Origin: Myxococcales bacterium
Lineage (GTDB): Bacteria; Myxococcota_A; Polyangia; Polyangiales; Polyangiaceae
Reading direction: 5' to 3'
Assembly: GCA_020430845.1 (NCBI GenBank)
Contig: JAGQJA010000425.1
Coordinates: forward strand, 1-44,199
Length of the DNA: 44,199 bases
Shown here: piece by piece, positions 1 to 44,199 of the stretch
Numbering within the stretch: position 1 is the stretch's first letter
How the letters are laid out: every line of letters begins with the position of its first letter
The notes under the pieces: generated by a model
What the model was told of the DNA's origin: nothing
Seen by the model: the letters and a program-made list of their open reading frames with translations, nothing else
Database searches by the model: none
Position numbers and translations under genes: made by a program

Positions 1-1
1 G

Positions 2-1015
2 GCGCCCGCGTCGGAGCTCCCCAAGGTCGACAAGCGCGGCAAGAAGAAGAAGCAGGTCGAGATCGCCGTCCGCATCACCAAGGTGACCAAGCGCTTCGGT
101 CCCAAGACGGCCGTCGACGGCATCTCGCTCAAGGTCAAGGCGGGCTCCGTGTACGGGCTCATCGGCCCCAACGGCGCCGGCAAGACGACCACGTTCTCGA
201 TGCTCGCGGGCTTCTTGCAGCCGACCGACGGCGCGATCGAGGTGCTGGGCTACGAGCCCTCGCACGTCGACGATCTCCGCTCGCGGCTCGGCGTGCTCCC
301 GCAGGACGCCGTGCTCCCGCCCACCGACAAGGTCGGCGACTTCTTGATGCACATGGCGCGTCTGCAAGACATCCCCGCCGATCGCGTCGAGGAGACGGCG
401 CGCGAGGTGCTCGCCGAGGTCGACGGCCGCGAATGGTGGAACGTCCGCTGCTCGAGCCTCTCGCACGGTATGGCCAAGCGCGTGCAGCTCGCGCAGGCCT
501 TGCTCGGTGATCCCGAGGTCGTGCTGCTCGACGAGCCGACCGCCGGACTCGACCCGCGCGTCGCGTACGAGGTGCGGCAGCTGATCAAGGCGCGCAAGGG
601 CCGGTGCACGCTCATCGTGTCGAGCCACAACCTGCAAGAGCTCGAAGAGATCTGCGACGCGGCCTGCATCCTCGATCGCGGTCGCGTCGTCGCGTCGGGA
701 TCGATGAACGAGCTGACGGCCTCCTCGCAAGAGGTCCACGTCAAGATCGTCCCGCCGCCCCAGCAGCCCAACGTGGCCTACCGGTCCGCGGGCTCGCTCC
801 TGCCCATGGAGCACATCCGCCAGATCCCCCACGTGACCCGCGCGGAGTACGACGAGGAGCGTCGCGAGATCGTGGTGTACTTCGAGCGTCGGCAGGTCGA
901 CGCCGAGTCGGTCATCGGTCAGGTGCTCTGGATCCTGCTCAACGCGCAGATCCGCATCAGCGGCGTGTCCAAGGGCCGCGGGCTCGAGCAGCGCGTCATG
1001 GAGCTCACCGACTAG
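2..1015 (+). CDS. ABC transporter ATP-binding protein (5' truncated by window)
   Basis: Cytoplasmic ATPase subunit of an ABC transporter, probably an exporter of the CcmA/multidrug class. The frame is open from base 2, so the true start lies upstream; the GTG at 83 is internal, because the preceding residues read smoothly into the beta-strand before the Walker A motif. Visible motifs are Walker A GPNGAGKTT, the Q-loop in GVLPQDA, a variant signature LSHGMAKR (LSxGxxxR type), Walker B VVLLDEPTAGLD and the switch His in VSSHNLQEL. After the core, about 90 residues form an alpha/beta tail like the C-terminal extension of export ATPases. The Lys-rich lead-in (KRGKKKKQ) may be a linker from an upstream domain. 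The permease partner is not downstream, so it is presumably upstream, outside the window. The next gene is convergent. Confidence 0.93.
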   Translation, partial: APASELPKVDKRGKKKKQVEIAVRITKVTKRFGPKTAVDGISLKVKAGSVYGLIGPNGAGKTTTFSMLAGFLQPTDGAIEVLGYEPSHVDDLRSRLGVLPQDAVLPPTDKVGDFLMHMARLQDIPADRVEETAREVLAEVDGREWWNVRCSSLSHGMAKRVQLAQALLGDPEVVLLDEPTAGLDPRVAYEVRQLIKARKGRCTLIVSSHNLQELEEICDAACILDRGRVVASGSMNELTASSQEVHVKIVPPPQQPNVAYRSAGSLLPMEHIRQIPHVTRAEYDEERREIVVYFERRQVDAESVIGQVLWILLNAQIRISGVSKGRGLEQRVMELTD

Positions 1016-1052
1016 GCTGGGGCGGCGTGACCGGGCTGGGCCCTGGCGCCCG

Positions 1053-2891
1053 CTACCGCTCCACGAACACCGGCGAGGTCCACGCGCGCTCGCGCACCTT
1101 GGTGTCGAGCCCGCCGCCGGCCTGGCAACCCGCGGGCGCGGCGGCGCCCAGCGCGGCGCAGTCGTAGTGAGACCAGCGCCAAGAGGGCTCTTCGAATACG
1201 CGTGCATAATACACGCTTGGCTTCGTGCCGTCGTAGGCCGGATCTCTCCAGAAGACGCACGCCGCCGACTGCTGCGCGCCGGTGAGCGAGATGCGCTGGA
1301 CCGTCACCGTGGCCTTGCCCGCCGCGTCGGTCGACAGCTTGATGACGTCGACCTCTTGGAGCGGCACGGCGTCCTTCATCGCCGACACGAAGAAGTACGG
1401 CGCGCCCGTGGACCGGAGCGATCCGCCCATGGGCACGCCGCTCGCCCCGACGATCTTCTTGGGCAGCTCCGGGTCGGCGCAGAGCGCGCTGGCGGCGGCG
1501 TCGTCGGCGACGTTGGGCACTGCGTAGAAGCGCACGTTCATGCGCGGTCCGCTCGTCGCGTACGTCTCGCGCCGCTTGAGGGCCGCGAAGACCGACGCGC
1601 GTGTGTTGTCCTCGGCCCACACGGCCGTCATGCCGCCGGGGTTGAAGCGACCGTTCGAGAGGCGGTCCTCGGGCGTGTCCTCGCCGTCGCCGCCGTGCCC
1701 GCGCCACTCGTCCTCGGCCGTCGCGCCCGGGTTGCCGTTGTGTGTGTCGGTCGCGCCGACGATGCCGAGCACCAGCGGGTTGTCGACGCCTCGCGCGCGC
1801 ATCTCGAGCCCGAGCCCCAGGCCATCGCGCACCATGCCCTGCGCGACGGTCGCGTCGGTGTCTGCGCTCAGGTCCTCGAACGAGCACGACGGATCGCCGA
1901 GCGGCGTCCCGGTCATGCACTCGCTCGACCCCTTGTGCTGGAAGATCTCCACGAGCGTCTGGTAGCGCGTCATGTACGGGCGGGCCGAGGGGTCGTCGGC
2001 CGTCTCCCACATCGTGCCGCGGCTCAGGTTCGAGTTGTGGGGGACGGTCAGCACGTCGCAGCCGGCGCCCGCCTTGCAGCCTGACTCGAGGGCCTTCCAG
2101 AGCTCGAGCGGCGTCGGGTAGCGGACGTAGTCGTAGACGTCGTCGGGCACGGACTCGGTGCCGAAGATGACGTTCCGGTGCAGGTTGCGCCCGCCCGTCG
2201 TCGCGGTCCACTCGTAGCCAACAAGGCTCGTGAACTTGCAGGGCTCGTACGCCGTCGACGCGGCGAGGCGGAGCTTCTGCCACGCCGTGCGCGCCGCGGC
2301 GGCGCAGGTGGCGGCGTCACCGTCCTTGCACCACGGCATCCCCTGCGGCTCGGGCAGGGCTGCCTGACCCATCGCGGCGACGCGCACGGCCTTCTGCGCC
2401 GCGCTGCCCTGGTTGCGGTAGCCGGTGCAGTACGGGCGCCCGCCGCTCGCGTCGAGCAGGCACTCGCCGGTCACGGCAAGCCACTCGCTGTGGTCGGTCA
2501 CGGCGGCGAAGTCGAGCGGCCGCTTGATCGTCTGCGTCTGGGTGCCGCCCGTGCCCGCCGAGATGGTGACCGCGGCGCCGCGCGCGAACGCGTACGCGTC
2601 CTTTGGATCGTTGCGATTCCCGAACGTGTACGAGTCGAGAGAATAAGATGTATGTACATGCAAATCCCCCCAGTAGACGTTCTTGAGGTCGCTCCTGTCG
2701 GCGCACGCGGCAGGTGCGCCCGCGTCCGACGCGGGCGGAGGAGGCGCGGGCGGGGCAGGCGCGGCCGACGAGGCGGTCGGCGCGTCGGCGGGCGCCGGCG
2801 TGGGGGCGGCGACGTCGCCCGAGGTGCCGGAGCAGCCGTTGGCCAGGGCTGCGGCCAGGGCGAACGAGATGGGGACGGACGAGGTGCGCAT
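1053..2891 (-). CDS. DUF3604 family lipoprotein (PHP-like metallohydrolase fold)
   Basis: A 612-aa predicted lipoprotein. Residues 1-20 form a signal peptide with lipobox LANGC (Cys20), followed by an Ala/Pro linker and then a long DUF3604 domain. Candidate metal ligands match the PHP-like pattern: HVH (78-80) in WGDLHVHTSYS, VTDHSEW, TVPHNSN and GATDTHNGNPG near the C-terminus. Enzymatic function in this family is not established; hydrolase is an inference from the fold. The frame stays open far upstream, to 3884, but ATG 2891 precedes a classical signal peptide, and the upstream part overlaps the HupE gene. It is the last gene of a minus-strand cassette (parvulin, HupE, DUF3604). The codons for HVHTSYS are strikingly AT-rich compared with the rest of the gene. 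Confidence 0.88.
   Translation of the reverse strand: MRTSSVPISFALAAALANGCSGTSGDVAAPTPAPADAPTASSAAPAPPAPPPPASDAGAPAACADRSDLKNVYWGDLHVHTSYSLDSYTFGNRNDPKDAYAFARGAAVTISAGTGGTQTQTIKRPLDFAAVTDHSEWLAVTGECLLDASGGRPYCTGYRNQGSAAQKAVRVAAMGQAALPEPQGMPWCKDGDAATCAAAARTAWQKLRLAASTAYEPCKFTSLVGYEWTATTGGRNLHRNVIFGTESVPDDVYDYVRYPTPLELWKALESGCKAGAGCDVLTVPHNSNLSRGTMWETADDPSARPYMTRYQTLVEIFQHKGSSECMTGTPLGDPSCSFEDLSADTDATVAQGMVRDGLGLGLEMRARGVDNPLVLGIVGATDTHNGNPGATAEDEWRGHGGDGEDTPEDRLSNGRFNPGGMTAVWAEDNTRASVFAALKRRETYATSGPRMNVRFYAVPNVADDAAASALCADPELPKKIVGASGVPMGGSLRSTGAPYFFVSAMKDAVPLQEVDVIKLSTDAAGKATVTVQRISLTGAQQSAACVFWRDPAYDGTKPSVYYARVFEEPSWRWSHYDCAALGAAAPAGCQAGGGLDTKVRERAWTSPVFVER
2647..2661. repeat. AT-rich palindrome-like motif inside DUF3604 gene
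   Basis: The minus strand reads GCATGTACATACATC. It differs at two positions from the first 15 bases of the perfect palindrome at 6614-6629. It sits exactly on the HVH metal-ligand codons, using CAT, GTA, CAT and ACA, codons seldom used elsewhere in this gene. Function unknown. Confidence 0.4.
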
Positions 2892-2950
2892 GGTCGGGAG
2901 GGCTCCGTTTTCTCGAAGGGGTTCGCGACGCCGGTGACGCCGGCGATGGC

Positions 2951-3946
2951 TCACATGACGGTCGACAGGCGTTCGAAGAGCCACGCGGACGCGAGCGCCC
3001 CCGAGGCAAAGCCGATCGCTCGCTCGAGCCGCCCGGCGTGTCGCCAGCGAGAGGCGACGCGCACGGCGAGCAGCGCGGCGAGACACACGGCGAGCTGACC
3101 GATCTCGAGGCCGACGCCGAAGCCCGCGAGGGCCCACGCGGCGTGCGCGTCGGGGAGACCGATCTCGGTGAGGCCTCCGGCGAAGCCGAGCCCGTGCACC
3201 AGGCCGAAGGCGAACGCCAGCGTGCTCGCCGATCTCGTCGAGGTCGGCGCGCGCCCCGGGCGTGGCGCGACGTCGAGCGCGACGAGCACGAGGCTGAGCG
3301 CGATGCACGCCTCCGCCGCAGCGGGCGAGACGTGCACGAGCCCGAGCGCGGTGGCCGCGAACGACAACGTGTGCGAGGCGGTGAAGGCCGCCTCGGCGGC
3401 GAGGACCGCGCGCGTGCGCCGCAGGGTGAGCACGAGCAGCACGAGGAAGAGCAGGTGATCGGCGCCGCCCGCGATGTGTCGCAGGCCGTGGGCCACGAAC
3501 GCCTTCGCCGTGTCGACGCGCGACGAGACCGCGGGCAACGTCGTGCGGGGCGCAGAAGGCGAGAGGAGCGACGTGTGCACGCGCCCGTCGGCGAGTCGAG
3601 CGTGGACGACCGCCTCGGTGATCGATGGACCGAGCCCCGTCACGCCGACCTCGCCGCCCGCGAGCGGACCATTGCAGCGCGCCAGCCATGATCGGACGTC
3701 GCCGCTGTCGGTCTCGGTCACGCCAGGTCGAGCGTCGAGAGAGCAGCGCTCGGGGAGCGCCGGCGCCACGCCCGCGCTCGGCACTGTGGTCCGGAGCCGC
3801 ACGAGCGCCGCTCCAGGCGTGTCCTCGGTGATCTCGAGGTAGGCGCTCCGCATGCCGTGCGCGCTCGCAGCGCGGGGCCAACACGCGAGCCCCGCCGAGA
3901 GCACCACGGCGGCGACGGCGGCGCGCTTGGACCGAGGCGAGGTCAC
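2951..3946 (-). CDS. HupE/UreJ family membrane protein
   Basis: A 331-aa integral membrane protein. GTG 3946 is chosen because a GGAGG lies just upstream and because it gives a clean signal peptide ending ASA, followed by HGMRSAYLEI. The first ~150 residues are a periplasmic beta-rich domain. The second half carries about six membrane segments with the family hallmarks HGLRHIAGGADHLLFL and FGLVHGLGFAGGL, whose His and Asp residues are candidate metal ligands. HupE/UreJ proteins are linked to nickel or other metal permeation; the substrate here is unknown. The start is 1 nt from the stop of the upstream parvulin gene, so the two are probably translationally coupled. The neighbouring DUF3604 metallohydrolase suggests a metal-supply role, which is inference. 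Confidence 0.88.
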   Translation of the reverse strand: MTSPRSKRAAVAAVVLSAGLACWPRAASAHGMRSAYLEITEDTPGAALVRLRTTVPSAGVAPALPERCSLDARPGVTETDSGDVRSWLARCNGPLAGGEVGVTGLGPSITEAVVHARLADGRVHTSLLSPSAPRTTLPAVSSRVDTAKAFVAHGLRHIAGGADHLLFLVLLVLTLRRTRAVLAAEAAFTASHTLSFAATALGLVHVSPAAAEACIALSLVLVALDVAPRPGRAPTSTRSASTLAFAFGLVHGLGFAGGLTEIGLPDAHAAWALAGFGVGLEIGQLAVCLAALLAVRVASRWRHAGRLERAIGFASGALASAWLFERLSTVM

Positions 3947-3947
3947 G

Positions 3948-4910
3948 TCAGTCCTCCACCGACGCGCGCGCGTGGGCGGCCGTGCGATGCACGACGGGAG
4001 GCGCCGCGAGTCGAACGCCGTCGAGCTCCACCTGCTGGCGGCGGAACGCGTCGTCGAGATAACGCGACACCGCCGCCTCACGCCGCGCGATGAGCCAGTC
4101 CAGCGGGAGCTGCGCGCGCGCCTCGTCGAACGTGGCCGGGCGGGCGCGGCTCTTCTCGAGCACCTTCACGAGGTGCCAACCCAGGCGCGATCGGATCGGT
4201 GCGCTCCACGCTCCTGTGTCGACCCCCTCGAGCGCGCCGAACCAAGCGGGCCCGTACACCGCCGCGATCTCCACCTCGGACGCGTCCACGAAGCGCGAGA
4301 CGGGGAGAGGCTCCCCGAGCGGCGGCGGCGACGACGGGGCGTGCGGCTCGCGCTCCCACGCGGCCACGGCCGGCGCGAGCGCCGCCGCCGCCTCACGCGA
4401 GCTCGCGAAGACGTGCACGAAGCGCGCGCGCGCGGGCCGCGTGTACCGGTCTCGCGAGGCCTCGAAGAACGCCGTGAGCTCGTCTGTCGTCGGCTCGCGA
4501 GACGCGCCGCCCAGGTCCTCTGCGAGGAAGAGCACCTTCTGCACGAGGCGCTCGCGCACGAGGCGGTCTTCGGTGTCGAGACCGAGCCGGCGCGCCTCTC
4601 GCACGAGGATCTCGTCGGTGATGACGCGCGCGCGCACCGCGGCCGCCTGCTCGGGTGTGAGCGCCGCTGCCCCGAGGCGGCGCGCCTCTTCGGCTTGCAG
4701 CGCGGCGATCGTGCGCGACTCGATGCGGATGGTGTCGTCCGCGCGCGTGGGGCGCCGCGACAGCGCGAAGATCGCCCCGCCGACGACGAGGAACTGCGCG
4801 AGCCGACTGTGCGCGAGCGCGCGAAGCAGGCCGCCGGCGGCGGTGTGATGGCGCGCGTGCTCGCGGGGCGGCGACGCGAGGACCGCGACAGTGGCGAGGG
4901 GCTCGTTCAT
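3948..4910 (-). CDS. PPIC-type (parvulin-like) peptidyl-prolyl isomerase, membrane anchored
   Basis: About 320 aa if it starts at ATG 4910; a TTG at 4931 would add seven residues, and neither has a strong Shine-Dalgarno. A single membrane anchor (about residues 37-52, LAQFLVVGGAIFAL) is followed by a SurA-N-like helical region containing VITDEILVREARRLGLD. A parvulin core follows, with ARFVHVFASSREAA and the typical end of the domain, WSAPIRSRLGWHLVKV. It probably folds exported proteins at the outer face of the inner membrane. It is the first gene of the cassette with HupE and DUF3604, which suggests it serves the folding of one of those proteins. It is divergent from the methyltransferase gene. 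Confidence 0.85.
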   Translation of the reverse strand: MNEPLATVAVLASPPREHARHHTAAGGLLRALAHSRLAQFLVVGGAIFALSRRPTRADDTIRIESRTIAALQAEEARRLGAAALTPEQAAAVRARVITDEILVREARRLGLDTEDRLVRERLVQKVLFLAEDLGGASREPTTDELTAFFEASRDRYTRPARARFVHVFASSREAAAALAPAVAAWEREPHAPSSPPPLGEPLPVSRFVDASEVEIAAVYGPAWFGALEGVDTGAWSAPIRSRLGWHLVKVLEKSRARPATFDEARAQLPLDWLIARREAAVSRYLDDAFRRQQVELDGVRLAAPPVVHRTAAHARASVED

Positions 4911-5144
4911 GTCCGTGAAGGTGGGTAGCAACTGCCGTTCCGCGCGAGGACGCTCGCCCGGGTGACGATTTCGCGGACTTGCCTCGGTCTACCCCTGGAC
5001 GCGTCGGTGTTCGGGGGACCGCGGCGGCTCCCCCACCTCAGCGTGTCGCGATCCCGCGCAGGTCGTCGCGCCCGTGCCGTGAGCGCGAGCCCGCCACGCG
5101 CCGTCCCTCGCCCGTGGCCTGCCCCTGTGGTATTCGCCGTGCCG

Positions 5145-5972
5145 ATGGTGGAGGCCGTACCGACGAACGAGGCCCCGCGCGACTCGGGCACTCCGTCCGT
5201 GCCTCCGGCCGCGAGCGGCTTCGACTACAGCGCGATCCCGAGCGGCTACTACGATCGCGTGCTGCGCTCGGGCCACCCGGTGCGCCGCCTCTGGCACGTC
5301 TCCAAGTTCGAGCGCGTGCTCGACTACCTTCCGCCCGAGGGCGGCGGCTCGATCCTCGACATCGGCTGCTTCGCCGGCTCGTTCTTGTCGATGGTGCCTC
5401 GTTACCGGTTCGAGCGGCAGGTGGGCGTCGACATCCTCCCCGAGCAGGTCGCCTACGCGACGGCCAACCACTCGAGCCCGTTCCGATCGTTCCGCGTCGT
5501 GCCCAGCATCTACGCGCTCCGCGATCTCGACGAGCCGTTCGACTGCGTCACCTCGATCGAGGTCATCGAGCACCTCACGCCGTCCGAGATCCGCGCGCTC
5601 TTCCGGCAGCTCGAGCACCTGGTCGCCCCGGGCGGCCGGCTCGTGCTCACCACGCCCAACTACGCCAGCGCGTGGCCGCTCATCGAGCTGCTGCTCAACA
5701 AGGTGAGCGACGTGAGCTACGAGGAGCAGCACGTCACGCGGTTCACCTACTTCGACTTCGAGAAGAAGCTCGAAGAGATCTACCCGCGCGTGTGGTCGAG
5801 CTTCTCGCTCGAGCTCAAGACGACGACGCACTTCCTCACGCCGTTCCTCGCCGGCTTCTCGTACGAGATCGCACGCGGGCTCTCGCGCGTGGTACCGCAC
5901 CAGACGTGGCGCCAACCGTTCGGCAACCTCCTGCTCGCGGTGCTGACGCGGACGGGGTCGCGCGAGGTGTGA
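5145..5972 (+). CDS. class I SAM-dependent methyltransferase
   Basis: A 275-aa Rossmann-fold methyltransferase of the Methyltransf_11/23 type. Motif I is ILDIGCFAGS, the acidic residue after strand 2 is in VGVDIL, motif II/post-II is FDCVTSIEVIEHL, and LVAPGGRLVLTTPN is the typical strand 5 region. The open frame extends to 4962, but that part is Arg/Pro-rich and unlike the family, so ATG 5145 is preferred; GTG 5139 and GTG 5127 are alternatives. It ends in a GTGA overlap with the next gene. Together the two resemble surface-glycan or lipid modification pairs. The substrate cannot be read from the sequence. Confidence 0.85.
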   Translation: MVEAVPTNEAPRDSGTPSVPPAASGFDYSAIPSGYYDRVLRSGHPVRRLWHVSKFERVLDYLPPEGGGSILDIGCFAGSFLSMVPRYRFERQVGVDILPEQVAYATANHSSPFRSFRVVPSIYALRDLDEPFDCVTSIEVIEHLTPSEIRALFRQLEHLVAPGGRLVLTTPNYASAWPLIELLLNKVSDVSYEEQHVTRFTYFDFEKKLEEIYPRVWSSFSLELKTTTHFLTPFLAGFSYEIARGLSRVVPHQTWRQPFGNLLLAVLTRTGSREV

Positions 5973-7765
5973 CGCACGGTCGCGGCGCGCGCGTCCCGTG
6001 GGAGCTCGCGGCGCTCGCGCTCGCGACGCTGGCGTACGCGCTGGGGGTCGTGCGCGACTTCTCCGGCCCGCTCGTCGCGCGCGGCGACGCGAGCTACTTC
6101 GAGCTGCTCGGCGCGCACCTCGTGCGCGGCTATCACTTCGGCTTCCCCCCCACGATCGACTTCGTCACGACCGACGTGGGCTACCCCGAGGGCACGAGCG
6201 TCGTGTACCTGTCGTGGTGCGCCGAGCGCGATCTGCTCCACATGACGATGCTCCGCGCGTTCGGCCCGGGGCCGTGGCTCCAGCTCTACGTCGCGCTCTC
6301 GCCGGCCGTCTCGGCCGCGGGCATCTGGGCGCTGCTCCGCGGCGAGGTAGGCCGCGCGCGCGCGTCGGTGGTGGCGTGGGCGGGCGCGTTCATGTGCTTC
6401 TACGCCGCGTTCAAGTTCGCCTACCACCTCAACATGACGGCCCTGCACTGGGGCGCGATGAGCATCGTCGTCGACTGGCTCATGGTGCGGCGCGTCGTGG
6501 CGGGTGAGCGCATCGAAGCTCGCCTGGTGCTCGCGCGCGTGGCCCTGCTCGCCGCCGTCGTGGGGCTCGACATCGGCTACGTCGCTGGTTACCCGCTCAC
6601 GTCGTTCACGGTCGCATGTATATACATGCTCGCGTGGCTCTTCACGGTCGGGCGCCGGCGCGGCGTGACGCTGGGCTCGGTCTGGCCGCGCGGCGTGGCG
6701 GCCGAGGTGCGCGCCCACCCTTGGTCGTTCGCCTTCTGGGGTGCGCTGCTGCTCGTGGGCGTCGTCTTCTACGTCCCGTTCGACCTCGCCGTCGTGCGCG
6801 CCGCGACCGTCTATCGCTTCGACGGCGCGGGCGGCAATTTCTGGGCGAGTCAGCTGCGGATGCTCTTGCCGTTCTTCCCGGGGGCCAACCCTGCCTCGGG
6901 CTGGGTGCGGGCGCTCTTCGGAGAGGACGACGGCACCGGGGAGCTCAGCACGGGCTGGGCGCTGCTCGCGTTCATGATCCTCGGCGTCGTGGCCGCCAAG
7001 AAGAAGCGGCGCCTCCACGTGATCGCCCCGCTGCTCGTCACGTTCGCGCTCTGCTTCGCGTTCCACCCCGCGCGCTTTCGCACGCTGCACGTCTTTCCGT
7101 GGTTCTTCTTCAACCGCGTCGCCGGTCGCAGCACGGTCTTCTTTCCGCTCTGGTTCGCGCTCGTGGGCCTCGAGTGGCTCGAGGGGGCCAGCCTGCGCGC
7201 TCGCCGCGCGCTCGCGTGCGTCGCGGCGGTCGAGACCCTCACCGCGTGGATCCTGGTGCACGACTACGCGCCCGCGCGCTTCACGCCCGAGATGGGCGCC
7301 TACTTCGCCGAGGTCCATCGCGCGCCCGGCGAGGCGCTGCTCGAGTGGCCGTTCTGCATCGCGGGCGCCAACGGCGTGGGCACCTCGGAGCTGTGCCCCT
7401 ACTACAAGCTCCTCTCGACCTCGTATGCGTACCGGCGCTTCCACGGCAAGAAGGTCTTCGGCTTCTACCTGAGCCGCGTGCACCCGTCGCAGCTCCAAGG
7501 TCGACTCCGCTACGCGTCGCTCTTCTCTCCCGACGATCCGAGCCCTCACCTGGCCAGGCGCGAGACGCGGTGCTTCGACGACGCGCGGTGGGCCACGTTC
7601 GACGCGCTCCTGCGGTCGGGGGACTTCGGCGCGATCCAGCTCGACGTCGACCTGCTCCCCGCAGAGTGCGCGGAGGACTTTTATCTGCGCTTCGGCGCGC
7701 CGGTGGCCCGCGCGACCCTCCCCGGTCCAGGACGCGTCGAGCTGCTCGTCCCGGTCCGACCCTGA
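5969..7765 (+). CDS. polytopic membrane protein, GT-C glycosyltransferase-like
   Basis: A 598-aa integral membrane protein starting at GTG 5969, which overlaps the methyltransferase stop by 4 nt (GTGA), so translation is coupled. The first membrane segment (ELAALALATLAYALGV) is followed by a loop RGDASYFELLGAHLVRGYHFGFPP that resembles the acidic first loop of GT-C enzymes. About ten further hydrophobic segments and a C-terminal soluble domain of about 160 residues follow. I assign the GT-C-like label from topology and the loop only; no family signature is certain. It probably works on a lipid-linked sugar in the inner membrane. A perfect AT-rich palindrome lies inside the gene at 6614-6629. 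Confidence 0.7.
   Translation: MTHGRGARVPWELAALALATLAYALGVVRDFSGPLVARGDASYFELLGAHLVRGYHFGFPPTIDFVTTDVGYPEGTSVVYLSWCAERDLLHMTMLRAFGPGPWLQLYVALSPAVSAAGIWALLRGEVGRARASVVAWAGAFMCFYAAFKFAYHLNMTALHWGAMSIVVDWLMVRRVVAGERIEARLVLARVALLAAVVGLDIGYVAGYPLTSFTVACIYMLAWLFTVGRRRGVTLGSVWPRGVAAEVRAHPWSFAFWGALLLVGVVFYVPFDLAVVRAATVYRFDGAGGNFWASQLRMLLPFFPGANPASGWVRALFGEDDGTGELSTGWALLAFMILGVVAAKKKRRLHVIAPLLVTFALCFAFHPARFRTLHVFPWFFFNRVAGRSTVFFPLWFALVGLEWLEGASLRARRALACVAAVETLTAWILVHDYAPARFTPEMGAYFAEVHRAPGEALLEWPFCIAGANGVGTSELCPYYKLLSTSYAYRRFHGKKVFGFYLSRVHPSQLQGRLRYASLFSPDDPSPHLARRETRCFDDARWATFDALLRSGDFGAIQLDVDLLPAECAEDFYLRFGAPVARATLPGPGRVELLVPVRP
6614..6629. repeat. perfect 16-bp AT-rich palindrome GCATGTATATACATGC
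   Basis: A perfect self-complementary 16-mer inside a very GC-rich coding region. It encodes residues ACIYML with rare codons (GCA TGT ATA TAC ATG). Related versions occur at 2647-2661 and, more loosely, at 42554-42564. It could be a protein-binding site or a chance rare-codon patch. Confidence 0.45.
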
Positions 7766-7847
7766 CACTTTCGCCCGAGAGCGCAACCTCTCGGGATACA
7801 TCGTGAATGCGCGTGAAGCTCTGGCGTCCAACCCCGCGGAGGTCACC

Positions 7848-8708
7848 ATGCGAAGAGTGATGGGGATTGTGGGGCTCACGGCCGTGGTCGCCTGTACGGT
7901 CCAATCGAGCTCGACGAGCTCGGGTGGCAGCAGCAGCGGAGGCTCGAGCAGCAGCGGAGGCGCGAACGTCCCCGTCTCGAGCGAGCCGAGCACCGCAGAC
8001 GTCGCTTTGTGTCAGGACCAGAGCATCGTCCTCGCGGGTGAAGCCGGCGCTCGGGCGACCGCGCGGCGCTCTTCGAGGTCGTTCTCGCTGGGGCGTGGCT
8101 TCCGCGCCGAGAGCTCCGACGGCACCTTCGTCATGGTGGCGGGCAAAGAGCCACTCTCGGCGGGTGGGTCCATCTTCGGCCCGGCGCTCTTCCGCGCGGC
8201 CCTCGGCGGCGGCGCGCCCACGCTCAACTGCGCGAGCGCCGAGTCGGTCGTGACGCGCGACGACTCCGCGACCGACCGCGTGTCGCTGAGGGGCGTGAGC
8301 GCGCTCACCGAGTGCGCCGCCGGTGCGCCCGTCGAGGGCTCCATCACGATCTGCAGCGGCACGCGCGGGGGCGAGCTGTGCCCGAAGACCGAGCTCACCG
8401 GCACGCTCGGGGGCGTGAGCGTGAACGCTGCCTTCACCGGCTACAGCAAGAGCGCCAACACGTTCACGCCGTCGCTCGGCCGGGCTGGCTACGCCGACGT
8501 CGCGCTCGAGGGAGACAAGGTCACCGGGGCCACGTTCTTCCTCACCGACCAGGCAGACAGCGCCGTCTTCTGCGCGACGTCGGGCACAGTCGTGAGCCAG
8601 GGTGCGATCGGGCCCGACCAAGAGACGAAGATCGAGCTGACCGGCATCCGTCGTCTCGGCGCATGTCCGCGCGGCGGGGCGGCGGTCGTCCAGGGCTGCG
8701 TGAAGTAG
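7848..8708 (+). CDS. Ser/Gly-linker lipoprotein, function unknown
   Basis: A 286-aa predicted lipoprotein. ATG 7848 is chosen over 7803 because GGAGG lies 5 nt upstream and the protein then begins with a signal peptide, MRRVMGIVGLTAVVAC (lipobox VVAC). A low-complexity Ser/Gly linker follows, as is common in myxobacterial lipoproteins. The mature part, beta-rich by its residue pattern, has six or more Cys (LCQDQ, LNCASA, TECAAG, ICSGTRGGELCP, FCATSG, ACPRGG, GCVK) that probably form disulfides. No family is recognised. It converges with the LysR gene, with 7 nt between the two stops. Confidence 0.8.
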   Translation: MRRVMGIVGLTAVVACTVQSSSTSSGGSSSGGSSSSGGANVPVSSEPSTADVALCQDQSIVLAGEAGARATARRSSRSFSLGRGFRAESSDGTFVMVAGKEPLSAGGSIFGPALFRAALGGGAPTLNCASAESVVTRDDSATDRVSLRGVSALTECAAGAPVEGSITICSGTRGGELCPKTELTGTLGGVSVNAAFTGYSKSANTFTPSLGRAGYADVALEGDKVTGATFFLTDQADSAVFCATSGTVVSQGAIGPDQETKIELTGIRRLGACPRGGAAVVQGCVK

Positions 8709-8715
8709 GCCGGCC

Positions 8716-9678
8716 TCAAGCCAGCGTCGCCGCGAACACCTTGGCCGCGTTCGGGTGCGGTCCCAGCGGACGCAGGCGCACGAGGAAGATCTCCGTGTCT
8801 GGGATGCGGATCCCTTCGAGCTTGCGCACGCGCGCGCCCGAGCCGAGCCCGTCGATGACCTCGAGCGGGAGCACCGCGAGCAGCTCGCCGCGTACGCACG
8901 CGTCGATCGCCGGCTCGAGCATGCTGGCGCGCAAGCTCACCGTGCGCTCCAGGTGCGCGGGCCATCCGTCGACCGGCGCCCCGCCCGGCGACGTGACGGG
9001 TGCCGCGAACGGGTGACGCAGGATCGCCCTCGTCGACGCGTCGGGCGTGCGCCAGAGCGGGTGAGATCTCCCGCAGTACACAGCGCTCTTCGCTGGCTGG
9101 AGCCGCGAGCACACGAGGTCGGCGCGATCGATCGCCGCGAGGGTCACGGCCGCGTGCAGGCGGCCCGACAAGATCGACGTCGCGATGTCGTCGTGCGCCA
9201 CGGTGGTGACCTCGGGGACGACCGCCGGGTGCTCCGCGCGCAGCGCCGCGAGGGCGGGGAGCACGCGCAGCGCGCCGATGCGGCTCGTGACACCGACGAA
9301 GAGCGGTCCGCTCGGCGCGCGGTCCGCCAGCGTGACGTCGTGCACGCCGCGCATCGCGACGCGCGTCGCGGCGAGCAGCTCCACGCCCGCGGGCGTCAAC
9401 GCGAGCGTCCGGCCCTCGCGGCGGAACAGATCCACGCCCACGTTCTCCTCGAGCAGCCCCACGGCCCGCGACAGCGCGGACGCGCTCGTGCCCAGAGCTC
9501 GCGCCGCGCCGAGCACTCCGCCCCACTCCGCGACAGCACGGAACGCGGGCAGCCAGTTCCAGAAGGACGCCACCTGTCGAAACGGCACGACGGCCGGCTT
9601 GCCCGGATCGAGCGTCGGACGCGGCGCAGCGGCGCGCGGGCGAGCCGATGGGACCATGCGAGTTTTGCGAACGGTCAT
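8716..9678 (-). CDS. LysR-family transcriptional regulator
   Basis: 320 aa. A disordered Arg/Pro-rich N-terminus of about 35 residues precedes the winged helix-turn-helix FRAVAEWGGVLGAARALGTSASALSRAVGLLEENVGVDLFRREGR, with LTPAGVELL closing the wing, both typical of LysR. The C-terminal effector domain begins at GPLFVGVTSRIGALRVLPALAAL and contains the second subdomain hinge. ATG 9678 is used; an AAGGA sits unusually close to it, so the later ATG 9657 is possible. It is divergent from the lipoprotein gene at 9809, which it may control through the inverted repeats between them. The effector is unknown. Confidence 0.92.
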   Translation of the reverse strand: MTVRKTRMVPSARPRAAAPRPTLDPGKPAVVPFRQVASFWNWLPAFRAVAEWGGVLGAARALGTSASALSRAVGLLEENVGVDLFRREGRTLALTPAGVELLAATRVAMRGVHDVTLADRAPSGPLFVGVTSRIGALRVLPALAALRAEHPAVVPEVTTVAHDDIATSILSGRLHAAVTLAAIDRADLVCSRLQPAKSAVYCGRSHPLWRTPDASTRAILRHPFAAPVTSPGGAPVDGWPAHLERTVSLRASMLEPAIDACVRGELLAVLPLEVIDGLGSGARVRKLEGIRIPDTEIFLVRLRPLGPHPNAAKVFAATLA

Positions 9679-9725
9679 TCCTTGATTATGCCATGGACGC
9701 GAACGCTCTACGGGGTCACCCCATG

Positions 9726-9755
9726 CGTCGTCCGCCGGATGAACCGCGGACGACG
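9726..9755. promoter_or_regulatory. perfect 10-bp inverted repeat in divergent promoter region
   Basis: The arms CGTCGTCCGC and GCGGACGACG are perfectly complementary with a 10-nt spacer. The element lies between the LysR gene and the divergent lipoprotein gene. It could be the LysR operator or an RNA hairpin. A GG-N10-GC pair at 9758-9771 is too weak to call a sigma-54 promoter. Confidence 0.45.
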
Positions 9756-9808
9756 TTGGCTCGTACTCGGCGGCTCAGCCCACGGCCGCCGCTTCTAGAG
9801 GTGATCTC

Positions 9809-10750
9809 ATGACTTCGTTCCGCTCCATCTTCGCGCTCGCCCTCACGTCCTCCATCGTCGCCTTCGGCTGCACGGCCGAGCACGGCTCGAGCGACGAGAC
9901 CGACGCCGACGGCGATCTCCAGGTCGACGCGTCGGAGGCTGCGCTCCACGGTGGCTACGGTCGGCGCGTCCTCGGCCTGCGCTTCAAGGGCCTCGAGCCG
10001 CTCGGTCCCGACTACGTGTACGAGGGCTGGCTGCTCGTCGACGGCGCGCCCGTCTCTGCCGGCCGCTTCTCGCTCACCGACCCCTCGAGGGCGCTCTACT
10101 TCTCGGGGCCGCGCTCCGTGCTCGATCGCGCCACGGCGTACATCCTCACCATCGAGCCCAAGGTCGGCGACGATCCGGCGCCGAGCAAGACGCACGTGCT
10201 CGCGGGCGACATCATGCGCGGCTACGGCTACCCGCGCGCGTCGCTGACGATCTCGCACAAGGCCGCGCTCGGCACCGATTTCTCGACGGCCGCGGGCAGC
10301 TACTTCTTGCAGACGCCCACGAGCCCCGAGCCCGATGACTACGCGCAGGGCATCTGGTTCTTGAACCCCGGCGCCGGCACGCCGAGCCTCTCGCTCCCCA
10401 CGCTGCCCGAGGGTTGGGTCTACGAGGGTTGGGTCGTGGGCGCCGACGGCCCGGTCTCGACCGGTCGCTTCAAGGTCGCGACGGGCGCCGACTCCGACGG
10501 CGCGGGGCCTGCCGCGGGCCCCAACGCCGGCCCTCCGTTCCCCGGCCAGGACTTCATCACGCCCCCGCGCAACCTCGTCGGCGGCAAGGTCGTCATCTCG
10601 GTCGAGCCCGAGATGGACGACTCGCCGGCGCCGTTCGCCATCAAGCCGCTCGTCGACGGTGAGGTCACCGACGTCGGCCCCGGCGTGCTCCAGCCGCTCG
10701 GCAACGCCTCGGCCGCCAACGCGCCGCGCGGCATCGCCGTCGTGTTCTGA
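9809..10750 (+). CDS. lipoprotein with two RskA-C-like (anti-sigma-K) repeats
   Basis: 313 aa with the strong RBS GAGGTGAT 8 nt before ATG. The signal peptide ends at lipobox AFGC. After an acidic linker come two homologous beta-domains. The first carries YEGWLLVDGAPVSAGRF (about residues 71-90), the second YEGWVVGADGPVSTGRF (about 208-225), each followed by a TIEPKVGDDPAPS or SVEPEMDDSPAPF segment. This W-x-x-DG-P-x-S-x-G-x-F pattern resembles the extracytoplasmic RskA C-terminal domain of anti-sigma factors. There is no membrane anchor or sigma-binding zinc motif, so this is a free lipoprotein version and its role is unknown. It is divergent from the LysR gene and convergent with the next gene. 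Confidence 0.82.
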   Translation: MTSFRSIFALALTSSIVAFGCTAEHGSSDETDADGDLQVDASEAALHGGYGRRVLGLRFKGLEPLGPDYVYEGWLLVDGAPVSAGRFSLTDPSRALYFSGPRSVLDRATAYILTIEPKVGDDPAPSKTHVLAGDIMRGYGYPRASLTISHKAALGTDFSTAAGSYFLQTPTSPEPDDYAQGIWFLNPGAGTPSLSLPTLPEGWVYEGWVVGADGPVSTGRFKVATGADSDGAGPAAGPNAGPPFPGQDFITPPRNLVGGKVVISVEPEMDDSPAPFAIKPLVDGEVTDVGPGVLQPLGNASAANAPRGIAVVF

Positions 10751-10795
10751 GAGGACGGCGTCCTCGAGGCGCCGAGCCCTCGGCGTCGAGACCTA

Positions 10796-10832
10796 GAGAG
10801 CCCTGGGCGCCGGTGCGCGGCCCGGGGCTCTC
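10796..10832. terminator. bidirectional hairpin between convergent genes
   Basis: GAGAGCCCTGGGC pairs with GCCCGGGGCTCTC across an 11-nt loop with one mismatch. There is no T-tract. It lies between the convergent stops at 10750 and 10849. Confidence 0.5.
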
Positions 10833-10848
10833 GCGTCTCGGGCGCCGT

Positions 10849-11562
10849 TCAGTTCTCGCTCACGACCAAGATGTCGTCGACCAAGAAGCACGGCGTGCCG
10901 GCGCCGACGGGCGGCCCGCCGGCCACGAACACGTCGAGGCGCTCGGCGGTCTTCGTCACGGTCATCTCGACCTCGAGCTTGGCCCACTGGGTGCCGATCT
11001 GGATCTCGGAGCTGACGGCCTGGTCGCGGTCGACGAACCCGCCCACCGTGTTGTACGTGCGAAGGTGCAGGTCGACCGTCGCGGGCTTCGTCGTGCCGAT
11101 CGCCCGCACCCACGCCTCGGCGCGGTAGCGCGACCCGATCGGTGGTGCGGTGAGGACGTCGCCGTCGATGGTGAAGAACGGGACGTCCGGCTTTGCACAC
11201 ACGCGGCAGGCCAGCGCCCCGCTGCGACCCGGCGACTCGCTCGCGAGCGTCGCCTCGTAGCCGCCCCACGGCGCGCAGTCGGGCTTGCCCGTCTCGAGCC
11301 CGGGGTTCGGCGCGAGGTTCACCGGCGAAGGCGCGTCCGGCGCGGCGTCGCGCGTGCTCCCGTCGAGGCCCGAGCCATCCGCGCCCGTGTCCCCGGGCCC
11401 CGCGTCCCCGGCGGCCGCGCCGTCGCTTCCCGCCTCGCTCGCAGGCGCCGTCGCGTCCGAGCCGGCCGCGTCGGACGAGAGCCCGTCGAGGGACGTGAGC
11501 AACGTGCACCCGCCGAGCACGCCCCCGGAGGCCACGATCGCGATGAAGCGGAGGCGGGTCAC
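10849..11562 (-). CDS. lipoprotein with CBM-like beta-sandwich domain
   Basis: About 237 aa from GTG 11562 (GTG 11565 is equally possible; GGAGG is just upstream). The signal peptide RFIAIVASGGVLGGC gives a clear lipobox LGGC. Then comes an Ala/Gly/Asp/Ser-rich linker of about 65 residues. The C-terminal domain starts at NLAPNPGLETG and has the strand pattern of carbohydrate-binding-type jelly rolls (YRAEAWVRA, QWAKLEVEMTVT, CFLVDDILVVSE). Family-level similarity to CBM_4_9-type modules is my reading; no ligand is implied. It converges with the gene at 9809 and diverges from the multifunctional enzyme gene. Confidence 0.78.
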   Translation of the reverse strand: MTRLRFIAIVASGGVLGGCTLLTSLDGLSSDAAGSDATAPASEAGSDGAAAGDAGPGDTGADGSGLDGSTRDAAPDAPSPVNLAPNPGLETGKPDCAPWGGYEATLASESPGRSGALACRVCAKPDVPFFTIDGDVLTAPPIGSRYRAEAWVRAIGTTKPATVDLHLRTYNTVGGFVDRDQAVSSEIQIGTQWAKLEVEMTVTKTAERLDVFVAGGPPVGAGTPCFLVDDILVVSEN

Positions 11563-11670
11563 CACCCTCCACTCTACCAGCGCGTCGCACGCACGCTCGG
11601 CGGCGCGCGAGCCTACATGTACCCACACAGGTCCGCGCGCGATCCCCCCAAAAAGAAGCACCCGCGACCC

Positions 11671-11699
11671 TTGACGAGAGGCGCGTGCATCGGAATAGT
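11671..11699 (+). promoter_or_regulatory. candidate sigma-70 type promoter for the SDR-MaoC-SCP2 gene
   Basis: TTGACG (11671-11676), a 17-nt spacer and AATAGT (11694-11699) give a good housekeeping-type promoter in a GC-rich region. It lies 83 nt before the start codon at 11783. Confidence 0.5.
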
Positions 11700-11706
11700 T
11701 CGCACG

Positions 11707-11724
11707 CTAAACGTTTACGTACGA
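11707..11724. promoter_or_regulatory. candidate operator: TAAACGTTTA palindrome plus TACGTA
   Basis: The perfect 10-bp palindrome TAAACGTTTA (11708-11717) overlaps TACGTA (11716-11721). It sits just downstream of the candidate -10 box, where a repressor would block initiation. It shares TTTACGT with the AT-rich element at 14861-14893 before the thiolase gene, suggesting one regulator for both. Confidence 0.45.
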
Positions 11725-11782
11725 GGGTTCGCGACGGCGCGGGCCCCAGCCGCCCGACGGGCGCATGCATCGAGGGTCCACC

Positions 11783-14700
11783 ATGTCCGATCTCCGCTTC
11801 GACGGCCGCGTCGCGATCATCACTGGCGCCGGCAACGGCCTCGGCCGCGCCCACGCGCTGCTCCTCGCATCCCGCGGCTGCAAGGTCGTGGTCAACGATC
11901 TCGGCGGCGCCGCCACGGGCGGCGGCAAGTCGAGCGCCGCGGCCGACAAGGTCGTCGAGGAGATCAAGGCGGCCGGCGGCGAGGCCGTGGCCAACTACGA
12001 CTCCGTCGAGGACGGCGACAAGATCGTCCAGACCGCGCTCGACACGTGGAAGCGCATCGACATCGTCGTCAACAACGCGGGCATCCTGCGCGACACGTCG
12101 TTCAAGAAGCTCACGCCCGAGGACTGGGACCTCATCTACCGCGTGCACGTGCTCGGCGCGTTCAAGGTCACCAAGGCCGCGTGGGATCACATGCTCGAGG
12201 CCGGCTACGGCCGCGTCGTCTTCACGGCGAGCGCCGCCGGCATCTACGGCAACTTCGGCCAGGCCAACTACGCGATGGCCAAGCTCGGCCTCGTGGGCTT
12301 CTCGAACACCCTCGCCATCGAGGGCAAGAAGAAGAACGTGCGCGTCAACACCATCGCGCCCATCGCCGGCTCGCGCCTGACCGAGACGGTGCTCCCCAAG
12401 GAGATCACCGACGCGCTCAAGCCCGAGTACGTCTCGCCGCTCGTCGCGTGGCTCGCGCACGAGGACTGCGAGGAGACCGGCGGGCTCTTCGAGGTCGGCG
12501 GCGGGCTCTTCACCAAGCTGCGGTGGGAGCGCACCGAGGGCAAGACGTTCAAGCTCGGCCGCGCGATGACGCCCGACCAGGTCAAGAACGCGTGGGGCCA
12601 GATCACCGATTTCTCCAAGGTGACCCACCCCACCGACATCACCAGCTCGATGCAGCCCATCTTGGGCAACCTCAACACCAAGGCGCTCGGCGGCAACGAA
12701 TTCATCGATGTCGACGCGGCGCTCGGCTACGAGTTCCCGCCGCAGAAGTCGAGCTACGACCAGCGCGATCTCGAGCTCTACGCGCTGGGCGTGGGCGCCG
12801 GCGCGAACCCGCTCGACGAGGGCGAGCTGCAGTACCTCAACGAGATGAGCGACAAGTTCGTGGCGCTCCCCACGTTCGGCGTCGTTCCCGCGCTCAAGCT
12901 CGTGTTCGACATGGCCAAGAAGGGCGAGACGGCGCCCGGCATGAACTACGGCTTCGACCGCATCTTGCACGGCGAGCAGCTCACCGAGGTGCGCCGACCG
13001 CTGCCCCCGCAGGCCACGCTCACGCACAAGGCGAAGATCAAGGAGATCTGGGACAAGGGCAAGGGCGCGGTCGTCGTGACGGCCATCTCGAGCGAGGACG
13101 AGGACGGCAACGAGCTCGTCTACAACGAGCTGACCACGTTCGTGCGCGGCGCGGGCGGCTGGGGCGGAGAGCGCGGCCCGAGCGCCGACGTCAACGTCGC
13201 GCCCGATCGCAAGCCCGACGCCGTGGTGACCGAGAAGATCCGCGACGACCAGGCGCTGCTCTATCGCCTCTCGGGCGACATCAACCCGCTGCACGTCGAC
13301 CCCAACTTCGCCAAGGCGTTCGGCTTCGACAAACCGATCCTGCACGGGCTCTGCACGTTCGGCTTCGCCGCGCGGCACGTCATCAAGTCGTTCTGCAACA
13401 ACGACCCGCGCCTCTTCAAGAGCGTCAAGGTGCGCTTCAGCGAGAGCGTGTTCCCGGGCGAGACGCTCGTGACCGAGATGTGGAAAGACGGAGACCAGCG
13501 CATCGTCTTCCGCTGCAAGGTCAAGGAGCGAGACAAGGTCGTCATCTCGAACGCGGCGATCGAGCTCTACAAAGAGATCCCCAAGGCCCCCGAGAAGAAG
13601 AAGCCCGCCGCCGCGGCCACCGCAAAGGCCGGCGCCGGTCGCCCCGCCGACGCGCCGCCGTCGAGCGCCGAGGCGTTCGCGGTCATCCGCGATCACATCG
13701 AGCAGCACGGCGATCTCGCCGGCCAGATCGGCAAGACCTTCCTCTTCAAGCTCACGGGCCCCGACAGCGCGTGGACGATCGACCTCAAGAACGGCAAGGG
13801 CGGCGTCACCGAGGGCGGCGACAAGGCCGACTGCACGCTCGAGATGAGCGATCAGGACTTCTGCGACATGGTGGCCGGCAAGGCCGACGCGCAGAAGCTC
13901 TACTTCGGCGGCAAGCTCAAGATCTCGGGCGACGTGATGGCCTCGCAGAAGCTCATGTTCCTCAAGAAGATCGACCAGGCGCGCGCCATCGACGTCGTGA
14001 TGAAGCTCCGCGGCGCGAGCGGCGGCGCGGCTCCCGCGGCGGGCGCGGCACCGGCGGCGGACGGAGAGCCCACGGCGGCCGAGGCGTTCGCCGTCATCCG
14101 CGACTACCTCGAGCAGAACAAGGGCATGCCCTCGCAGATCGGCAAGACGTACCTCTTCCGCCTCAGCGGGCCCGACAGCGCGTGGACCATCGACCTCAAG
14201 AACGGCGACGGCGCCGTGACCGAAGGCGGCACCACCGCCGACTGCATCCTCGACATGAGCGACCAGGACTTCCGCGAGATGGTGGCCGGCAAGGCCGACG
14301 CGCAGAAGCTCTACTTCGCGGGCAAGCTCAAGATCGGCGGCGATCTGATGGCCTCCCAGAAGCTCATGTTCCTCAAGAAGATCGACCCCAAGCGCGCGAT
14401 CGAGGTCGTCTCGAAGCTCCGCGGGGCGAGCGCGCCCGCCGCCGCTGCTGCGCCCGCCAAGGCCGCCGCGCCGGCCGCCAAGAAGGACCCCGTCGCGGGC
14501 TCGTTCTTCAAGGCGCTCGGCGAGCGCATCGCCAAGACGCCCGGCCTCGTCAGCGAGGTCGGCGCCGTCGTCGCGTTCAAGGTCACGGGCCCCGACGGCG
14601 CGTGGACCGTGGACCTCAAGGCCGGCAAGGGCGGCGTGAAAGAGGGGGCCAGCGCGGCCGACCTCACGCTCGCGCTCGCCGACGACGTGCTCTCGGCGAT

Positions 14701-14809
14701 CTCCAAGGGCGAGGCGCTGCGCGACCTCTACCAGCGCGGCCAGGTGCGCGTCGACGGCGACCCGCGCATCGCGCACAAGCTGACGTTCCTCAAGGGGCTG
14801 CTCGGCTGA
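11783..14809 (+). CDS. MFE-2-like multifunctional enzyme: SDR dehydrogenase + MaoC/hydratase 2 + three SCP-2 domains
   Basis: 1008 aa, starting at ATG 11783 with GAGGG 7 nt upstream. Residues 1-300 are a short-chain dehydrogenase with TGAGNGLG for NAD(P), NNAG, and the catalytic set Ser150, Tyr163, Lys167. Residues ~320-590 are a double hot-dog hydratase 2 with the catalytic motif D499-I-N501-P-L-H504. Then come three SCP-2 lipid-binding domains at ~629-746, ~766-883 and ~905-1008. The layout equals eukaryotic peroxisomal multifunctional enzyme type 2, which has only one SCP-2. It should hydrate 2-enoyl-CoA and oxidise the (3R)-hydroxyacyl-CoA, while the SCP-2 units hold a bulky acyl or sterol chain. 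The adjacent SCP-x-type thiolase supplies the last step. Three SCP-2 copies are unusual. Confidence 0.93.
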   Translation: MSDLRFDGRVAIITGAGNGLGRAHALLLASRGCKVVVNDLGGAATGGGKSSAAADKVVEEIKAAGGEAVANYDSVEDGDKIVQTALDTWKRIDIVVNNAGILRDTSFKKLTPEDWDLIYRVHVLGAFKVTKAAWDHMLEAGYGRVVFTASAAGIYGNFGQANYAMAKLGLVGFSNTLAIEGKKKNVRVNTIAPIAGSRLTETVLPKEITDALKPEYVSPLVAWLAHEDCEETGGLFEVGGGLFTKLRWERTEGKTFKLGRAMTPDQVKNAWGQITDFSKVTHPTDITSSMQPILGNLNTKALGGNEFIDVDAALGYEFPPQKSSYDQRDLELYALGVGAGANPLDEGELQYLNEMSDKFVALPTFGVVPALKLVFDMAKKGETAPGMNYGFDRILHGEQLTEVRRPLPPQATLTHKAKIKEIWDKGKGAVVVTAISSEDEDGNELVYNELTTFVRGAGGWGGERGPSADVNVAPDRKPDAVVTEKIRDDQALLYRLSGDINPLHVDPNFAKAFGFDKPILHGLCTFGFAARHVIKSFCNNDPRLFKSVKVRFSESVFPGETLVTEMWKDGDQRIVFRCKVKERDKVVISNAAIELYKEIPKAPEKKKPAAAATAKAGAGRPADAPPSSAEAFAVIRDHIEQHGDLAGQIGKTFLFKLTGPDSAWTIDLKNGKGGVTEGGDKADCTLEMSDQDFCDMVAGKADAQKLYFGGKLKISGDVMASQKLMFLKKIDQARAIDVVMKLRGASGGAAPAAGAAPAADGEPTAAEAFAVIRDYLEQNKGMPSQIGKTYLFRLSGPDSAWTIDLKNGDGAVTEGGTTADCILDMSDQDFREMVAGKADAQKLYFAGKLKIGGDLMASQKLMFLKKIDPKRAIEVVSKLRGASAPAAAAAPAKAAAPAAKKDPVAGSFFKALGERIAKTPGLVSEVGAVVAFKVTGPDGAWTVDLKAGKGGVKEGASAADLTLALADDVLSAISKGEALRDLYQRGQVRVDGDPRIAHKLTFLKGLLG
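13667..14431 (+). repeat. intragenic tandem duplication of SCP-2 domain (354-nt units)
   Basis: Units 13667-14020 and 14078-14431 are equal in length and closely similar in DNA, with shared stretches such as AEAFAVIRD, GPDSAWTIDLKNG and MSDQDF in the protein. An Ala-rich linker separates them. The third SCP-2 domain (from about 14495) is more diverged, so the first two are the most recent duplication. Confidence 0.8.
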
Positions 14810-14820
14810 GCTCGGGACGG

Positions 14821-14850
14821 CCTGCGCGCGCCCTCGACGGAGCGCGCGGG
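14821..14850. terminator. GC-rich hairpin after the multifunctional enzyme gene
   Basis: CCTGCGCGC pairs with GCGCGCGGG (one T-G pair) across a 12-nt loop, 11 nt after the stop. There is no T-tract. It may end or reduce read-through before the separately promoted thiolase gene. Confidence 0.45.
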
Positions 14851-14860
14851 CCTCGCCCGG

Positions 14861-14893
14861 TGAACCTTTACGTGTAAAACTTTCGTATACGAA
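14861..14893. promoter_or_regulatory. AT-rich operator/promoter element before the thiolase gene
   Basis: It contains the inverted repeat TTTAC-GT-GTAAA (14867-14878) and the perfect 12-bp palindrome TTCGTATACGAA (14882-14893). TATACG inside could serve as a -10. Both stand out in a very GC-rich context, and the TTTACGT core is shared with 11714-11720. Confidence 0.5.
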
Positions 14894-14907
14894 CCAGGAG
14901 AACGGCC

Positions 14908-16089
14908 ATGGGCAGGCGGGTAAACGTGATCGGCGTGGGCATGACGAAGTTCCAGAAGCCCGGCGCGAGCGACGAGTACAACGTCATGGCCGTCAAGGCG
15001 GCGAAGGCGGCGCTCGAGGACGCCAAGGTGAGCTACCCCGAGGTCGAGCAGGCGTTCGTCGGCTACGTCTTCGGCGACAGCACGTGCGGCCAGCGCGCCG
15101 TCTACGAGCTGGGGCTCACCGGCATCCCCGTCTTCAACGTGAACAACAACTGCTCGACGGGCTCGACGGCGCTCATGCTCGCGCGCCAGGCCGTCGCCGG
15201 CGGCATGGCCGAGTGTGTGCTCGCGCTCGGCTTCGAGAAGATGGAGAAGGGCGCGCTCGGGTCCAAGTACACCGACCGCACCAACCCGCTCGAGTGGCAG
15301 GCCGGGCTCATGAGCAAGGTGCAGGGCTTCAACCAGGCGCCGCCGGCCGCGCAGATGTTCGGCGGCGCGGGCCGCGAGTACCGGTGGAAGTACGGCACCA
15401 AGCGCGAGACGTTCGCCAAGGTGAGCGCCAAGGCGCGCAAGCACGCCGCCAACAACCCGTACGCGCTCTTCAACGACGTGCTCAGCGTCGAGGAGATCAT
15501 GGCGTCGCCCGAGGTCTTCGACCCGCTCACGCGCTACCAGTGCTGCCCGCCCACGTGCGGCGCGGCGGCGGCCATCCTGTGCTCGGACGAGTTCGCCAAG
15601 AAGCACGGCATCACCAAGCCCGTGTACATCGCCGCCCAGGCGATGACGACCGACTACGAGTCCTCGTTCAAGGAGGACAGCATGATCAAGATGGTCGGCT
15701 ACGACATGGCCAAGGCGTGCGCCAAGAAGGTGTACGACGAGGCGAGCCTCGGGCCCGAGGACGTCGACGTGGTCGAGCTGCACGACTGCTTCACGGCCAA
15801 CGAGATCCTCACGTACGAGGCGCTGGGCCTCTGCCCCGAGGGCGGCGCCGAGAAGTTCATCGAGGACGGCGACAACACCTACGGCGGCAAGTTCGTCACG
15901 AACCCGTCGGGCGGCCTCTTGTCGAAGGGCCACCCCCTGGGCGCGACGGGCCTCGCCCAGTGCACCGAGCTCGTGTGGCAGCTCCGCGGCAACTCCGACA
16001 AGCGCCAGGTCGACGGCGCCAAGGTGGCGCTCCAGCACAACCTCGGCCTCGGCGGCGCCTGCGTCATCACCATGTACCGCGCCGACTGA
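14908..16089 (+). CDS. SCP-x-type thiolase (acetyl-CoA acyltransferase family)
   Basis: 393 aa; RBS AGGAG lies 7 nt before ATG. This is the lipid-transfer-associated thiolase subclass. The nucleophile is Cys82 in [12 protein letters not shown] (292-295) replaces the NEAF of classical thiolases, Gly-rich [10 protein letters not shown] carries His342, and the end [13 protein letters not shown] matches the family. It cleaves 3-ketoacyl-CoA with CoA, preferring branched or sterol side chains in characterised SCP-x relatives. With the upstream enzyme it would complete a beta-oxidation cycle except for the first acyl-CoA oxidation step, which is not in the window. The SCP-2 part fused to SCP-x in animals is absent here but present in triplicate in the neighbour. 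Confidence 0.93.
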
Positions 16090-16090
16090 C

Positions 16091-16137
16091 GCCGCGCGCG
16101 GCCGACGCCGACCGACGCGTCTGATCTCTCGGACGCG
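16091..16137. terminator. palindrome plus hairpin between convergent genes
   Basis: GCCGCGCGCGGC (16091-16102) is a perfect palindrome right after the thiolase stop. CGCGTC pairs with GACGCG at 16116-16137. Both are candidate bidirectional terminators between convergent genes; neither has a T-tract. Confidence 0.4.
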
Positions 16138-16155
16138 CCGGTTCGGTCGCGCCGC

Positions 16156-16668
16156 TCAGAACGGCGGGCCGACGCGACTGCGCAGCAGCTCGCGCTCTCT
16201 CGCGAGGTCGTGGACGATCGACACCGCGCGCACCAGGTCGTCCATGTCGACGGGCTTGGACAGCGTGCACGTCGCGCCGAGGTCCTTTGCCGCCTCGAGC
16301 GTCCGGTCGTCTGGGAACGCGGTCATCAACACCACGGGCACGTCCCACCGCGAGAGGCGCAGCGCGCGGAGCACGTCGAGCCCGTCGTACTGGGGCATGC
16401 GCACGTCCATCACGAGCACGTCCGGGAGCGGGATCTCGTCGCGCGCCGCCGCCTCGAGCAGCTCGAGCATCGCGCGGCCGTCGCCCGCGGAGTGGACGAC
16501 GAAGCCCTCCTCTTCGAGCGACCACTCGACGAGGCGGCGCAGCTCGGTGTCGTCCTCGGCCAGGAGCACATAGCCGAGAGGCTGCGACGAGGCTTGTCGG
16601 TCGCCGGCGAAGGCGCGGATCGAGGGCTTCGCGCGTCGCCGCGCGGGAGAGGTCGTGGGGCCGTTCAT
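16156..16668 (-). CDS. stand-alone response regulator receiver protein
   Basis: 170 aa. A basic N-terminal tail of about 30 residues precedes one CheY-like receiver: acidic pair in LLAEDD, phosphoacceptor Asp88 in VLVMDVRMPQ, Thr in LMTAF and Lys138 in TLSKPVD. There is no output domain; a short charged helix (LARERELLRSRV) ends the protein. Its ATG overlaps the stop of the upstream paralogue at 16665 by 4 nt (ATGA), so the two are co-translated. It probably acts as a phosphate sink or a protein-binding switch for the divergent histidine kinase. Confidence 0.9.
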   Translation of the reverse strand: MNGPTTSPARRRAKPSIRAFAGDRQASSQPLGYVLLAEDDTELRRLVEWSLEEEGFVVHSAGDGRAMLELLEAAARDEIPLPDVLVMDVRMPQYDGLDVLRALRLSRWDVPVVLMTAFPDDRTLEAAKDLGATCTLSKPVDMDDLVRAVSIVHDLARERELLRSRVGPPF

Positions 16669-17174
16669 GCGTCACCTCCGAAGGGGGGCTTGCGCCCGCT
16701 GTTTGTGATTTCGTCGTCTTCGAGCATCGGGGCGGTGGCCAACGCGCGCGCCACGCACACGAGCGTGTCGAGCTCGAAGGGCTTGTCGAGCACGATGGTC
16801 GCCCCGCGTCGCCCGGCGTCCCGGTGCAGGTCCATGTCACCGAACGCCGTGATGATGACGACCGGCACGTCCCACTCCGCCAAGCGGAGGGCCGAGAGGA
16901 CCTCCATGCCGCCGCACGCGGGCATGCGCACGTCCATCACGATGAGCCACGGTCTGGGCAGCTCTCCGCGGGACACGGCGCTCAACATCGCGAGCATGCC
17001 GCGCCCGTCGCCGGCCGTGCGAACCGTGTAGCCGTCTTGTTCGAGCGTGTCGGCGAGCAGGCGCCGCAGCTCGTCGTCGTCTTCGGCGATGAGCACGAGC
17101 GGCTCGTCTGCGTCGACGCTGGGGTGGCGAGGAGAAGACTTCGGCGAGGTCTGGAGTGAGGTCGCTGCGGTCAT
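16665..17174 (-). CDS. stand-alone response regulator receiver protein, paralogue of 16156-16668
   Basis: 169 aa from ATG 17174; the frame is open to 17441, but that part is Arg-rich and crosses the promoter region. The receiver has LIAEDDD, phosphoacceptor Asp81 in LIVMDVRMPACGG, Thr109 in IITAFGD and Lys131 in VLDKPFE. DGYTVRTAGDGRGMLAML matches EGFVVHSAGDGRAMLELL of the neighbour, so the pair arose by duplication. No output domain. A candidate sigma-54 promoter at 17187-17202 would give an almost leaderless mRNA from this ATG, which is odd and leaves either the start or the promoter in doubt. Confidence 0.88.
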   Translation of the reverse strand: MTAATSLQTSPKSSPRHPSVDADEPLVLIAEDDDELRRLLADTLEQDGYTVRTAGDGRGMLAMLSAVSRGELPRPWLIVMDVRMPACGGMEVLSALRLAEWDVPVVIITAFGDMDLHRDAGRRGATIVLDKPFELDTLVCVARALATAPMLEDDEITNSGRKPPFGGDA

Positions 17175-17186
17175 GCCTGCCGAGCT

Positions 17187-17202
17187 AGCAGGGTCCGTGC
17201 CG
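17187..17202 (-). promoter_or_regulatory. candidate sigma-54 (-24/-12) promoter for the receiver pair
   Basis: The minus strand reads CGGCACGGACCCTGCT, with GG-N10-GC spacing and matches to GGCAC and TGCT of the consensus. It mirrors the plus-strand element at 17432-17447. Initiation would fall about 2 nt before ATG 17174. Confidence 0.4.
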
Positions 17203-17313
17203 CGTGTTCTCGCGGTCGCGTGGCGCATGAAGAAGGGCGCGCTGTGTATGCGTGAAGAGGCGCGCGCTGCGCCGGTCGCGAGCGTCCTCGCCCTCTGCGC
17301 ACGGGTCGCGCGT

Positions 17314-17337
17314 TGTCCCGCGATGGGACACTGTCCC
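17314..17337. promoter_or_regulatory. candidate activator-binding site (inverted repeats TGTCCC/GGGACA)
   Basis: This is the main feature of the 397-nt gene-free stretch 17175-17571. TGTCCC (17314-17319), GGGACA (17325-17330) and TGTCCC (17332-17337) form two overlapping dyads. They lie about 110 and 125 nt upstream of the two candidate sigma-54 promoters, the usual distance for an NtrC-type enhancer site. The NtrC-like protein at 18993 is the obvious candidate ligand. Confidence 0.5.
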
Positions 17338-17431
17338 AAGATTCCCCACCGCGCGTCCCGGCGCTCTCGGCCCGAGCCCCGGCGCTCACGTCCGGACGAC
17401 CGCACGGGCCCTCCGCGACAAGGACCGCGCT

Positions 17432-17447
17432 CGGCACGCATGCTGCT
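17432..17447 (+). promoter_or_regulatory. candidate sigma-54 (-24/-12) promoter for the kinase-activator operon
   Basis: CGGCACGCATGCTGCT has GG-N10-GC spacing and matches to GGCAC and TGCT of the consensus TGGCAC-N5-TTGCT. It lies about 125 nt before the histidine kinase start. Confidence 0.45.
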
Positions 17448-17571
17448 ACACCGAGCGTGCGTTCCCGTCGCCCGACCTCCGTTCGTACACCAGACGCCAG
17501 AGCTCAGCCGGGCTCACGGCCGTGTCGAACGGCGAGCCGGGCGCGCCGCAAACGTGCAACGGTGAGCCTCG

Positions 17572-18992
17572 ATGAAACTCGGTCGCAAGATCACGCTCCT
17601 CTTCCTGCTGCCGTTCATCTGCCTCCTCGGCGTCCTCGCGTACCGCGCCGCCCATCGCGAGATCGACATCTACGAGTCGCAGGTCTCCGTGGACCTCGAG
17701 CTGGCCGGCGCGGCGCTGAGGCCCACGTTCGCCGAGATCTGGCGCGTCGAGGGCGAAGCGCGGGCGCTCGACGTCCTCGCGAAGGCCGACGCGAACGTCG
17801 GCGAGATGACCGTGCGTTGGGTGCAGGCGGCGCCCGGCAGCCCTCCGCTGCGCGACGAGGTCGTCCGTCTCGAGTCGGACGCGGCGGGCATGCGGCGCGT
17901 CTCTGTGCACCTGCCCGTGGTCGAAGAGGGAGTGCCGCCCGGCGCGTTGGTGCTCGCGCGGCCGCTCGACCGCGAGGCTCAGCTCGTACGCTACGTCATC
18001 CGCGACAAGGCGCTGACTTCGCTCGGCGCGGTGCTCGTCGCAGTCCTGCTCTCGGTCGTCGTCGGCATCGGCTTCATCGGACGACCCCTGCACGAGCTCG
18101 TGCAGCAGGCGCGGCGTATCGGCGACGGCGACACGTCGAGCCGCGTGCTGCTCCGTCGTCACGACGAGATCGGCGAGCTCGGTCAAGAGCTCAACGCCAT
18201 GTGCGACCGACTCGATGCCGCCCGCGAGAAGCTCGTGGCCGAGGGGGAGGCGCGGGTGAAGATGATCGAGCAGCTCCGCCACGCCGAGCGCCTCAGTACT
18301 GTGGGCAAGCTCGCCGCCGGGCTCGCGCACGAGCTCGGCACACCGCTCAACGTCGTCGCGGGGCGGGCCAAGATGATCTCCTCCGGACGCCTCGAGCCAG
18401 AGGCGGCGCTCGAGAACGCCACGATCATCCACGGCCAGGCCGATCGGATGACCAAGATCATCCGGCAGCTCTTGGACTTTGCGCGTCGCGGTCAGGCCAA
18501 GAAGGCCCGCGTCGACGTGAACGACCTCGGGCGAAACGTCATCGATCTGCTCCGTCCGATGGCCAAGAAGCGCGGGGTCAGCCTCTCGTTCGAGGGCGAC
18601 GAAGGCGGCGCCACGCTCGAGATCGACGCCGGTCAGATCGAGCAGGTGCTCTCGAACCTCGTCGTCAACGGCATCGACGCGACACCAGAGGGAGGCGAGA
18701 TCTCGGTGCGCGCCTGCACGGAGGACGCCGAGCCGCCCCCCGGCTGCGACGCCATCCCGGGGCCGTACCTGCGCATCGACGTGCGAGACACGGGCGTGGG
18801 CATCCCGCCCGAGGACGTCGACCGCGTCTTCGAGCCCTTCTTCACGACCAAGGACGTGGGGCTCGGCACCGGGCTCGGGCTGTCGGTCGTCCACGGGATC
18901 GTGCGTGACCACGGCGGGTGGATCGCTGTACAAAGCGTGGAGAAGCAGGGAAGCTGCTTCTCCGTGTACCTCCCACGACGGGTCGAGGCAGA

Positions 18993-18996
<4 letters not shown>
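17572..18996 (+). CDS. membrane sensor histidine kinase (NtrB-like, HAMP-HisKA-HATPase)
   Basis: 474 aa. TM1 (about 7-23, ITLLFLLPFICLLGVLAY), a periplasmic sensor of about 120 residues, TM2 (about 148-167), HAMP (RPLHELVQQARRIGDGD), HisKA with phosphoacceptor His253 in AAGLAHELGTPLN, and a HATPase with N box (LSNLVVNGIDAT), G1 (DTGVGIP), F box (VFEPFFTTKD) and G2 (GLGTGLGLSVVHGIV). The HELGTPLN H-box and the order are typical of kinases paired with NtrC-type activators. Its stop overlaps the activator start by 4 nt. A candidate sigma-54 promoter and enhancer lie upstream, suggesting autoregulation. The sensed signal is unknown. Confidence 0.94.
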
Positions 18997-20357
<1,361 letters not shown>

Positions 20358-20368
20358 CCCTGCGCCGC

Positions 20369-20412
20369 TTCAGCCGTCGGACGGGGAAGACGAAGGGGGC
20401 GCGGCGCCGTCG
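20369..20412. repeat. 44-bp direct repeat, copy A
   Basis: 39 of 44 bases match copy B at 22137-22180, in the same orientation, 1768 bp away. On the minus strand it encodes APPSSSPSDG-stop, nearly the same as the APPSSASSDG-stop ending the gene at 22138. It lies just after the NtrC-like gene. It looks like a remnant of a second copy of that gene end. Confidence 0.7.
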
Positions 20413-20456
20413 CGCAGCAGGTGAGAAGTCGCGGATCGTGCCACCAACGGTCGGGG

Positions 20457-20474
20457 TGACACGCCCATGTGTCA
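20457..20474. promoter_or_regulatory. inverted repeat TGACAC-N6-GTGTCA upstream of the Ser/Thr kinase
   Basis: Perfect 6-bp arms with a 6-nt spacer, 81 nt before the kinase start. A short T-run follows at 20494-20499. It could be an operator for the kinase gene. The half-site loosely resembles the TGTCCC sites at 17314-17337. Confidence 0.35.
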
Positions 20475-20554
20475 GGTCCTGAAACCATTGGTCTTTTTTG
20501 GCGCTCGGAGGGTGGCCCGACCGATGCAGAAGGGCGCCTTGGGAGGTGGGCATC

Positions 20555-22300
20555 GTGGGAGACCTTTCGTTGTCGAGTCGTTTGCCTGCAGGCGACTGTC
20601 TGGCGGCGCACGGCGAGCTGCGGCCGGGCACGACGCTCGGCGACTTCGTGCTGCACGAGCCGATCGGGCAAGGCGGCATGGCCGAGGTCTGGCTCGCGTC
20701 GCGTCGCGAACGATTCGCGCGCCGCGTCGCGCTCAAGGTCCTCTGGACAGGCGCCCGCGACCACGAGCTCGAGTCCATGTTCCTCGACGAGGCGCGCGTC
20801 ACGACGCTCCTCCGATCGACGCACATCGTGCAGGCGCACGAGCTCGGCCAGGCGCGGGGCTTTCTCTTCTTGGTCATGGATTGGATCGACGGGCCCTCGT
20901 TGGAGGATGTCCTTCGTCACGCGCGACGATGCCGTCGGCGCCTCCCCCTCGCGGTCGCTCTATCGATCGCTCACGACGTCGCGTCCGGCCTCGACGCGGC
21001 CCACCGCGCCACTGACACCCGCGGCTCGCCGCTCCATGTGGTCCACCGCGACGTCTCCCCGCACAACATCCTCATCGACCGCGAGGGCTACGCGAAGCTG
21101 ACCGACTTCGGCGTGGCGCGGATGCGCGGACGCTTTGCTCCCACCACTTCCCCGTCGTGCTTGAAGGGAAAGCTGAACTATCTCGCGCCCGAGGTCGTGC
21201 GAGGCGCCCCCTTCGATGCGCGATCAGACCTGTGGTCGCTCGCTCTCGTGATGTGGCGCATGACGGTCGGAGACGGATCGCTGCCTTTCCTGGCGGATTC
21301 CGGCACGTCGGCGCTCGCACACCTGCTGTTCGTCGAGAAAGCGCCGAGCGGACCTCCCGGCACCCCCGCACGACTGCAGCGATTCTTCGAGCGCGCGCTC
21401 GCGCCGCGCGCCGTGGATCGCTTCCAGACCGCGCGAGAGATGCGCGACGCCATCGCGGACCTACTCGCGTCGGAGCGCGTCTCGCCGCGGGCAGCCCTCG
21501 CCGGCGTGGTTGATCGCGTCGCGCCACCGCTCTCGACGCGTAGCCCGGTAGACGGGCGCGACGGAGAGCCCACGGTGGTCGTCGAGTACTACGCGCGTAC
21601 GCCGTCGTCGGGCGCTGTCGTCTGGGCTCCCGCCGAGCGCCACACGCTCGAAACGGCCGTCACGCTGACGTCGCTGTCCAGCGTAACGCCTTCGACCCGC
21701 GGGGGTCTCGCCAGCCGAGCGCCGGCCCCTGAGGCGTCGGTCGCCACGCTGCTCGCCCAGCGCGTGCGTGGGGGCGGGGAGGGGCGCGTGCTGGAGCTGG
21801 AGCTCGGGGAGATCTCGTCGTCGCAGATCTTCGTCTGTGCGCCGGTCTCGTCTCCAGCCATCGAGAGCCAGACGCAGAGTCCGAGCGTCGAGCTCGCCCG
21901 TCTCGCCACGACGCGGCTGTCGGCGCGGAACTTACGTCCGCGCTGGGGCGCCTGGAGCGCCGCGATCGTGTCGTTCTTCCTTGCGGTGACCGTCACTGCC
22001 GCGCTGATGCACCTGCACCCCGTGGCGAGATCCATCTCGAAGTCCGCGGCGAGCGCGGTCGTCCGTTGGGTCCGCGCCGCGGCCCAGCTGCGTCCGGTCG
22101 TCGAAGGTGGGCCGCCTCGCGCGGACCGCGCGGCGTTTCAGCCGTCGGACGAGGCAGACGAAGGCGGCGCGTCGTCGTCGTCCTCTTCGTCGTCCACGCG
22201 GAACGCGCTGGGATCGTCCTCGCGCTCGTCGAGCGGCAGCCAGCCGTGCTTGCGCAAGAACGAGCGCGTCTTGCCGAGCCCGTCGATGCCGTCCTGGTAG
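20555..22300 (+). CDS. Hanks-type Ser/Thr protein kinase with C-terminal membrane segment
   Basis: 581 aa; GTG 20555 is chosen for GGGAGG 8 nt upstream. The kinase domain runs ~26-310: P-loop IGQGGMAEVWLA, ATP-binding Lys61 (ALKVL), Glu79, catalytic HRDVSPHN, DFG in LTDFGVAR, APE in LAPEVV, and DLWSLALVMW. A disordered regulatory region of about 170 residues follows, then one membrane segment (AAIVSFFLAVTVTAALMHL). The rest is a Ser-rich tail. That tail lies antisense to the 3' end of the convergent gene at 22138 (163-bp overlap) and may not be conserved. It sits beside the minus arm of the Tad locus, whose FHA-like proteins suggest phospho-signalling, although those FHA domains look degenerate. 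Confidence 0.92.
   Translation: MGDLSLSSRLPAGDCLAAHGELRPGTTLGDFVLHEPIGQGGMAEVWLASRRERFARRVALKVLWTGARDHELESMFLDEARVTTLLRSTHIVQAHELGQARGFLFLVMDWIDGPSLEDVLRHARRCRRRLPLAVALSIAHDVASGLDAAHRATDTRGSPLHVVHRDVSPHNILIDREGYAKLTDFGVARMRGRFAPTTSPSCLKGKLNYLAPEVVRGAPFDARSDLWSLALVMWRMTVGDGSLPFLADSGTSALAHLLFVEKAPSGPPGTPARLQRFFERALAPRAVDRFQTAREMRDAIADLLASERVSPRAALAGVVDRVAPPLSTRSPVDGRDGEPTVVVEYYARTPSSGAVVWAPAERHTLETAVTLTSLSSVTPSTRGGLASRAPAPEASVATLLAQRVRGGGEGRVLELELGEISSSQIFVCAPVSSPAIESQTQSPSVELARLATTRLSARNLRPRWGAWSAAIVSFFLAVTVTAALMHLHPVARSISKSAASAVVRWVRAAAQLRPVVEGGPPRADRAAFQPSDEADEGGASSSSSSSSTRNALGSSSRSSSGSQPCLRKNERVLPSPSMPSW
22137..22180. repeat. 44-bp direct repeat, copy B
   Basis: Partner of 20369-20412, with five mismatches. 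It covers both the Ser-rich kinase tail on the plus strand and the stop and last codons of the gene 22138-22860 on the minus strand. Confidence 0.7.
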
Positions 22301-22860
22301 GTGAGCTCGTGGTCGGTGAGCCAGACCTCGGGTCCGTGACGGCGTACGATCGCGACCTTCGCGCGGCGCGCGTCGGGCCCGCTCGTCCCTTGGCTCGGGG
22401 CAAAGGGCTGGATGGTCGCGATGGGCGTGCCGGTCCCGGTCGCCTCGGTCGTGACGGCGATGCGCACGTCGAGCACGTCTTCGAGCCGCACGGCGACGCG
22501 CGCGCGCGCCGAAGAGTGTAGGACGTGCAGCGTGCGGTCCTCGACGCGGAGCACGAGGTCGGGACTCTTTCTCCAACTCCGCCACGCCATATACGACGCG
22601 GCGCCACCGGCGATCAGCGTGCCGAGCGCCGCGGCCGGTCCGAGCTGTGTGTGGACCGCCATCGCGACAGCGCCCGGGATCACGGTGAACACGATGCCCG
22701 AGTAGTCGACGCCGACGCGGGGCCGCGCGAGCATCATCTCGGGCGGCGCGTCGGTCTCGGTGGGAGGGAGGGGCTCTCGGTACACGACGGAGCTCGGAGG
22801 CAGCGAGCTGGCGGCGCCGCCGTCGTCACAGAGTATACGCGTCTGCGATCGGGGCAGCAT
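22138..22860 (-). CDS. small bitopic/PH-like membrane protein, unknown
   Basis: 240 aa. ATG 22860 has GGAG 7 nt upstream. A 50-residue N-terminal segment is followed by two adjacent membrane segments (GIVFTVIPGAVAMAVHT, AALGTLIAGGAASYMAW). Then comes a soluble domain with alternating strands (LVLRVEDRTLHVLHS, RVAVRLEDVLDVRI, KVAIVRRHGPEVWLTDHEL) that suggests a PH-like or DUF-type fold; I do not recognise the family. An acidic tail DDEEDDDD and APPSSASSDG ends it. The gene starts 3 nt after the 56-aa gene stop, so it is co-translated with it, and its 3' end overlaps the convergent kinase gene by 163 bp. Confidence 0.72.
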   Translation of the reverse strand: MLPRSQTRILCDDGGAASSLPPSSVVYREPLPPTETDAPPEMMLARPRVGVDYSGIVFTVIPGAVAMAVHTQLGPAAALGTLIAGGAASYMAWRSWRKSPDLVLRVEDRTLHVLHSSARARVAVRLEDVLDVRIAVTTEATGTGTPIATIQPFAPSQGTSGPDARRAKVAIVRRHGPEVWLTDHELTYQDGIDGLGKTRSFLRKHGWLPLDEREDDPSAFRVDDEEDDDDAPPSSASSDG

Positions 22861-22863
22861 CGG

Positions 22864-23034
22864 TCACTCCGCGCCCGGCGGAGGCCACGAGCGGCTGCGC
22901 CAGCGCTGGGTCACCGGGTCTCGTTCGTAGACACACTGCACGGTGGGCTCCTCGTCCCAGTCGACGACTTGCGCGCTCGTCGAGAGCGTGTCGTCGTCGT
23001 CCCAGTCTTCTCGTGGTCGGTCGTGATCCGGCAT
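22864..23034 (-). CDS. 56-aa acidic small protein, CVYERDP family
   Basis: ATG 23034 follows AGGAGG by 5 nt, a strong reason to prefer it over the longer 67-aa frame. The N-half is acidic (REDWDDDD). The C-half carries VDWDEEPTVQCVYERDP, then RWRSR and the Pro-Gly end PPPGAE. The 50-aa protein at 37953-38105 has the matching EDWDAAPTSKCVYERDP, WRLR and KPGE. There is no signal peptide or membrane segment, so it is probably cytoplasmic. Function is unknown. It belongs to the minus arm of the Tad-like locus, 45 nt downstream of the secreted protein gene and 3 nt from the membrane-protein gene. Confidence 0.75.
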   Translation of the reverse strand: MPDHDRPREDWDDDDTLSTSAQVVDWDEEPTVQCVYERDPVTQRWRSRSWPPPGAE

Positions 23035-23079
23035 GACGCCCTCCTGCGCTCGGGTGTGCGTGTCCATGGTTTCGTGTCG

Positions 23080-23745
23080 TCAGAGTCGGGTTGGACCGCG
23101 AGGCGTGCGCCTCGGCGGGTGCCGCGGCGACTTGGTCAGCTCGAAGGTCTGCTCGATCGCGACGACATCGTCGCGATCAGCGGGGACGAATGTGAGTACG
23201 GGGCTCGCGGGCCGGAGCTTGGAGTCGCGGGCGCTCGTGTCGAGCGTGAGCGCGACGGGCTCGTTCGGCTTCAACCGCAAGAGCACGTGACCCACTCCGT
23301 CCTCGTCGGTGCGACCGATCACCTGACCGAGGTGGACGATGGGGAGCGAGCCCCCGTTGCGCGCGCGCACGCCCACCACGACCGTGCGCACGAGCGGAGA
23401 GCACCGAGCGTCGAAGCGCGCCGCCGGCGAGTTGCCGGACACTCGCCGCAGCGCGACGTGCAGCGGCGCGGGGGACGCGTACCCGTCTGGGCACGAGACA
23501 CGGAGCTCCACGCGCTCACCATCAGCGCCGCGCAGGACGACGCTCGCACGGCCGCGCGCGTCGGTGACGCCGACCGGCCCGATCGCCGTGGCGAGCTCGA
23601 CGCCCACGAGCGCTTTTCCCGGATCGGAGACGGCGAGCACGTCGACCGACATCTCCACCGCGCCCGGAGTAGGCTCCGGCGTCGCGCCACCGCAAGCCGC
23701 GCCGAGCGTAGCGAGGAAAAACGCCGTGGCGAAGCGCGTGCTCAT
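23080..23745 (-). CDS. lipoprotein with Ig-like/PEGA-like beta-domains
   Basis: 221 aa. The signal peptide MSTRFATAFFLATLGAAC gives lipobox GAAC at residue 18. The mature protein appears all-beta: a first domain with GVELATAIGPVGVTDARGRASVVL, typical of carboxypeptidase-regulatory-like repeats, a disulfide candidate (SCPDG, ARCSP), and a second domain GQVIGRTDEDGVGHVLLRL of the same repeat style. The C-terminus is basic. Its ATG overlaps the upstream stop by 4 nt. As a lipoprotein in the minus Tad arm it may assist the outer-membrane part of the apparatus, which is inference. Confidence 0.75.
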   Translation of the reverse strand: MSTRFATAFFLATLGAACGGATPEPTPGAVEMSVDVLAVSDPGKALVGVELATAIGPVGVTDARGRASVVLRGADGERVELRVSCPDGYASPAPLHVALRRVSGNSPAARFDARCSPLVRTVVVGVRARNGGSLPIVHLGQVIGRTDEDGVGHVLLRLKPNEPVALTLDTSARDSKLRPASPVLTFVPADRDDVVAIEQTFELTKSPRHPPRRTPRGPTRL

Positions 23746-24722
23746 CGGGCAATCTCCACGTGGATGTCGCGCACCGCGGCCACTGTCTCGACGGCGCTGA
23801 CGACGCTCCTCCGACGGGAGTCACCCGTTGGACGGATCGAGACCAAGACCTCTGCGCCGTCGGCGCGCACGAACGCGCGAGCGCCAGACGTCCACGGGGC
23901 GGCCGGTACAAAGCCGGACGTGCCGAGCGCCCGCTCAGCGTCCGCCCTGAGCTCCTCTCCGCGGGCCTCGGACTCGTACAGCCAGACGCCAGCGGGGAAT
24001 CCGTCGAGCGATGCCGAAAGGGTTCGGCGACTCCGAATGGGCCTCGGCAAGAACATCGGATCGGTCCCCGGCGCGTCTCCTGACGCGGGGAACATGCGCG
24101 CAACGTCCAGGGCTCCGTCCGTCCATACCGTCACGACGCGCGTATCGCGCGTGCGACGCTCCGCGAACGCGTATCTGAAGCGCCCGAGCTGGGACAGGTC
24201 ACCCGTGCGCCCGAACGCGTCGAGCCTCCGCGAGAGCGCCGGGAGATCCCCCCGGTCGCCGGGCTCGCCCACGAAGCACGCCACCATACCTCTCGCGCCT
24301 GTCGCGTCTCGGATCACTCCGGCGCGAGCAGGGTCGGCCTTGTCGATCGGGATTCGCCCTTCGAGAGCGGCGGGAACGTCGCTCAGCGCGTGCCCGAGCG
24401 CCGACGGGGACTCCCGACAATAGCTCTCGAAGCGGTCGAGGACATTCTCGACGCTCAGAGGGGTCCGCGCGCTTGCCCAGTGCACTTTTGCGCCGTTGAC
24501 GCGCACGAGATACGCGCCGCTCGTGAGGTCTTCGAGCTTGGCGAGGTTGTGTCCGACCCCCATGCTCACCTCGCGTGCGTCGGCACGCACCGACCGCGCG
24601 CCTACCGCGGCCGCGCAGCCGAAGACGAGGGCTGCGTACGCCGAGACCCGCACCGCTTTCATCGACGGAGCGAGCGCACGCGTCACGCGAGCTAGGGAGT
24701 ACTTGGGCGGGAGCGGGGTCAT
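23742..24722 (-). CDS. exported protein of the Tad minus arm, unknown
   Basis: 326 aa from ATG 24722, 8 nt after the TadE-like stop; ATG 24662 would give a shorter signal peptide (MKAVRVSAYAALVFGCAAA, cleavage near VRADA). The mature part has two similar alpha/beta halves. Cys pairs are few (YCRES, ACFVG). The text SMGVGHNLAKLEDLTSGAYLVRVNGAKVHWAS is unlike any family I know. Its end overlaps the next lipoprotein gene (ATGA). Position suggests a periplasmic accessory factor of the pilus system. The function cannot be inferred from the sequence. Confidence 0.72.
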   Translation of the reverse strand: MTPLPPKYSLARVTRALAPSMKAVRVSAYAALVFGCAAAVGARSVRADAREVSMGVGHNLAKLEDLTSGAYLVRVNGAKVHWASARTPLSVENVLDRFESYCRESPSALGHALSDVPAALEGRIPIDKADPARAGVIRDATGARGMVACFVGEPGDRGDLPALSRRLDAFGRTGDLSQLGRFRYAFAERRTRDTRVVTVWTDGALDVARMFPASGDAPGTDPMFLPRPIRSRRTLSASLDGFPAGVWLYESEARGEELRADAERALGTSGFVPAAPWTSGARAFVRADGAEVLVSIRPTGDSRRRSVVSAVETVAAVRDIHVEIAR

Positions 24723-24730
24723 CTCGTATC

Positions 24731-25258
24731 TCAGAAGGCGCTCAACACGGCGTCGACCATGCCCTCGTAGCGATCTTCGGGGGTCGCGTCGCCGCAGACG
24801 ACATACGAGGACGTCGCCACCTTTGCGCTGAAACCTGTGTCGGCTGCTGCAGGGCCCGGTTGCGTGCTTGCGGCGGCGCGCCCCGTGATCGACACCTCGG
24901 CCACGCTGTCTGCGCCCGCGGTCTGGTTCTTGTCGCGGGCCCTCCCGAGGATGTCGCCCCCCCCGCCAGTGCCCCGCGGCACTACATCGAACGGCACCCC
25001 CTCGAGCGTCCGCGTCGAGACTGCCCGGCGGCCCACCTCTGGAGCGGACGCCGCGTCTGGATCTCCACGGCAGGCGCCCATCGCGTGTCCGAGCGCCGCG
25101 GCCCGCGCGATACGTTGTGTGCGTAGCTTTTCAGTGTAGAGCACACGAAAATAGGTCAGCCCCACGAAGGCGATGACGAAGAAGGTGATCACGATGACCG
25201 CCTCCACCATGACCGCCCCCCGCGCGCGTGGGCGCGGCCTGCGCCCGCGGGGCGTCAA
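24731..25258 (-). CDS. TadE-like pseudopilin
   Basis: 175 aa from TTG 25258, which overlaps the upstream stop (TTGA) and yields the basic N-terminus and ARGAVMVEAVIVITFFVIAFVGLTYF expected of TadE-type pseudopilins: a short charged leader, Gly-Ala processing region, Glu at +5 and a long hydrophobic helix. ATG 25206 (MVEAV) is an alternative start but would remove the leader. The remaining ~120 residues are periplasmic, with Cys in ACRGD and VVCGD. It would be processed by the prepilin peptidase at 30854 and act as a minor component of the pilus tip or base. Confidence 0.8.
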   Translation of the reverse strand: MTPRGRRPRPRARGAVMVEAVIVITFFVIAFVGLTYFRVLYTEKLRTQRIARAAALGHAMGACRGDPDAASAPEVGRRAVSTRTLEGVPFDVVPRGTGGGGDILGRARDKNQTAGADSVAEVSITGRAAASTQPGPAAADTGFSAKVATSSYVVCGDATPEDRYEGMVDAVLSAF

Positions 25259-26883
25259 TGGATCCCCCTCGCGCCCGAAGCCCGCACCGCGCGATCGAGC
25301 TCCGCGCGCAGCTTTGGGTCGGGGCCGTAGAGCCCCGCTGAGCCGCGCGAGAACGGCGTGGGGTCGAACGAGGGAGCCCGGCCGAGACCCATCATGGCGA
25401 TCGCTTGCGGCAGCGGTGCCGGCTCGTTCCAGCGACGGAGGCGGGCGCGCCAGCTCAGGTGCCACATGGCCTCCTCGTCGTCGTTGCACTCTGCCCAACC
25501 TCCGCCGCAGTCGAAGAAGAACTCCGCCTGGGCCCACGACGGGAGGCTCGCGCCGATCGGGGCAACGCCTCCCGTCGCCCTCTTCCCCGCTCCGACGCGC
25601 ACCAGCGCGCCGGACCTGCGCAGTCGTGAGGCGTCGACGAGCGCGCCCCCGCCCACCTGCGCCTTCGGACTGCCGTTGTAGAATGTGGATGCGGTTTGCA
25701 TGGGGCGTATCAGGCCCTCGGGGCGCACTTGCCCTTGCGGGACCTGCTTGTTCGACAGCTCACGCTGCTCGCGTTGGCGCCGCTTCATGTCGTCCTTGGC
25801 CCATGAGGCGCAGTCGTCCTGTTTGGACGAGGGCACGTCGCCGCCGAAGCGGTCGCGCAACTCCTTGCGTCCCCGGCCGTCCTGGTCGCGAAGCAGCCGC
25901 AGCCGGTCGAGCTCGGCCTGCCGTGCGGCAGAGGTCGTACCCGCCTGACTCCCGGCGTCGAGCGGCGCGCCGCGCTCGTCTTCGCCTCGGCACGTCACGC
26001 CGTACTCGCGGCACTTGTCCTGCCAACGCCTGTTCGAGTCGGAGAGCGCTTGGTCGTCGGCCTCGGGCTGGTTGGCACATCGTTGCTTGGCCGGCTCCTC
26101 GAAGAGCTCGTCGATGTTGGCGTCACCCTTCTCCGAGCCGATCTCGCAAAAGTGCTTGGGGCTCGTGGTCGCGACCCAGGCGAGCTTGTCGCCGAGCCAC
26201 TTCTTGGGCTCCCCGCCCACTGCACCGAGGCCCGCGTTCTCGAAGGCGTAGCCGCCGAAGTATCCGACCGTGCGGCCAGCCTCCTTGCAGAGCTTGTCTT
26301 GGGACCCGCGTTCGACCGGCAGGGAGGTCTCGCTGCCGAAGTGCGCTGCGCCGGTCGCCTCGATCACGGGCGCGTACTTCCCTCCGATCATGACCGCGGC
26401 GCCGGCGCGGGCTGCCGACGGGGTCGCGCTCGATATCCCGTCTTGGGTGAACCGGAGGCCGACGAGCGCGGCGTTGATGGGCTCGCGCGTCGTGTTGATC
26501 GCTTGCTCGAGGAGCCCCGCGCCCGTGAGGCATGGACCGACCAATGCCCAGAACGCCGGCATCACAAAGCCGAGCGCACCGAACACGCTCGCCCCGATCA
26601 GCAGAACGGCCTGCGCGATCTTGAGCGCGACGCGCACCCCGAGCACGCACGCCATCACGAGGTTGACCATGACGATCAAGTTCATGCCCCGCGCGTGCAG
26701 CGCGGCGTCGCTGAAGGCCATCGCGTCGGCGGCCTCTTGCGCCCGCTCACGCGCGAGGGCCGCGTCGCCCACTCCAGCGAGGTACCAGAGCGCGCCGACC
26801 AGGCACGTGCACATGAAGATGCCCATCACCATGATCGCGCCGCGCTCGTCGCGGTGGATCGCGGGGGAGTCAACGGTACACAT
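25255..26883 (-). CDS. TadG-like Flp pilus assembly protein
   Basis: 542 aa from ATG 26883 (AAGGAG 7 nt upstream). The N-terminus HRDERGAIMVMGIFMCTCLVGALWYL followed by RERAQEAADAMAFSDAAL is the TadG-type helix and its usual QxAADAAA-like continuation. Unlike standard TadG it has further hydrophobic segments at about 65-85 and 95-130 (LIVMVNLVMACVLGV, VLLIGASVFGALGFVMPAFWAL). No von Willebrand domain with a MIDAS motif is evident. The large periplasmic part has paired Cys (FDCGGGWAEC, KCREYGVTC). It overlaps the TadE gene by 14 nt. It is probably a Tad-machine tip or anchor protein. Confidence 0.78.
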   Translation of the reverse strand: MCTVDSPAIHRDERGAIMVMGIFMCTCLVGALWYLAGVGDAALARERAQEAADAMAFSDAALHARGMNLIVMVNLVMACVLGVRVALKIAQAVLLIGASVFGALGFVMPAFWALVGPCLTGAGLLEQAINTTREPINAALVGLRFTQDGISSATPSAARAGAAVMIGGKYAPVIEATGAAHFGSETSLPVERGSQDKLCKEAGRTVGYFGGYAFENAGLGAVGGEPKKWLGDKLAWVATTSPKHFCEIGSEKGDANIDELFEEPAKQRCANQPEADDQALSDSNRRWQDKCREYGVTCRGEDERGAPLDAGSQAGTTSAARQAELDRLRLLRDQDGRGRKELRDRFGGDVPSSKQDDCASWAKDDMKRRQREQRELSNKQVPQGQVRPEGLIRPMQTASTFYNGSPKAQVGGGALVDASRLRRSGALVRVGAGKRATGGVAPIGASLPSWAQAEFFFDCGGGWAECNDDEEAMWHLSWRARLRRWNEPAPLPQAIAMMGLGRAPSFDPTPFSRGSAGLYGPDPKLRAELDRAVRASGARGIH

Positions 26884-27433
26884 ATCGCGCTCCTTGGTAC
26901 GGAAAGGCGCTCTCGGCGCGGATGCGGCGCACTTGTCGCCCGGCCGATCCTCGTTCGCACGCGACGCGATCGGCGAGCGCAATCTTGCACACGACGTCGA
27001 CCTCGACGCGCACGCGCACCATCTGCGGAGGCCCCACTGCCAACGGTGTGAGCGGAGCGTCGACCCCGAGGTCGGGGCCGCCGGGCATCGTCGCGTCCGG
27101 GAAGAACAACTCGACGCGGTCCACGGAGCCGTCGAGGATGGCAGGCGCGAGCGAGATCAACGCAGCCTCGCGCACGGCCCGCCTTCGCTCCGCGCTCAGC
27201 GTGTGCACGCCGCTGGCTCCGTCGCCGTACGCGTCTGCCGAGTCGGCGAAGACGACGGCCGCCGCGCGCGCGCTCTGCACCGCGGCGTGGTCGACGAGCA
27301 GCCTCTGCGAGTAGAGCAGCGCTAGCTGCAGGAGGCACAAGAAACAGACGAACACTGGCATGAAGGCGACGAGGAACTCGACGTACACCGCGCCGCGCGT
27401 GTGGCGGTGCAAGTCCGCAGGAGAAATGGGCAT
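26870..27433 (-). CDS. TadE-like pseudopilin
   Basis: 187 aa from ATG 27433. HRHTRGAVYVEFLVAFMPVFVCFLCLLQLALLYSQRLLVDHAAVQSARAA is a textbook TadE N-terminus: positively charged leader, processing after Gly, Glu at +5, hydrophobic helix and the HAAxxAARAA-type heptad. The periplasmic domain contains RVRVEVDVVCKIALADRVAC, with a probable disulfide. The open frame extends upstream to 27523, but that part is unlike the family. It follows the Flp pilin gene after a 92-nt gap that contains a hairpin. Confidence 0.85.
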   Translation of the reverse strand: MPISPADLHRHTRGAVYVEFLVAFMPVFVCFLCLLQLALLYSQRLLVDHAAVQSARAAAVVFADSADAYGDGASGVHTLSAERRRAVREAALISLAPAILDGSVDRVELFFPDATMPGGPDLGVDAPLTPLAVGPPQMVRVRVEVDVVCKIALADRVACERGSAGRQVRRIRAESAFPYQGARYVYR

Positions 27434-27480
27434 GGCCAAGGCGCAGCTCCGTCGCGCCGGTCCTGGGTACGGGGCGAGCG

Positions 27481-27503
27481 TCGCGAGTGCGCGGCTCTCG
27501 CGA
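27481..27503. other. hairpin between Flp pilin and TadE genes
   Basis: TCGCGAG pairs perfectly with CTCGCGA over a 9-nt loop. It lies 22 nt after the pilin stop. It could stabilise the pilin mRNA or partly stop transcription, so that the pilin is made in excess of the minor components. Confidence 0.5.
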
Positions 27504-27525
27504 TCACGCGCGCCCGCCCGCACCG

Positions 27526-27729
27526 TCAGTTGCCCGCCTGATCGTTCAGGCCCGTGACCGCGCCGCCCTGATTGCGCACCTTTGCCGTGACGGAGGTGCC
27601 AAAGAACTTGAAGCCGCCGATGCAGAGGATCGCGACGACGCCGACGAGGATGATGTACTCGACGAGGTTCGCGCCGCGCGTGCAGCGATGGAAGTCGCGG
27701 ACATTGTTGACTGAATTCGACGTGTTCAT
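27526..27729 (-). CDS. Flp-type (type IVb) pilin
   Basis: 67 aa from ATG 27729; AGGAG lies about 10 nt upstream. A 17-residue hydrophilic leader ends in CTRG, then ANLVEYIILVGVVAILCIGGFKFF: Glu at +5 and Tyr at +6 after the Gly, the hallmark of Flp pilins. A short soluble tail follows. It would be cleaved by the prepilin peptidase at 30854 and form the fibre of the Tad apparatus. It is first in the minus arm and is divergent from the metallopeptidase gene. Confidence 0.93.
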   Translation of the reverse strand: MNTSNSVNNVRDFHRCTRGANLVEYIILVGVVAILCIGGFKFFGTSVTAKVRNQGGAVTGLNDQAGN

Positions 27730-27900
27730 AGCGTAGGGGCTCCTGCAGTTGTGATTCGCGCGCGCACCGAGCCGAATGCCAGGAACGTCACGCGACATCC
27801 GCACCTGTCGGTCAGGCTCTCCCGGTGTTGCGCAGAACGTGGAACGGACGGCGCGCAACTCCCTGCGCTCGCCGCCGATGGGCGTCGCGGAGGTCACCGC

Positions 27901-29946
27901 ATGCACGTCTCACGTATTCGTCGTCTCTTCCTCTCCGCACCGCTGCTCGTCGCCTGCGCGACGGGAGCCGGCTGCGGCTCCGAGCCCGACACGGCGCCGG
28001 ACCTCGCCGCTCGACTGGAAGAGGACACCGGGGTTTCTTGGACCGTCGTACGCGATCCGTCGAGCCACGAAGTGACGTTCATGGCACCTGCGAGGGCGGT
28101 CAAGGTCGGCGATGGTCCGCCAGAAGACGTGGCGCGAGCGTTCTTCATCAAGTATCGCGACGCGCTCCACGGCACGGGGAGTCCGCTCGAGCTTCGGGCC
28201 CAGGTGAGAGACGCCGATCCCAACGGGGCAAGCCACGTCCGCTTTCTGCACTTCGTCCCCGGGACCGAGATCGCTGTGCACGAGGCCGCGACGACGGTCA
28301 CGTTCAACGCTACCGGGGAGTTCGTCTACGCCATGCCGAGCTTCCGTGAGGGGGTGGGCGCGGTCGACCCGAAGCCCACGGTCTCGGAGACCGAAGTCGG
28401 TGCGCGAGCGAACGCGCTGGCGTTGCGTGAGTGTGCGCTGTCCGACGAGGCGTCGCTGAAGGTGCGCAACATCGAGCTGATCGCTCTGCCGCGCGATGGT
28501 CGCGCTCCCACGCTCGCGTGGCGCGTGGACTGGCGAATCGAGGGAGGTTCGTGCGCCGCGCCCGAGGCGCTGATCGACGCGACCACGGGCGACACGCTCG
28601 GCTTCCGGGAGACCGCGGAGAGAGTGCTCGATCAGGCTACCGGCGTATGGTTCCACCACGGCAACGATCCGAACGACCGGAAGTGGATCGATGTCTCGCC
28701 GGATGACCAAGGCGGATGGGTTTTGGTCAAGAACGGCACGGTGAAGGTCTCGACGCAGACGCACGCGCCGGGGTGGGCAGGGCTCCGGCGCGACATCCAC
28801 ACCAAGACGCTCGGGAGCTGGACGTCGTCGGCGTCGGTCCGCGGGGCAGAGGTCGACGCACACCACAACATGGTCCGGGCCGTCACGTTCTTCGAAGAAG
28901 CGTTCAAGCTCAAGGGCCCCGACGGGATGGGAGGCCCCGTTGCTGTGGTGGTCCACTCACCAGACTTTCCGAACGACGATTGCAACGCCTACTTCACGCC
29001 TGCAGGCAAGCTCGCCAAGGGAACGCTGATACGCGTCTTGGACGGGAACTTTTTCAAGGTCGGGAAGCAGGCCGGGACCTGCCTCCCGCTCACGAGCTTC
29101 GACGTCATGGTCCACGAGGCCTCGCACAGCGTGACGGAGCACACCTCGTCGCTCGTCTACAGGCAAGAACCCGGCGCCCTCAACGAGTCGTTCTCCGACG
29201 TGATGGCGGCGTACGCGGCACACCGTGCGCTCGAGAGCGACGAGGACGCGTTCAAGATCGGCAAGCGGGGAGACCTGACCGGCATAGTGTTCAGGAACAT
29301 GCTCGACCCGAGCCTGCCCACGAATCCGAACAACCCGCAGTCCGCGAGCGTGGCCCACGTCTCGAACATGCCCGCGTGCGCGACGCCGACAGCCGGCAAC
29401 GACATGTGCGGTGTCCACAGGAACTCCGGCATCCCCAATCGCGCCTTCAGCCTCATGGCCGTGGGCGGCCAGCACGCTCAGAGCAAGGTCTGGGTGCGGG
29501 ACGCGCTCGGATGGCAGCGCGCATCGGAGCTCTGGTACCGGACGCACATCAGGTTGAGCCCCACTGCGAACTTCCTCGCCATGGCGAACGCACAGGTTGC
29601 GTACGCAGTTCAGTTCATGCCAGACGCGCTGGCCGGCGTCGCGTGTGCGTGGAGGGCGGTGGGCGTCTTCGGTGGTGCGAACACCAATGCCGAGCCGGCT
29701 GCGATCACCTCGCTCACATGCCCGTCGCTCGCCGCCCCCTCTACGCCGTCGTGGCTCGAGCCGTGCGGCAACGTGAAGGACGGCTTCGCGTGCAACCCAT
29801 TCTTGAGCTTCTCGGGGCATCAGTGCGTCGGCGGACAGGCGAAGTCGACGCTTACCTGCGCCGGGCTCCAACGCTGCAAGCACCCTTCTTCATCCGACTG
29901 GACCGCCACGCTCGCCCCCGACGGCACGCTCGTGTGCGAGAACTGA
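27901..29946 (+). CDS. M4 (thermolysin-like) metallopeptidase lipoprotein
   Basis: 681 aa; GGAGG 7 nt before ATG. The signal peptide ends at GAGC (Cys25), consistent with a lipoprotein. Residues ~30-240 are an FTP/PepSY-like inhibitory propeptide. The catalytic region has HEASH (405-409, zinc ligands and catalytic Glu406), third ligand Glu429 in GALNESFSDVMA, and His506 in CGVHRNSGIPNRAF, matching the thermolysin His231 motif, so it appears active. A Cys-rich C-terminal part of about 60 residues follows. It heads the plus arm of the Tad-like locus, opposite the Flp pilin gene. It could trim pilins, clear a path in the cell wall, or be a cargo. Confidence 0.93.
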   Translation: MHVSRIRRLFLSAPLLVACATGAGCGSEPDTAPDLAARLEEDTGVSWTVVRDPSSHEVTFMAPARAVKVGDGPPEDVARAFFIKYRDALHGTGSPLELRAQVRDADPNGASHVRFLHFVPGTEIAVHEAATTVTFNATGEFVYAMPSFREGVGAVDPKPTVSETEVGARANALALRECALSDEASLKVRNIELIALPRDGRAPTLAWRVDWRIEGGSCAAPEALIDATTGDTLGFRETAERVLDQATGVWFHHGNDPNDRKWIDVSPDDQGGWVLVKNGTVKVSTQTHAPGWAGLRRDIHTKTLGSWTSSASVRGAEVDAHHNMVRAVTFFEEAFKLKGPDGMGGPVAVVVHSPDFPNDDCNAYFTPAGKLAKGTLIRVLDGNFFKVGKQAGTCLPLTSFDVMVHEASHSVTEHTSSLVYRQEPGALNESFSDVMAAYAAHRALESDEDAFKIGKRGDLTGIVFRNMLDPSLPTNPNNPQSASVAHVSNMPACATPTAGNDMCGVHRNSGIPNRAFSLMAVGGQHAQSKVWVRDALGWQRASELWYRTHIRLSPTANFLAMANAQVAYAVQFMPDALAGVACAWRAVGVFGGANTNAEPAAITSLTCPSLAAPSTPSWLEPCGNVKDGFACNPFLSFSGHQCVGGQAKSTLTCAGLQRCKHPSSSDWTATLAPDGTLVCEN

Positions 29947-29956
29947 GGAGCCGACG

Positions 29957-30643
29957 ATGTTCATCCGACTCATCGTGCTCTCGGCGTGCGCCGCTCTGCT
30001 CGGCGACTGGGGCTACACCGGCGTCGTCGACCCGCTCGTGCCCTTCAAGGAGATCGAGTTCGGCACTGCGGTCCCCGACGACTACCCCGCGTGCGCCGCC
30101 GCGCAGATTCCGCCCGGCGCGATCGCGGTGGCCGATGTCTCCCCGTCCGCCGCAGAGCAGACGCGCATCCAGCGGAGCTTCGGCATGTTCGTGCGCATCC
30201 GCGGCCAGGCGACGCTCTTCGCGGACGGGCACGTCGAGCGAACCGTGGTCATCGGCGACGTGAGTCGAGAGGTCCGCGAGCACGTCAGCTATCGCGTCGA
30301 TCCGGCGGCCGTCGCCAGGCTGCTTGCAGACCTCGACGACGCCGGCATCGCCAAGCAACCCAGTCGCTGCTGGCTTCGGCGGCGTGATCCTTCGGTACCC
30401 TCGTGCTGGGGCCCGCCCGACCCCACGGGCACGCGGGTCCTTCTGCGGCGCGGAGAGCAGACACATGATCTGCAAGTGCTCAGCCGGAACTGGGGTCCTG
30501 AGTACCCGGCACCGAAGGCGCTCGCGCGCATATTGGATGTCTGGCGAGCGTTCTGGGCAGGGCCGGGCATGCCGCCCGGCGCCACACCGGAGGCCGCAGC
30601 GCAGCCCGGACCGATTGCTCCCGCGGTCTCGCCTGGTGGGTGA
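29957..30643 (+). CDS. unknown exported protein (possibly DUF6438-like)
   Basis: 228 aa with GAGGAG 6 nt before ATG, 10 nt after the metallopeptidase stop. A short hydrophobic start (FIRLIVLSACAALL) may be an export signal. The core VRIRGQATLFADGHVERTVVIGDVSREVREHVSYRVDPAAVARLLADLDDAGI resembles small domains in which a strand pair is followed by a helix, as in DUF6438; this match is weak. A CW-CW pair (RCWLRRR, SCWGPP) may form a disulfide. The C-terminus is Pro/Ala-rich. Co-transcription with the protease suggests a partner or inhibitor, which is inference. Confidence 0.65.
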   Translation: MFIRLIVLSACAALLGDWGYTGVVDPLVPFKEIEFGTAVPDDYPACAAAQIPPGAIAVADVSPSAAEQTRIQRSFGMFVRIRGQATLFADGHVERTVVIGDVSREVREHVSYRVDPAAVARLLADLDDAGIAKQPSRCWLRRRDPSVPSCWGPPDPTGTRVLLRRGEQTHDLQVLSRNWGPEYPAPKALARILDVWRAFWAGPGMPPGATPEAAAQPGPIAPAVSPGG

Positions 30644-30691
30644 GACGGCGCCACGACGCAACCGCCGCCATCGGCGGCCGATACGGGACAC

Positions 30692-30847
30692 ATGGACGCA
30701 CGAGCGCGCGGCGCGGCGACGGTCGAATACACGGTGCTCGTCGGCGCGGTCGCGTTGTGCGCGTCCGTCGCGCTGATCGGGCTCGGCGTCGCCTTCCTCG
30801 AGAGCTTCGAGCAAGTGCGCGGTCTCGTGCTCTACCCCTATCCCTGA
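30692..30847 (+). CDS. 51-aa Flp-like pilin (very short)
   Basis: Found by direct reading. ATG 30692 opens MDARARGAATVEYTVLVGAVALCASVAL and so on, ending LVLYPYP. The leader is only seven residues, then the processing site G/AATVEY with Glu +5 and Tyr +6, and one hydrophobic helix. There is no clear Shine-Dalgarno, but the motif is too characteristic to be chance. It lies 6 nt before the prepilin peptidase gene, its presumed processing enzyme. It differs from the 67-aa Flp pilin of the minus arm, so the apparatus has two pilins, one perhaps minor. Confidence 0.85.
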   Translation: MDARARGAATVEYTVLVGAVALCASVALIGLGVAFLESFEQVRGLVLYPYP

Positions 30848-30853
30848 GGTCAT

Positions 30854-31405
30854 GTGATCCCGTTCCTCGTCATCGCCACGCTCGTCGCGACGGTCGCCGC
30901 CGTCACCGATCTTCGATCGGGACACATCCCCAACCGTCTCACCTACGGCGCGCTCTCGTTCGGTGTGGGCGCGCACTTCGCGCGTGGCGCCGTCTGCGGC
31001 GATCTCTCCGACGGCGTGACGGCCGGCGCGCTCGCGGTCGCAGGTGCGGCCGCGTGCGGGGCCGTCCCACTCTTCATGTTCTCCCGCGGCGCGATGGGCG
31101 GAGGTGACGTGAAGCTCTTCGCCGCGATCGGCGCGCTCCTCCAACCCCTCGGCGGACTCGAGGCCGAGACGTACGCGTTCGTCGCCGCGGCCTTGGTGGC
31201 CCCCGCGCAGCTCGCGTGGCAGGGCAAGCTCGCCCGGACGCTCGCGCACACGGCCCTGCTCATCACCAACCCGCTCCGCAAGGCCGAGGATCGACGGCCC
31301 GTGCCCGAGTCGATGCGCGCATGGTTCCGACTCGGCCCGGCGGTCCTCGTGGGCATGGTGGCCTCGCTGCTCGTCCACGGTGCTCCTCTCGTGGGGAGCC
31401 GATGA
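30854..31405 (+). CDS. prepilin peptidase, TadV/CpaA type (A24)
   Basis: 183 aa starting at GTG 30854 with GAGGT just upstream. A polytopic membrane aspartyl protease carrying both active-site motifs: TDLRSGHIPN after the first helix and GGGDVK in the cytoplasmic loop. The short length without an N-methylation domain is typical of TadV. It should process both Flp pilins and the TadE/TadG-like proteins. It ends in an ATGA overlap with the CpaB gene. Confidence 0.93.
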   Translation: MIPFLVIATLVATVAAVTDLRSGHIPNRLTYGALSFGVGAHFARGAVCGDLSDGVTAGALAVAGAAACGAVPLFMFSRGAMGGGDVKLFAAIGALLQPLGGLEAETYAFVAAALVAPAQLAWQGKLARTLAHTALLITNPLRKAEDRRPVPESMRAWFRLGPAVLVGMVASLLVHGAPLVGSR

Positions 31406-32181
31406 AGCCCCGCCCCCTCTTCGTCGGCCTCGTCGTGGGGCTGGTCGGGGCCCTCGTCCTGGTGCTGTACCTCCGACGCCTCGAGCTCGAGGCGGCCGGT
31501 GGCAAGAAGGTCGCCGTGCTCGTCGCCGTAGAGACGATCGGCCGCGGCAAGACGATCACCGAGTCGATGCTCGGGACCCGTGACATCCCCGCCGCATACC
31601 TCGATGAGCGGGTCGTGCGCGCCGCCGACAAGGACAAGGTCGTGGGCCTGCGTGCGACCATGACGGTGCCCGTGCAACAGGGCCTCGCGTGGTCGGACGT
31701 GATGGCCCCCAAGGACGATGAGCGCGCCCTCAGCGCTCTCGTTCAGCCAGGCTCTCGCGCCACTCCGATCCGCGTCGAGATAACGGACGTCCTCGCCCTC
31801 GTGCGGCCTGGCGACTTCGTCGACATCGTCTGCGTCTGCGGCGAGTCGAAGGACGCTGCTGTCCTCTTGCAGCGGGTGCTCGTCCTCGCCGCGGGGACGT
31901 CGACCGCGGCGCCCAAGGGCGACGGACGTGAATCGGCCGCGCAGCGACGCGTCACGGTGCTCACCGTGAGCGTCTCCCTGCAAGAGAGCCAGCTCCTCGC
32001 TGTCGCGATGGAGAAGGGCAAGCTCGCCGTCGCCGTCCGTAACCCGACTGACCCTCGCATTACCGAAGCGCCCACGGATGTGAGCGCACAAACCCTGACC
32101 GACTCGAGTCGACGTCAAGCGCTCCAAGGCGCCCGGCGCCCGGCGCGCGGCGGTCCCATCGAGCTGAAGGAAACCAAGTGA
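31402..32181 (+). CDS. cpaB: Flp pilus assembly protein CpaB/RcpC
   Basis: 259 aa. An N-terminal membrane anchor (PLFVGLVVGLVGALVLVLYL) precedes the SAF domain (VAVETIGRGKTITESMLGTRDIPAAYLD) and the RcpC/CpaB domain with ALSALVQPGSRATPIRVEITDVLALVRPGDFVDIV, a family hallmark. It sits in the periplasm and probably links the inner-membrane platform to the secretin, perhaps by binding peptidoglycan. It overlaps both neighbours by 4 nt, so the prepilin peptidase, CpaB and secretin genes are translationally coupled. Confidence 0.93.
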   Translation: MKPRPLFVGLVVGLVGALVLVLYLRRLELEAAGGKKVAVLVAVETIGRGKTITESMLGTRDIPAAYLDERVVRAADKDKVVGLRATMTVPVQQGLAWSDVMAPKDDERALSALVQPGSRATPIRVEITDVLALVRPGDFVDIVCVCGESKDAAVLLQRVLVLAAGTSTAAPKGDGRESAAQRRVTVLTVSVSLQESQLLAVAMEKGKLAVAVRNPTDPRITEAPTDVSAQTLTDSSRRQALQGARRPARGGPIELKETK

Positions 32182-33530
32182 ACATCTCGCGTCGAATCGG
32201 GTACGGGGCGACCGTCGCCCTCTCCCTGGCTGCCCTCTCGCTCTTCGTCCCCCGCGTCGCGCAGGCCCAACCTCCGCGAGACCGCGCGGGCGAGACCGCC
32301 CGCGACGGAGAGGAGATCGCGCTCGCCGTCGGCGAGACCAGGACGATCTCGGCGCGCGACGTCAAGAACTTCTCCGAGGGCGCTGCGGGGGTCATCGAGA
32401 TCAAGCTGACCTCTGACAACAACCAGTTCGTCCTCAGCGGCAAGCGCGCGGGCTCGACCACGATGCTGCTCATCAAGAACGACGGCTCGCAGGTCACGCT
32501 CAACATCCACGTCTTTCCGCGTTCGCCTGCGGCGGTGGAGAAGGAGCTCGCGCAGCTGCTCGACGGGCTCGGCTCCGTGCGCGTGCGGAGAGTCGGCGCG
32601 CGCATCGTGATGGATGGCGTCGTGTCGACCGAGGCCGAGCTCAAGCGGGTGCAACACGTCGCGTCGCTCTACCCCAACCAGGTCGAGTCCCTCGTCACGC
32701 TCCCAGGTGGCGGCGGAGCGGCCGTCGACGAGAACAGCAAATACATCGTCCGCATCGACTTCTACTTCGTCCAGTACGACAAGAACTCGAGCTACGGCGT
32801 CGGGCTCGCTTGGCCTGGCAGCGTGGGCGGCGACGCCGTCGTCAAGAGCGCGGTTTCGTTCGACTTTGTCGGGGGTAGCCGCGCGGCGACGGCGAGCATC
32901 ACCAACCAGCCGCTGCCGCGCCTCGATATCGCTTCGCGCCGCGGCTGGGCCAAGGTGCTCAAGCAGGCGACGGTCGTCACCAACAATGGCGTCGAGGCGA
33001 ATTTCGCAAACGGCGGCGAGCAGAACTTCTCGGTGACGCAGGGGCTGACGGTCGGCGTGCAGCGCATCGCGTACGGCACCGACGTCACCGTGCTGCCGCG
33101 CTACAACGCGAGCAAGCGCGAAGTGGAGATGAAGCTCGTGGCGGATGTCAGCGATCTCACCGCGTCTGCTTCGGGCTCGAGCCTCCCGAGCCGCACGACC
33201 TCGAAGCTGACGACCAACATCACGCTCAAGCTCGGACAGTCCATCGTCTTGTCGGGCATTCGTTCGAGCTCGCAGCAGCACCAAGTCTCTGGGTTGCCCG
33301 GTCTCAGCGACATCCCGGTCCTGGGCGTGCTGTTCGGCTCTCACGCCAACCAGGAGCTCGAGACCGAAGGGGCCGTATTCGTCGTCCCGAGCGTCGTCGA
33401 GGCCGTCCCCGCGGCTGCTTCTGAGATGGTCGACGCGGCACTGTCCAAGTTCGGCGACTACAGCGGCAACATCGCCAAGGTCCAAGCCTACGACAAGGCT
33501 CCTGGCGCCCCGCCTTCCGTGCCGCGATGA
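32178..33530 (+). CDS. cpaC: Tad secretin CpaC/RcpA
   Basis: 450 aa from GTG 32178 (GTGA overlap). The signal peptide ends at AQAQ. The BON/pilus-assembly N-domain (LAVGETRTISARDVKNFSEG) is followed by NKYIVRIDFYFV-like N-domain and the secretin core ending SIVLSGIRSSSQQHQVSGLPGLSDIPVLGVLFGS, the typical VxGxPxLxxIPxLGxLF secretin signature. It forms the outer-membrane channel. In most tad operons the CpaE and CpaF genes come next, but here the TadB gene follows directly, with a 4-nt overlap. Confidence 0.94.
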   Translation: MNISRRIGYGATVALSLAALSLFVPRVAQAQPPRDRAGETARDGEEIALAVGETRTISARDVKNFSEGAAGVIEIKLTSDNNQFVLSGKRAGSTTMLLIKNDGSQVTLNIHVFPRSPAAVEKELAQLLDGLGSVRVRRVGARIVMDGVVSTEAELKRVQHVASLYPNQVESLVTLPGGGGAAVDENSKYIVRIDFYFVQYDKNSSYGVGLAWPGSVGGDAVVKSAVSFDFVGGSRAATASITNQPLPRLDIASRRGWAKVLKQATVVTNNGVEANFANGGEQNFSVTQGLTVGVQRIAYGTDVTVLPRYNASKREVEMKLVADVSDLTASASGSSLPSRTTSKLTTNITLKLGQSIVLSGIRSSSQQHQVSGLPGLSDIPVLGVLFGSHANQELETEGAVFVVPSVVEAVPAAASEMVDAALSKFGDYSGNIAKVQAYDKAPGAPPSVPR

Positions 33531-34390
33531 GCTCTGCCGCGCCGTCGTCCGTCCTCCTCGCGCTCGCGGTGGGCCTCGTCGCGTTGTCGCTCGCGCTCGT
33601 CGCGTACGGTCTCGCGGCAGGCCCGACACCGGCGTCGCGCGCGTACGAGCGGTACGTCGCGCACCTGGACACGAGCTTCAGGCTGCTGTTCATGCCACGT
33701 CGAGGTCGCCTCGTCGCCCGGGCTCAGCTCACTTTCGTCGTCGCCCTCCTCCTCGCGAGCGCCGCGACGGACGTACCATACACGGCGGCGTGGATCGTCG
33801 TCGCGATGGCCGCGCCTACCGTGTACCTGGCGCACCGGCGCGCGCAGCGGCTGGAGGCGCTCGAGGAGCAAGTCGACGGCTTTGTCCTTGCGCTCGCCAA
33901 CGCGCTGAAGACGGTGCCGAGCCCCGCGGCGGCGCTCGAGGCGACCGTGCCCGTGCTCCCGAGCCCGACGGCGCAGGAGATCGAGCTAGCGCTCAAGGAG
34001 GTCCGCGTGGGGAGCTCCCTCGAGGACGCGCTCATCGCCATGAGCGCTCGCATCCGGAGCCGCTGGGTCGACGTTGCCGTCTCTGCCGTGCTCATCGGTA
34101 TGCGCGTCGGCGGAAACCTACCGCAGTCCCTCGAGCGCACGGCGAGCATGATCCGCGAAATTCATCGTCTGCTCGGAGTGGTCCGCGCGCGCACGAGCCA
34201 AGGTCGCGCGCAGCTCTGGGTGCTCGCGCTCTTTCCGGCCTTCGTGCTCCTGGGGTTCAACGCGGCCCAGCCCGGCTACTTCGATCCTTTGCAGAGCACG
34301 CTGGCCGGTCAGATGTGCGTCGGGGTCGCCACTGCTCTCTGGATCGCGTCTCTCCTCGTCGGTCGCAAGATCCTTTCGGTGGACGTATGA
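33527..34390 (+). CDS. tadB: TadB-like inner-membrane platform protein
   Basis: 287 aa. Two N-terminal membrane segments (about 8-28, 62-85), a T2SSF domain with LANALKTVPSPAAALEATV and GSSLEDALIAMSARIRSRWVDVAVSAVLIGMRVGGNLPQSLERTASMIRE, then two C-terminal membrane segments. It normally works with TadC and the CpaF ATPase to extrude pilins. It overlaps the secretin gene by 4 nt and the TadC gene by 4 nt. Confidence 0.92.
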   Translation: MSSAAPSSVLLALAVGLVALSLALVAYGLAAGPTPASRAYERYVAHLDTSFRLLFMPRRGRLVARAQLTFVVALLLASAATDVPYTAAWIVVAMAAPTVYLAHRRAQRLEALEEQVDGFVLALANALKTVPSPAAALEATVPVLPSPTAQEIELALKEVRVGSSLEDALIAMSARIRSRWVDVAVSAVLIGMRVGGNLPQSLERTASMIREIHRLLGVVRARTSQGRAQLWVLALFPAFVLLGFNAAQPGYFDPLQSTLAGQMCVGVATALWIASLLVGRKILSVDV

Positions 34391-35289
34391 ACCAGCTCGC
34401 CGTCTTGCGCGCCGGTCTCGTCGCGACGTCGTTCGTCGTGCTCTTCGGCGTCGGGGTGCTCGCTGCGTCTGCTCCGACGCGCGCGGCTCGCCGCACGGGC
34501 ATGCGAGGCATGAAGAGACAACAGGCGCTGGCACGAGGCGGCCTGTTCGGGGCGATCGAGCCCTTAGTGCGCTGGCTCGGCCTGCGCCTCACGCGCTTTG
34601 TCAGTCCGCAACTCCAAGCGTCCATCGACCGACAGGTTGCCATGGCCGGCGACTTCCTCGGACTCTGCGCAGAAGAGATGCTCGCGCTGTCGGTCCTGTG
34701 CGGCGTCGTCGGCGCCGCGGCAGGCGCAGCTGCGAACGCCATCGTACACCTCGGACCGATGCTCGCGGTTGCGGTCGCGGCCTTCGGCATGGTGTCGCCG
34801 TTCATGACGCTCTCTTCGGCGGCGGCCGATCGGATGAAGGCCGTGACCCGGCGCCTGCCCGCGGCGATCGACCTTCTGGCCCTGTGCATGGGGGCCGGGC
34901 TCGACTTCCCAGGGGCCCTCCGACAGGTCGTTGAGCGTTCTGGTACGCCCGACGACCCAGTCATCGAGGAACTGTCGCTCGTGCTCGTCGGGCTGTCGCT
35001 CGGGCGGACGCGCCAGCAGGCGCTCGAAGACTTTGCTCTGCGGGCGCCGGTGCCCATGGTCCGAGAGCTCGTCGCGTCCGTCGTCCAGGCCGAGCTGCGA
35101 GGCAACCCGCTCGCGGACGTGCTCCAGATCCAGGCCGAGGTCTCGAGGCAGAAGCGCACCGTGCTCGGCGAAGAAGCCGCGTCCAGCGCGGCGGTCAAGA
35201 TGATCGGCCCCCTGGTGCTGCTCTTCCTCGCCATCCTCGTCCTCATCGTGGGGCCGATGGTCCTGGCCCTCAAGGCGCAAGGGATCTGA
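34387..35289 (+). CDS. tadC: TadC-like inner-membrane platform protein
   Basis: 300 aa from ATG 34387 (ATGA overlap with TadB). Membrane segments at about 5-27, 95-120 and the C-terminus surround a T2SSF domain: RRLPAAIDLLALCMGAGLDFPGALRQVVERSG and MVRELVASVVQAELRGNPLADVLQIQAE. It is the partner of TadB in the platform. Three nt separate its stop from the next ATG. An ATPase partner is not encoded in the window. Confidence 0.92.
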   Translation: MNQLAVLRAGLVATSFVVLFGVGVLAASAPTRAARRTGMRGMKRQQALARGGLFGAIEPLVRWLGLRLTRFVSPQLQASIDRQVAMAGDFLGLCAEEMLALSVLCGVVGAAAGAAANAIVHLGPMLAVAVAAFGMVSPFMTLSSAAADRMKAVTRRLPAAIDLLALCMGAGLDFPGALRQVVERSGTPDDPVIEELSLVLVGLSLGRTRQQALEDFALRAPVPMVRELVASVVQAELRGNPLADVLQIQAEVSRQKRTVLGEEAASSAAVKMIGPLVLLFLAILVLIVGPMVLALKAQGI

Positions 35290-35292
35290 GCG

Positions 35293-36144
35293 ATGAGTGA
35301 CGAAATCACCCTGTGCGTGACGCGGAACGGCAAGCCGGCCGAGCGCGTCGTCGTCCCGATCGGCCGCGCGCTCATCGGGAGCGCCGCGCATTGCGATCTG
35401 AGGCTCTCTCCAGACGAGGCCGCGCCCGAGCAGATGGTGCTCGCGTGCGACGGAGACGGCGTGCGGGTGCACTACGTCGCGCCGTCGCCCGTCGTCACCC
35501 ACCGTGGCGCGCCGATCATGCCGTCGCGCTTCGTCGTCCCGTGCTCCTTCGAGCTGGGCGCGACGTCGGTTGTCGTCGAGCGTCCGGCCATCGAGGCAAG
35601 CGCACCCAGGCGATTCGACCCCGCGCTCGCCGCCAAGCTCGTCGTGCTCGGCGTCCTCTGCGCGGCCGTTGCGTTCGCGTCGACGCTGCACGTGGAGACC
35701 GCTGGGCCGCCGACCGCGGAGCTCCCGGACGTCTTCGCCGGAGCCGACGTCGCGTGTCCGCATGTCGATCCGACGCGTGCGCTCGCCGAGGCCGTGGAAC
35801 GACGCGCTGTGGCCGATGCGGCACGCGAACGTAGCCCGTTCGAGCCGCGCGAGGTGCGGCCCGCGGTCGCCGCGTATCGGGTCGCGGGCGCCTGCTTCGA
35901 CCGGGCCGGGGCCGAGACCGAGGCCCGCCGCGCCGCGTCGGCCGCGGCCGAGCTGGAGGCGGACGCTCGCCTCGAGCTCCGCGCGCGTCGCATCCGGCTC
36001 GAACGAATGCTCGCCGCGCGCGACTTCGATGTGGCGCGGGACGATGTCACCTATCTGCGGGCCGTGCTCTCCGGAAAGGGCGGGCCGTACGTCGCGTGGC
36101 TCTCACAAGTGGAACTAGAGCTGAGAAACGAGAAGAACGAATGA
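35293..36144 (+). CDS. degenerate FHA-domain membrane protein
   Basis: 283 aa. The N-terminal ~100 residues follow the FHA strand pattern: VVVPIGRALIGSAAHCDLRLSPDE and so on to ELGATSVVVERP. The canonical Gly-Arg pair reads IGS, and the Ser-x-x-His segment is replaced by APEQ, so binding of phosphothreonine is doubtful. One membrane segment (AAKLVVLGVLCAAVAFAST) separates it from a helical periplasmic part rich in Arg, Glu and Ala that resembles a TPR or coiled-coil. It overlaps the TPR lipoprotein gene by 4 nt. It may replace part of the missing CpaE/TadZ function. Confidence 0.75.
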   Translation: MSDEITLCVTRNGKPAERVVVPIGRALIGSAAHCDLRLSPDEAAPEQMVLACDGDGVRVHYVAPSPVVTHRGAPIMPSRFVVPCSFELGATSVVVERPAIEASAPRRFDPALAAKLVVLGVLCAAVAFASTLHVETAGPPTAELPDVFAGADVACPHVDPTRALAEAVERRAVADAARERSPFEPREVRPAVAAYRVAGACFDRAGAETEARRAASAAAELEADARLELRARRIRLERMLAARDFDVARDDVTYLRAVLSGKGGPYVAWLSQVELELRNEKNE

Positions 36145-36713
36145 AGGCGTCGTATTGTGTGGTGTGGATGACGTTCGCGGGTGTGCTCGCGGGCTGCGCG
36201 GCGCCCCAGGGGCGCGTCGCCAAGGAGCTTGCAGCGATGAGGGACGACTCTCGCGCCGACGAGCTCCAGAGCCGAGGCACTTCGGCCGCAGCGCTCGGCG
36301 ACATGACGCGCGCGGAGCAATACTTCGTGGCCGCGCTCAGGGCTGGTGCAGACGCGCACCAGGTCGTCCCCCGACTGATCGCCGTCTGCGTCGCCGACGG
36401 CCGCTATCCCGTCGCGCTCGACTACGCCGAGAGTCATCTGAGGAATCATCCCGACGACGTCGACGTGCGGTACGTGGCAGCGACGCTGCACGCAGCGACC
36501 GGGAACGCCGAAGAGGCCCGCCGCGAGCTCCGAGCGGTGCTCGCTCTCCGTCCGAACGTCGCCGAGGCGCACTATGCGCTTGCCACGCTGGAGAAGTCAC
36601 GCGGTGAGATCATGGCGGCCGACGCCGAGTTCCGAGAGTACTTGCGCCTCGCCCCCGCGGGCGCCCACATCGAGGTCGCGCGCGCCAACCTCATGCGCAG
36701 GGTGCCCCGATGA
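36141..36713 (+). CDS. TPR lipoprotein, TadD-like
   Basis: 190 aa. The signal peptide WMTFAGVLAGC gives lipobox LAGC (Cys19). Four TPR-like helical pairs follow (GTSAAALGDMTRAEQYFVAALRAGAD; YPVALDYAESHLRNHPDD; TGNAEEARRELRAVLALRPN; GEIMAADAEFREYLRLAPAG). TadD proteins are TPR lipoproteins needed for secretin assembly in Tad systems. Start and end overlap the neighbouring genes by 4 nt (ATGA on both sides). Confidence 0.88.
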   Translation: MKASYCVVWMTFAGVLAGCAAPQGRVAKELAAMRDDSRADELQSRGTSAAALGDMTRAEQYFVAALRAGADAHQVVPRLIAVCVADGRYPVALDYAESHLRNHPDDVDVRYVAATLHAATGNAEEARRELRAVLALRPNVAEAHYALATLEKSRGEIMAADAEFREYLRLAPAGAHIEVARANLMRRVPR

Positions 36714-37948
36714 GCGCCGCGTACACGCGTCATGAGGCGATCCCGCTCGGCGACGCAGACAGGAGCGGCAAGCGCGTCGTGCGCCGGCGCGACAGCCACC
36801 CGGAGCGAGCCAGCGTATTCGTGGACCTGCTCTCGGGGCGAAGTCCGCGTCGGGGGGTCTCGTTCGAGGAGGGCACTTCGGCTCCACCGCTCACGCTCGG
36901 CTCACTTGGCGCATGGTCCGTCGACGCTCGCGATATCGCGCCCATGCACGGGGCGATTGCATGGAATGGTCGGGTGCTCTTCGTCGCCGCGCTCTCGGAC
37001 GCGGCAGTGAACGTCGAGGGGGTCGACATCCGCGGGCGCGGGTGGGTGGAGGTCGCGCCCGGACGCGTCATCGAGCTCGGCGGTGCGCGCCTCCACGTCA
37101 CGCGCCGCGGGCCGCCGGGCGAAGCGAATCCGCCCGAGCCGCTCTGCGCCTCATCATCGTCGATCACGCGGTACGCCCCGCTCACCACCGCGCGCGACGC
37201 ACCTATGGCGTCCGCGCCGTCGAGCACCGTGCCCCTCTCGGAGCCCGCAGCCCCGATCACCGTGCGCACTCCGCCACGCACCCAGCCGGTCGATGTGCCG
37301 ATGGTGCAACCACCGCCGCTCGACGCGCAAGTAGCACCAAGACGCCTTCCTCCACGCACGCTCCTCACCGGCGTCGCCCGCGTCGCTCAAGCGTCCGCGC
37401 GTCCGCGCTCCCTACCGCCGCCGTTGCCGCCGCACGCCCAACGCCGCCCGCCCGCGGCCGTGCCGCCGGCCGTTCCCACGCCGCCACGCGTGGACCGAGC
37501 GCGTGTCGCGTGGTCCCATCTACCGCGCGCCCATCGCCTCGCGGCGCTGGTGAGCGTGCCCGCGCTGTTGCTGGCTTTCATGTTCTTCGCGTTCGCGATC
37601 ACGCGTGTCGTGCACCAGCAGCACCTGGCTGCCGGGGCCGGACCCACGCATGCGCCCGCCGGAGCGCCGTCGTCCCATTCTGGCGCCGCGCCCGCGTCCG
37701 CTCCGGCGACGGAACCATCGCCGACGCCCGCGGCGACTGCGTCCATGCCAGCCACGCCAGCCCCCGGCGCGTCGACGTCCGAAGCGGGTGCTGCGCGTCG
37801 GGCGATCGAAGCCGTCGCTCGCGGCGACATCGACGACGCGGCCCACCGATACGCAGAGCTCGCAGCTTCGGAGCCCGACAACCGCGCCTACGTCGAAGCT
37901 GCGCGCATCACCGCCGAGCGCGCGGCGCAGCCGGCCGCGCAGATGTAG
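36710..37948 (+). CDS. second degenerate FHA-like membrane protein with C-terminal helical repeat
   Basis: 412 aa. Residues ~55-135 look like an FHA fold (LTLGSLGAWSVDARDIAPMHGAIAWNGRVLFV ... GRVIELGGARLHVTR). Again the key Arg reads Ser (LGS), although PMHG keeps the His. Then come a Pro-rich linker of ~130 residues, one membrane segment (ALVSVPALLLAFMFFAFAITRV), a second Ala/Pro/Ser-rich linker and a C-terminal TPR-like pair (RRAIEAVARGDIDDAAHRYAELAASEPDN). It is the last gene of the plus arm, with its stop only 4 nt from the convergent small gene. Confidence 0.75.
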   Translation: MSAAYTRHEAIPLGDADRSGKRVVRRRDSHPERASVFVDLLSGRSPRRGVSFEEGTSAPPLTLGSLGAWSVDARDIAPMHGAIAWNGRVLFVAALSDAAVNVEGVDIRGRGWVEVAPGRVIELGGARLHVTRRGPPGEANPPEPLCASSSSITRYAPLTTARDAPMASAPSSTVPLSEPAAPITVRTPPRTQPVDVPMVQPPPLDAQVAPRRLPPRTLLTGVARVAQASARPRSLPPPLPPHAQRRPPAAVPPAVPTPPRVDRARVAWSHLPRAHRLAALVSVPALLLAFMFFAFAITRVVHQQHLAAGAGPTHAPAGAPSSHSGAAPASAPATEPSPTPAATASMPATPAPGASTSEAGAARRAIEAVARGDIDDAAHRYAELAASEPDNRAYVEAARITAERAAQPAAQM

Positions 37949-37952
37949 TCGA

Positions 37953-38105
37953 TCACTCGCCCGGCTTGCACATGCGCAGGCGCCAGTCTCCCGTCTCGGG
38001 ATCGCGCTCGTACACGCACTTGCTCGTCGGCGCGGCGTCCCAGTCCTCGACGGACATCATCGACACCGAGTCTCGATCCAACCAAACCCGCGGCTCGCGC
38101 TCCAT
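37953..38105 (-). CDS. 50-aa small protein, CVYERDP family (paralogue of 22864-23034)
   Basis: Found by direct reading of the minus strand. ATG 38105 to TGA 37953 encodes 50 residues whose second half, EDWDAAPTSKCVYERDP, then TGDWRLRMCKPGE, aligns without gaps to VDWDEEPTVQCVYERDP, then TQRWRSRSWPPPG of the 56-aa protein at 22864-23034. The RBS is weak (AGAGGAA about 10 nt away). There is no signal or membrane segment. It is convergent with the last Tad-arm gene (4-nt gap). The shared core and position at the far edge of the same locus argue that it is real. Confidence 0.72.
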   Translation of the reverse strand: MEREPRVWLDRDSVSMMSVEDWDAAPTSKCVYERDPETGDWRLRMCKPGE

Positions 38106-38371
38106 CTGCTCTCGTTCCTCTCTCGTGGGGTGACGCTCGCGTCGATCGCTGCACGCGTCGTGCCGCCCACCTCGCGAACGCCTGCGCGGGGCGGGTCATC
38201 CGCGCGAGACGCAAAAGTGAAGCGTGATCAGGGATTTGTGGGTGGACGTGCGAGGTTGCCGCGCGGGCAACGACGTTGCGATCCGTGGATCACCGCTCCG
38301 CACGGTACCTCGCGCGCGTGCTCCGCGGCTCGCGGACGCGGCGCTCCGTTCGCGCTCGCGGGTCGCTCCGT

Positions 38372-39064
38372 TCACCTGCCCGAGCCGCAGCGCGGGAACG
38401 TCGTCTGACACGCGCGCGCGAACGCGACGAGATCGCTCCGGTTGGGCAGGCGGCACTTGCCGTCTCTCTCGGTGTGGCTCACCCATTTGACGAGTCGGCT
38501 GTCGTAGAGCCAGAGCCCTTCGCGATCGGCCGGCACCTTGCGAGCGTCGGCCGCGCCCGTCATGTCGTGGTTCATCTGGTAGAACGCGCGCACGCCGTGC
38601 ATCTCGCGGAGCTTCTCGAGCTCGGGCGGCACGCCGTTCTTGAGGATGTCGACGAGCACCTTGCGCGCCTCGGCGATGCACGCGCGCGCCGCGCCGCTCC
38701 CCGAGTCGTAGCCCCAGTGCACCTTGGAGGGCTCGATGGGATCGGTCTCCTTCCACGGCCAATACTCGTAGCTCGACACGATGTAGTCGCCGATGGTCTC
38801 GCGGTCGGACACCTCGGCAGGCGCGGCGGCGGGGTTGCACACGGCCTTGCCGTCGGGCGCGCGGCAGTGGCTGGGGCACGCGCACGGATCGAAGGACGCG
38901 TCGGGCGCGAGGGACGGCGCGGCGGCCTCGACGCCCGCGTCGGTCGCGGGGGGCGTCGCCGACTCCTCTTCGCTCTCGCCCGCACCCTGCCGGACGATGA
39001 TCGTCTCGCTCGAGCACGCGCCGGCCGTCGCGGCCAGCGCGGCTAACATCCAGATGTTCTTCAT
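38372..39064 (-). CDS. lipoprotein with Cys-rich start, unknown
   Basis: 230 aa from ATG 39064; the longer frame to 39172 lacks a signal peptide. Signal peptide MKNIWMLAALAATAGAC (lipobox AGAC, Cys17). An acidic/Ala linker is followed by CACPSHC, a compact Cys cluster that may be disulfide-bonded or bind metal, and a mostly helical domain (GAARACIAEARKVLVDILKNGVPPELEKLREMHGVRAFYQMNHDM) ending in two Cys (RACQTTFPRC). No family recognised. The 266 nt before it (38106-38371) contain no gene that I can support. Confidence 0.78.
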   Translation of the reverse strand: MKNIWMLAALAATAGACSSETIIVRQGAGESEEESATPPATDAGVEAAAPSLAPDASFDPCACPSHCRAPDGKAVCNPAAAPAEVSDRETIGDYIVSSYEYWPWKETDPIEPSKVHWGYDSGSGAARACIAEARKVLVDILKNGVPPELEKLREMHGVRAFYQMNHDMTGAADARKVPADREGLWLYDSRLVKWVSHTERDGKCRLPNRSDLVAFARACQTTFPRCGSGR

Positions 39065-39239
39065 GATTTTGCTTTGAAGAGCCAACCGAGCCGCGAGCGA
39101 GCGTGTAAGACCTACCCCCACATCCCCCCATTGTCGAGCGCGGGGGGCATTTTCGTGCTCGGCGCGTAGCACGGGGGGTCACGCAACCGGCCGGCTCCTG
39201 CTCGGGCTCCCGGTCCTTTCTTCTTTTGGAGTCCCCCCG

Positions 39240-40679
39240 ATGAAGCTCTCCCTGTCTGCCCTCGCCCTCATCGTCTGCACCACTGGCTGCGGCATGCTCA
39301 TGCCCCAAGGCCAAGCCGGCGCGACCAACGGCAACGCACAGTCGAACGCCGCCGCGTACGAGGTCCCCAAGGAGAGCCAGGAGGCGATCCGCAAGCAGGA
39401 GAAGCAGGCGTACGACCGCGTCGACGAGGCCGAGGACGAGTCGCTCTCGCGCCTCGAGAAGGACGCGCTCAAGGCCCTGTCGATCTCGGCGGGCAAGGAC
39501 AAGTGGGCCGAGCAGCAGCAGACGCCCGACCCGGCGTCGGCCAACGTCAAGAACCTGCGCGCCGCAGGCATCAAGATGAAGATCGCGCCCGTCACCAACA
39601 GCGACGGCAAGGCGGTCAACGACGACTTCCTCCAGCTCAAGGACGAGGCGACCGACAAGCTCAGCTCGCTCAGCCGCAAGATCGCCGAGGGCAAGGCGTC
39701 GGCCGCCGAGAAGAAGTCGGTGCAGGACTACGCCAAGCACTCGTTCAAGCTCATGGACCTTCGCATGCAGGTGATGAAGGTCTCGATGGCGACGATGATG
39801 TCGAACAACCACGTCCAGAGCTCGAGCCTGCAGACGATGATGCGCGTCGCGAACATGGTGCGCACGCGCAAGATGATGAACATGCAGCTCACCGAGGACG
39901 ACTACGCCAGCGTGCGCCGCGGGCTCGAGCGCCAGAAGCGCGCCGAGGCGATCGCCGCCTCGACGATGGGCATGCTCGCGGCCTACCAGGCCGTCATCAA
40001 CGGCAACGGCGACCCCAAGGCGCTCGACATCATCGCCGACGCGACGCTCAAGGCGTTCCCGCTCGAGACGAAGGTGACCGACGCCGAGGCCAAGGCGTAC
40101 GTGGGCTCGCTCGGCGAGAACGTGAGCAAGGTCAAGGCGCGCTACGAGGCGATGCTGCGCAAGGTGCACGGCGACGCCAAGTACGAGCAGAAGTTCAAGG
40201 CCGGCATCGACGCCATGTTTCGCCAGGCCGAGCAGGCGCAGACCCAGAAGTCGATCGGCGAGATGGCCAAGGACAACATGGACCGCTTCAAGGCCGACCG
40301 CGAGAAGTGCGCGCGCGGCGAGCCGATCGACCCGGGCAGCCCCGCGGCCGGTCCGGGCTGCAAGGCGGCGCGGCAGGCGGCCTTGCGCGGCGAGTCGGCC
40401 GGCGGCGCGGGTGGCGCTCCGGGCGTCGCGATCCCCGGGCAGGCGAACCAGGCGCTCGGCGTGGCGGGCGCTGCGGCCAACGGCGACGTCTCGGGCGCCC
40501 TCGACGGAGCGGCGAAGATGTTCCCGGCCGACGGCACCGTGCGAAGCTCGCTCGAGGGCATCAGCGCCCTCAGCAAGGGCGACGCAAAGGGCGCGCTCAA
40601 GGCGGCCATCGGCTTCGTGCCTGTGCCTGGCCTCAAGGACGGCCTCGCCCTCGCGTCCAAGCTCCTCTTCAAGATCTGA
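39240..40679 (+). CDS. large helical lipoprotein, unknown
   Basis: 479 aa; GGAG lies 8-9 nt before ATG. Signal peptide LSLSALALIVCTTGC with lipobox TTGC. The mature part is almost wholly helical and very rich in Lys, Ala, Gln and Met (for example MDLRMQVMKVSMATMMSNNHVQ), ending with a Gly/Ala-rich region and a final amphipathic helix. The pattern suggests a coiled-coil periplasmic protein. No enzyme motif is visible. It has its own upstream region (39065-39239) shared with the divergent lipoprotein gene, in which C6/G6 runs at 39125-39147 could pair. Confidence 0.78.
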   Translation: MKLSLSALALIVCTTGCGMLMPQGQAGATNGNAQSNAAAYEVPKESQEAIRKQEKQAYDRVDEAEDESLSRLEKDALKALSISAGKDKWAEQQQTPDPASANVKNLRAAGIKMKIAPVTNSDGKAVNDDFLQLKDEATDKLSSLSRKIAEGKASAAEKKSVQDYAKHSFKLMDLRMQVMKVSMATMMSNNHVQSSSLQTMMRVANMVRTRKMMNMQLTEDDYASVRRGLERQKRAEAIAASTMGMLAAYQAVINGNGDPKALDIIADATLKAFPLETKVTDAEAKAYVGSLGENVSKVKARYEAMLRKVHGDAKYEQKFKAGIDAMFRQAEQAQTQKSIGEMAKDNMDRFKADREKCARGEPIDPGSPAAGPGCKAARQAALRGESAGGAGGAPGVAIPGQANQALGVAGAAANGDVSGALDGAAKMFPADGTVRSSLEGISALSKGDAKGALKAAIGFVPVPGLKDGLALASKLLFKI

Positions 40680-40788
40680 GCGCAGGGCCGCGGCACAGAC
40701 CGCGATCGCGATGTCGGTCGCCGGGCGCGCCAGGGCCGAGAATGGCCAACGATTTCATGAGGCACGGGGCATGCATCGCTGCGTGAAA

Positions 40789-40803
40789 ACCCCACGTCGG
40801 GGT
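40789..40803. terminator. short hairpin ACCCC-N5-GGGGT
   Basis: A 5-bp stem preceded by an A-run, between the lipoprotein stop (40679) and the next start (40826). Weak as a terminator; it might influence translation of the copper-protein gene. Confidence 0.3.
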
Positions 40804-40825
40804 GCTACACCGTCCCTGGGCCTTC

Positions 40826-41926
40826 ATGAAAAAGCTCGTCGTCCTCGCCCTCTGCGCGCTCACAGCGCTGCCCGCCGTCGCGTGCTCGTCCACCACCGAC
40901 CCGCCGCCGCCCACGACCGATCCGTCCAAGCTGGCGCCGCCCGAGCCGGGCAAGGGCTTCCAGTTCAAGACGCCTTCGTTCGCGGTCCCCGCGGGTATCG
41001 AAGAGCAGTCCTGCTACTTCTTCAAGCTGAGTGAGCTCGCGCAGGCCGGCGGAATGCCCGCGGGCGAGGCGATCAACCTGCACCGCGTGCAGATCGTGCA
41101 GCGCGCAGGCTCGCACCACATGAACCTCTTCCGCGTGAAGACGCGCGCCGGGCTCGACCCCGACAAGGCCAAGGTCGTGCGCTCGTTCAACGGCGAGGGC
41201 GAGTGCTTCCGCAGCACCAACTGGTCCGACTGGCCGCTCATCGCCAACACGCAGGCAGAGGGGCTGCTCGATTGGGAGTTCCCCGAGGGCGTCGCCAACG
41301 TCTTGCAGCAAGACGAGTGGCTCATGCTCCAGACGCACTACGTCAACGCGTCGACGCAAGACTCGCCCGACGGCTACGGCGAGGTCGCGGTCAACTTCCA
41401 CACGATCGCCAAAGACGCCGTCAAGCACGAGATGGGGACGCTCTTCGCGACCAAGCAGTCCATCCGCGTCTGCAAAGACAACCCGTCGCCGTCGTTCACC
41501 GGCACGTGCCAGTTCAAGAACGACAAGCCCGTCAACATCATCGGCGCCAACGGTCACTTTCACTCGCGCGGGCGCAAGTTCGAGATGTTCAAGTGGGACG
41601 CCACGCAGGTCGGCGCTCCGCCGGCCGCCGCCAAGTTCTACTCGTCCGAGAGCTGGGACGATCCGCCGATGACGCGCTCGCCCGAGCTCAACCTCGAGGT
41701 GCCGGCCAACGGCGGCGTCTTCTACAGCTGCGGCTACCAGTGGACGCCTCCGTCCGAGGCGCTGGGCGGGTGCGAGCGGCTCGACAAGTTCGACCGCGAC
41801 ACCTACGCGACGAAGCCCGAGAGCCTCTCGTGCTGCTACACCTTCGGCCCCAAGGTCGAAGAGAACGAGCACTGCAACATCTTCGTCTACTACTGGCCCA
41901 AGCAAGACGACATCAACTGCTTCTAG
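40826..41926 (+). CDS. PHM-like copper type II monooxygenase homologue, lipoprotein
   Basis: 366 aa. Signal peptide LVVLALCALTALPAVAC with lipobox AVAC. The mature part has the two-domain copper-monooxygenase layout: HHM (His97, His98) in GSHHMNLF, His171 in LQTHYVN, and HFH (His244, His246) in GANGHFHSRG. These line up with the CuH (HH + H) and CuM (HxH) ligands of peptidylglycine monooxygenase, with nearly the same spacing. A Met ligand cannot be placed with certainty. Cys pairs (SCYFF, ECFR, ICKD/TCQF, SCGY, CCYT/CNIF) suggest disulfides. Such bacterial homologues have unknown substrates. It is anchored to a membrane and faces the periplasm or outside. Confidence 0.82.
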   Translation: MKKLVVLALCALTALPAVACSSTTDPPPPTTDPSKLAPPEPGKGFQFKTPSFAVPAGIEEQSCYFFKLSELAQAGGMPAGEAINLHRVQIVQRAGSHHMNLFRVKTRAGLDPDKAKVVRSFNGEGECFRSTNWSDWPLIANTQAEGLLDWEFPEGVANVLQQDEWLMLQTHYVNASTQDSPDGYGEVAVNFHTIAKDAVKHEMGTLFATKQSIRVCKDNPSPSFTGTCQFKNDKPVNIIGANGHFHSRGRKFEMFKWDATQVGAPPAAAKFYSSESWDDPPMTRSPELNLEVPANGGVFYSCGYQWTPPSEALGGCERLDKFDRDTYATKPESLSCCYTFGPKVEENEHCNIFVYYWPKQDDINCF

Positions 41927-41952
41927 GCCCGAGCGCCCGCGCCCCTCACTCC

Positions 41953-42681
41953 GTGCACTCTCCCCGTAACGTCCGCGCCGCCGTCGTCTCGCTCGTCGCG
42001 ACCTTCGGCGCGTGCGCGCTCGCGGGGTGCCCGGGCACCGACCCCGACCCTCCGCCCGACGAGTGCACGGCGGGGTTCTTGGGGGACCGGACCAAGGAGC
42101 CCGTCATCGAGCTCCGCGCCATCGGCGTCGACGGGACGTCGGCCCCCATCTCCGATGGCGACGACGTCGCGCTCATCCTGCCCCCGCAGGGCGGTCGCGT
42201 GTCGTTCATCGGCATCCGCGCGACCAACCTCGACGGGTGCGGCTTGCAGCTCATCGGCGCCATCCGCGATCTCTCGAGCCGTCGCGTCATGGTCGACGGG
42301 CGCACGCTCAACCTCAACACGACGGGCGACGGGTGGGGCACCACGGGGACGGCCACCACCAACCTCTCGGACGTCGCGTCGATCTCCAACTTCGCCAACG
42401 TGCCCGTATGCCCCAACCAGTGGGCCGACACCGACGCGTTCGACCAGCCGTTCGAGATCGAGGTGCGCGTCACCGACAAGGGCGGGCGCGCCGCGACCAA
42501 GACCGCGCGCGTGGTGCCGCGCTGCGCCGAGGCGAAGAACCGCGACGAGTGTCTATGTATATGCAAGAGAGGCTACGTGCTCGGCCAGACGTGCGCGCCG
42601 GGTGACGGTGGGAGCGACGCCGCGCCGCCCGACGCGGGCACGGCCGACGGCGCGCCGGGAGATGCGAGCGCGAATGATTGA
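41953..42681 (+). CDS. lipoprotein, unknown
   Basis: About 242 aa from GTG 41953, the best start in frame although without a clear RBS. Signal peptide AAVVSLVATFGACALAGC with lipobox LAGC. The mature domain is beta-rich (VSFIGIRATNLDGCGLQLIGAIRD, EIEVRVTDKGGRAATKTARVVPR), like an Ig fold. Then ECLCICKRGY, a Cys cluster, and an acidic Asp/Ala/Gly tail. The Cys cluster is encoded by AT-rich rare codons (TGT CTA TGT ATA TGC). Its stop overlaps the next gene by 8 nt, so the two lipoproteins are coupled. Confidence 0.75.
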   Translation: MHSPRNVRAAVVSLVATFGACALAGCPGTDPDPPPDECTAGFLGDRTKEPVIELRAIGVDGTSAPISDGDDVALILPPQGGRVSFIGIRATNLDGCGLQLIGAIRDLSSRRVMVDGRTLNLNTTGDGWGTTGTATTNLSDVASISNFANVPVCPNQWADTDAFDQPFEIEVRVTDKGGRAATKTARVVPRCAEAKNRDECLCICKRGYVLGQTCAPGDGGSDAAPPDAGTADGAPGDASAND

Positions 42682-43723
42682 TCGCACGAAACGACTCGGC
42701 GTGGTCCTGGCGGCGCTCGTCGCCGCGTGCAGCTCCGACACGACGGGCGGCGGCGACGCCGGGCCGGTCGCACCGCCAGAGTGGCGCCCGGTGCTCGAGA
42801 ACCTCGACGGCACGCTGCTCAGCGTGTGGGGCACGAGCGACAAGGACGTCTGGGCCGTGGGCGGTCCGCGGGGCAACGCCGGCTTCGAGTCGCTCGTCGT
42901 ACGCTTCGACGGCACGCAGTGGACGCGCCTGCGGCCCGGTGGCGTCGAGACGTTCTGGTGGGTGTTCGGGACCGGCCCGAGCGACGTGTGGCTCACGGGC
43001 GAGAAGGGCCGCATCGCGCACTGGGACGGCGCCGCCTTCAAGGACTTTGCGTCCGGCACCACCGCGACGCTCTACGGCGCGTGGGCCGCGTCGCCCACCG
43101 ACGCGTGGGCCGTGGGCGGGACACCCGAGGACAAGAACGGACCGCAAGACGTGCTCCTGCACTGGGACGGCGCTGCGTGGAAGCCCGAGGCGTTGCCCGA
43201 GGCGCTGGGCCGAGTGCTCTTCAAGGTGTGGGGCGCGAGCGCCGACGACGTGTACGTGGTGGGCGAGGCGGGCACGATCTGGCACCGCACCGCGGGCACG
43301 TGGAAGCGCGAAGGGCAGGGCGTCGCCAAGGATCGCCTGCTCACGGTGCAAGGGTGCAGCGCGAGCGAGGTCTACGCGGTGGGCTCGCGTCAGGTGCTCG
43401 AGAGCGACGGCAAGGGCACGTGGCGCGTGGTCGACACGCCGATGCTCTTGAGCGACGTCAACGGCGTGTCGTGCGGCGGCGATCCCAAGCGCGTGGTGGT
43501 GGTCGGCGGCGGCAGCCTCAAGCTGCGCTTCGAGGACGGCAAGTGGATCGACGACTTCGGCAAGAAGCCGTTCCTCGATCTGCACGGCGCGTGGGTCGAT
43601 CCGACCGGCGCGATGTGGGGCGTGGGCGGCAACTTCGTCGCGACGCCACAGCCCAACGTCTCGCGCCAAGGTGTCGTCGCGCGGTACGGGCCGGGCGTCG
43701 TGCCCAGCACGCTCGCGCCCTGA
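42674..43723 (+). CDS. beta-propeller lipoprotein
   Basis: 349 aa from ATG 42674. Signal peptide LGVVLAALVAAC with lipobox VAAC (Cys19). The rest is a set of about six propeller blades with the recurring pattern W-G-x-S-x-x-D-V-W-A-V-G: SVWGTSDKDVWAVGG, WVFGTGPSDVWLTGE, AWAASPTDAWAVGG, KVWGASADDVYVVGE, VQGCSASEVYAVGS, HGAWVDPTGAMWGVGG. Such surface propellers are very common in Myxococcota. It probably has a binding or structural role. It is co-translated with the previous lipoprotein. Confidence 0.85.
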   Translation: MIDRTKRLGVVLAALVAACSSDTTGGGDAGPVAPPEWRPVLENLDGTLLSVWGTSDKDVWAVGGPRGNAGFESLVVRFDGTQWTRLRPGGVETFWWVFGTGPSDVWLTGEKGRIAHWDGAAFKDFASGTTATLYGAWAASPTDAWAVGGTPEDKNGPQDVLLHWDGAAWKPEALPEALGRVLFKVWGASADDVYVVGEAGTIWHRTAGTWKREGQGVAKDRLLTVQGCSASEVYAVGSRQVLESDGKGTWRVVDTPMLLSDVNGVSCGGDPKRVVVVGGGSLKLRFEDGKWIDDFGKKPFLDLHGAWVDPTGAMWGVGGNFVATPQPNVSRQGVVARYGPGVVPSTLAP

Positions 43724-43752
43724 GGGGCGTCGCGCGTCGAACGCGCGTGCGA

Positions 43753-43814
43753 GACAAAATGCGAAACGGCGCGCTCACCCGAAGACAAAATGCGAAACGG
43801 CGCGCTCACCCGAA
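43753..43814. repeat. two tandem copies of a 31-bp unit
   Basis: Units 43753-43783 and 43784-43814 look identical. Each contains the A-run and the left arm of the terminator at 43798-43826, so the left arm and the tail have been duplicated. Confidence 0.85.
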
Positions 43815-43826
43815 GGGAGCGCGCCG
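43798..43826 (-). terminator. rho-independent terminator of the gene at 43856
   Basis: CGGCGCGCTC pairs perfectly with GAGCGCGCCG over a 9-nt loop. On the minus strand the stem is followed by GTTTCGCATTTTG, a U-rich tail. It lies 30 nt after the minus-strand stop and would also serve the convergent propeller gene. Confidence 0.75.
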
Positions 43827-43837
43827 CGTCGCGGGAT

Positions 43838-43857
43838 GATCCGTTCAGGAACGGATC
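43838..43857. other. inverted repeat at the stop codon (GATCCGTTC/GAACGGATC)
   Basis: Perfect 9-bp arms with a 2-nt centre, overlapping the last bases of the minus-strand gene. It may protect the mRNA 3' end or act with the terminator just downstream. Confidence 0.5.
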
Positions 43858-44199
43858 AGTTGGTGCCGACGGCGCCGGCGACGTCGACGCTCGCCTTGGC
43901 GCTGGCGCCGAGCTGCCCGCCGGCCTCGCCGATGGCGGCGACGACGGTGGGGATGCAGGCGGCCTTGATGTCGGCGAGGCCGGAGGCGTTCGCCGAGAGG
44001 GTGGCGGTGAACTTGCCCATGCCCTCGACGCGCGAGCGGATCGCGAGGAAGAGCGGGAGGTTCGCCTCGAAGGTGGCCTTGAGCTTGGCCGCGGCCTGGA
44101 CGTCGCCGGTGGCCTGGATGTCGACCGTGACGCTGGGGGGCGTGCACTCGGCCTTGGCCGAGACGCTCGCGTCACAGCTGCCTTCGCACTTCGCCTCGG
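43856..44199 (-). CDS. secreted/lipoprotein fragment, unknown (5' part outside window)
   Basis: The C-terminal 113 or so residues; the start is beyond the window end. The frame reads EAKCEGSCDASVSAKAECTPPSV, then TVDIQATGDVQAAAKLKATFEANLPLFLAIRSR, GKFTATLSANASGLADIKAACIPTVVAAIG, and ends VDVAGAVGTN. The Cys-x-Gly-x-Cys segment followed by an Ala-rich amphipathic domain resembles secreted low-complexity proteins of myxobacteria. The choice of frame rests on normal codon use with G/C in third positions and on the stop beside the hairpin and terminator. Other frames here are Arg/Pro-rich shadows. Confidence 0.75.
   Translation of the reverse strand, partial: EAKCEGSCDASVSAKAECTPPSVTVDIQATGDVQAAAKLKATFEANLPLFLAIRSRVEGMGKFTATLSANASGLADIKAACIPTVVAAIGEAGGQLGASAKASVDVAGAVGTN

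Follow-up and report, generated by a model that had tools for sequence, protein, structure and literature searches.

The window, which is the whole stretch of DNA analysed (44,199 nucleotides of a contig from a Myxococcales bacterium), contains a conserved Tad block. In addition to the genes listed in Table 1, this block contains sub-threshold TadE/G-like genes, genes for CpaB, the CpaC secretin and a TPR protein, and two T2SSF genes. One of the latter comes directly after the secretin gene, and the T2SSE ATPase has no match on the contig. Two short ORFs, encoding the proteins termed P1 and P2, are located on the minus strand immediately outside this block, one at each end and in the same orientation. 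An earlier note on this DNA had reported both of them, and their coordinates are confirmed. It had also placed them in the outer parts of the Tad locus, P1 within the minus arm. One small protein is indeed present at each end, but P1 starts 45 nt past the end of the 23080-23745 gene, just beyond the last conserved gene of this arm and not within it. P2 and the 36710-37948 gene are arranged tail to tail, with 4 nt between their stop codons.

Table 1. Features of the Tad block and of the small proteins at its ends (positions in the window).
Feature	Position	Strand	Description and basis
P1	22864..23034	minus	56-aa small protein, MPDHD...PPPGAE; ORF, AGGAGG site, synonymous divergence from P2; conserved Cys34
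P2	37953..38105	minus	50-aa small protein, MEREP...CKPGE, paralogue of P1; ORF, synonymous divergence from P1
AGGAGG ribosome-binding-like site	23040..23045	minus	5 nt ahead of the P1 ATG; sequence
AGAGGA ribosome-binding-like site, weaker	38116..38121	minus	10 nt ahead of the P2 ATG; sequence
Conserved Tad block flanked by P1 and P2	23080..37948		Comparison with related loci
Gene at minus-arm end	23080..23745	minus	Last conserved gene of Tad minus arm; lipoprotein-like start (by eye)
Gene at plus-arm end	36710..37948	plus	Last conserved gene of Tad plus arm; no Pfam FHA match
Flp-type pilin-like ORF	30692-30847		By eye
Prepilin-peptidase-like gene	30854-31405		By eye
Gene next to P1	22138..22860	minus	240-aa protein, borderline hydrophobic stretch from residue 51; ATG 3 nt past the P1 stop
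P1 predicted beta-hairpin	22885..22938	minus	Residues 33-50 (strands 33-38, 45-50); AlphaFold2
P2 predicted beta-hairpin	37962..38024	minus	Residues 28-48 (strands 28-34, 41-48); AlphaFold2

The 23080-23745 gene adjoins the orthologue of the 23742-24722 gene in the genomes G006, G002, G001 and G009; it lies 2.7 kb from this orthologue in G088 and elsewhere within the block in G115. The 36710-37948 gene has N-terminal matches of 30-35% located after the TPR gene in G006, G002, G001, G004, G088 and G121. The genes outside the block differ between the P1 side (22138-22860) and the P2 side (38372-39172), so that no common partner of P1 and P2 is visible among them. When the Tad loci around eleven related secretins and nine extensions of them, several of which are partial, are searched by tblastn, neither P1, P2 nor these two outer genes is matched. 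The absence of P1 and P2 from these orthologous loci of genus-mates indicates that they are not core parts of the Tad system.

The protein encoded by the 22138-22860 gene has no Pfam or NCBIfam match, and 31-40% matches to it are detected in 13 of the 107 other genomes of the family. No P1-like ORF is found upstream of its relatives in 16 loci, one of them short, either by eye or with the profile, and a module of P1 and this gene conserved elsewhere is rejected on the basis of these loci. P1 is probably co-translated with this protein in the window, because their genes are spaced by only 3 nt. When codon scores are compared in six frames, the annotated frame is the best at both places, with a score that is only neutral for P1 (-0.7 bits) and +7.9 for P2. 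Neither a promoter nor a terminator is found at P2 by the scan.

The alignment of P1 and P2 shows that DWD-x2-PT-x2-CVYERDP, a Thr, WR-x-R, a Pro and the final Glu are common to both, much as the earlier note had described. The gap-free part claimed there exists, but it covers roughly 30 residues (23-52 of P1 and 19-48 of P2) instead of 35. The MAFFT alignment has 25 identical columns, which correspond to 25 identities in 50 aligned codons, and blastp reports a match of 52% that spans 42 residues and contains a single gap (E about 1e-9). The window contains 406 stop-to-stop frames of 25-120 codons, and when all pairs of them are ranked by raw bits, with filtering and composition correction off, this pair is the ninth, tied with the eighth. 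P1 and P2 are not singled out by the raw score alone. They are singled out instead by synonymous divergence in their codon pattern.

Of the 50 aligned codons, 14 are the same in both genes, 11 show a synonymous difference and 25 a difference that changes the residue, and the differences at the first, second and third codon positions number 14, 19 and 29, respectively. Unlike codons encode 11 of the 25 identical residues. Within the CVYERDP core, six of the seven codons differ, all at the third position and all synonymously, so that the residues are unchanged. The dN and dS values obtained by the NG86 method are 0.45 and 1.95 over the 50 codons (dN/dS about 0.23) and 0.29 and 2.31 for the core, all of them noisy at such length. 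This pattern indicates that both copies are under purifying selection, and P1 and P2 look like real genes by this comparative evidence. The third-position difference between them is 0.58 (29/50), compared with 0.37-0.50 for four Tad genes and their counterparts in G006. This result suggests that the two copies are older than the split from G006, and a recent duplication is unlikely, with the large error expected for 50 codons.

Relatives of P1 and P2 were searched for at increasing distance, with single sequences as well as a profile, and apart from the window copies nothing above noise is detected. In the host genome (8.56 Mb in 806 contigs, 88.68% complete), the profile detects P1 and P2 at 1e-34 and 1e-29 and the next match at 0.37, so that they are the only copies above noise. 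No convincing relative is detected in the genus (11 genus-mates in addition to the own genome; best other E 0.037) or in the family (108 genomes including the own; best other E 0.017, E <= 0.1 being reached in 13 other genomes). Likewise, the matches at E <= 0.002 in one other of the 317 genomes of the class sample and at E <= 0.01 in three others of the 377 of the phylum sample, among the candidates scored, are not convincing. These counts for family, class and phylum are close to chance expectation, because E is per genome. Up to 150, 61, 20 and 17 candidates per genome were scored in the genus, family, class and phylum, respectively, and weak relatives may be missed at this depth. The whole order (182 genomes in addition to the own) was searched by codon pattern only; the exact CVYERDP pattern occurs in one of these 183 genomes, twice, with both occurrences in the window, and a looser [YF]E[RS]DPxTxxW pattern likewise detects the window copies only.

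Two scans of GTDB r220 contigs and two of three scans of viral sequences give no relative of either protein, in searches that depend on matching a short peptide and may miss a much diverged relative. The third viral scan gives two short matches to P2, both of which are taken as chance: one (L118) is an ERDPETGD stretch within a 676-aa protein, and the other (L119) is carried by no complete ORF, its frame running to the end of the locus with 11.4 bits for the best domain. The matches obtained in plasmids, with E 0.9 and 0.4, are taken as noise, and a phage search with P2 as the query gives no match. Eighteen noise-level loci (L004, L006, L008, L033, L035, L038, L040, L048-L051, L053-L055, L120-L122 and L142) were inspected as alignments and contain short or partial matches, some of them within much larger frames. 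P1 and P2 have no match at E <= 1 in Pfam, NCBIfam or PADLOC, and their best values in PHROGs are only 0.49 and 0.052. The earlier note had proposed a wider new family, and had named the lack of further homologues with the core as evidence against it. This lack is the outcome of the genome searches made, since no further homologue with the CVYERDP core is found in the host, genus, family, order, class, phylum, GTDB or viral searches. In these sampled and partly peptide-seeded searches there is no convincing relative outside the lineage, and P1 and P2 look like a lineage-restricted paralogous pair. That so old a pair is found in a single lineage implies that genes were lost, that they evolved fast or that they were transferred from a source outside the sample, none of which is favoured. 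In the literature searched, the CVYERDP motif is not found, nor are Tad-pilus papers with small-protein or cluster terms or ribosome profiling of myxobacterial small proteins, and no description of the pair is found there.

AlphaFold2 predicts a single C-terminal beta-hairpin in each protein, preceded by a mostly irregular N-terminal arm, and the same hairpin is predicted with either P1 or P2 as the first sequence. The mean pLDDT values for residues 31-40 and 41-50 are 86 and 90 for P1 and 92 and 77 for P2, and the whole-chain pTM values are 0.30 and 0.31, respectively; both models rest on a two-sequence alignment, with local confidence fair to high and global confidence low. A Foldseek search with the P1 model, the global confidence of which is low, gives no match at E <= 0.001. 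P1 and P2 have net charges of -9 and -4 and no hydrophobic segment (highest KD19 0.09); they are predicted to be soluble and, without a membrane segment, are probably cytoplasmic. Identity with Flp/Tad pilins is rejected, since a hydrophobic helix is absent from both and the pilin-like ORF is the one at 30692-30847. The metal or redox role once suggested is not supported, because the proteins share one Cys and no His, and clustered Cys/His ligands are not found.

It is very improbable that P1 and P2 are chance or non-coding ORFs. Their shortness, the neutral codon score of P1, the lack of a homologue elsewhere and the ninth rank of the raw score are as expected for such ORFs, but all six codon differences in the core are synonymous, and a ribosome-binding-like site and the spacing also argue for genes. 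It is unlikely, but less so, that an ancestral small gene was duplicated as the Tad block joined it, for example by single-crossover integration, after which a direct copy would remain on each side; both genes would then keep a job unrelated to Tad, and their flanking position would be a scar. The common orientation and the location of one copy immediately outside each end agree with such an event, as does the absence of a similar pair from the borders in G006, G002 and G001 (best blastp E 0.31, 0.11 and 0.016, respectively, vs 8e-9 here). The 400-nt stretches flanking the two genes are also slightly more similar than shuffled ones, the score being reached by four of 200 shuffles upstream and one of 200 downstream; these shuffles are mononucleotide and do not control for codon periodicity. 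On the other hand, the copies seem older than the split from G006, as suggested by their third-position difference, and an ancestral uninterrupted locus is not found.

A role as phospho-switched ligands is weakened by the sequence comparisons and is improbable. In such a role, the Ser/Thr kinase encoded at 20498-22300 would phosphorylate the Thr of DWDxxPT, to which an FHA domain of the Tad system would then bind. A kinase domain is present at 20498-22300, the PT is conserved in P1 and P2, and an FHA-rich Tad-like system, Kil, is described for Myxococcus xanthus in the available part of PMC8460266. The FHA setting is weak, however, since neither the 35293-36144 nor the 36710-37948 gene has a Pfam FHA match at E <= 2; for one of the two a Yop-YscD_cpl match is obtained, but it is sub-threshold (E 0.0012). 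FHA domains have a signature of GR and SxxH, and by eye both genes lack it. The residues around the Thr also differ (EEPTVQ in P1 and AAPTSK in P2). It is similarly doubtful that the core is a hairpin detached from a larger beta-rich protein, either a propeller blade of the FG-GAP or Kelch-like type or a hairpin located ahead of an L,D-transpeptidase-like domain. An FG-GAP_2 protein contains repeated VFERDPxTGxW, and the designed chain 7pvp_A, which is presumably Kelch-like, is matched by summed weak repeats, none of them significant singly; a propeller is rejected, since there is no Pfam match and each protein has one predicted hairpin. An L,D-transpeptidase-like protein (L142), in which the W-YER-W spacing is the same, matches at E 0.0012. 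With a profile built from 16 relatives of L142 but not from L142 itself, the score is 6.4 bits for P2 (single-test E 0.0005) and 2.9 bits for P1 (0.006), and the reversed sequences are worse (0.07 for P2 and 0.14 for P1). Higher scores are nevertheless reached by the best of the background ORFs, which number 7625 (10.0 bits), and by the five top-scoring shuffles out of about 5000 for each protein (6.7-10.7 for P2 and 10.1-12.9 for P1). In addition, the hhalign probability is 6%, the YkuD match of L142 is itself sub-threshold (E 0.04), and a search of the host genome and its genus gives no relative of L142. An L,D-transpeptidase origin is rejected as not above background, with a weak residue of signal, and all these hairpin resemblances look convergent.

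The best explanation, held at slightly less than even confidence, is that P1 and P2 are lineage-restricted paralogous accessory adaptors or regulators that act with the Tad block they flank. Each would consist of an acidic irregular N-terminal arm and one C-terminal hairpin (CVYER / DPxTxx / WRxR), and the hairpin may dock on a partner and, for instance, extend one of the partner's sheets by further strands. P1 would be co-translated with the 22138-22860 protein, and P2, at the opposite end, would be expressed on its own. This explanation is supported by the core that is unchanged despite synonymous divergence, by the AGGAGG site and 3-nt spacing, and by the location of the only two above-noise copies in 8.56 Mb at the edges of one Tad block. 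The hairpin that is predicted with either protein first and the absence of a hydrophobic segment also support it. It is weakened by the low pTM of models built from a two-sequence alignment and by the neutral codon score of P1. Linked local duplicates often have no common role, which counts against a role in Tad. Since the L,D-transpeptidase resemblance does not exceed background, the core is read as a hairpin of a generic kind, and a docking adaptor is proposed with modest confidence. It is rather improbable that P1 and P2 are hairpin micro-adaptors linking both arms of a Tad/Kil-like machine locus, for instance by competing for a single Tad or kinase partner.

The Kil system of Myxococcus xanthus is, according to the available part of PMC8460266, a Tad-like machine with many accessory genes of unknown function and FHA proteins around its core. 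The locus in the window is similar in combining a Tad-type machine with such accessory genes, but no 50-residue CVYERDP protein is named in that part of the source. The position of a T2SSF gene directly after the secretin gene in the window, and the lack of a T2SSE match on the contig, are further differences. P1 and P2 resemble bacterial taxonomically restricted (orphan) genes, as far as these are described in the available part of PMC1824705, in having no homologues outside a narrow lineage, but differ in that one machine locus retains one of two diverged paralogues at each end. They share a V-F-E-R-D-P-x-T-x-x-W hairpin-like motif with the FG-GAP_2 repeat (PF14312), but the repeats lie in a 524-aa frame, whereas P1 and P2 contain one predicted hairpin, and in addition the Cys and the DWDxxPT segment. 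These results add a well-supported, unrecognised pair of small proteins to a Tad-type locus, and indicate that synonymous divergence between two copies in the same genome can support an orphan small gene without an outside homologue. If the pair acts on the Tad machine, it would provide a compact handle on regulation by accessory genes of unknown function.

The features read from the window are listed in the table.

Features of the window outside the conserved Tad genes and the flanking small proteins, or lying among them, with their basis or place
Feature	Positions	Strand	Basis or place
Flp-type major pilin-like ORF, 51 aa (MDARARGAATVEYTVLVGAV...)	30692-30847		by eye, motif
Prepilin-peptidase-like ORF	30854-31405		by eye
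M4 (thermolysin-type) peptidase	27751-29946		divergent centre of Tad block
Small ORF, 54 aa (MGKFTATLSANASGLADIKAAC...)	43856-44020	minus	codon score

The 51-aa ORF, which we take to resemble a Flp-type major pilin, gives no match in NCBIfam at E<=1, and is immediately followed by the prepilin-peptidase-like ORF. Relatives of the M4 peptidase are located after the orthologue of the 23080-23745 gene at one comparison locus (L111, 36.5%) and past the end of the plus arm at another (L129, 36%). The N-terminal regions of the genes at 35293-36144 and 36710-37948 are FHA-like, and the former gene gives a sub-threshold match to Yop-YscD_cpl. By eye, the phosphopeptide-binding residues of the FHA motif seem to be missing from both regions. 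Outside the block, the Ser/Thr kinase ORF (20498-22300, plus) and the gene for a 240-aa protein (22138-22860, minus) share 163 bases (22138-22300), tail to tail. The 54-aa ORF, which is close to the contig end, has the best codon score among 71 small ORFs (45-75 aa).

In the window, the end of the secretin gene and the start of the first T2SSF gene share 4 nt (33527-33530), and these two genes are likewise adjacent at comparison loci L107 and L108. At L109-L116, the secretin and T2SSF matches are separated by approximately 1.7-2.1 kb, as measured between the matches. The T2SSE ATPase gives no match on the contig of the window (E<=0.001) and 12 matches on other parts of the host genome. The assembly ATPase may have been relocated outside the Tad block in the subclade of the window.
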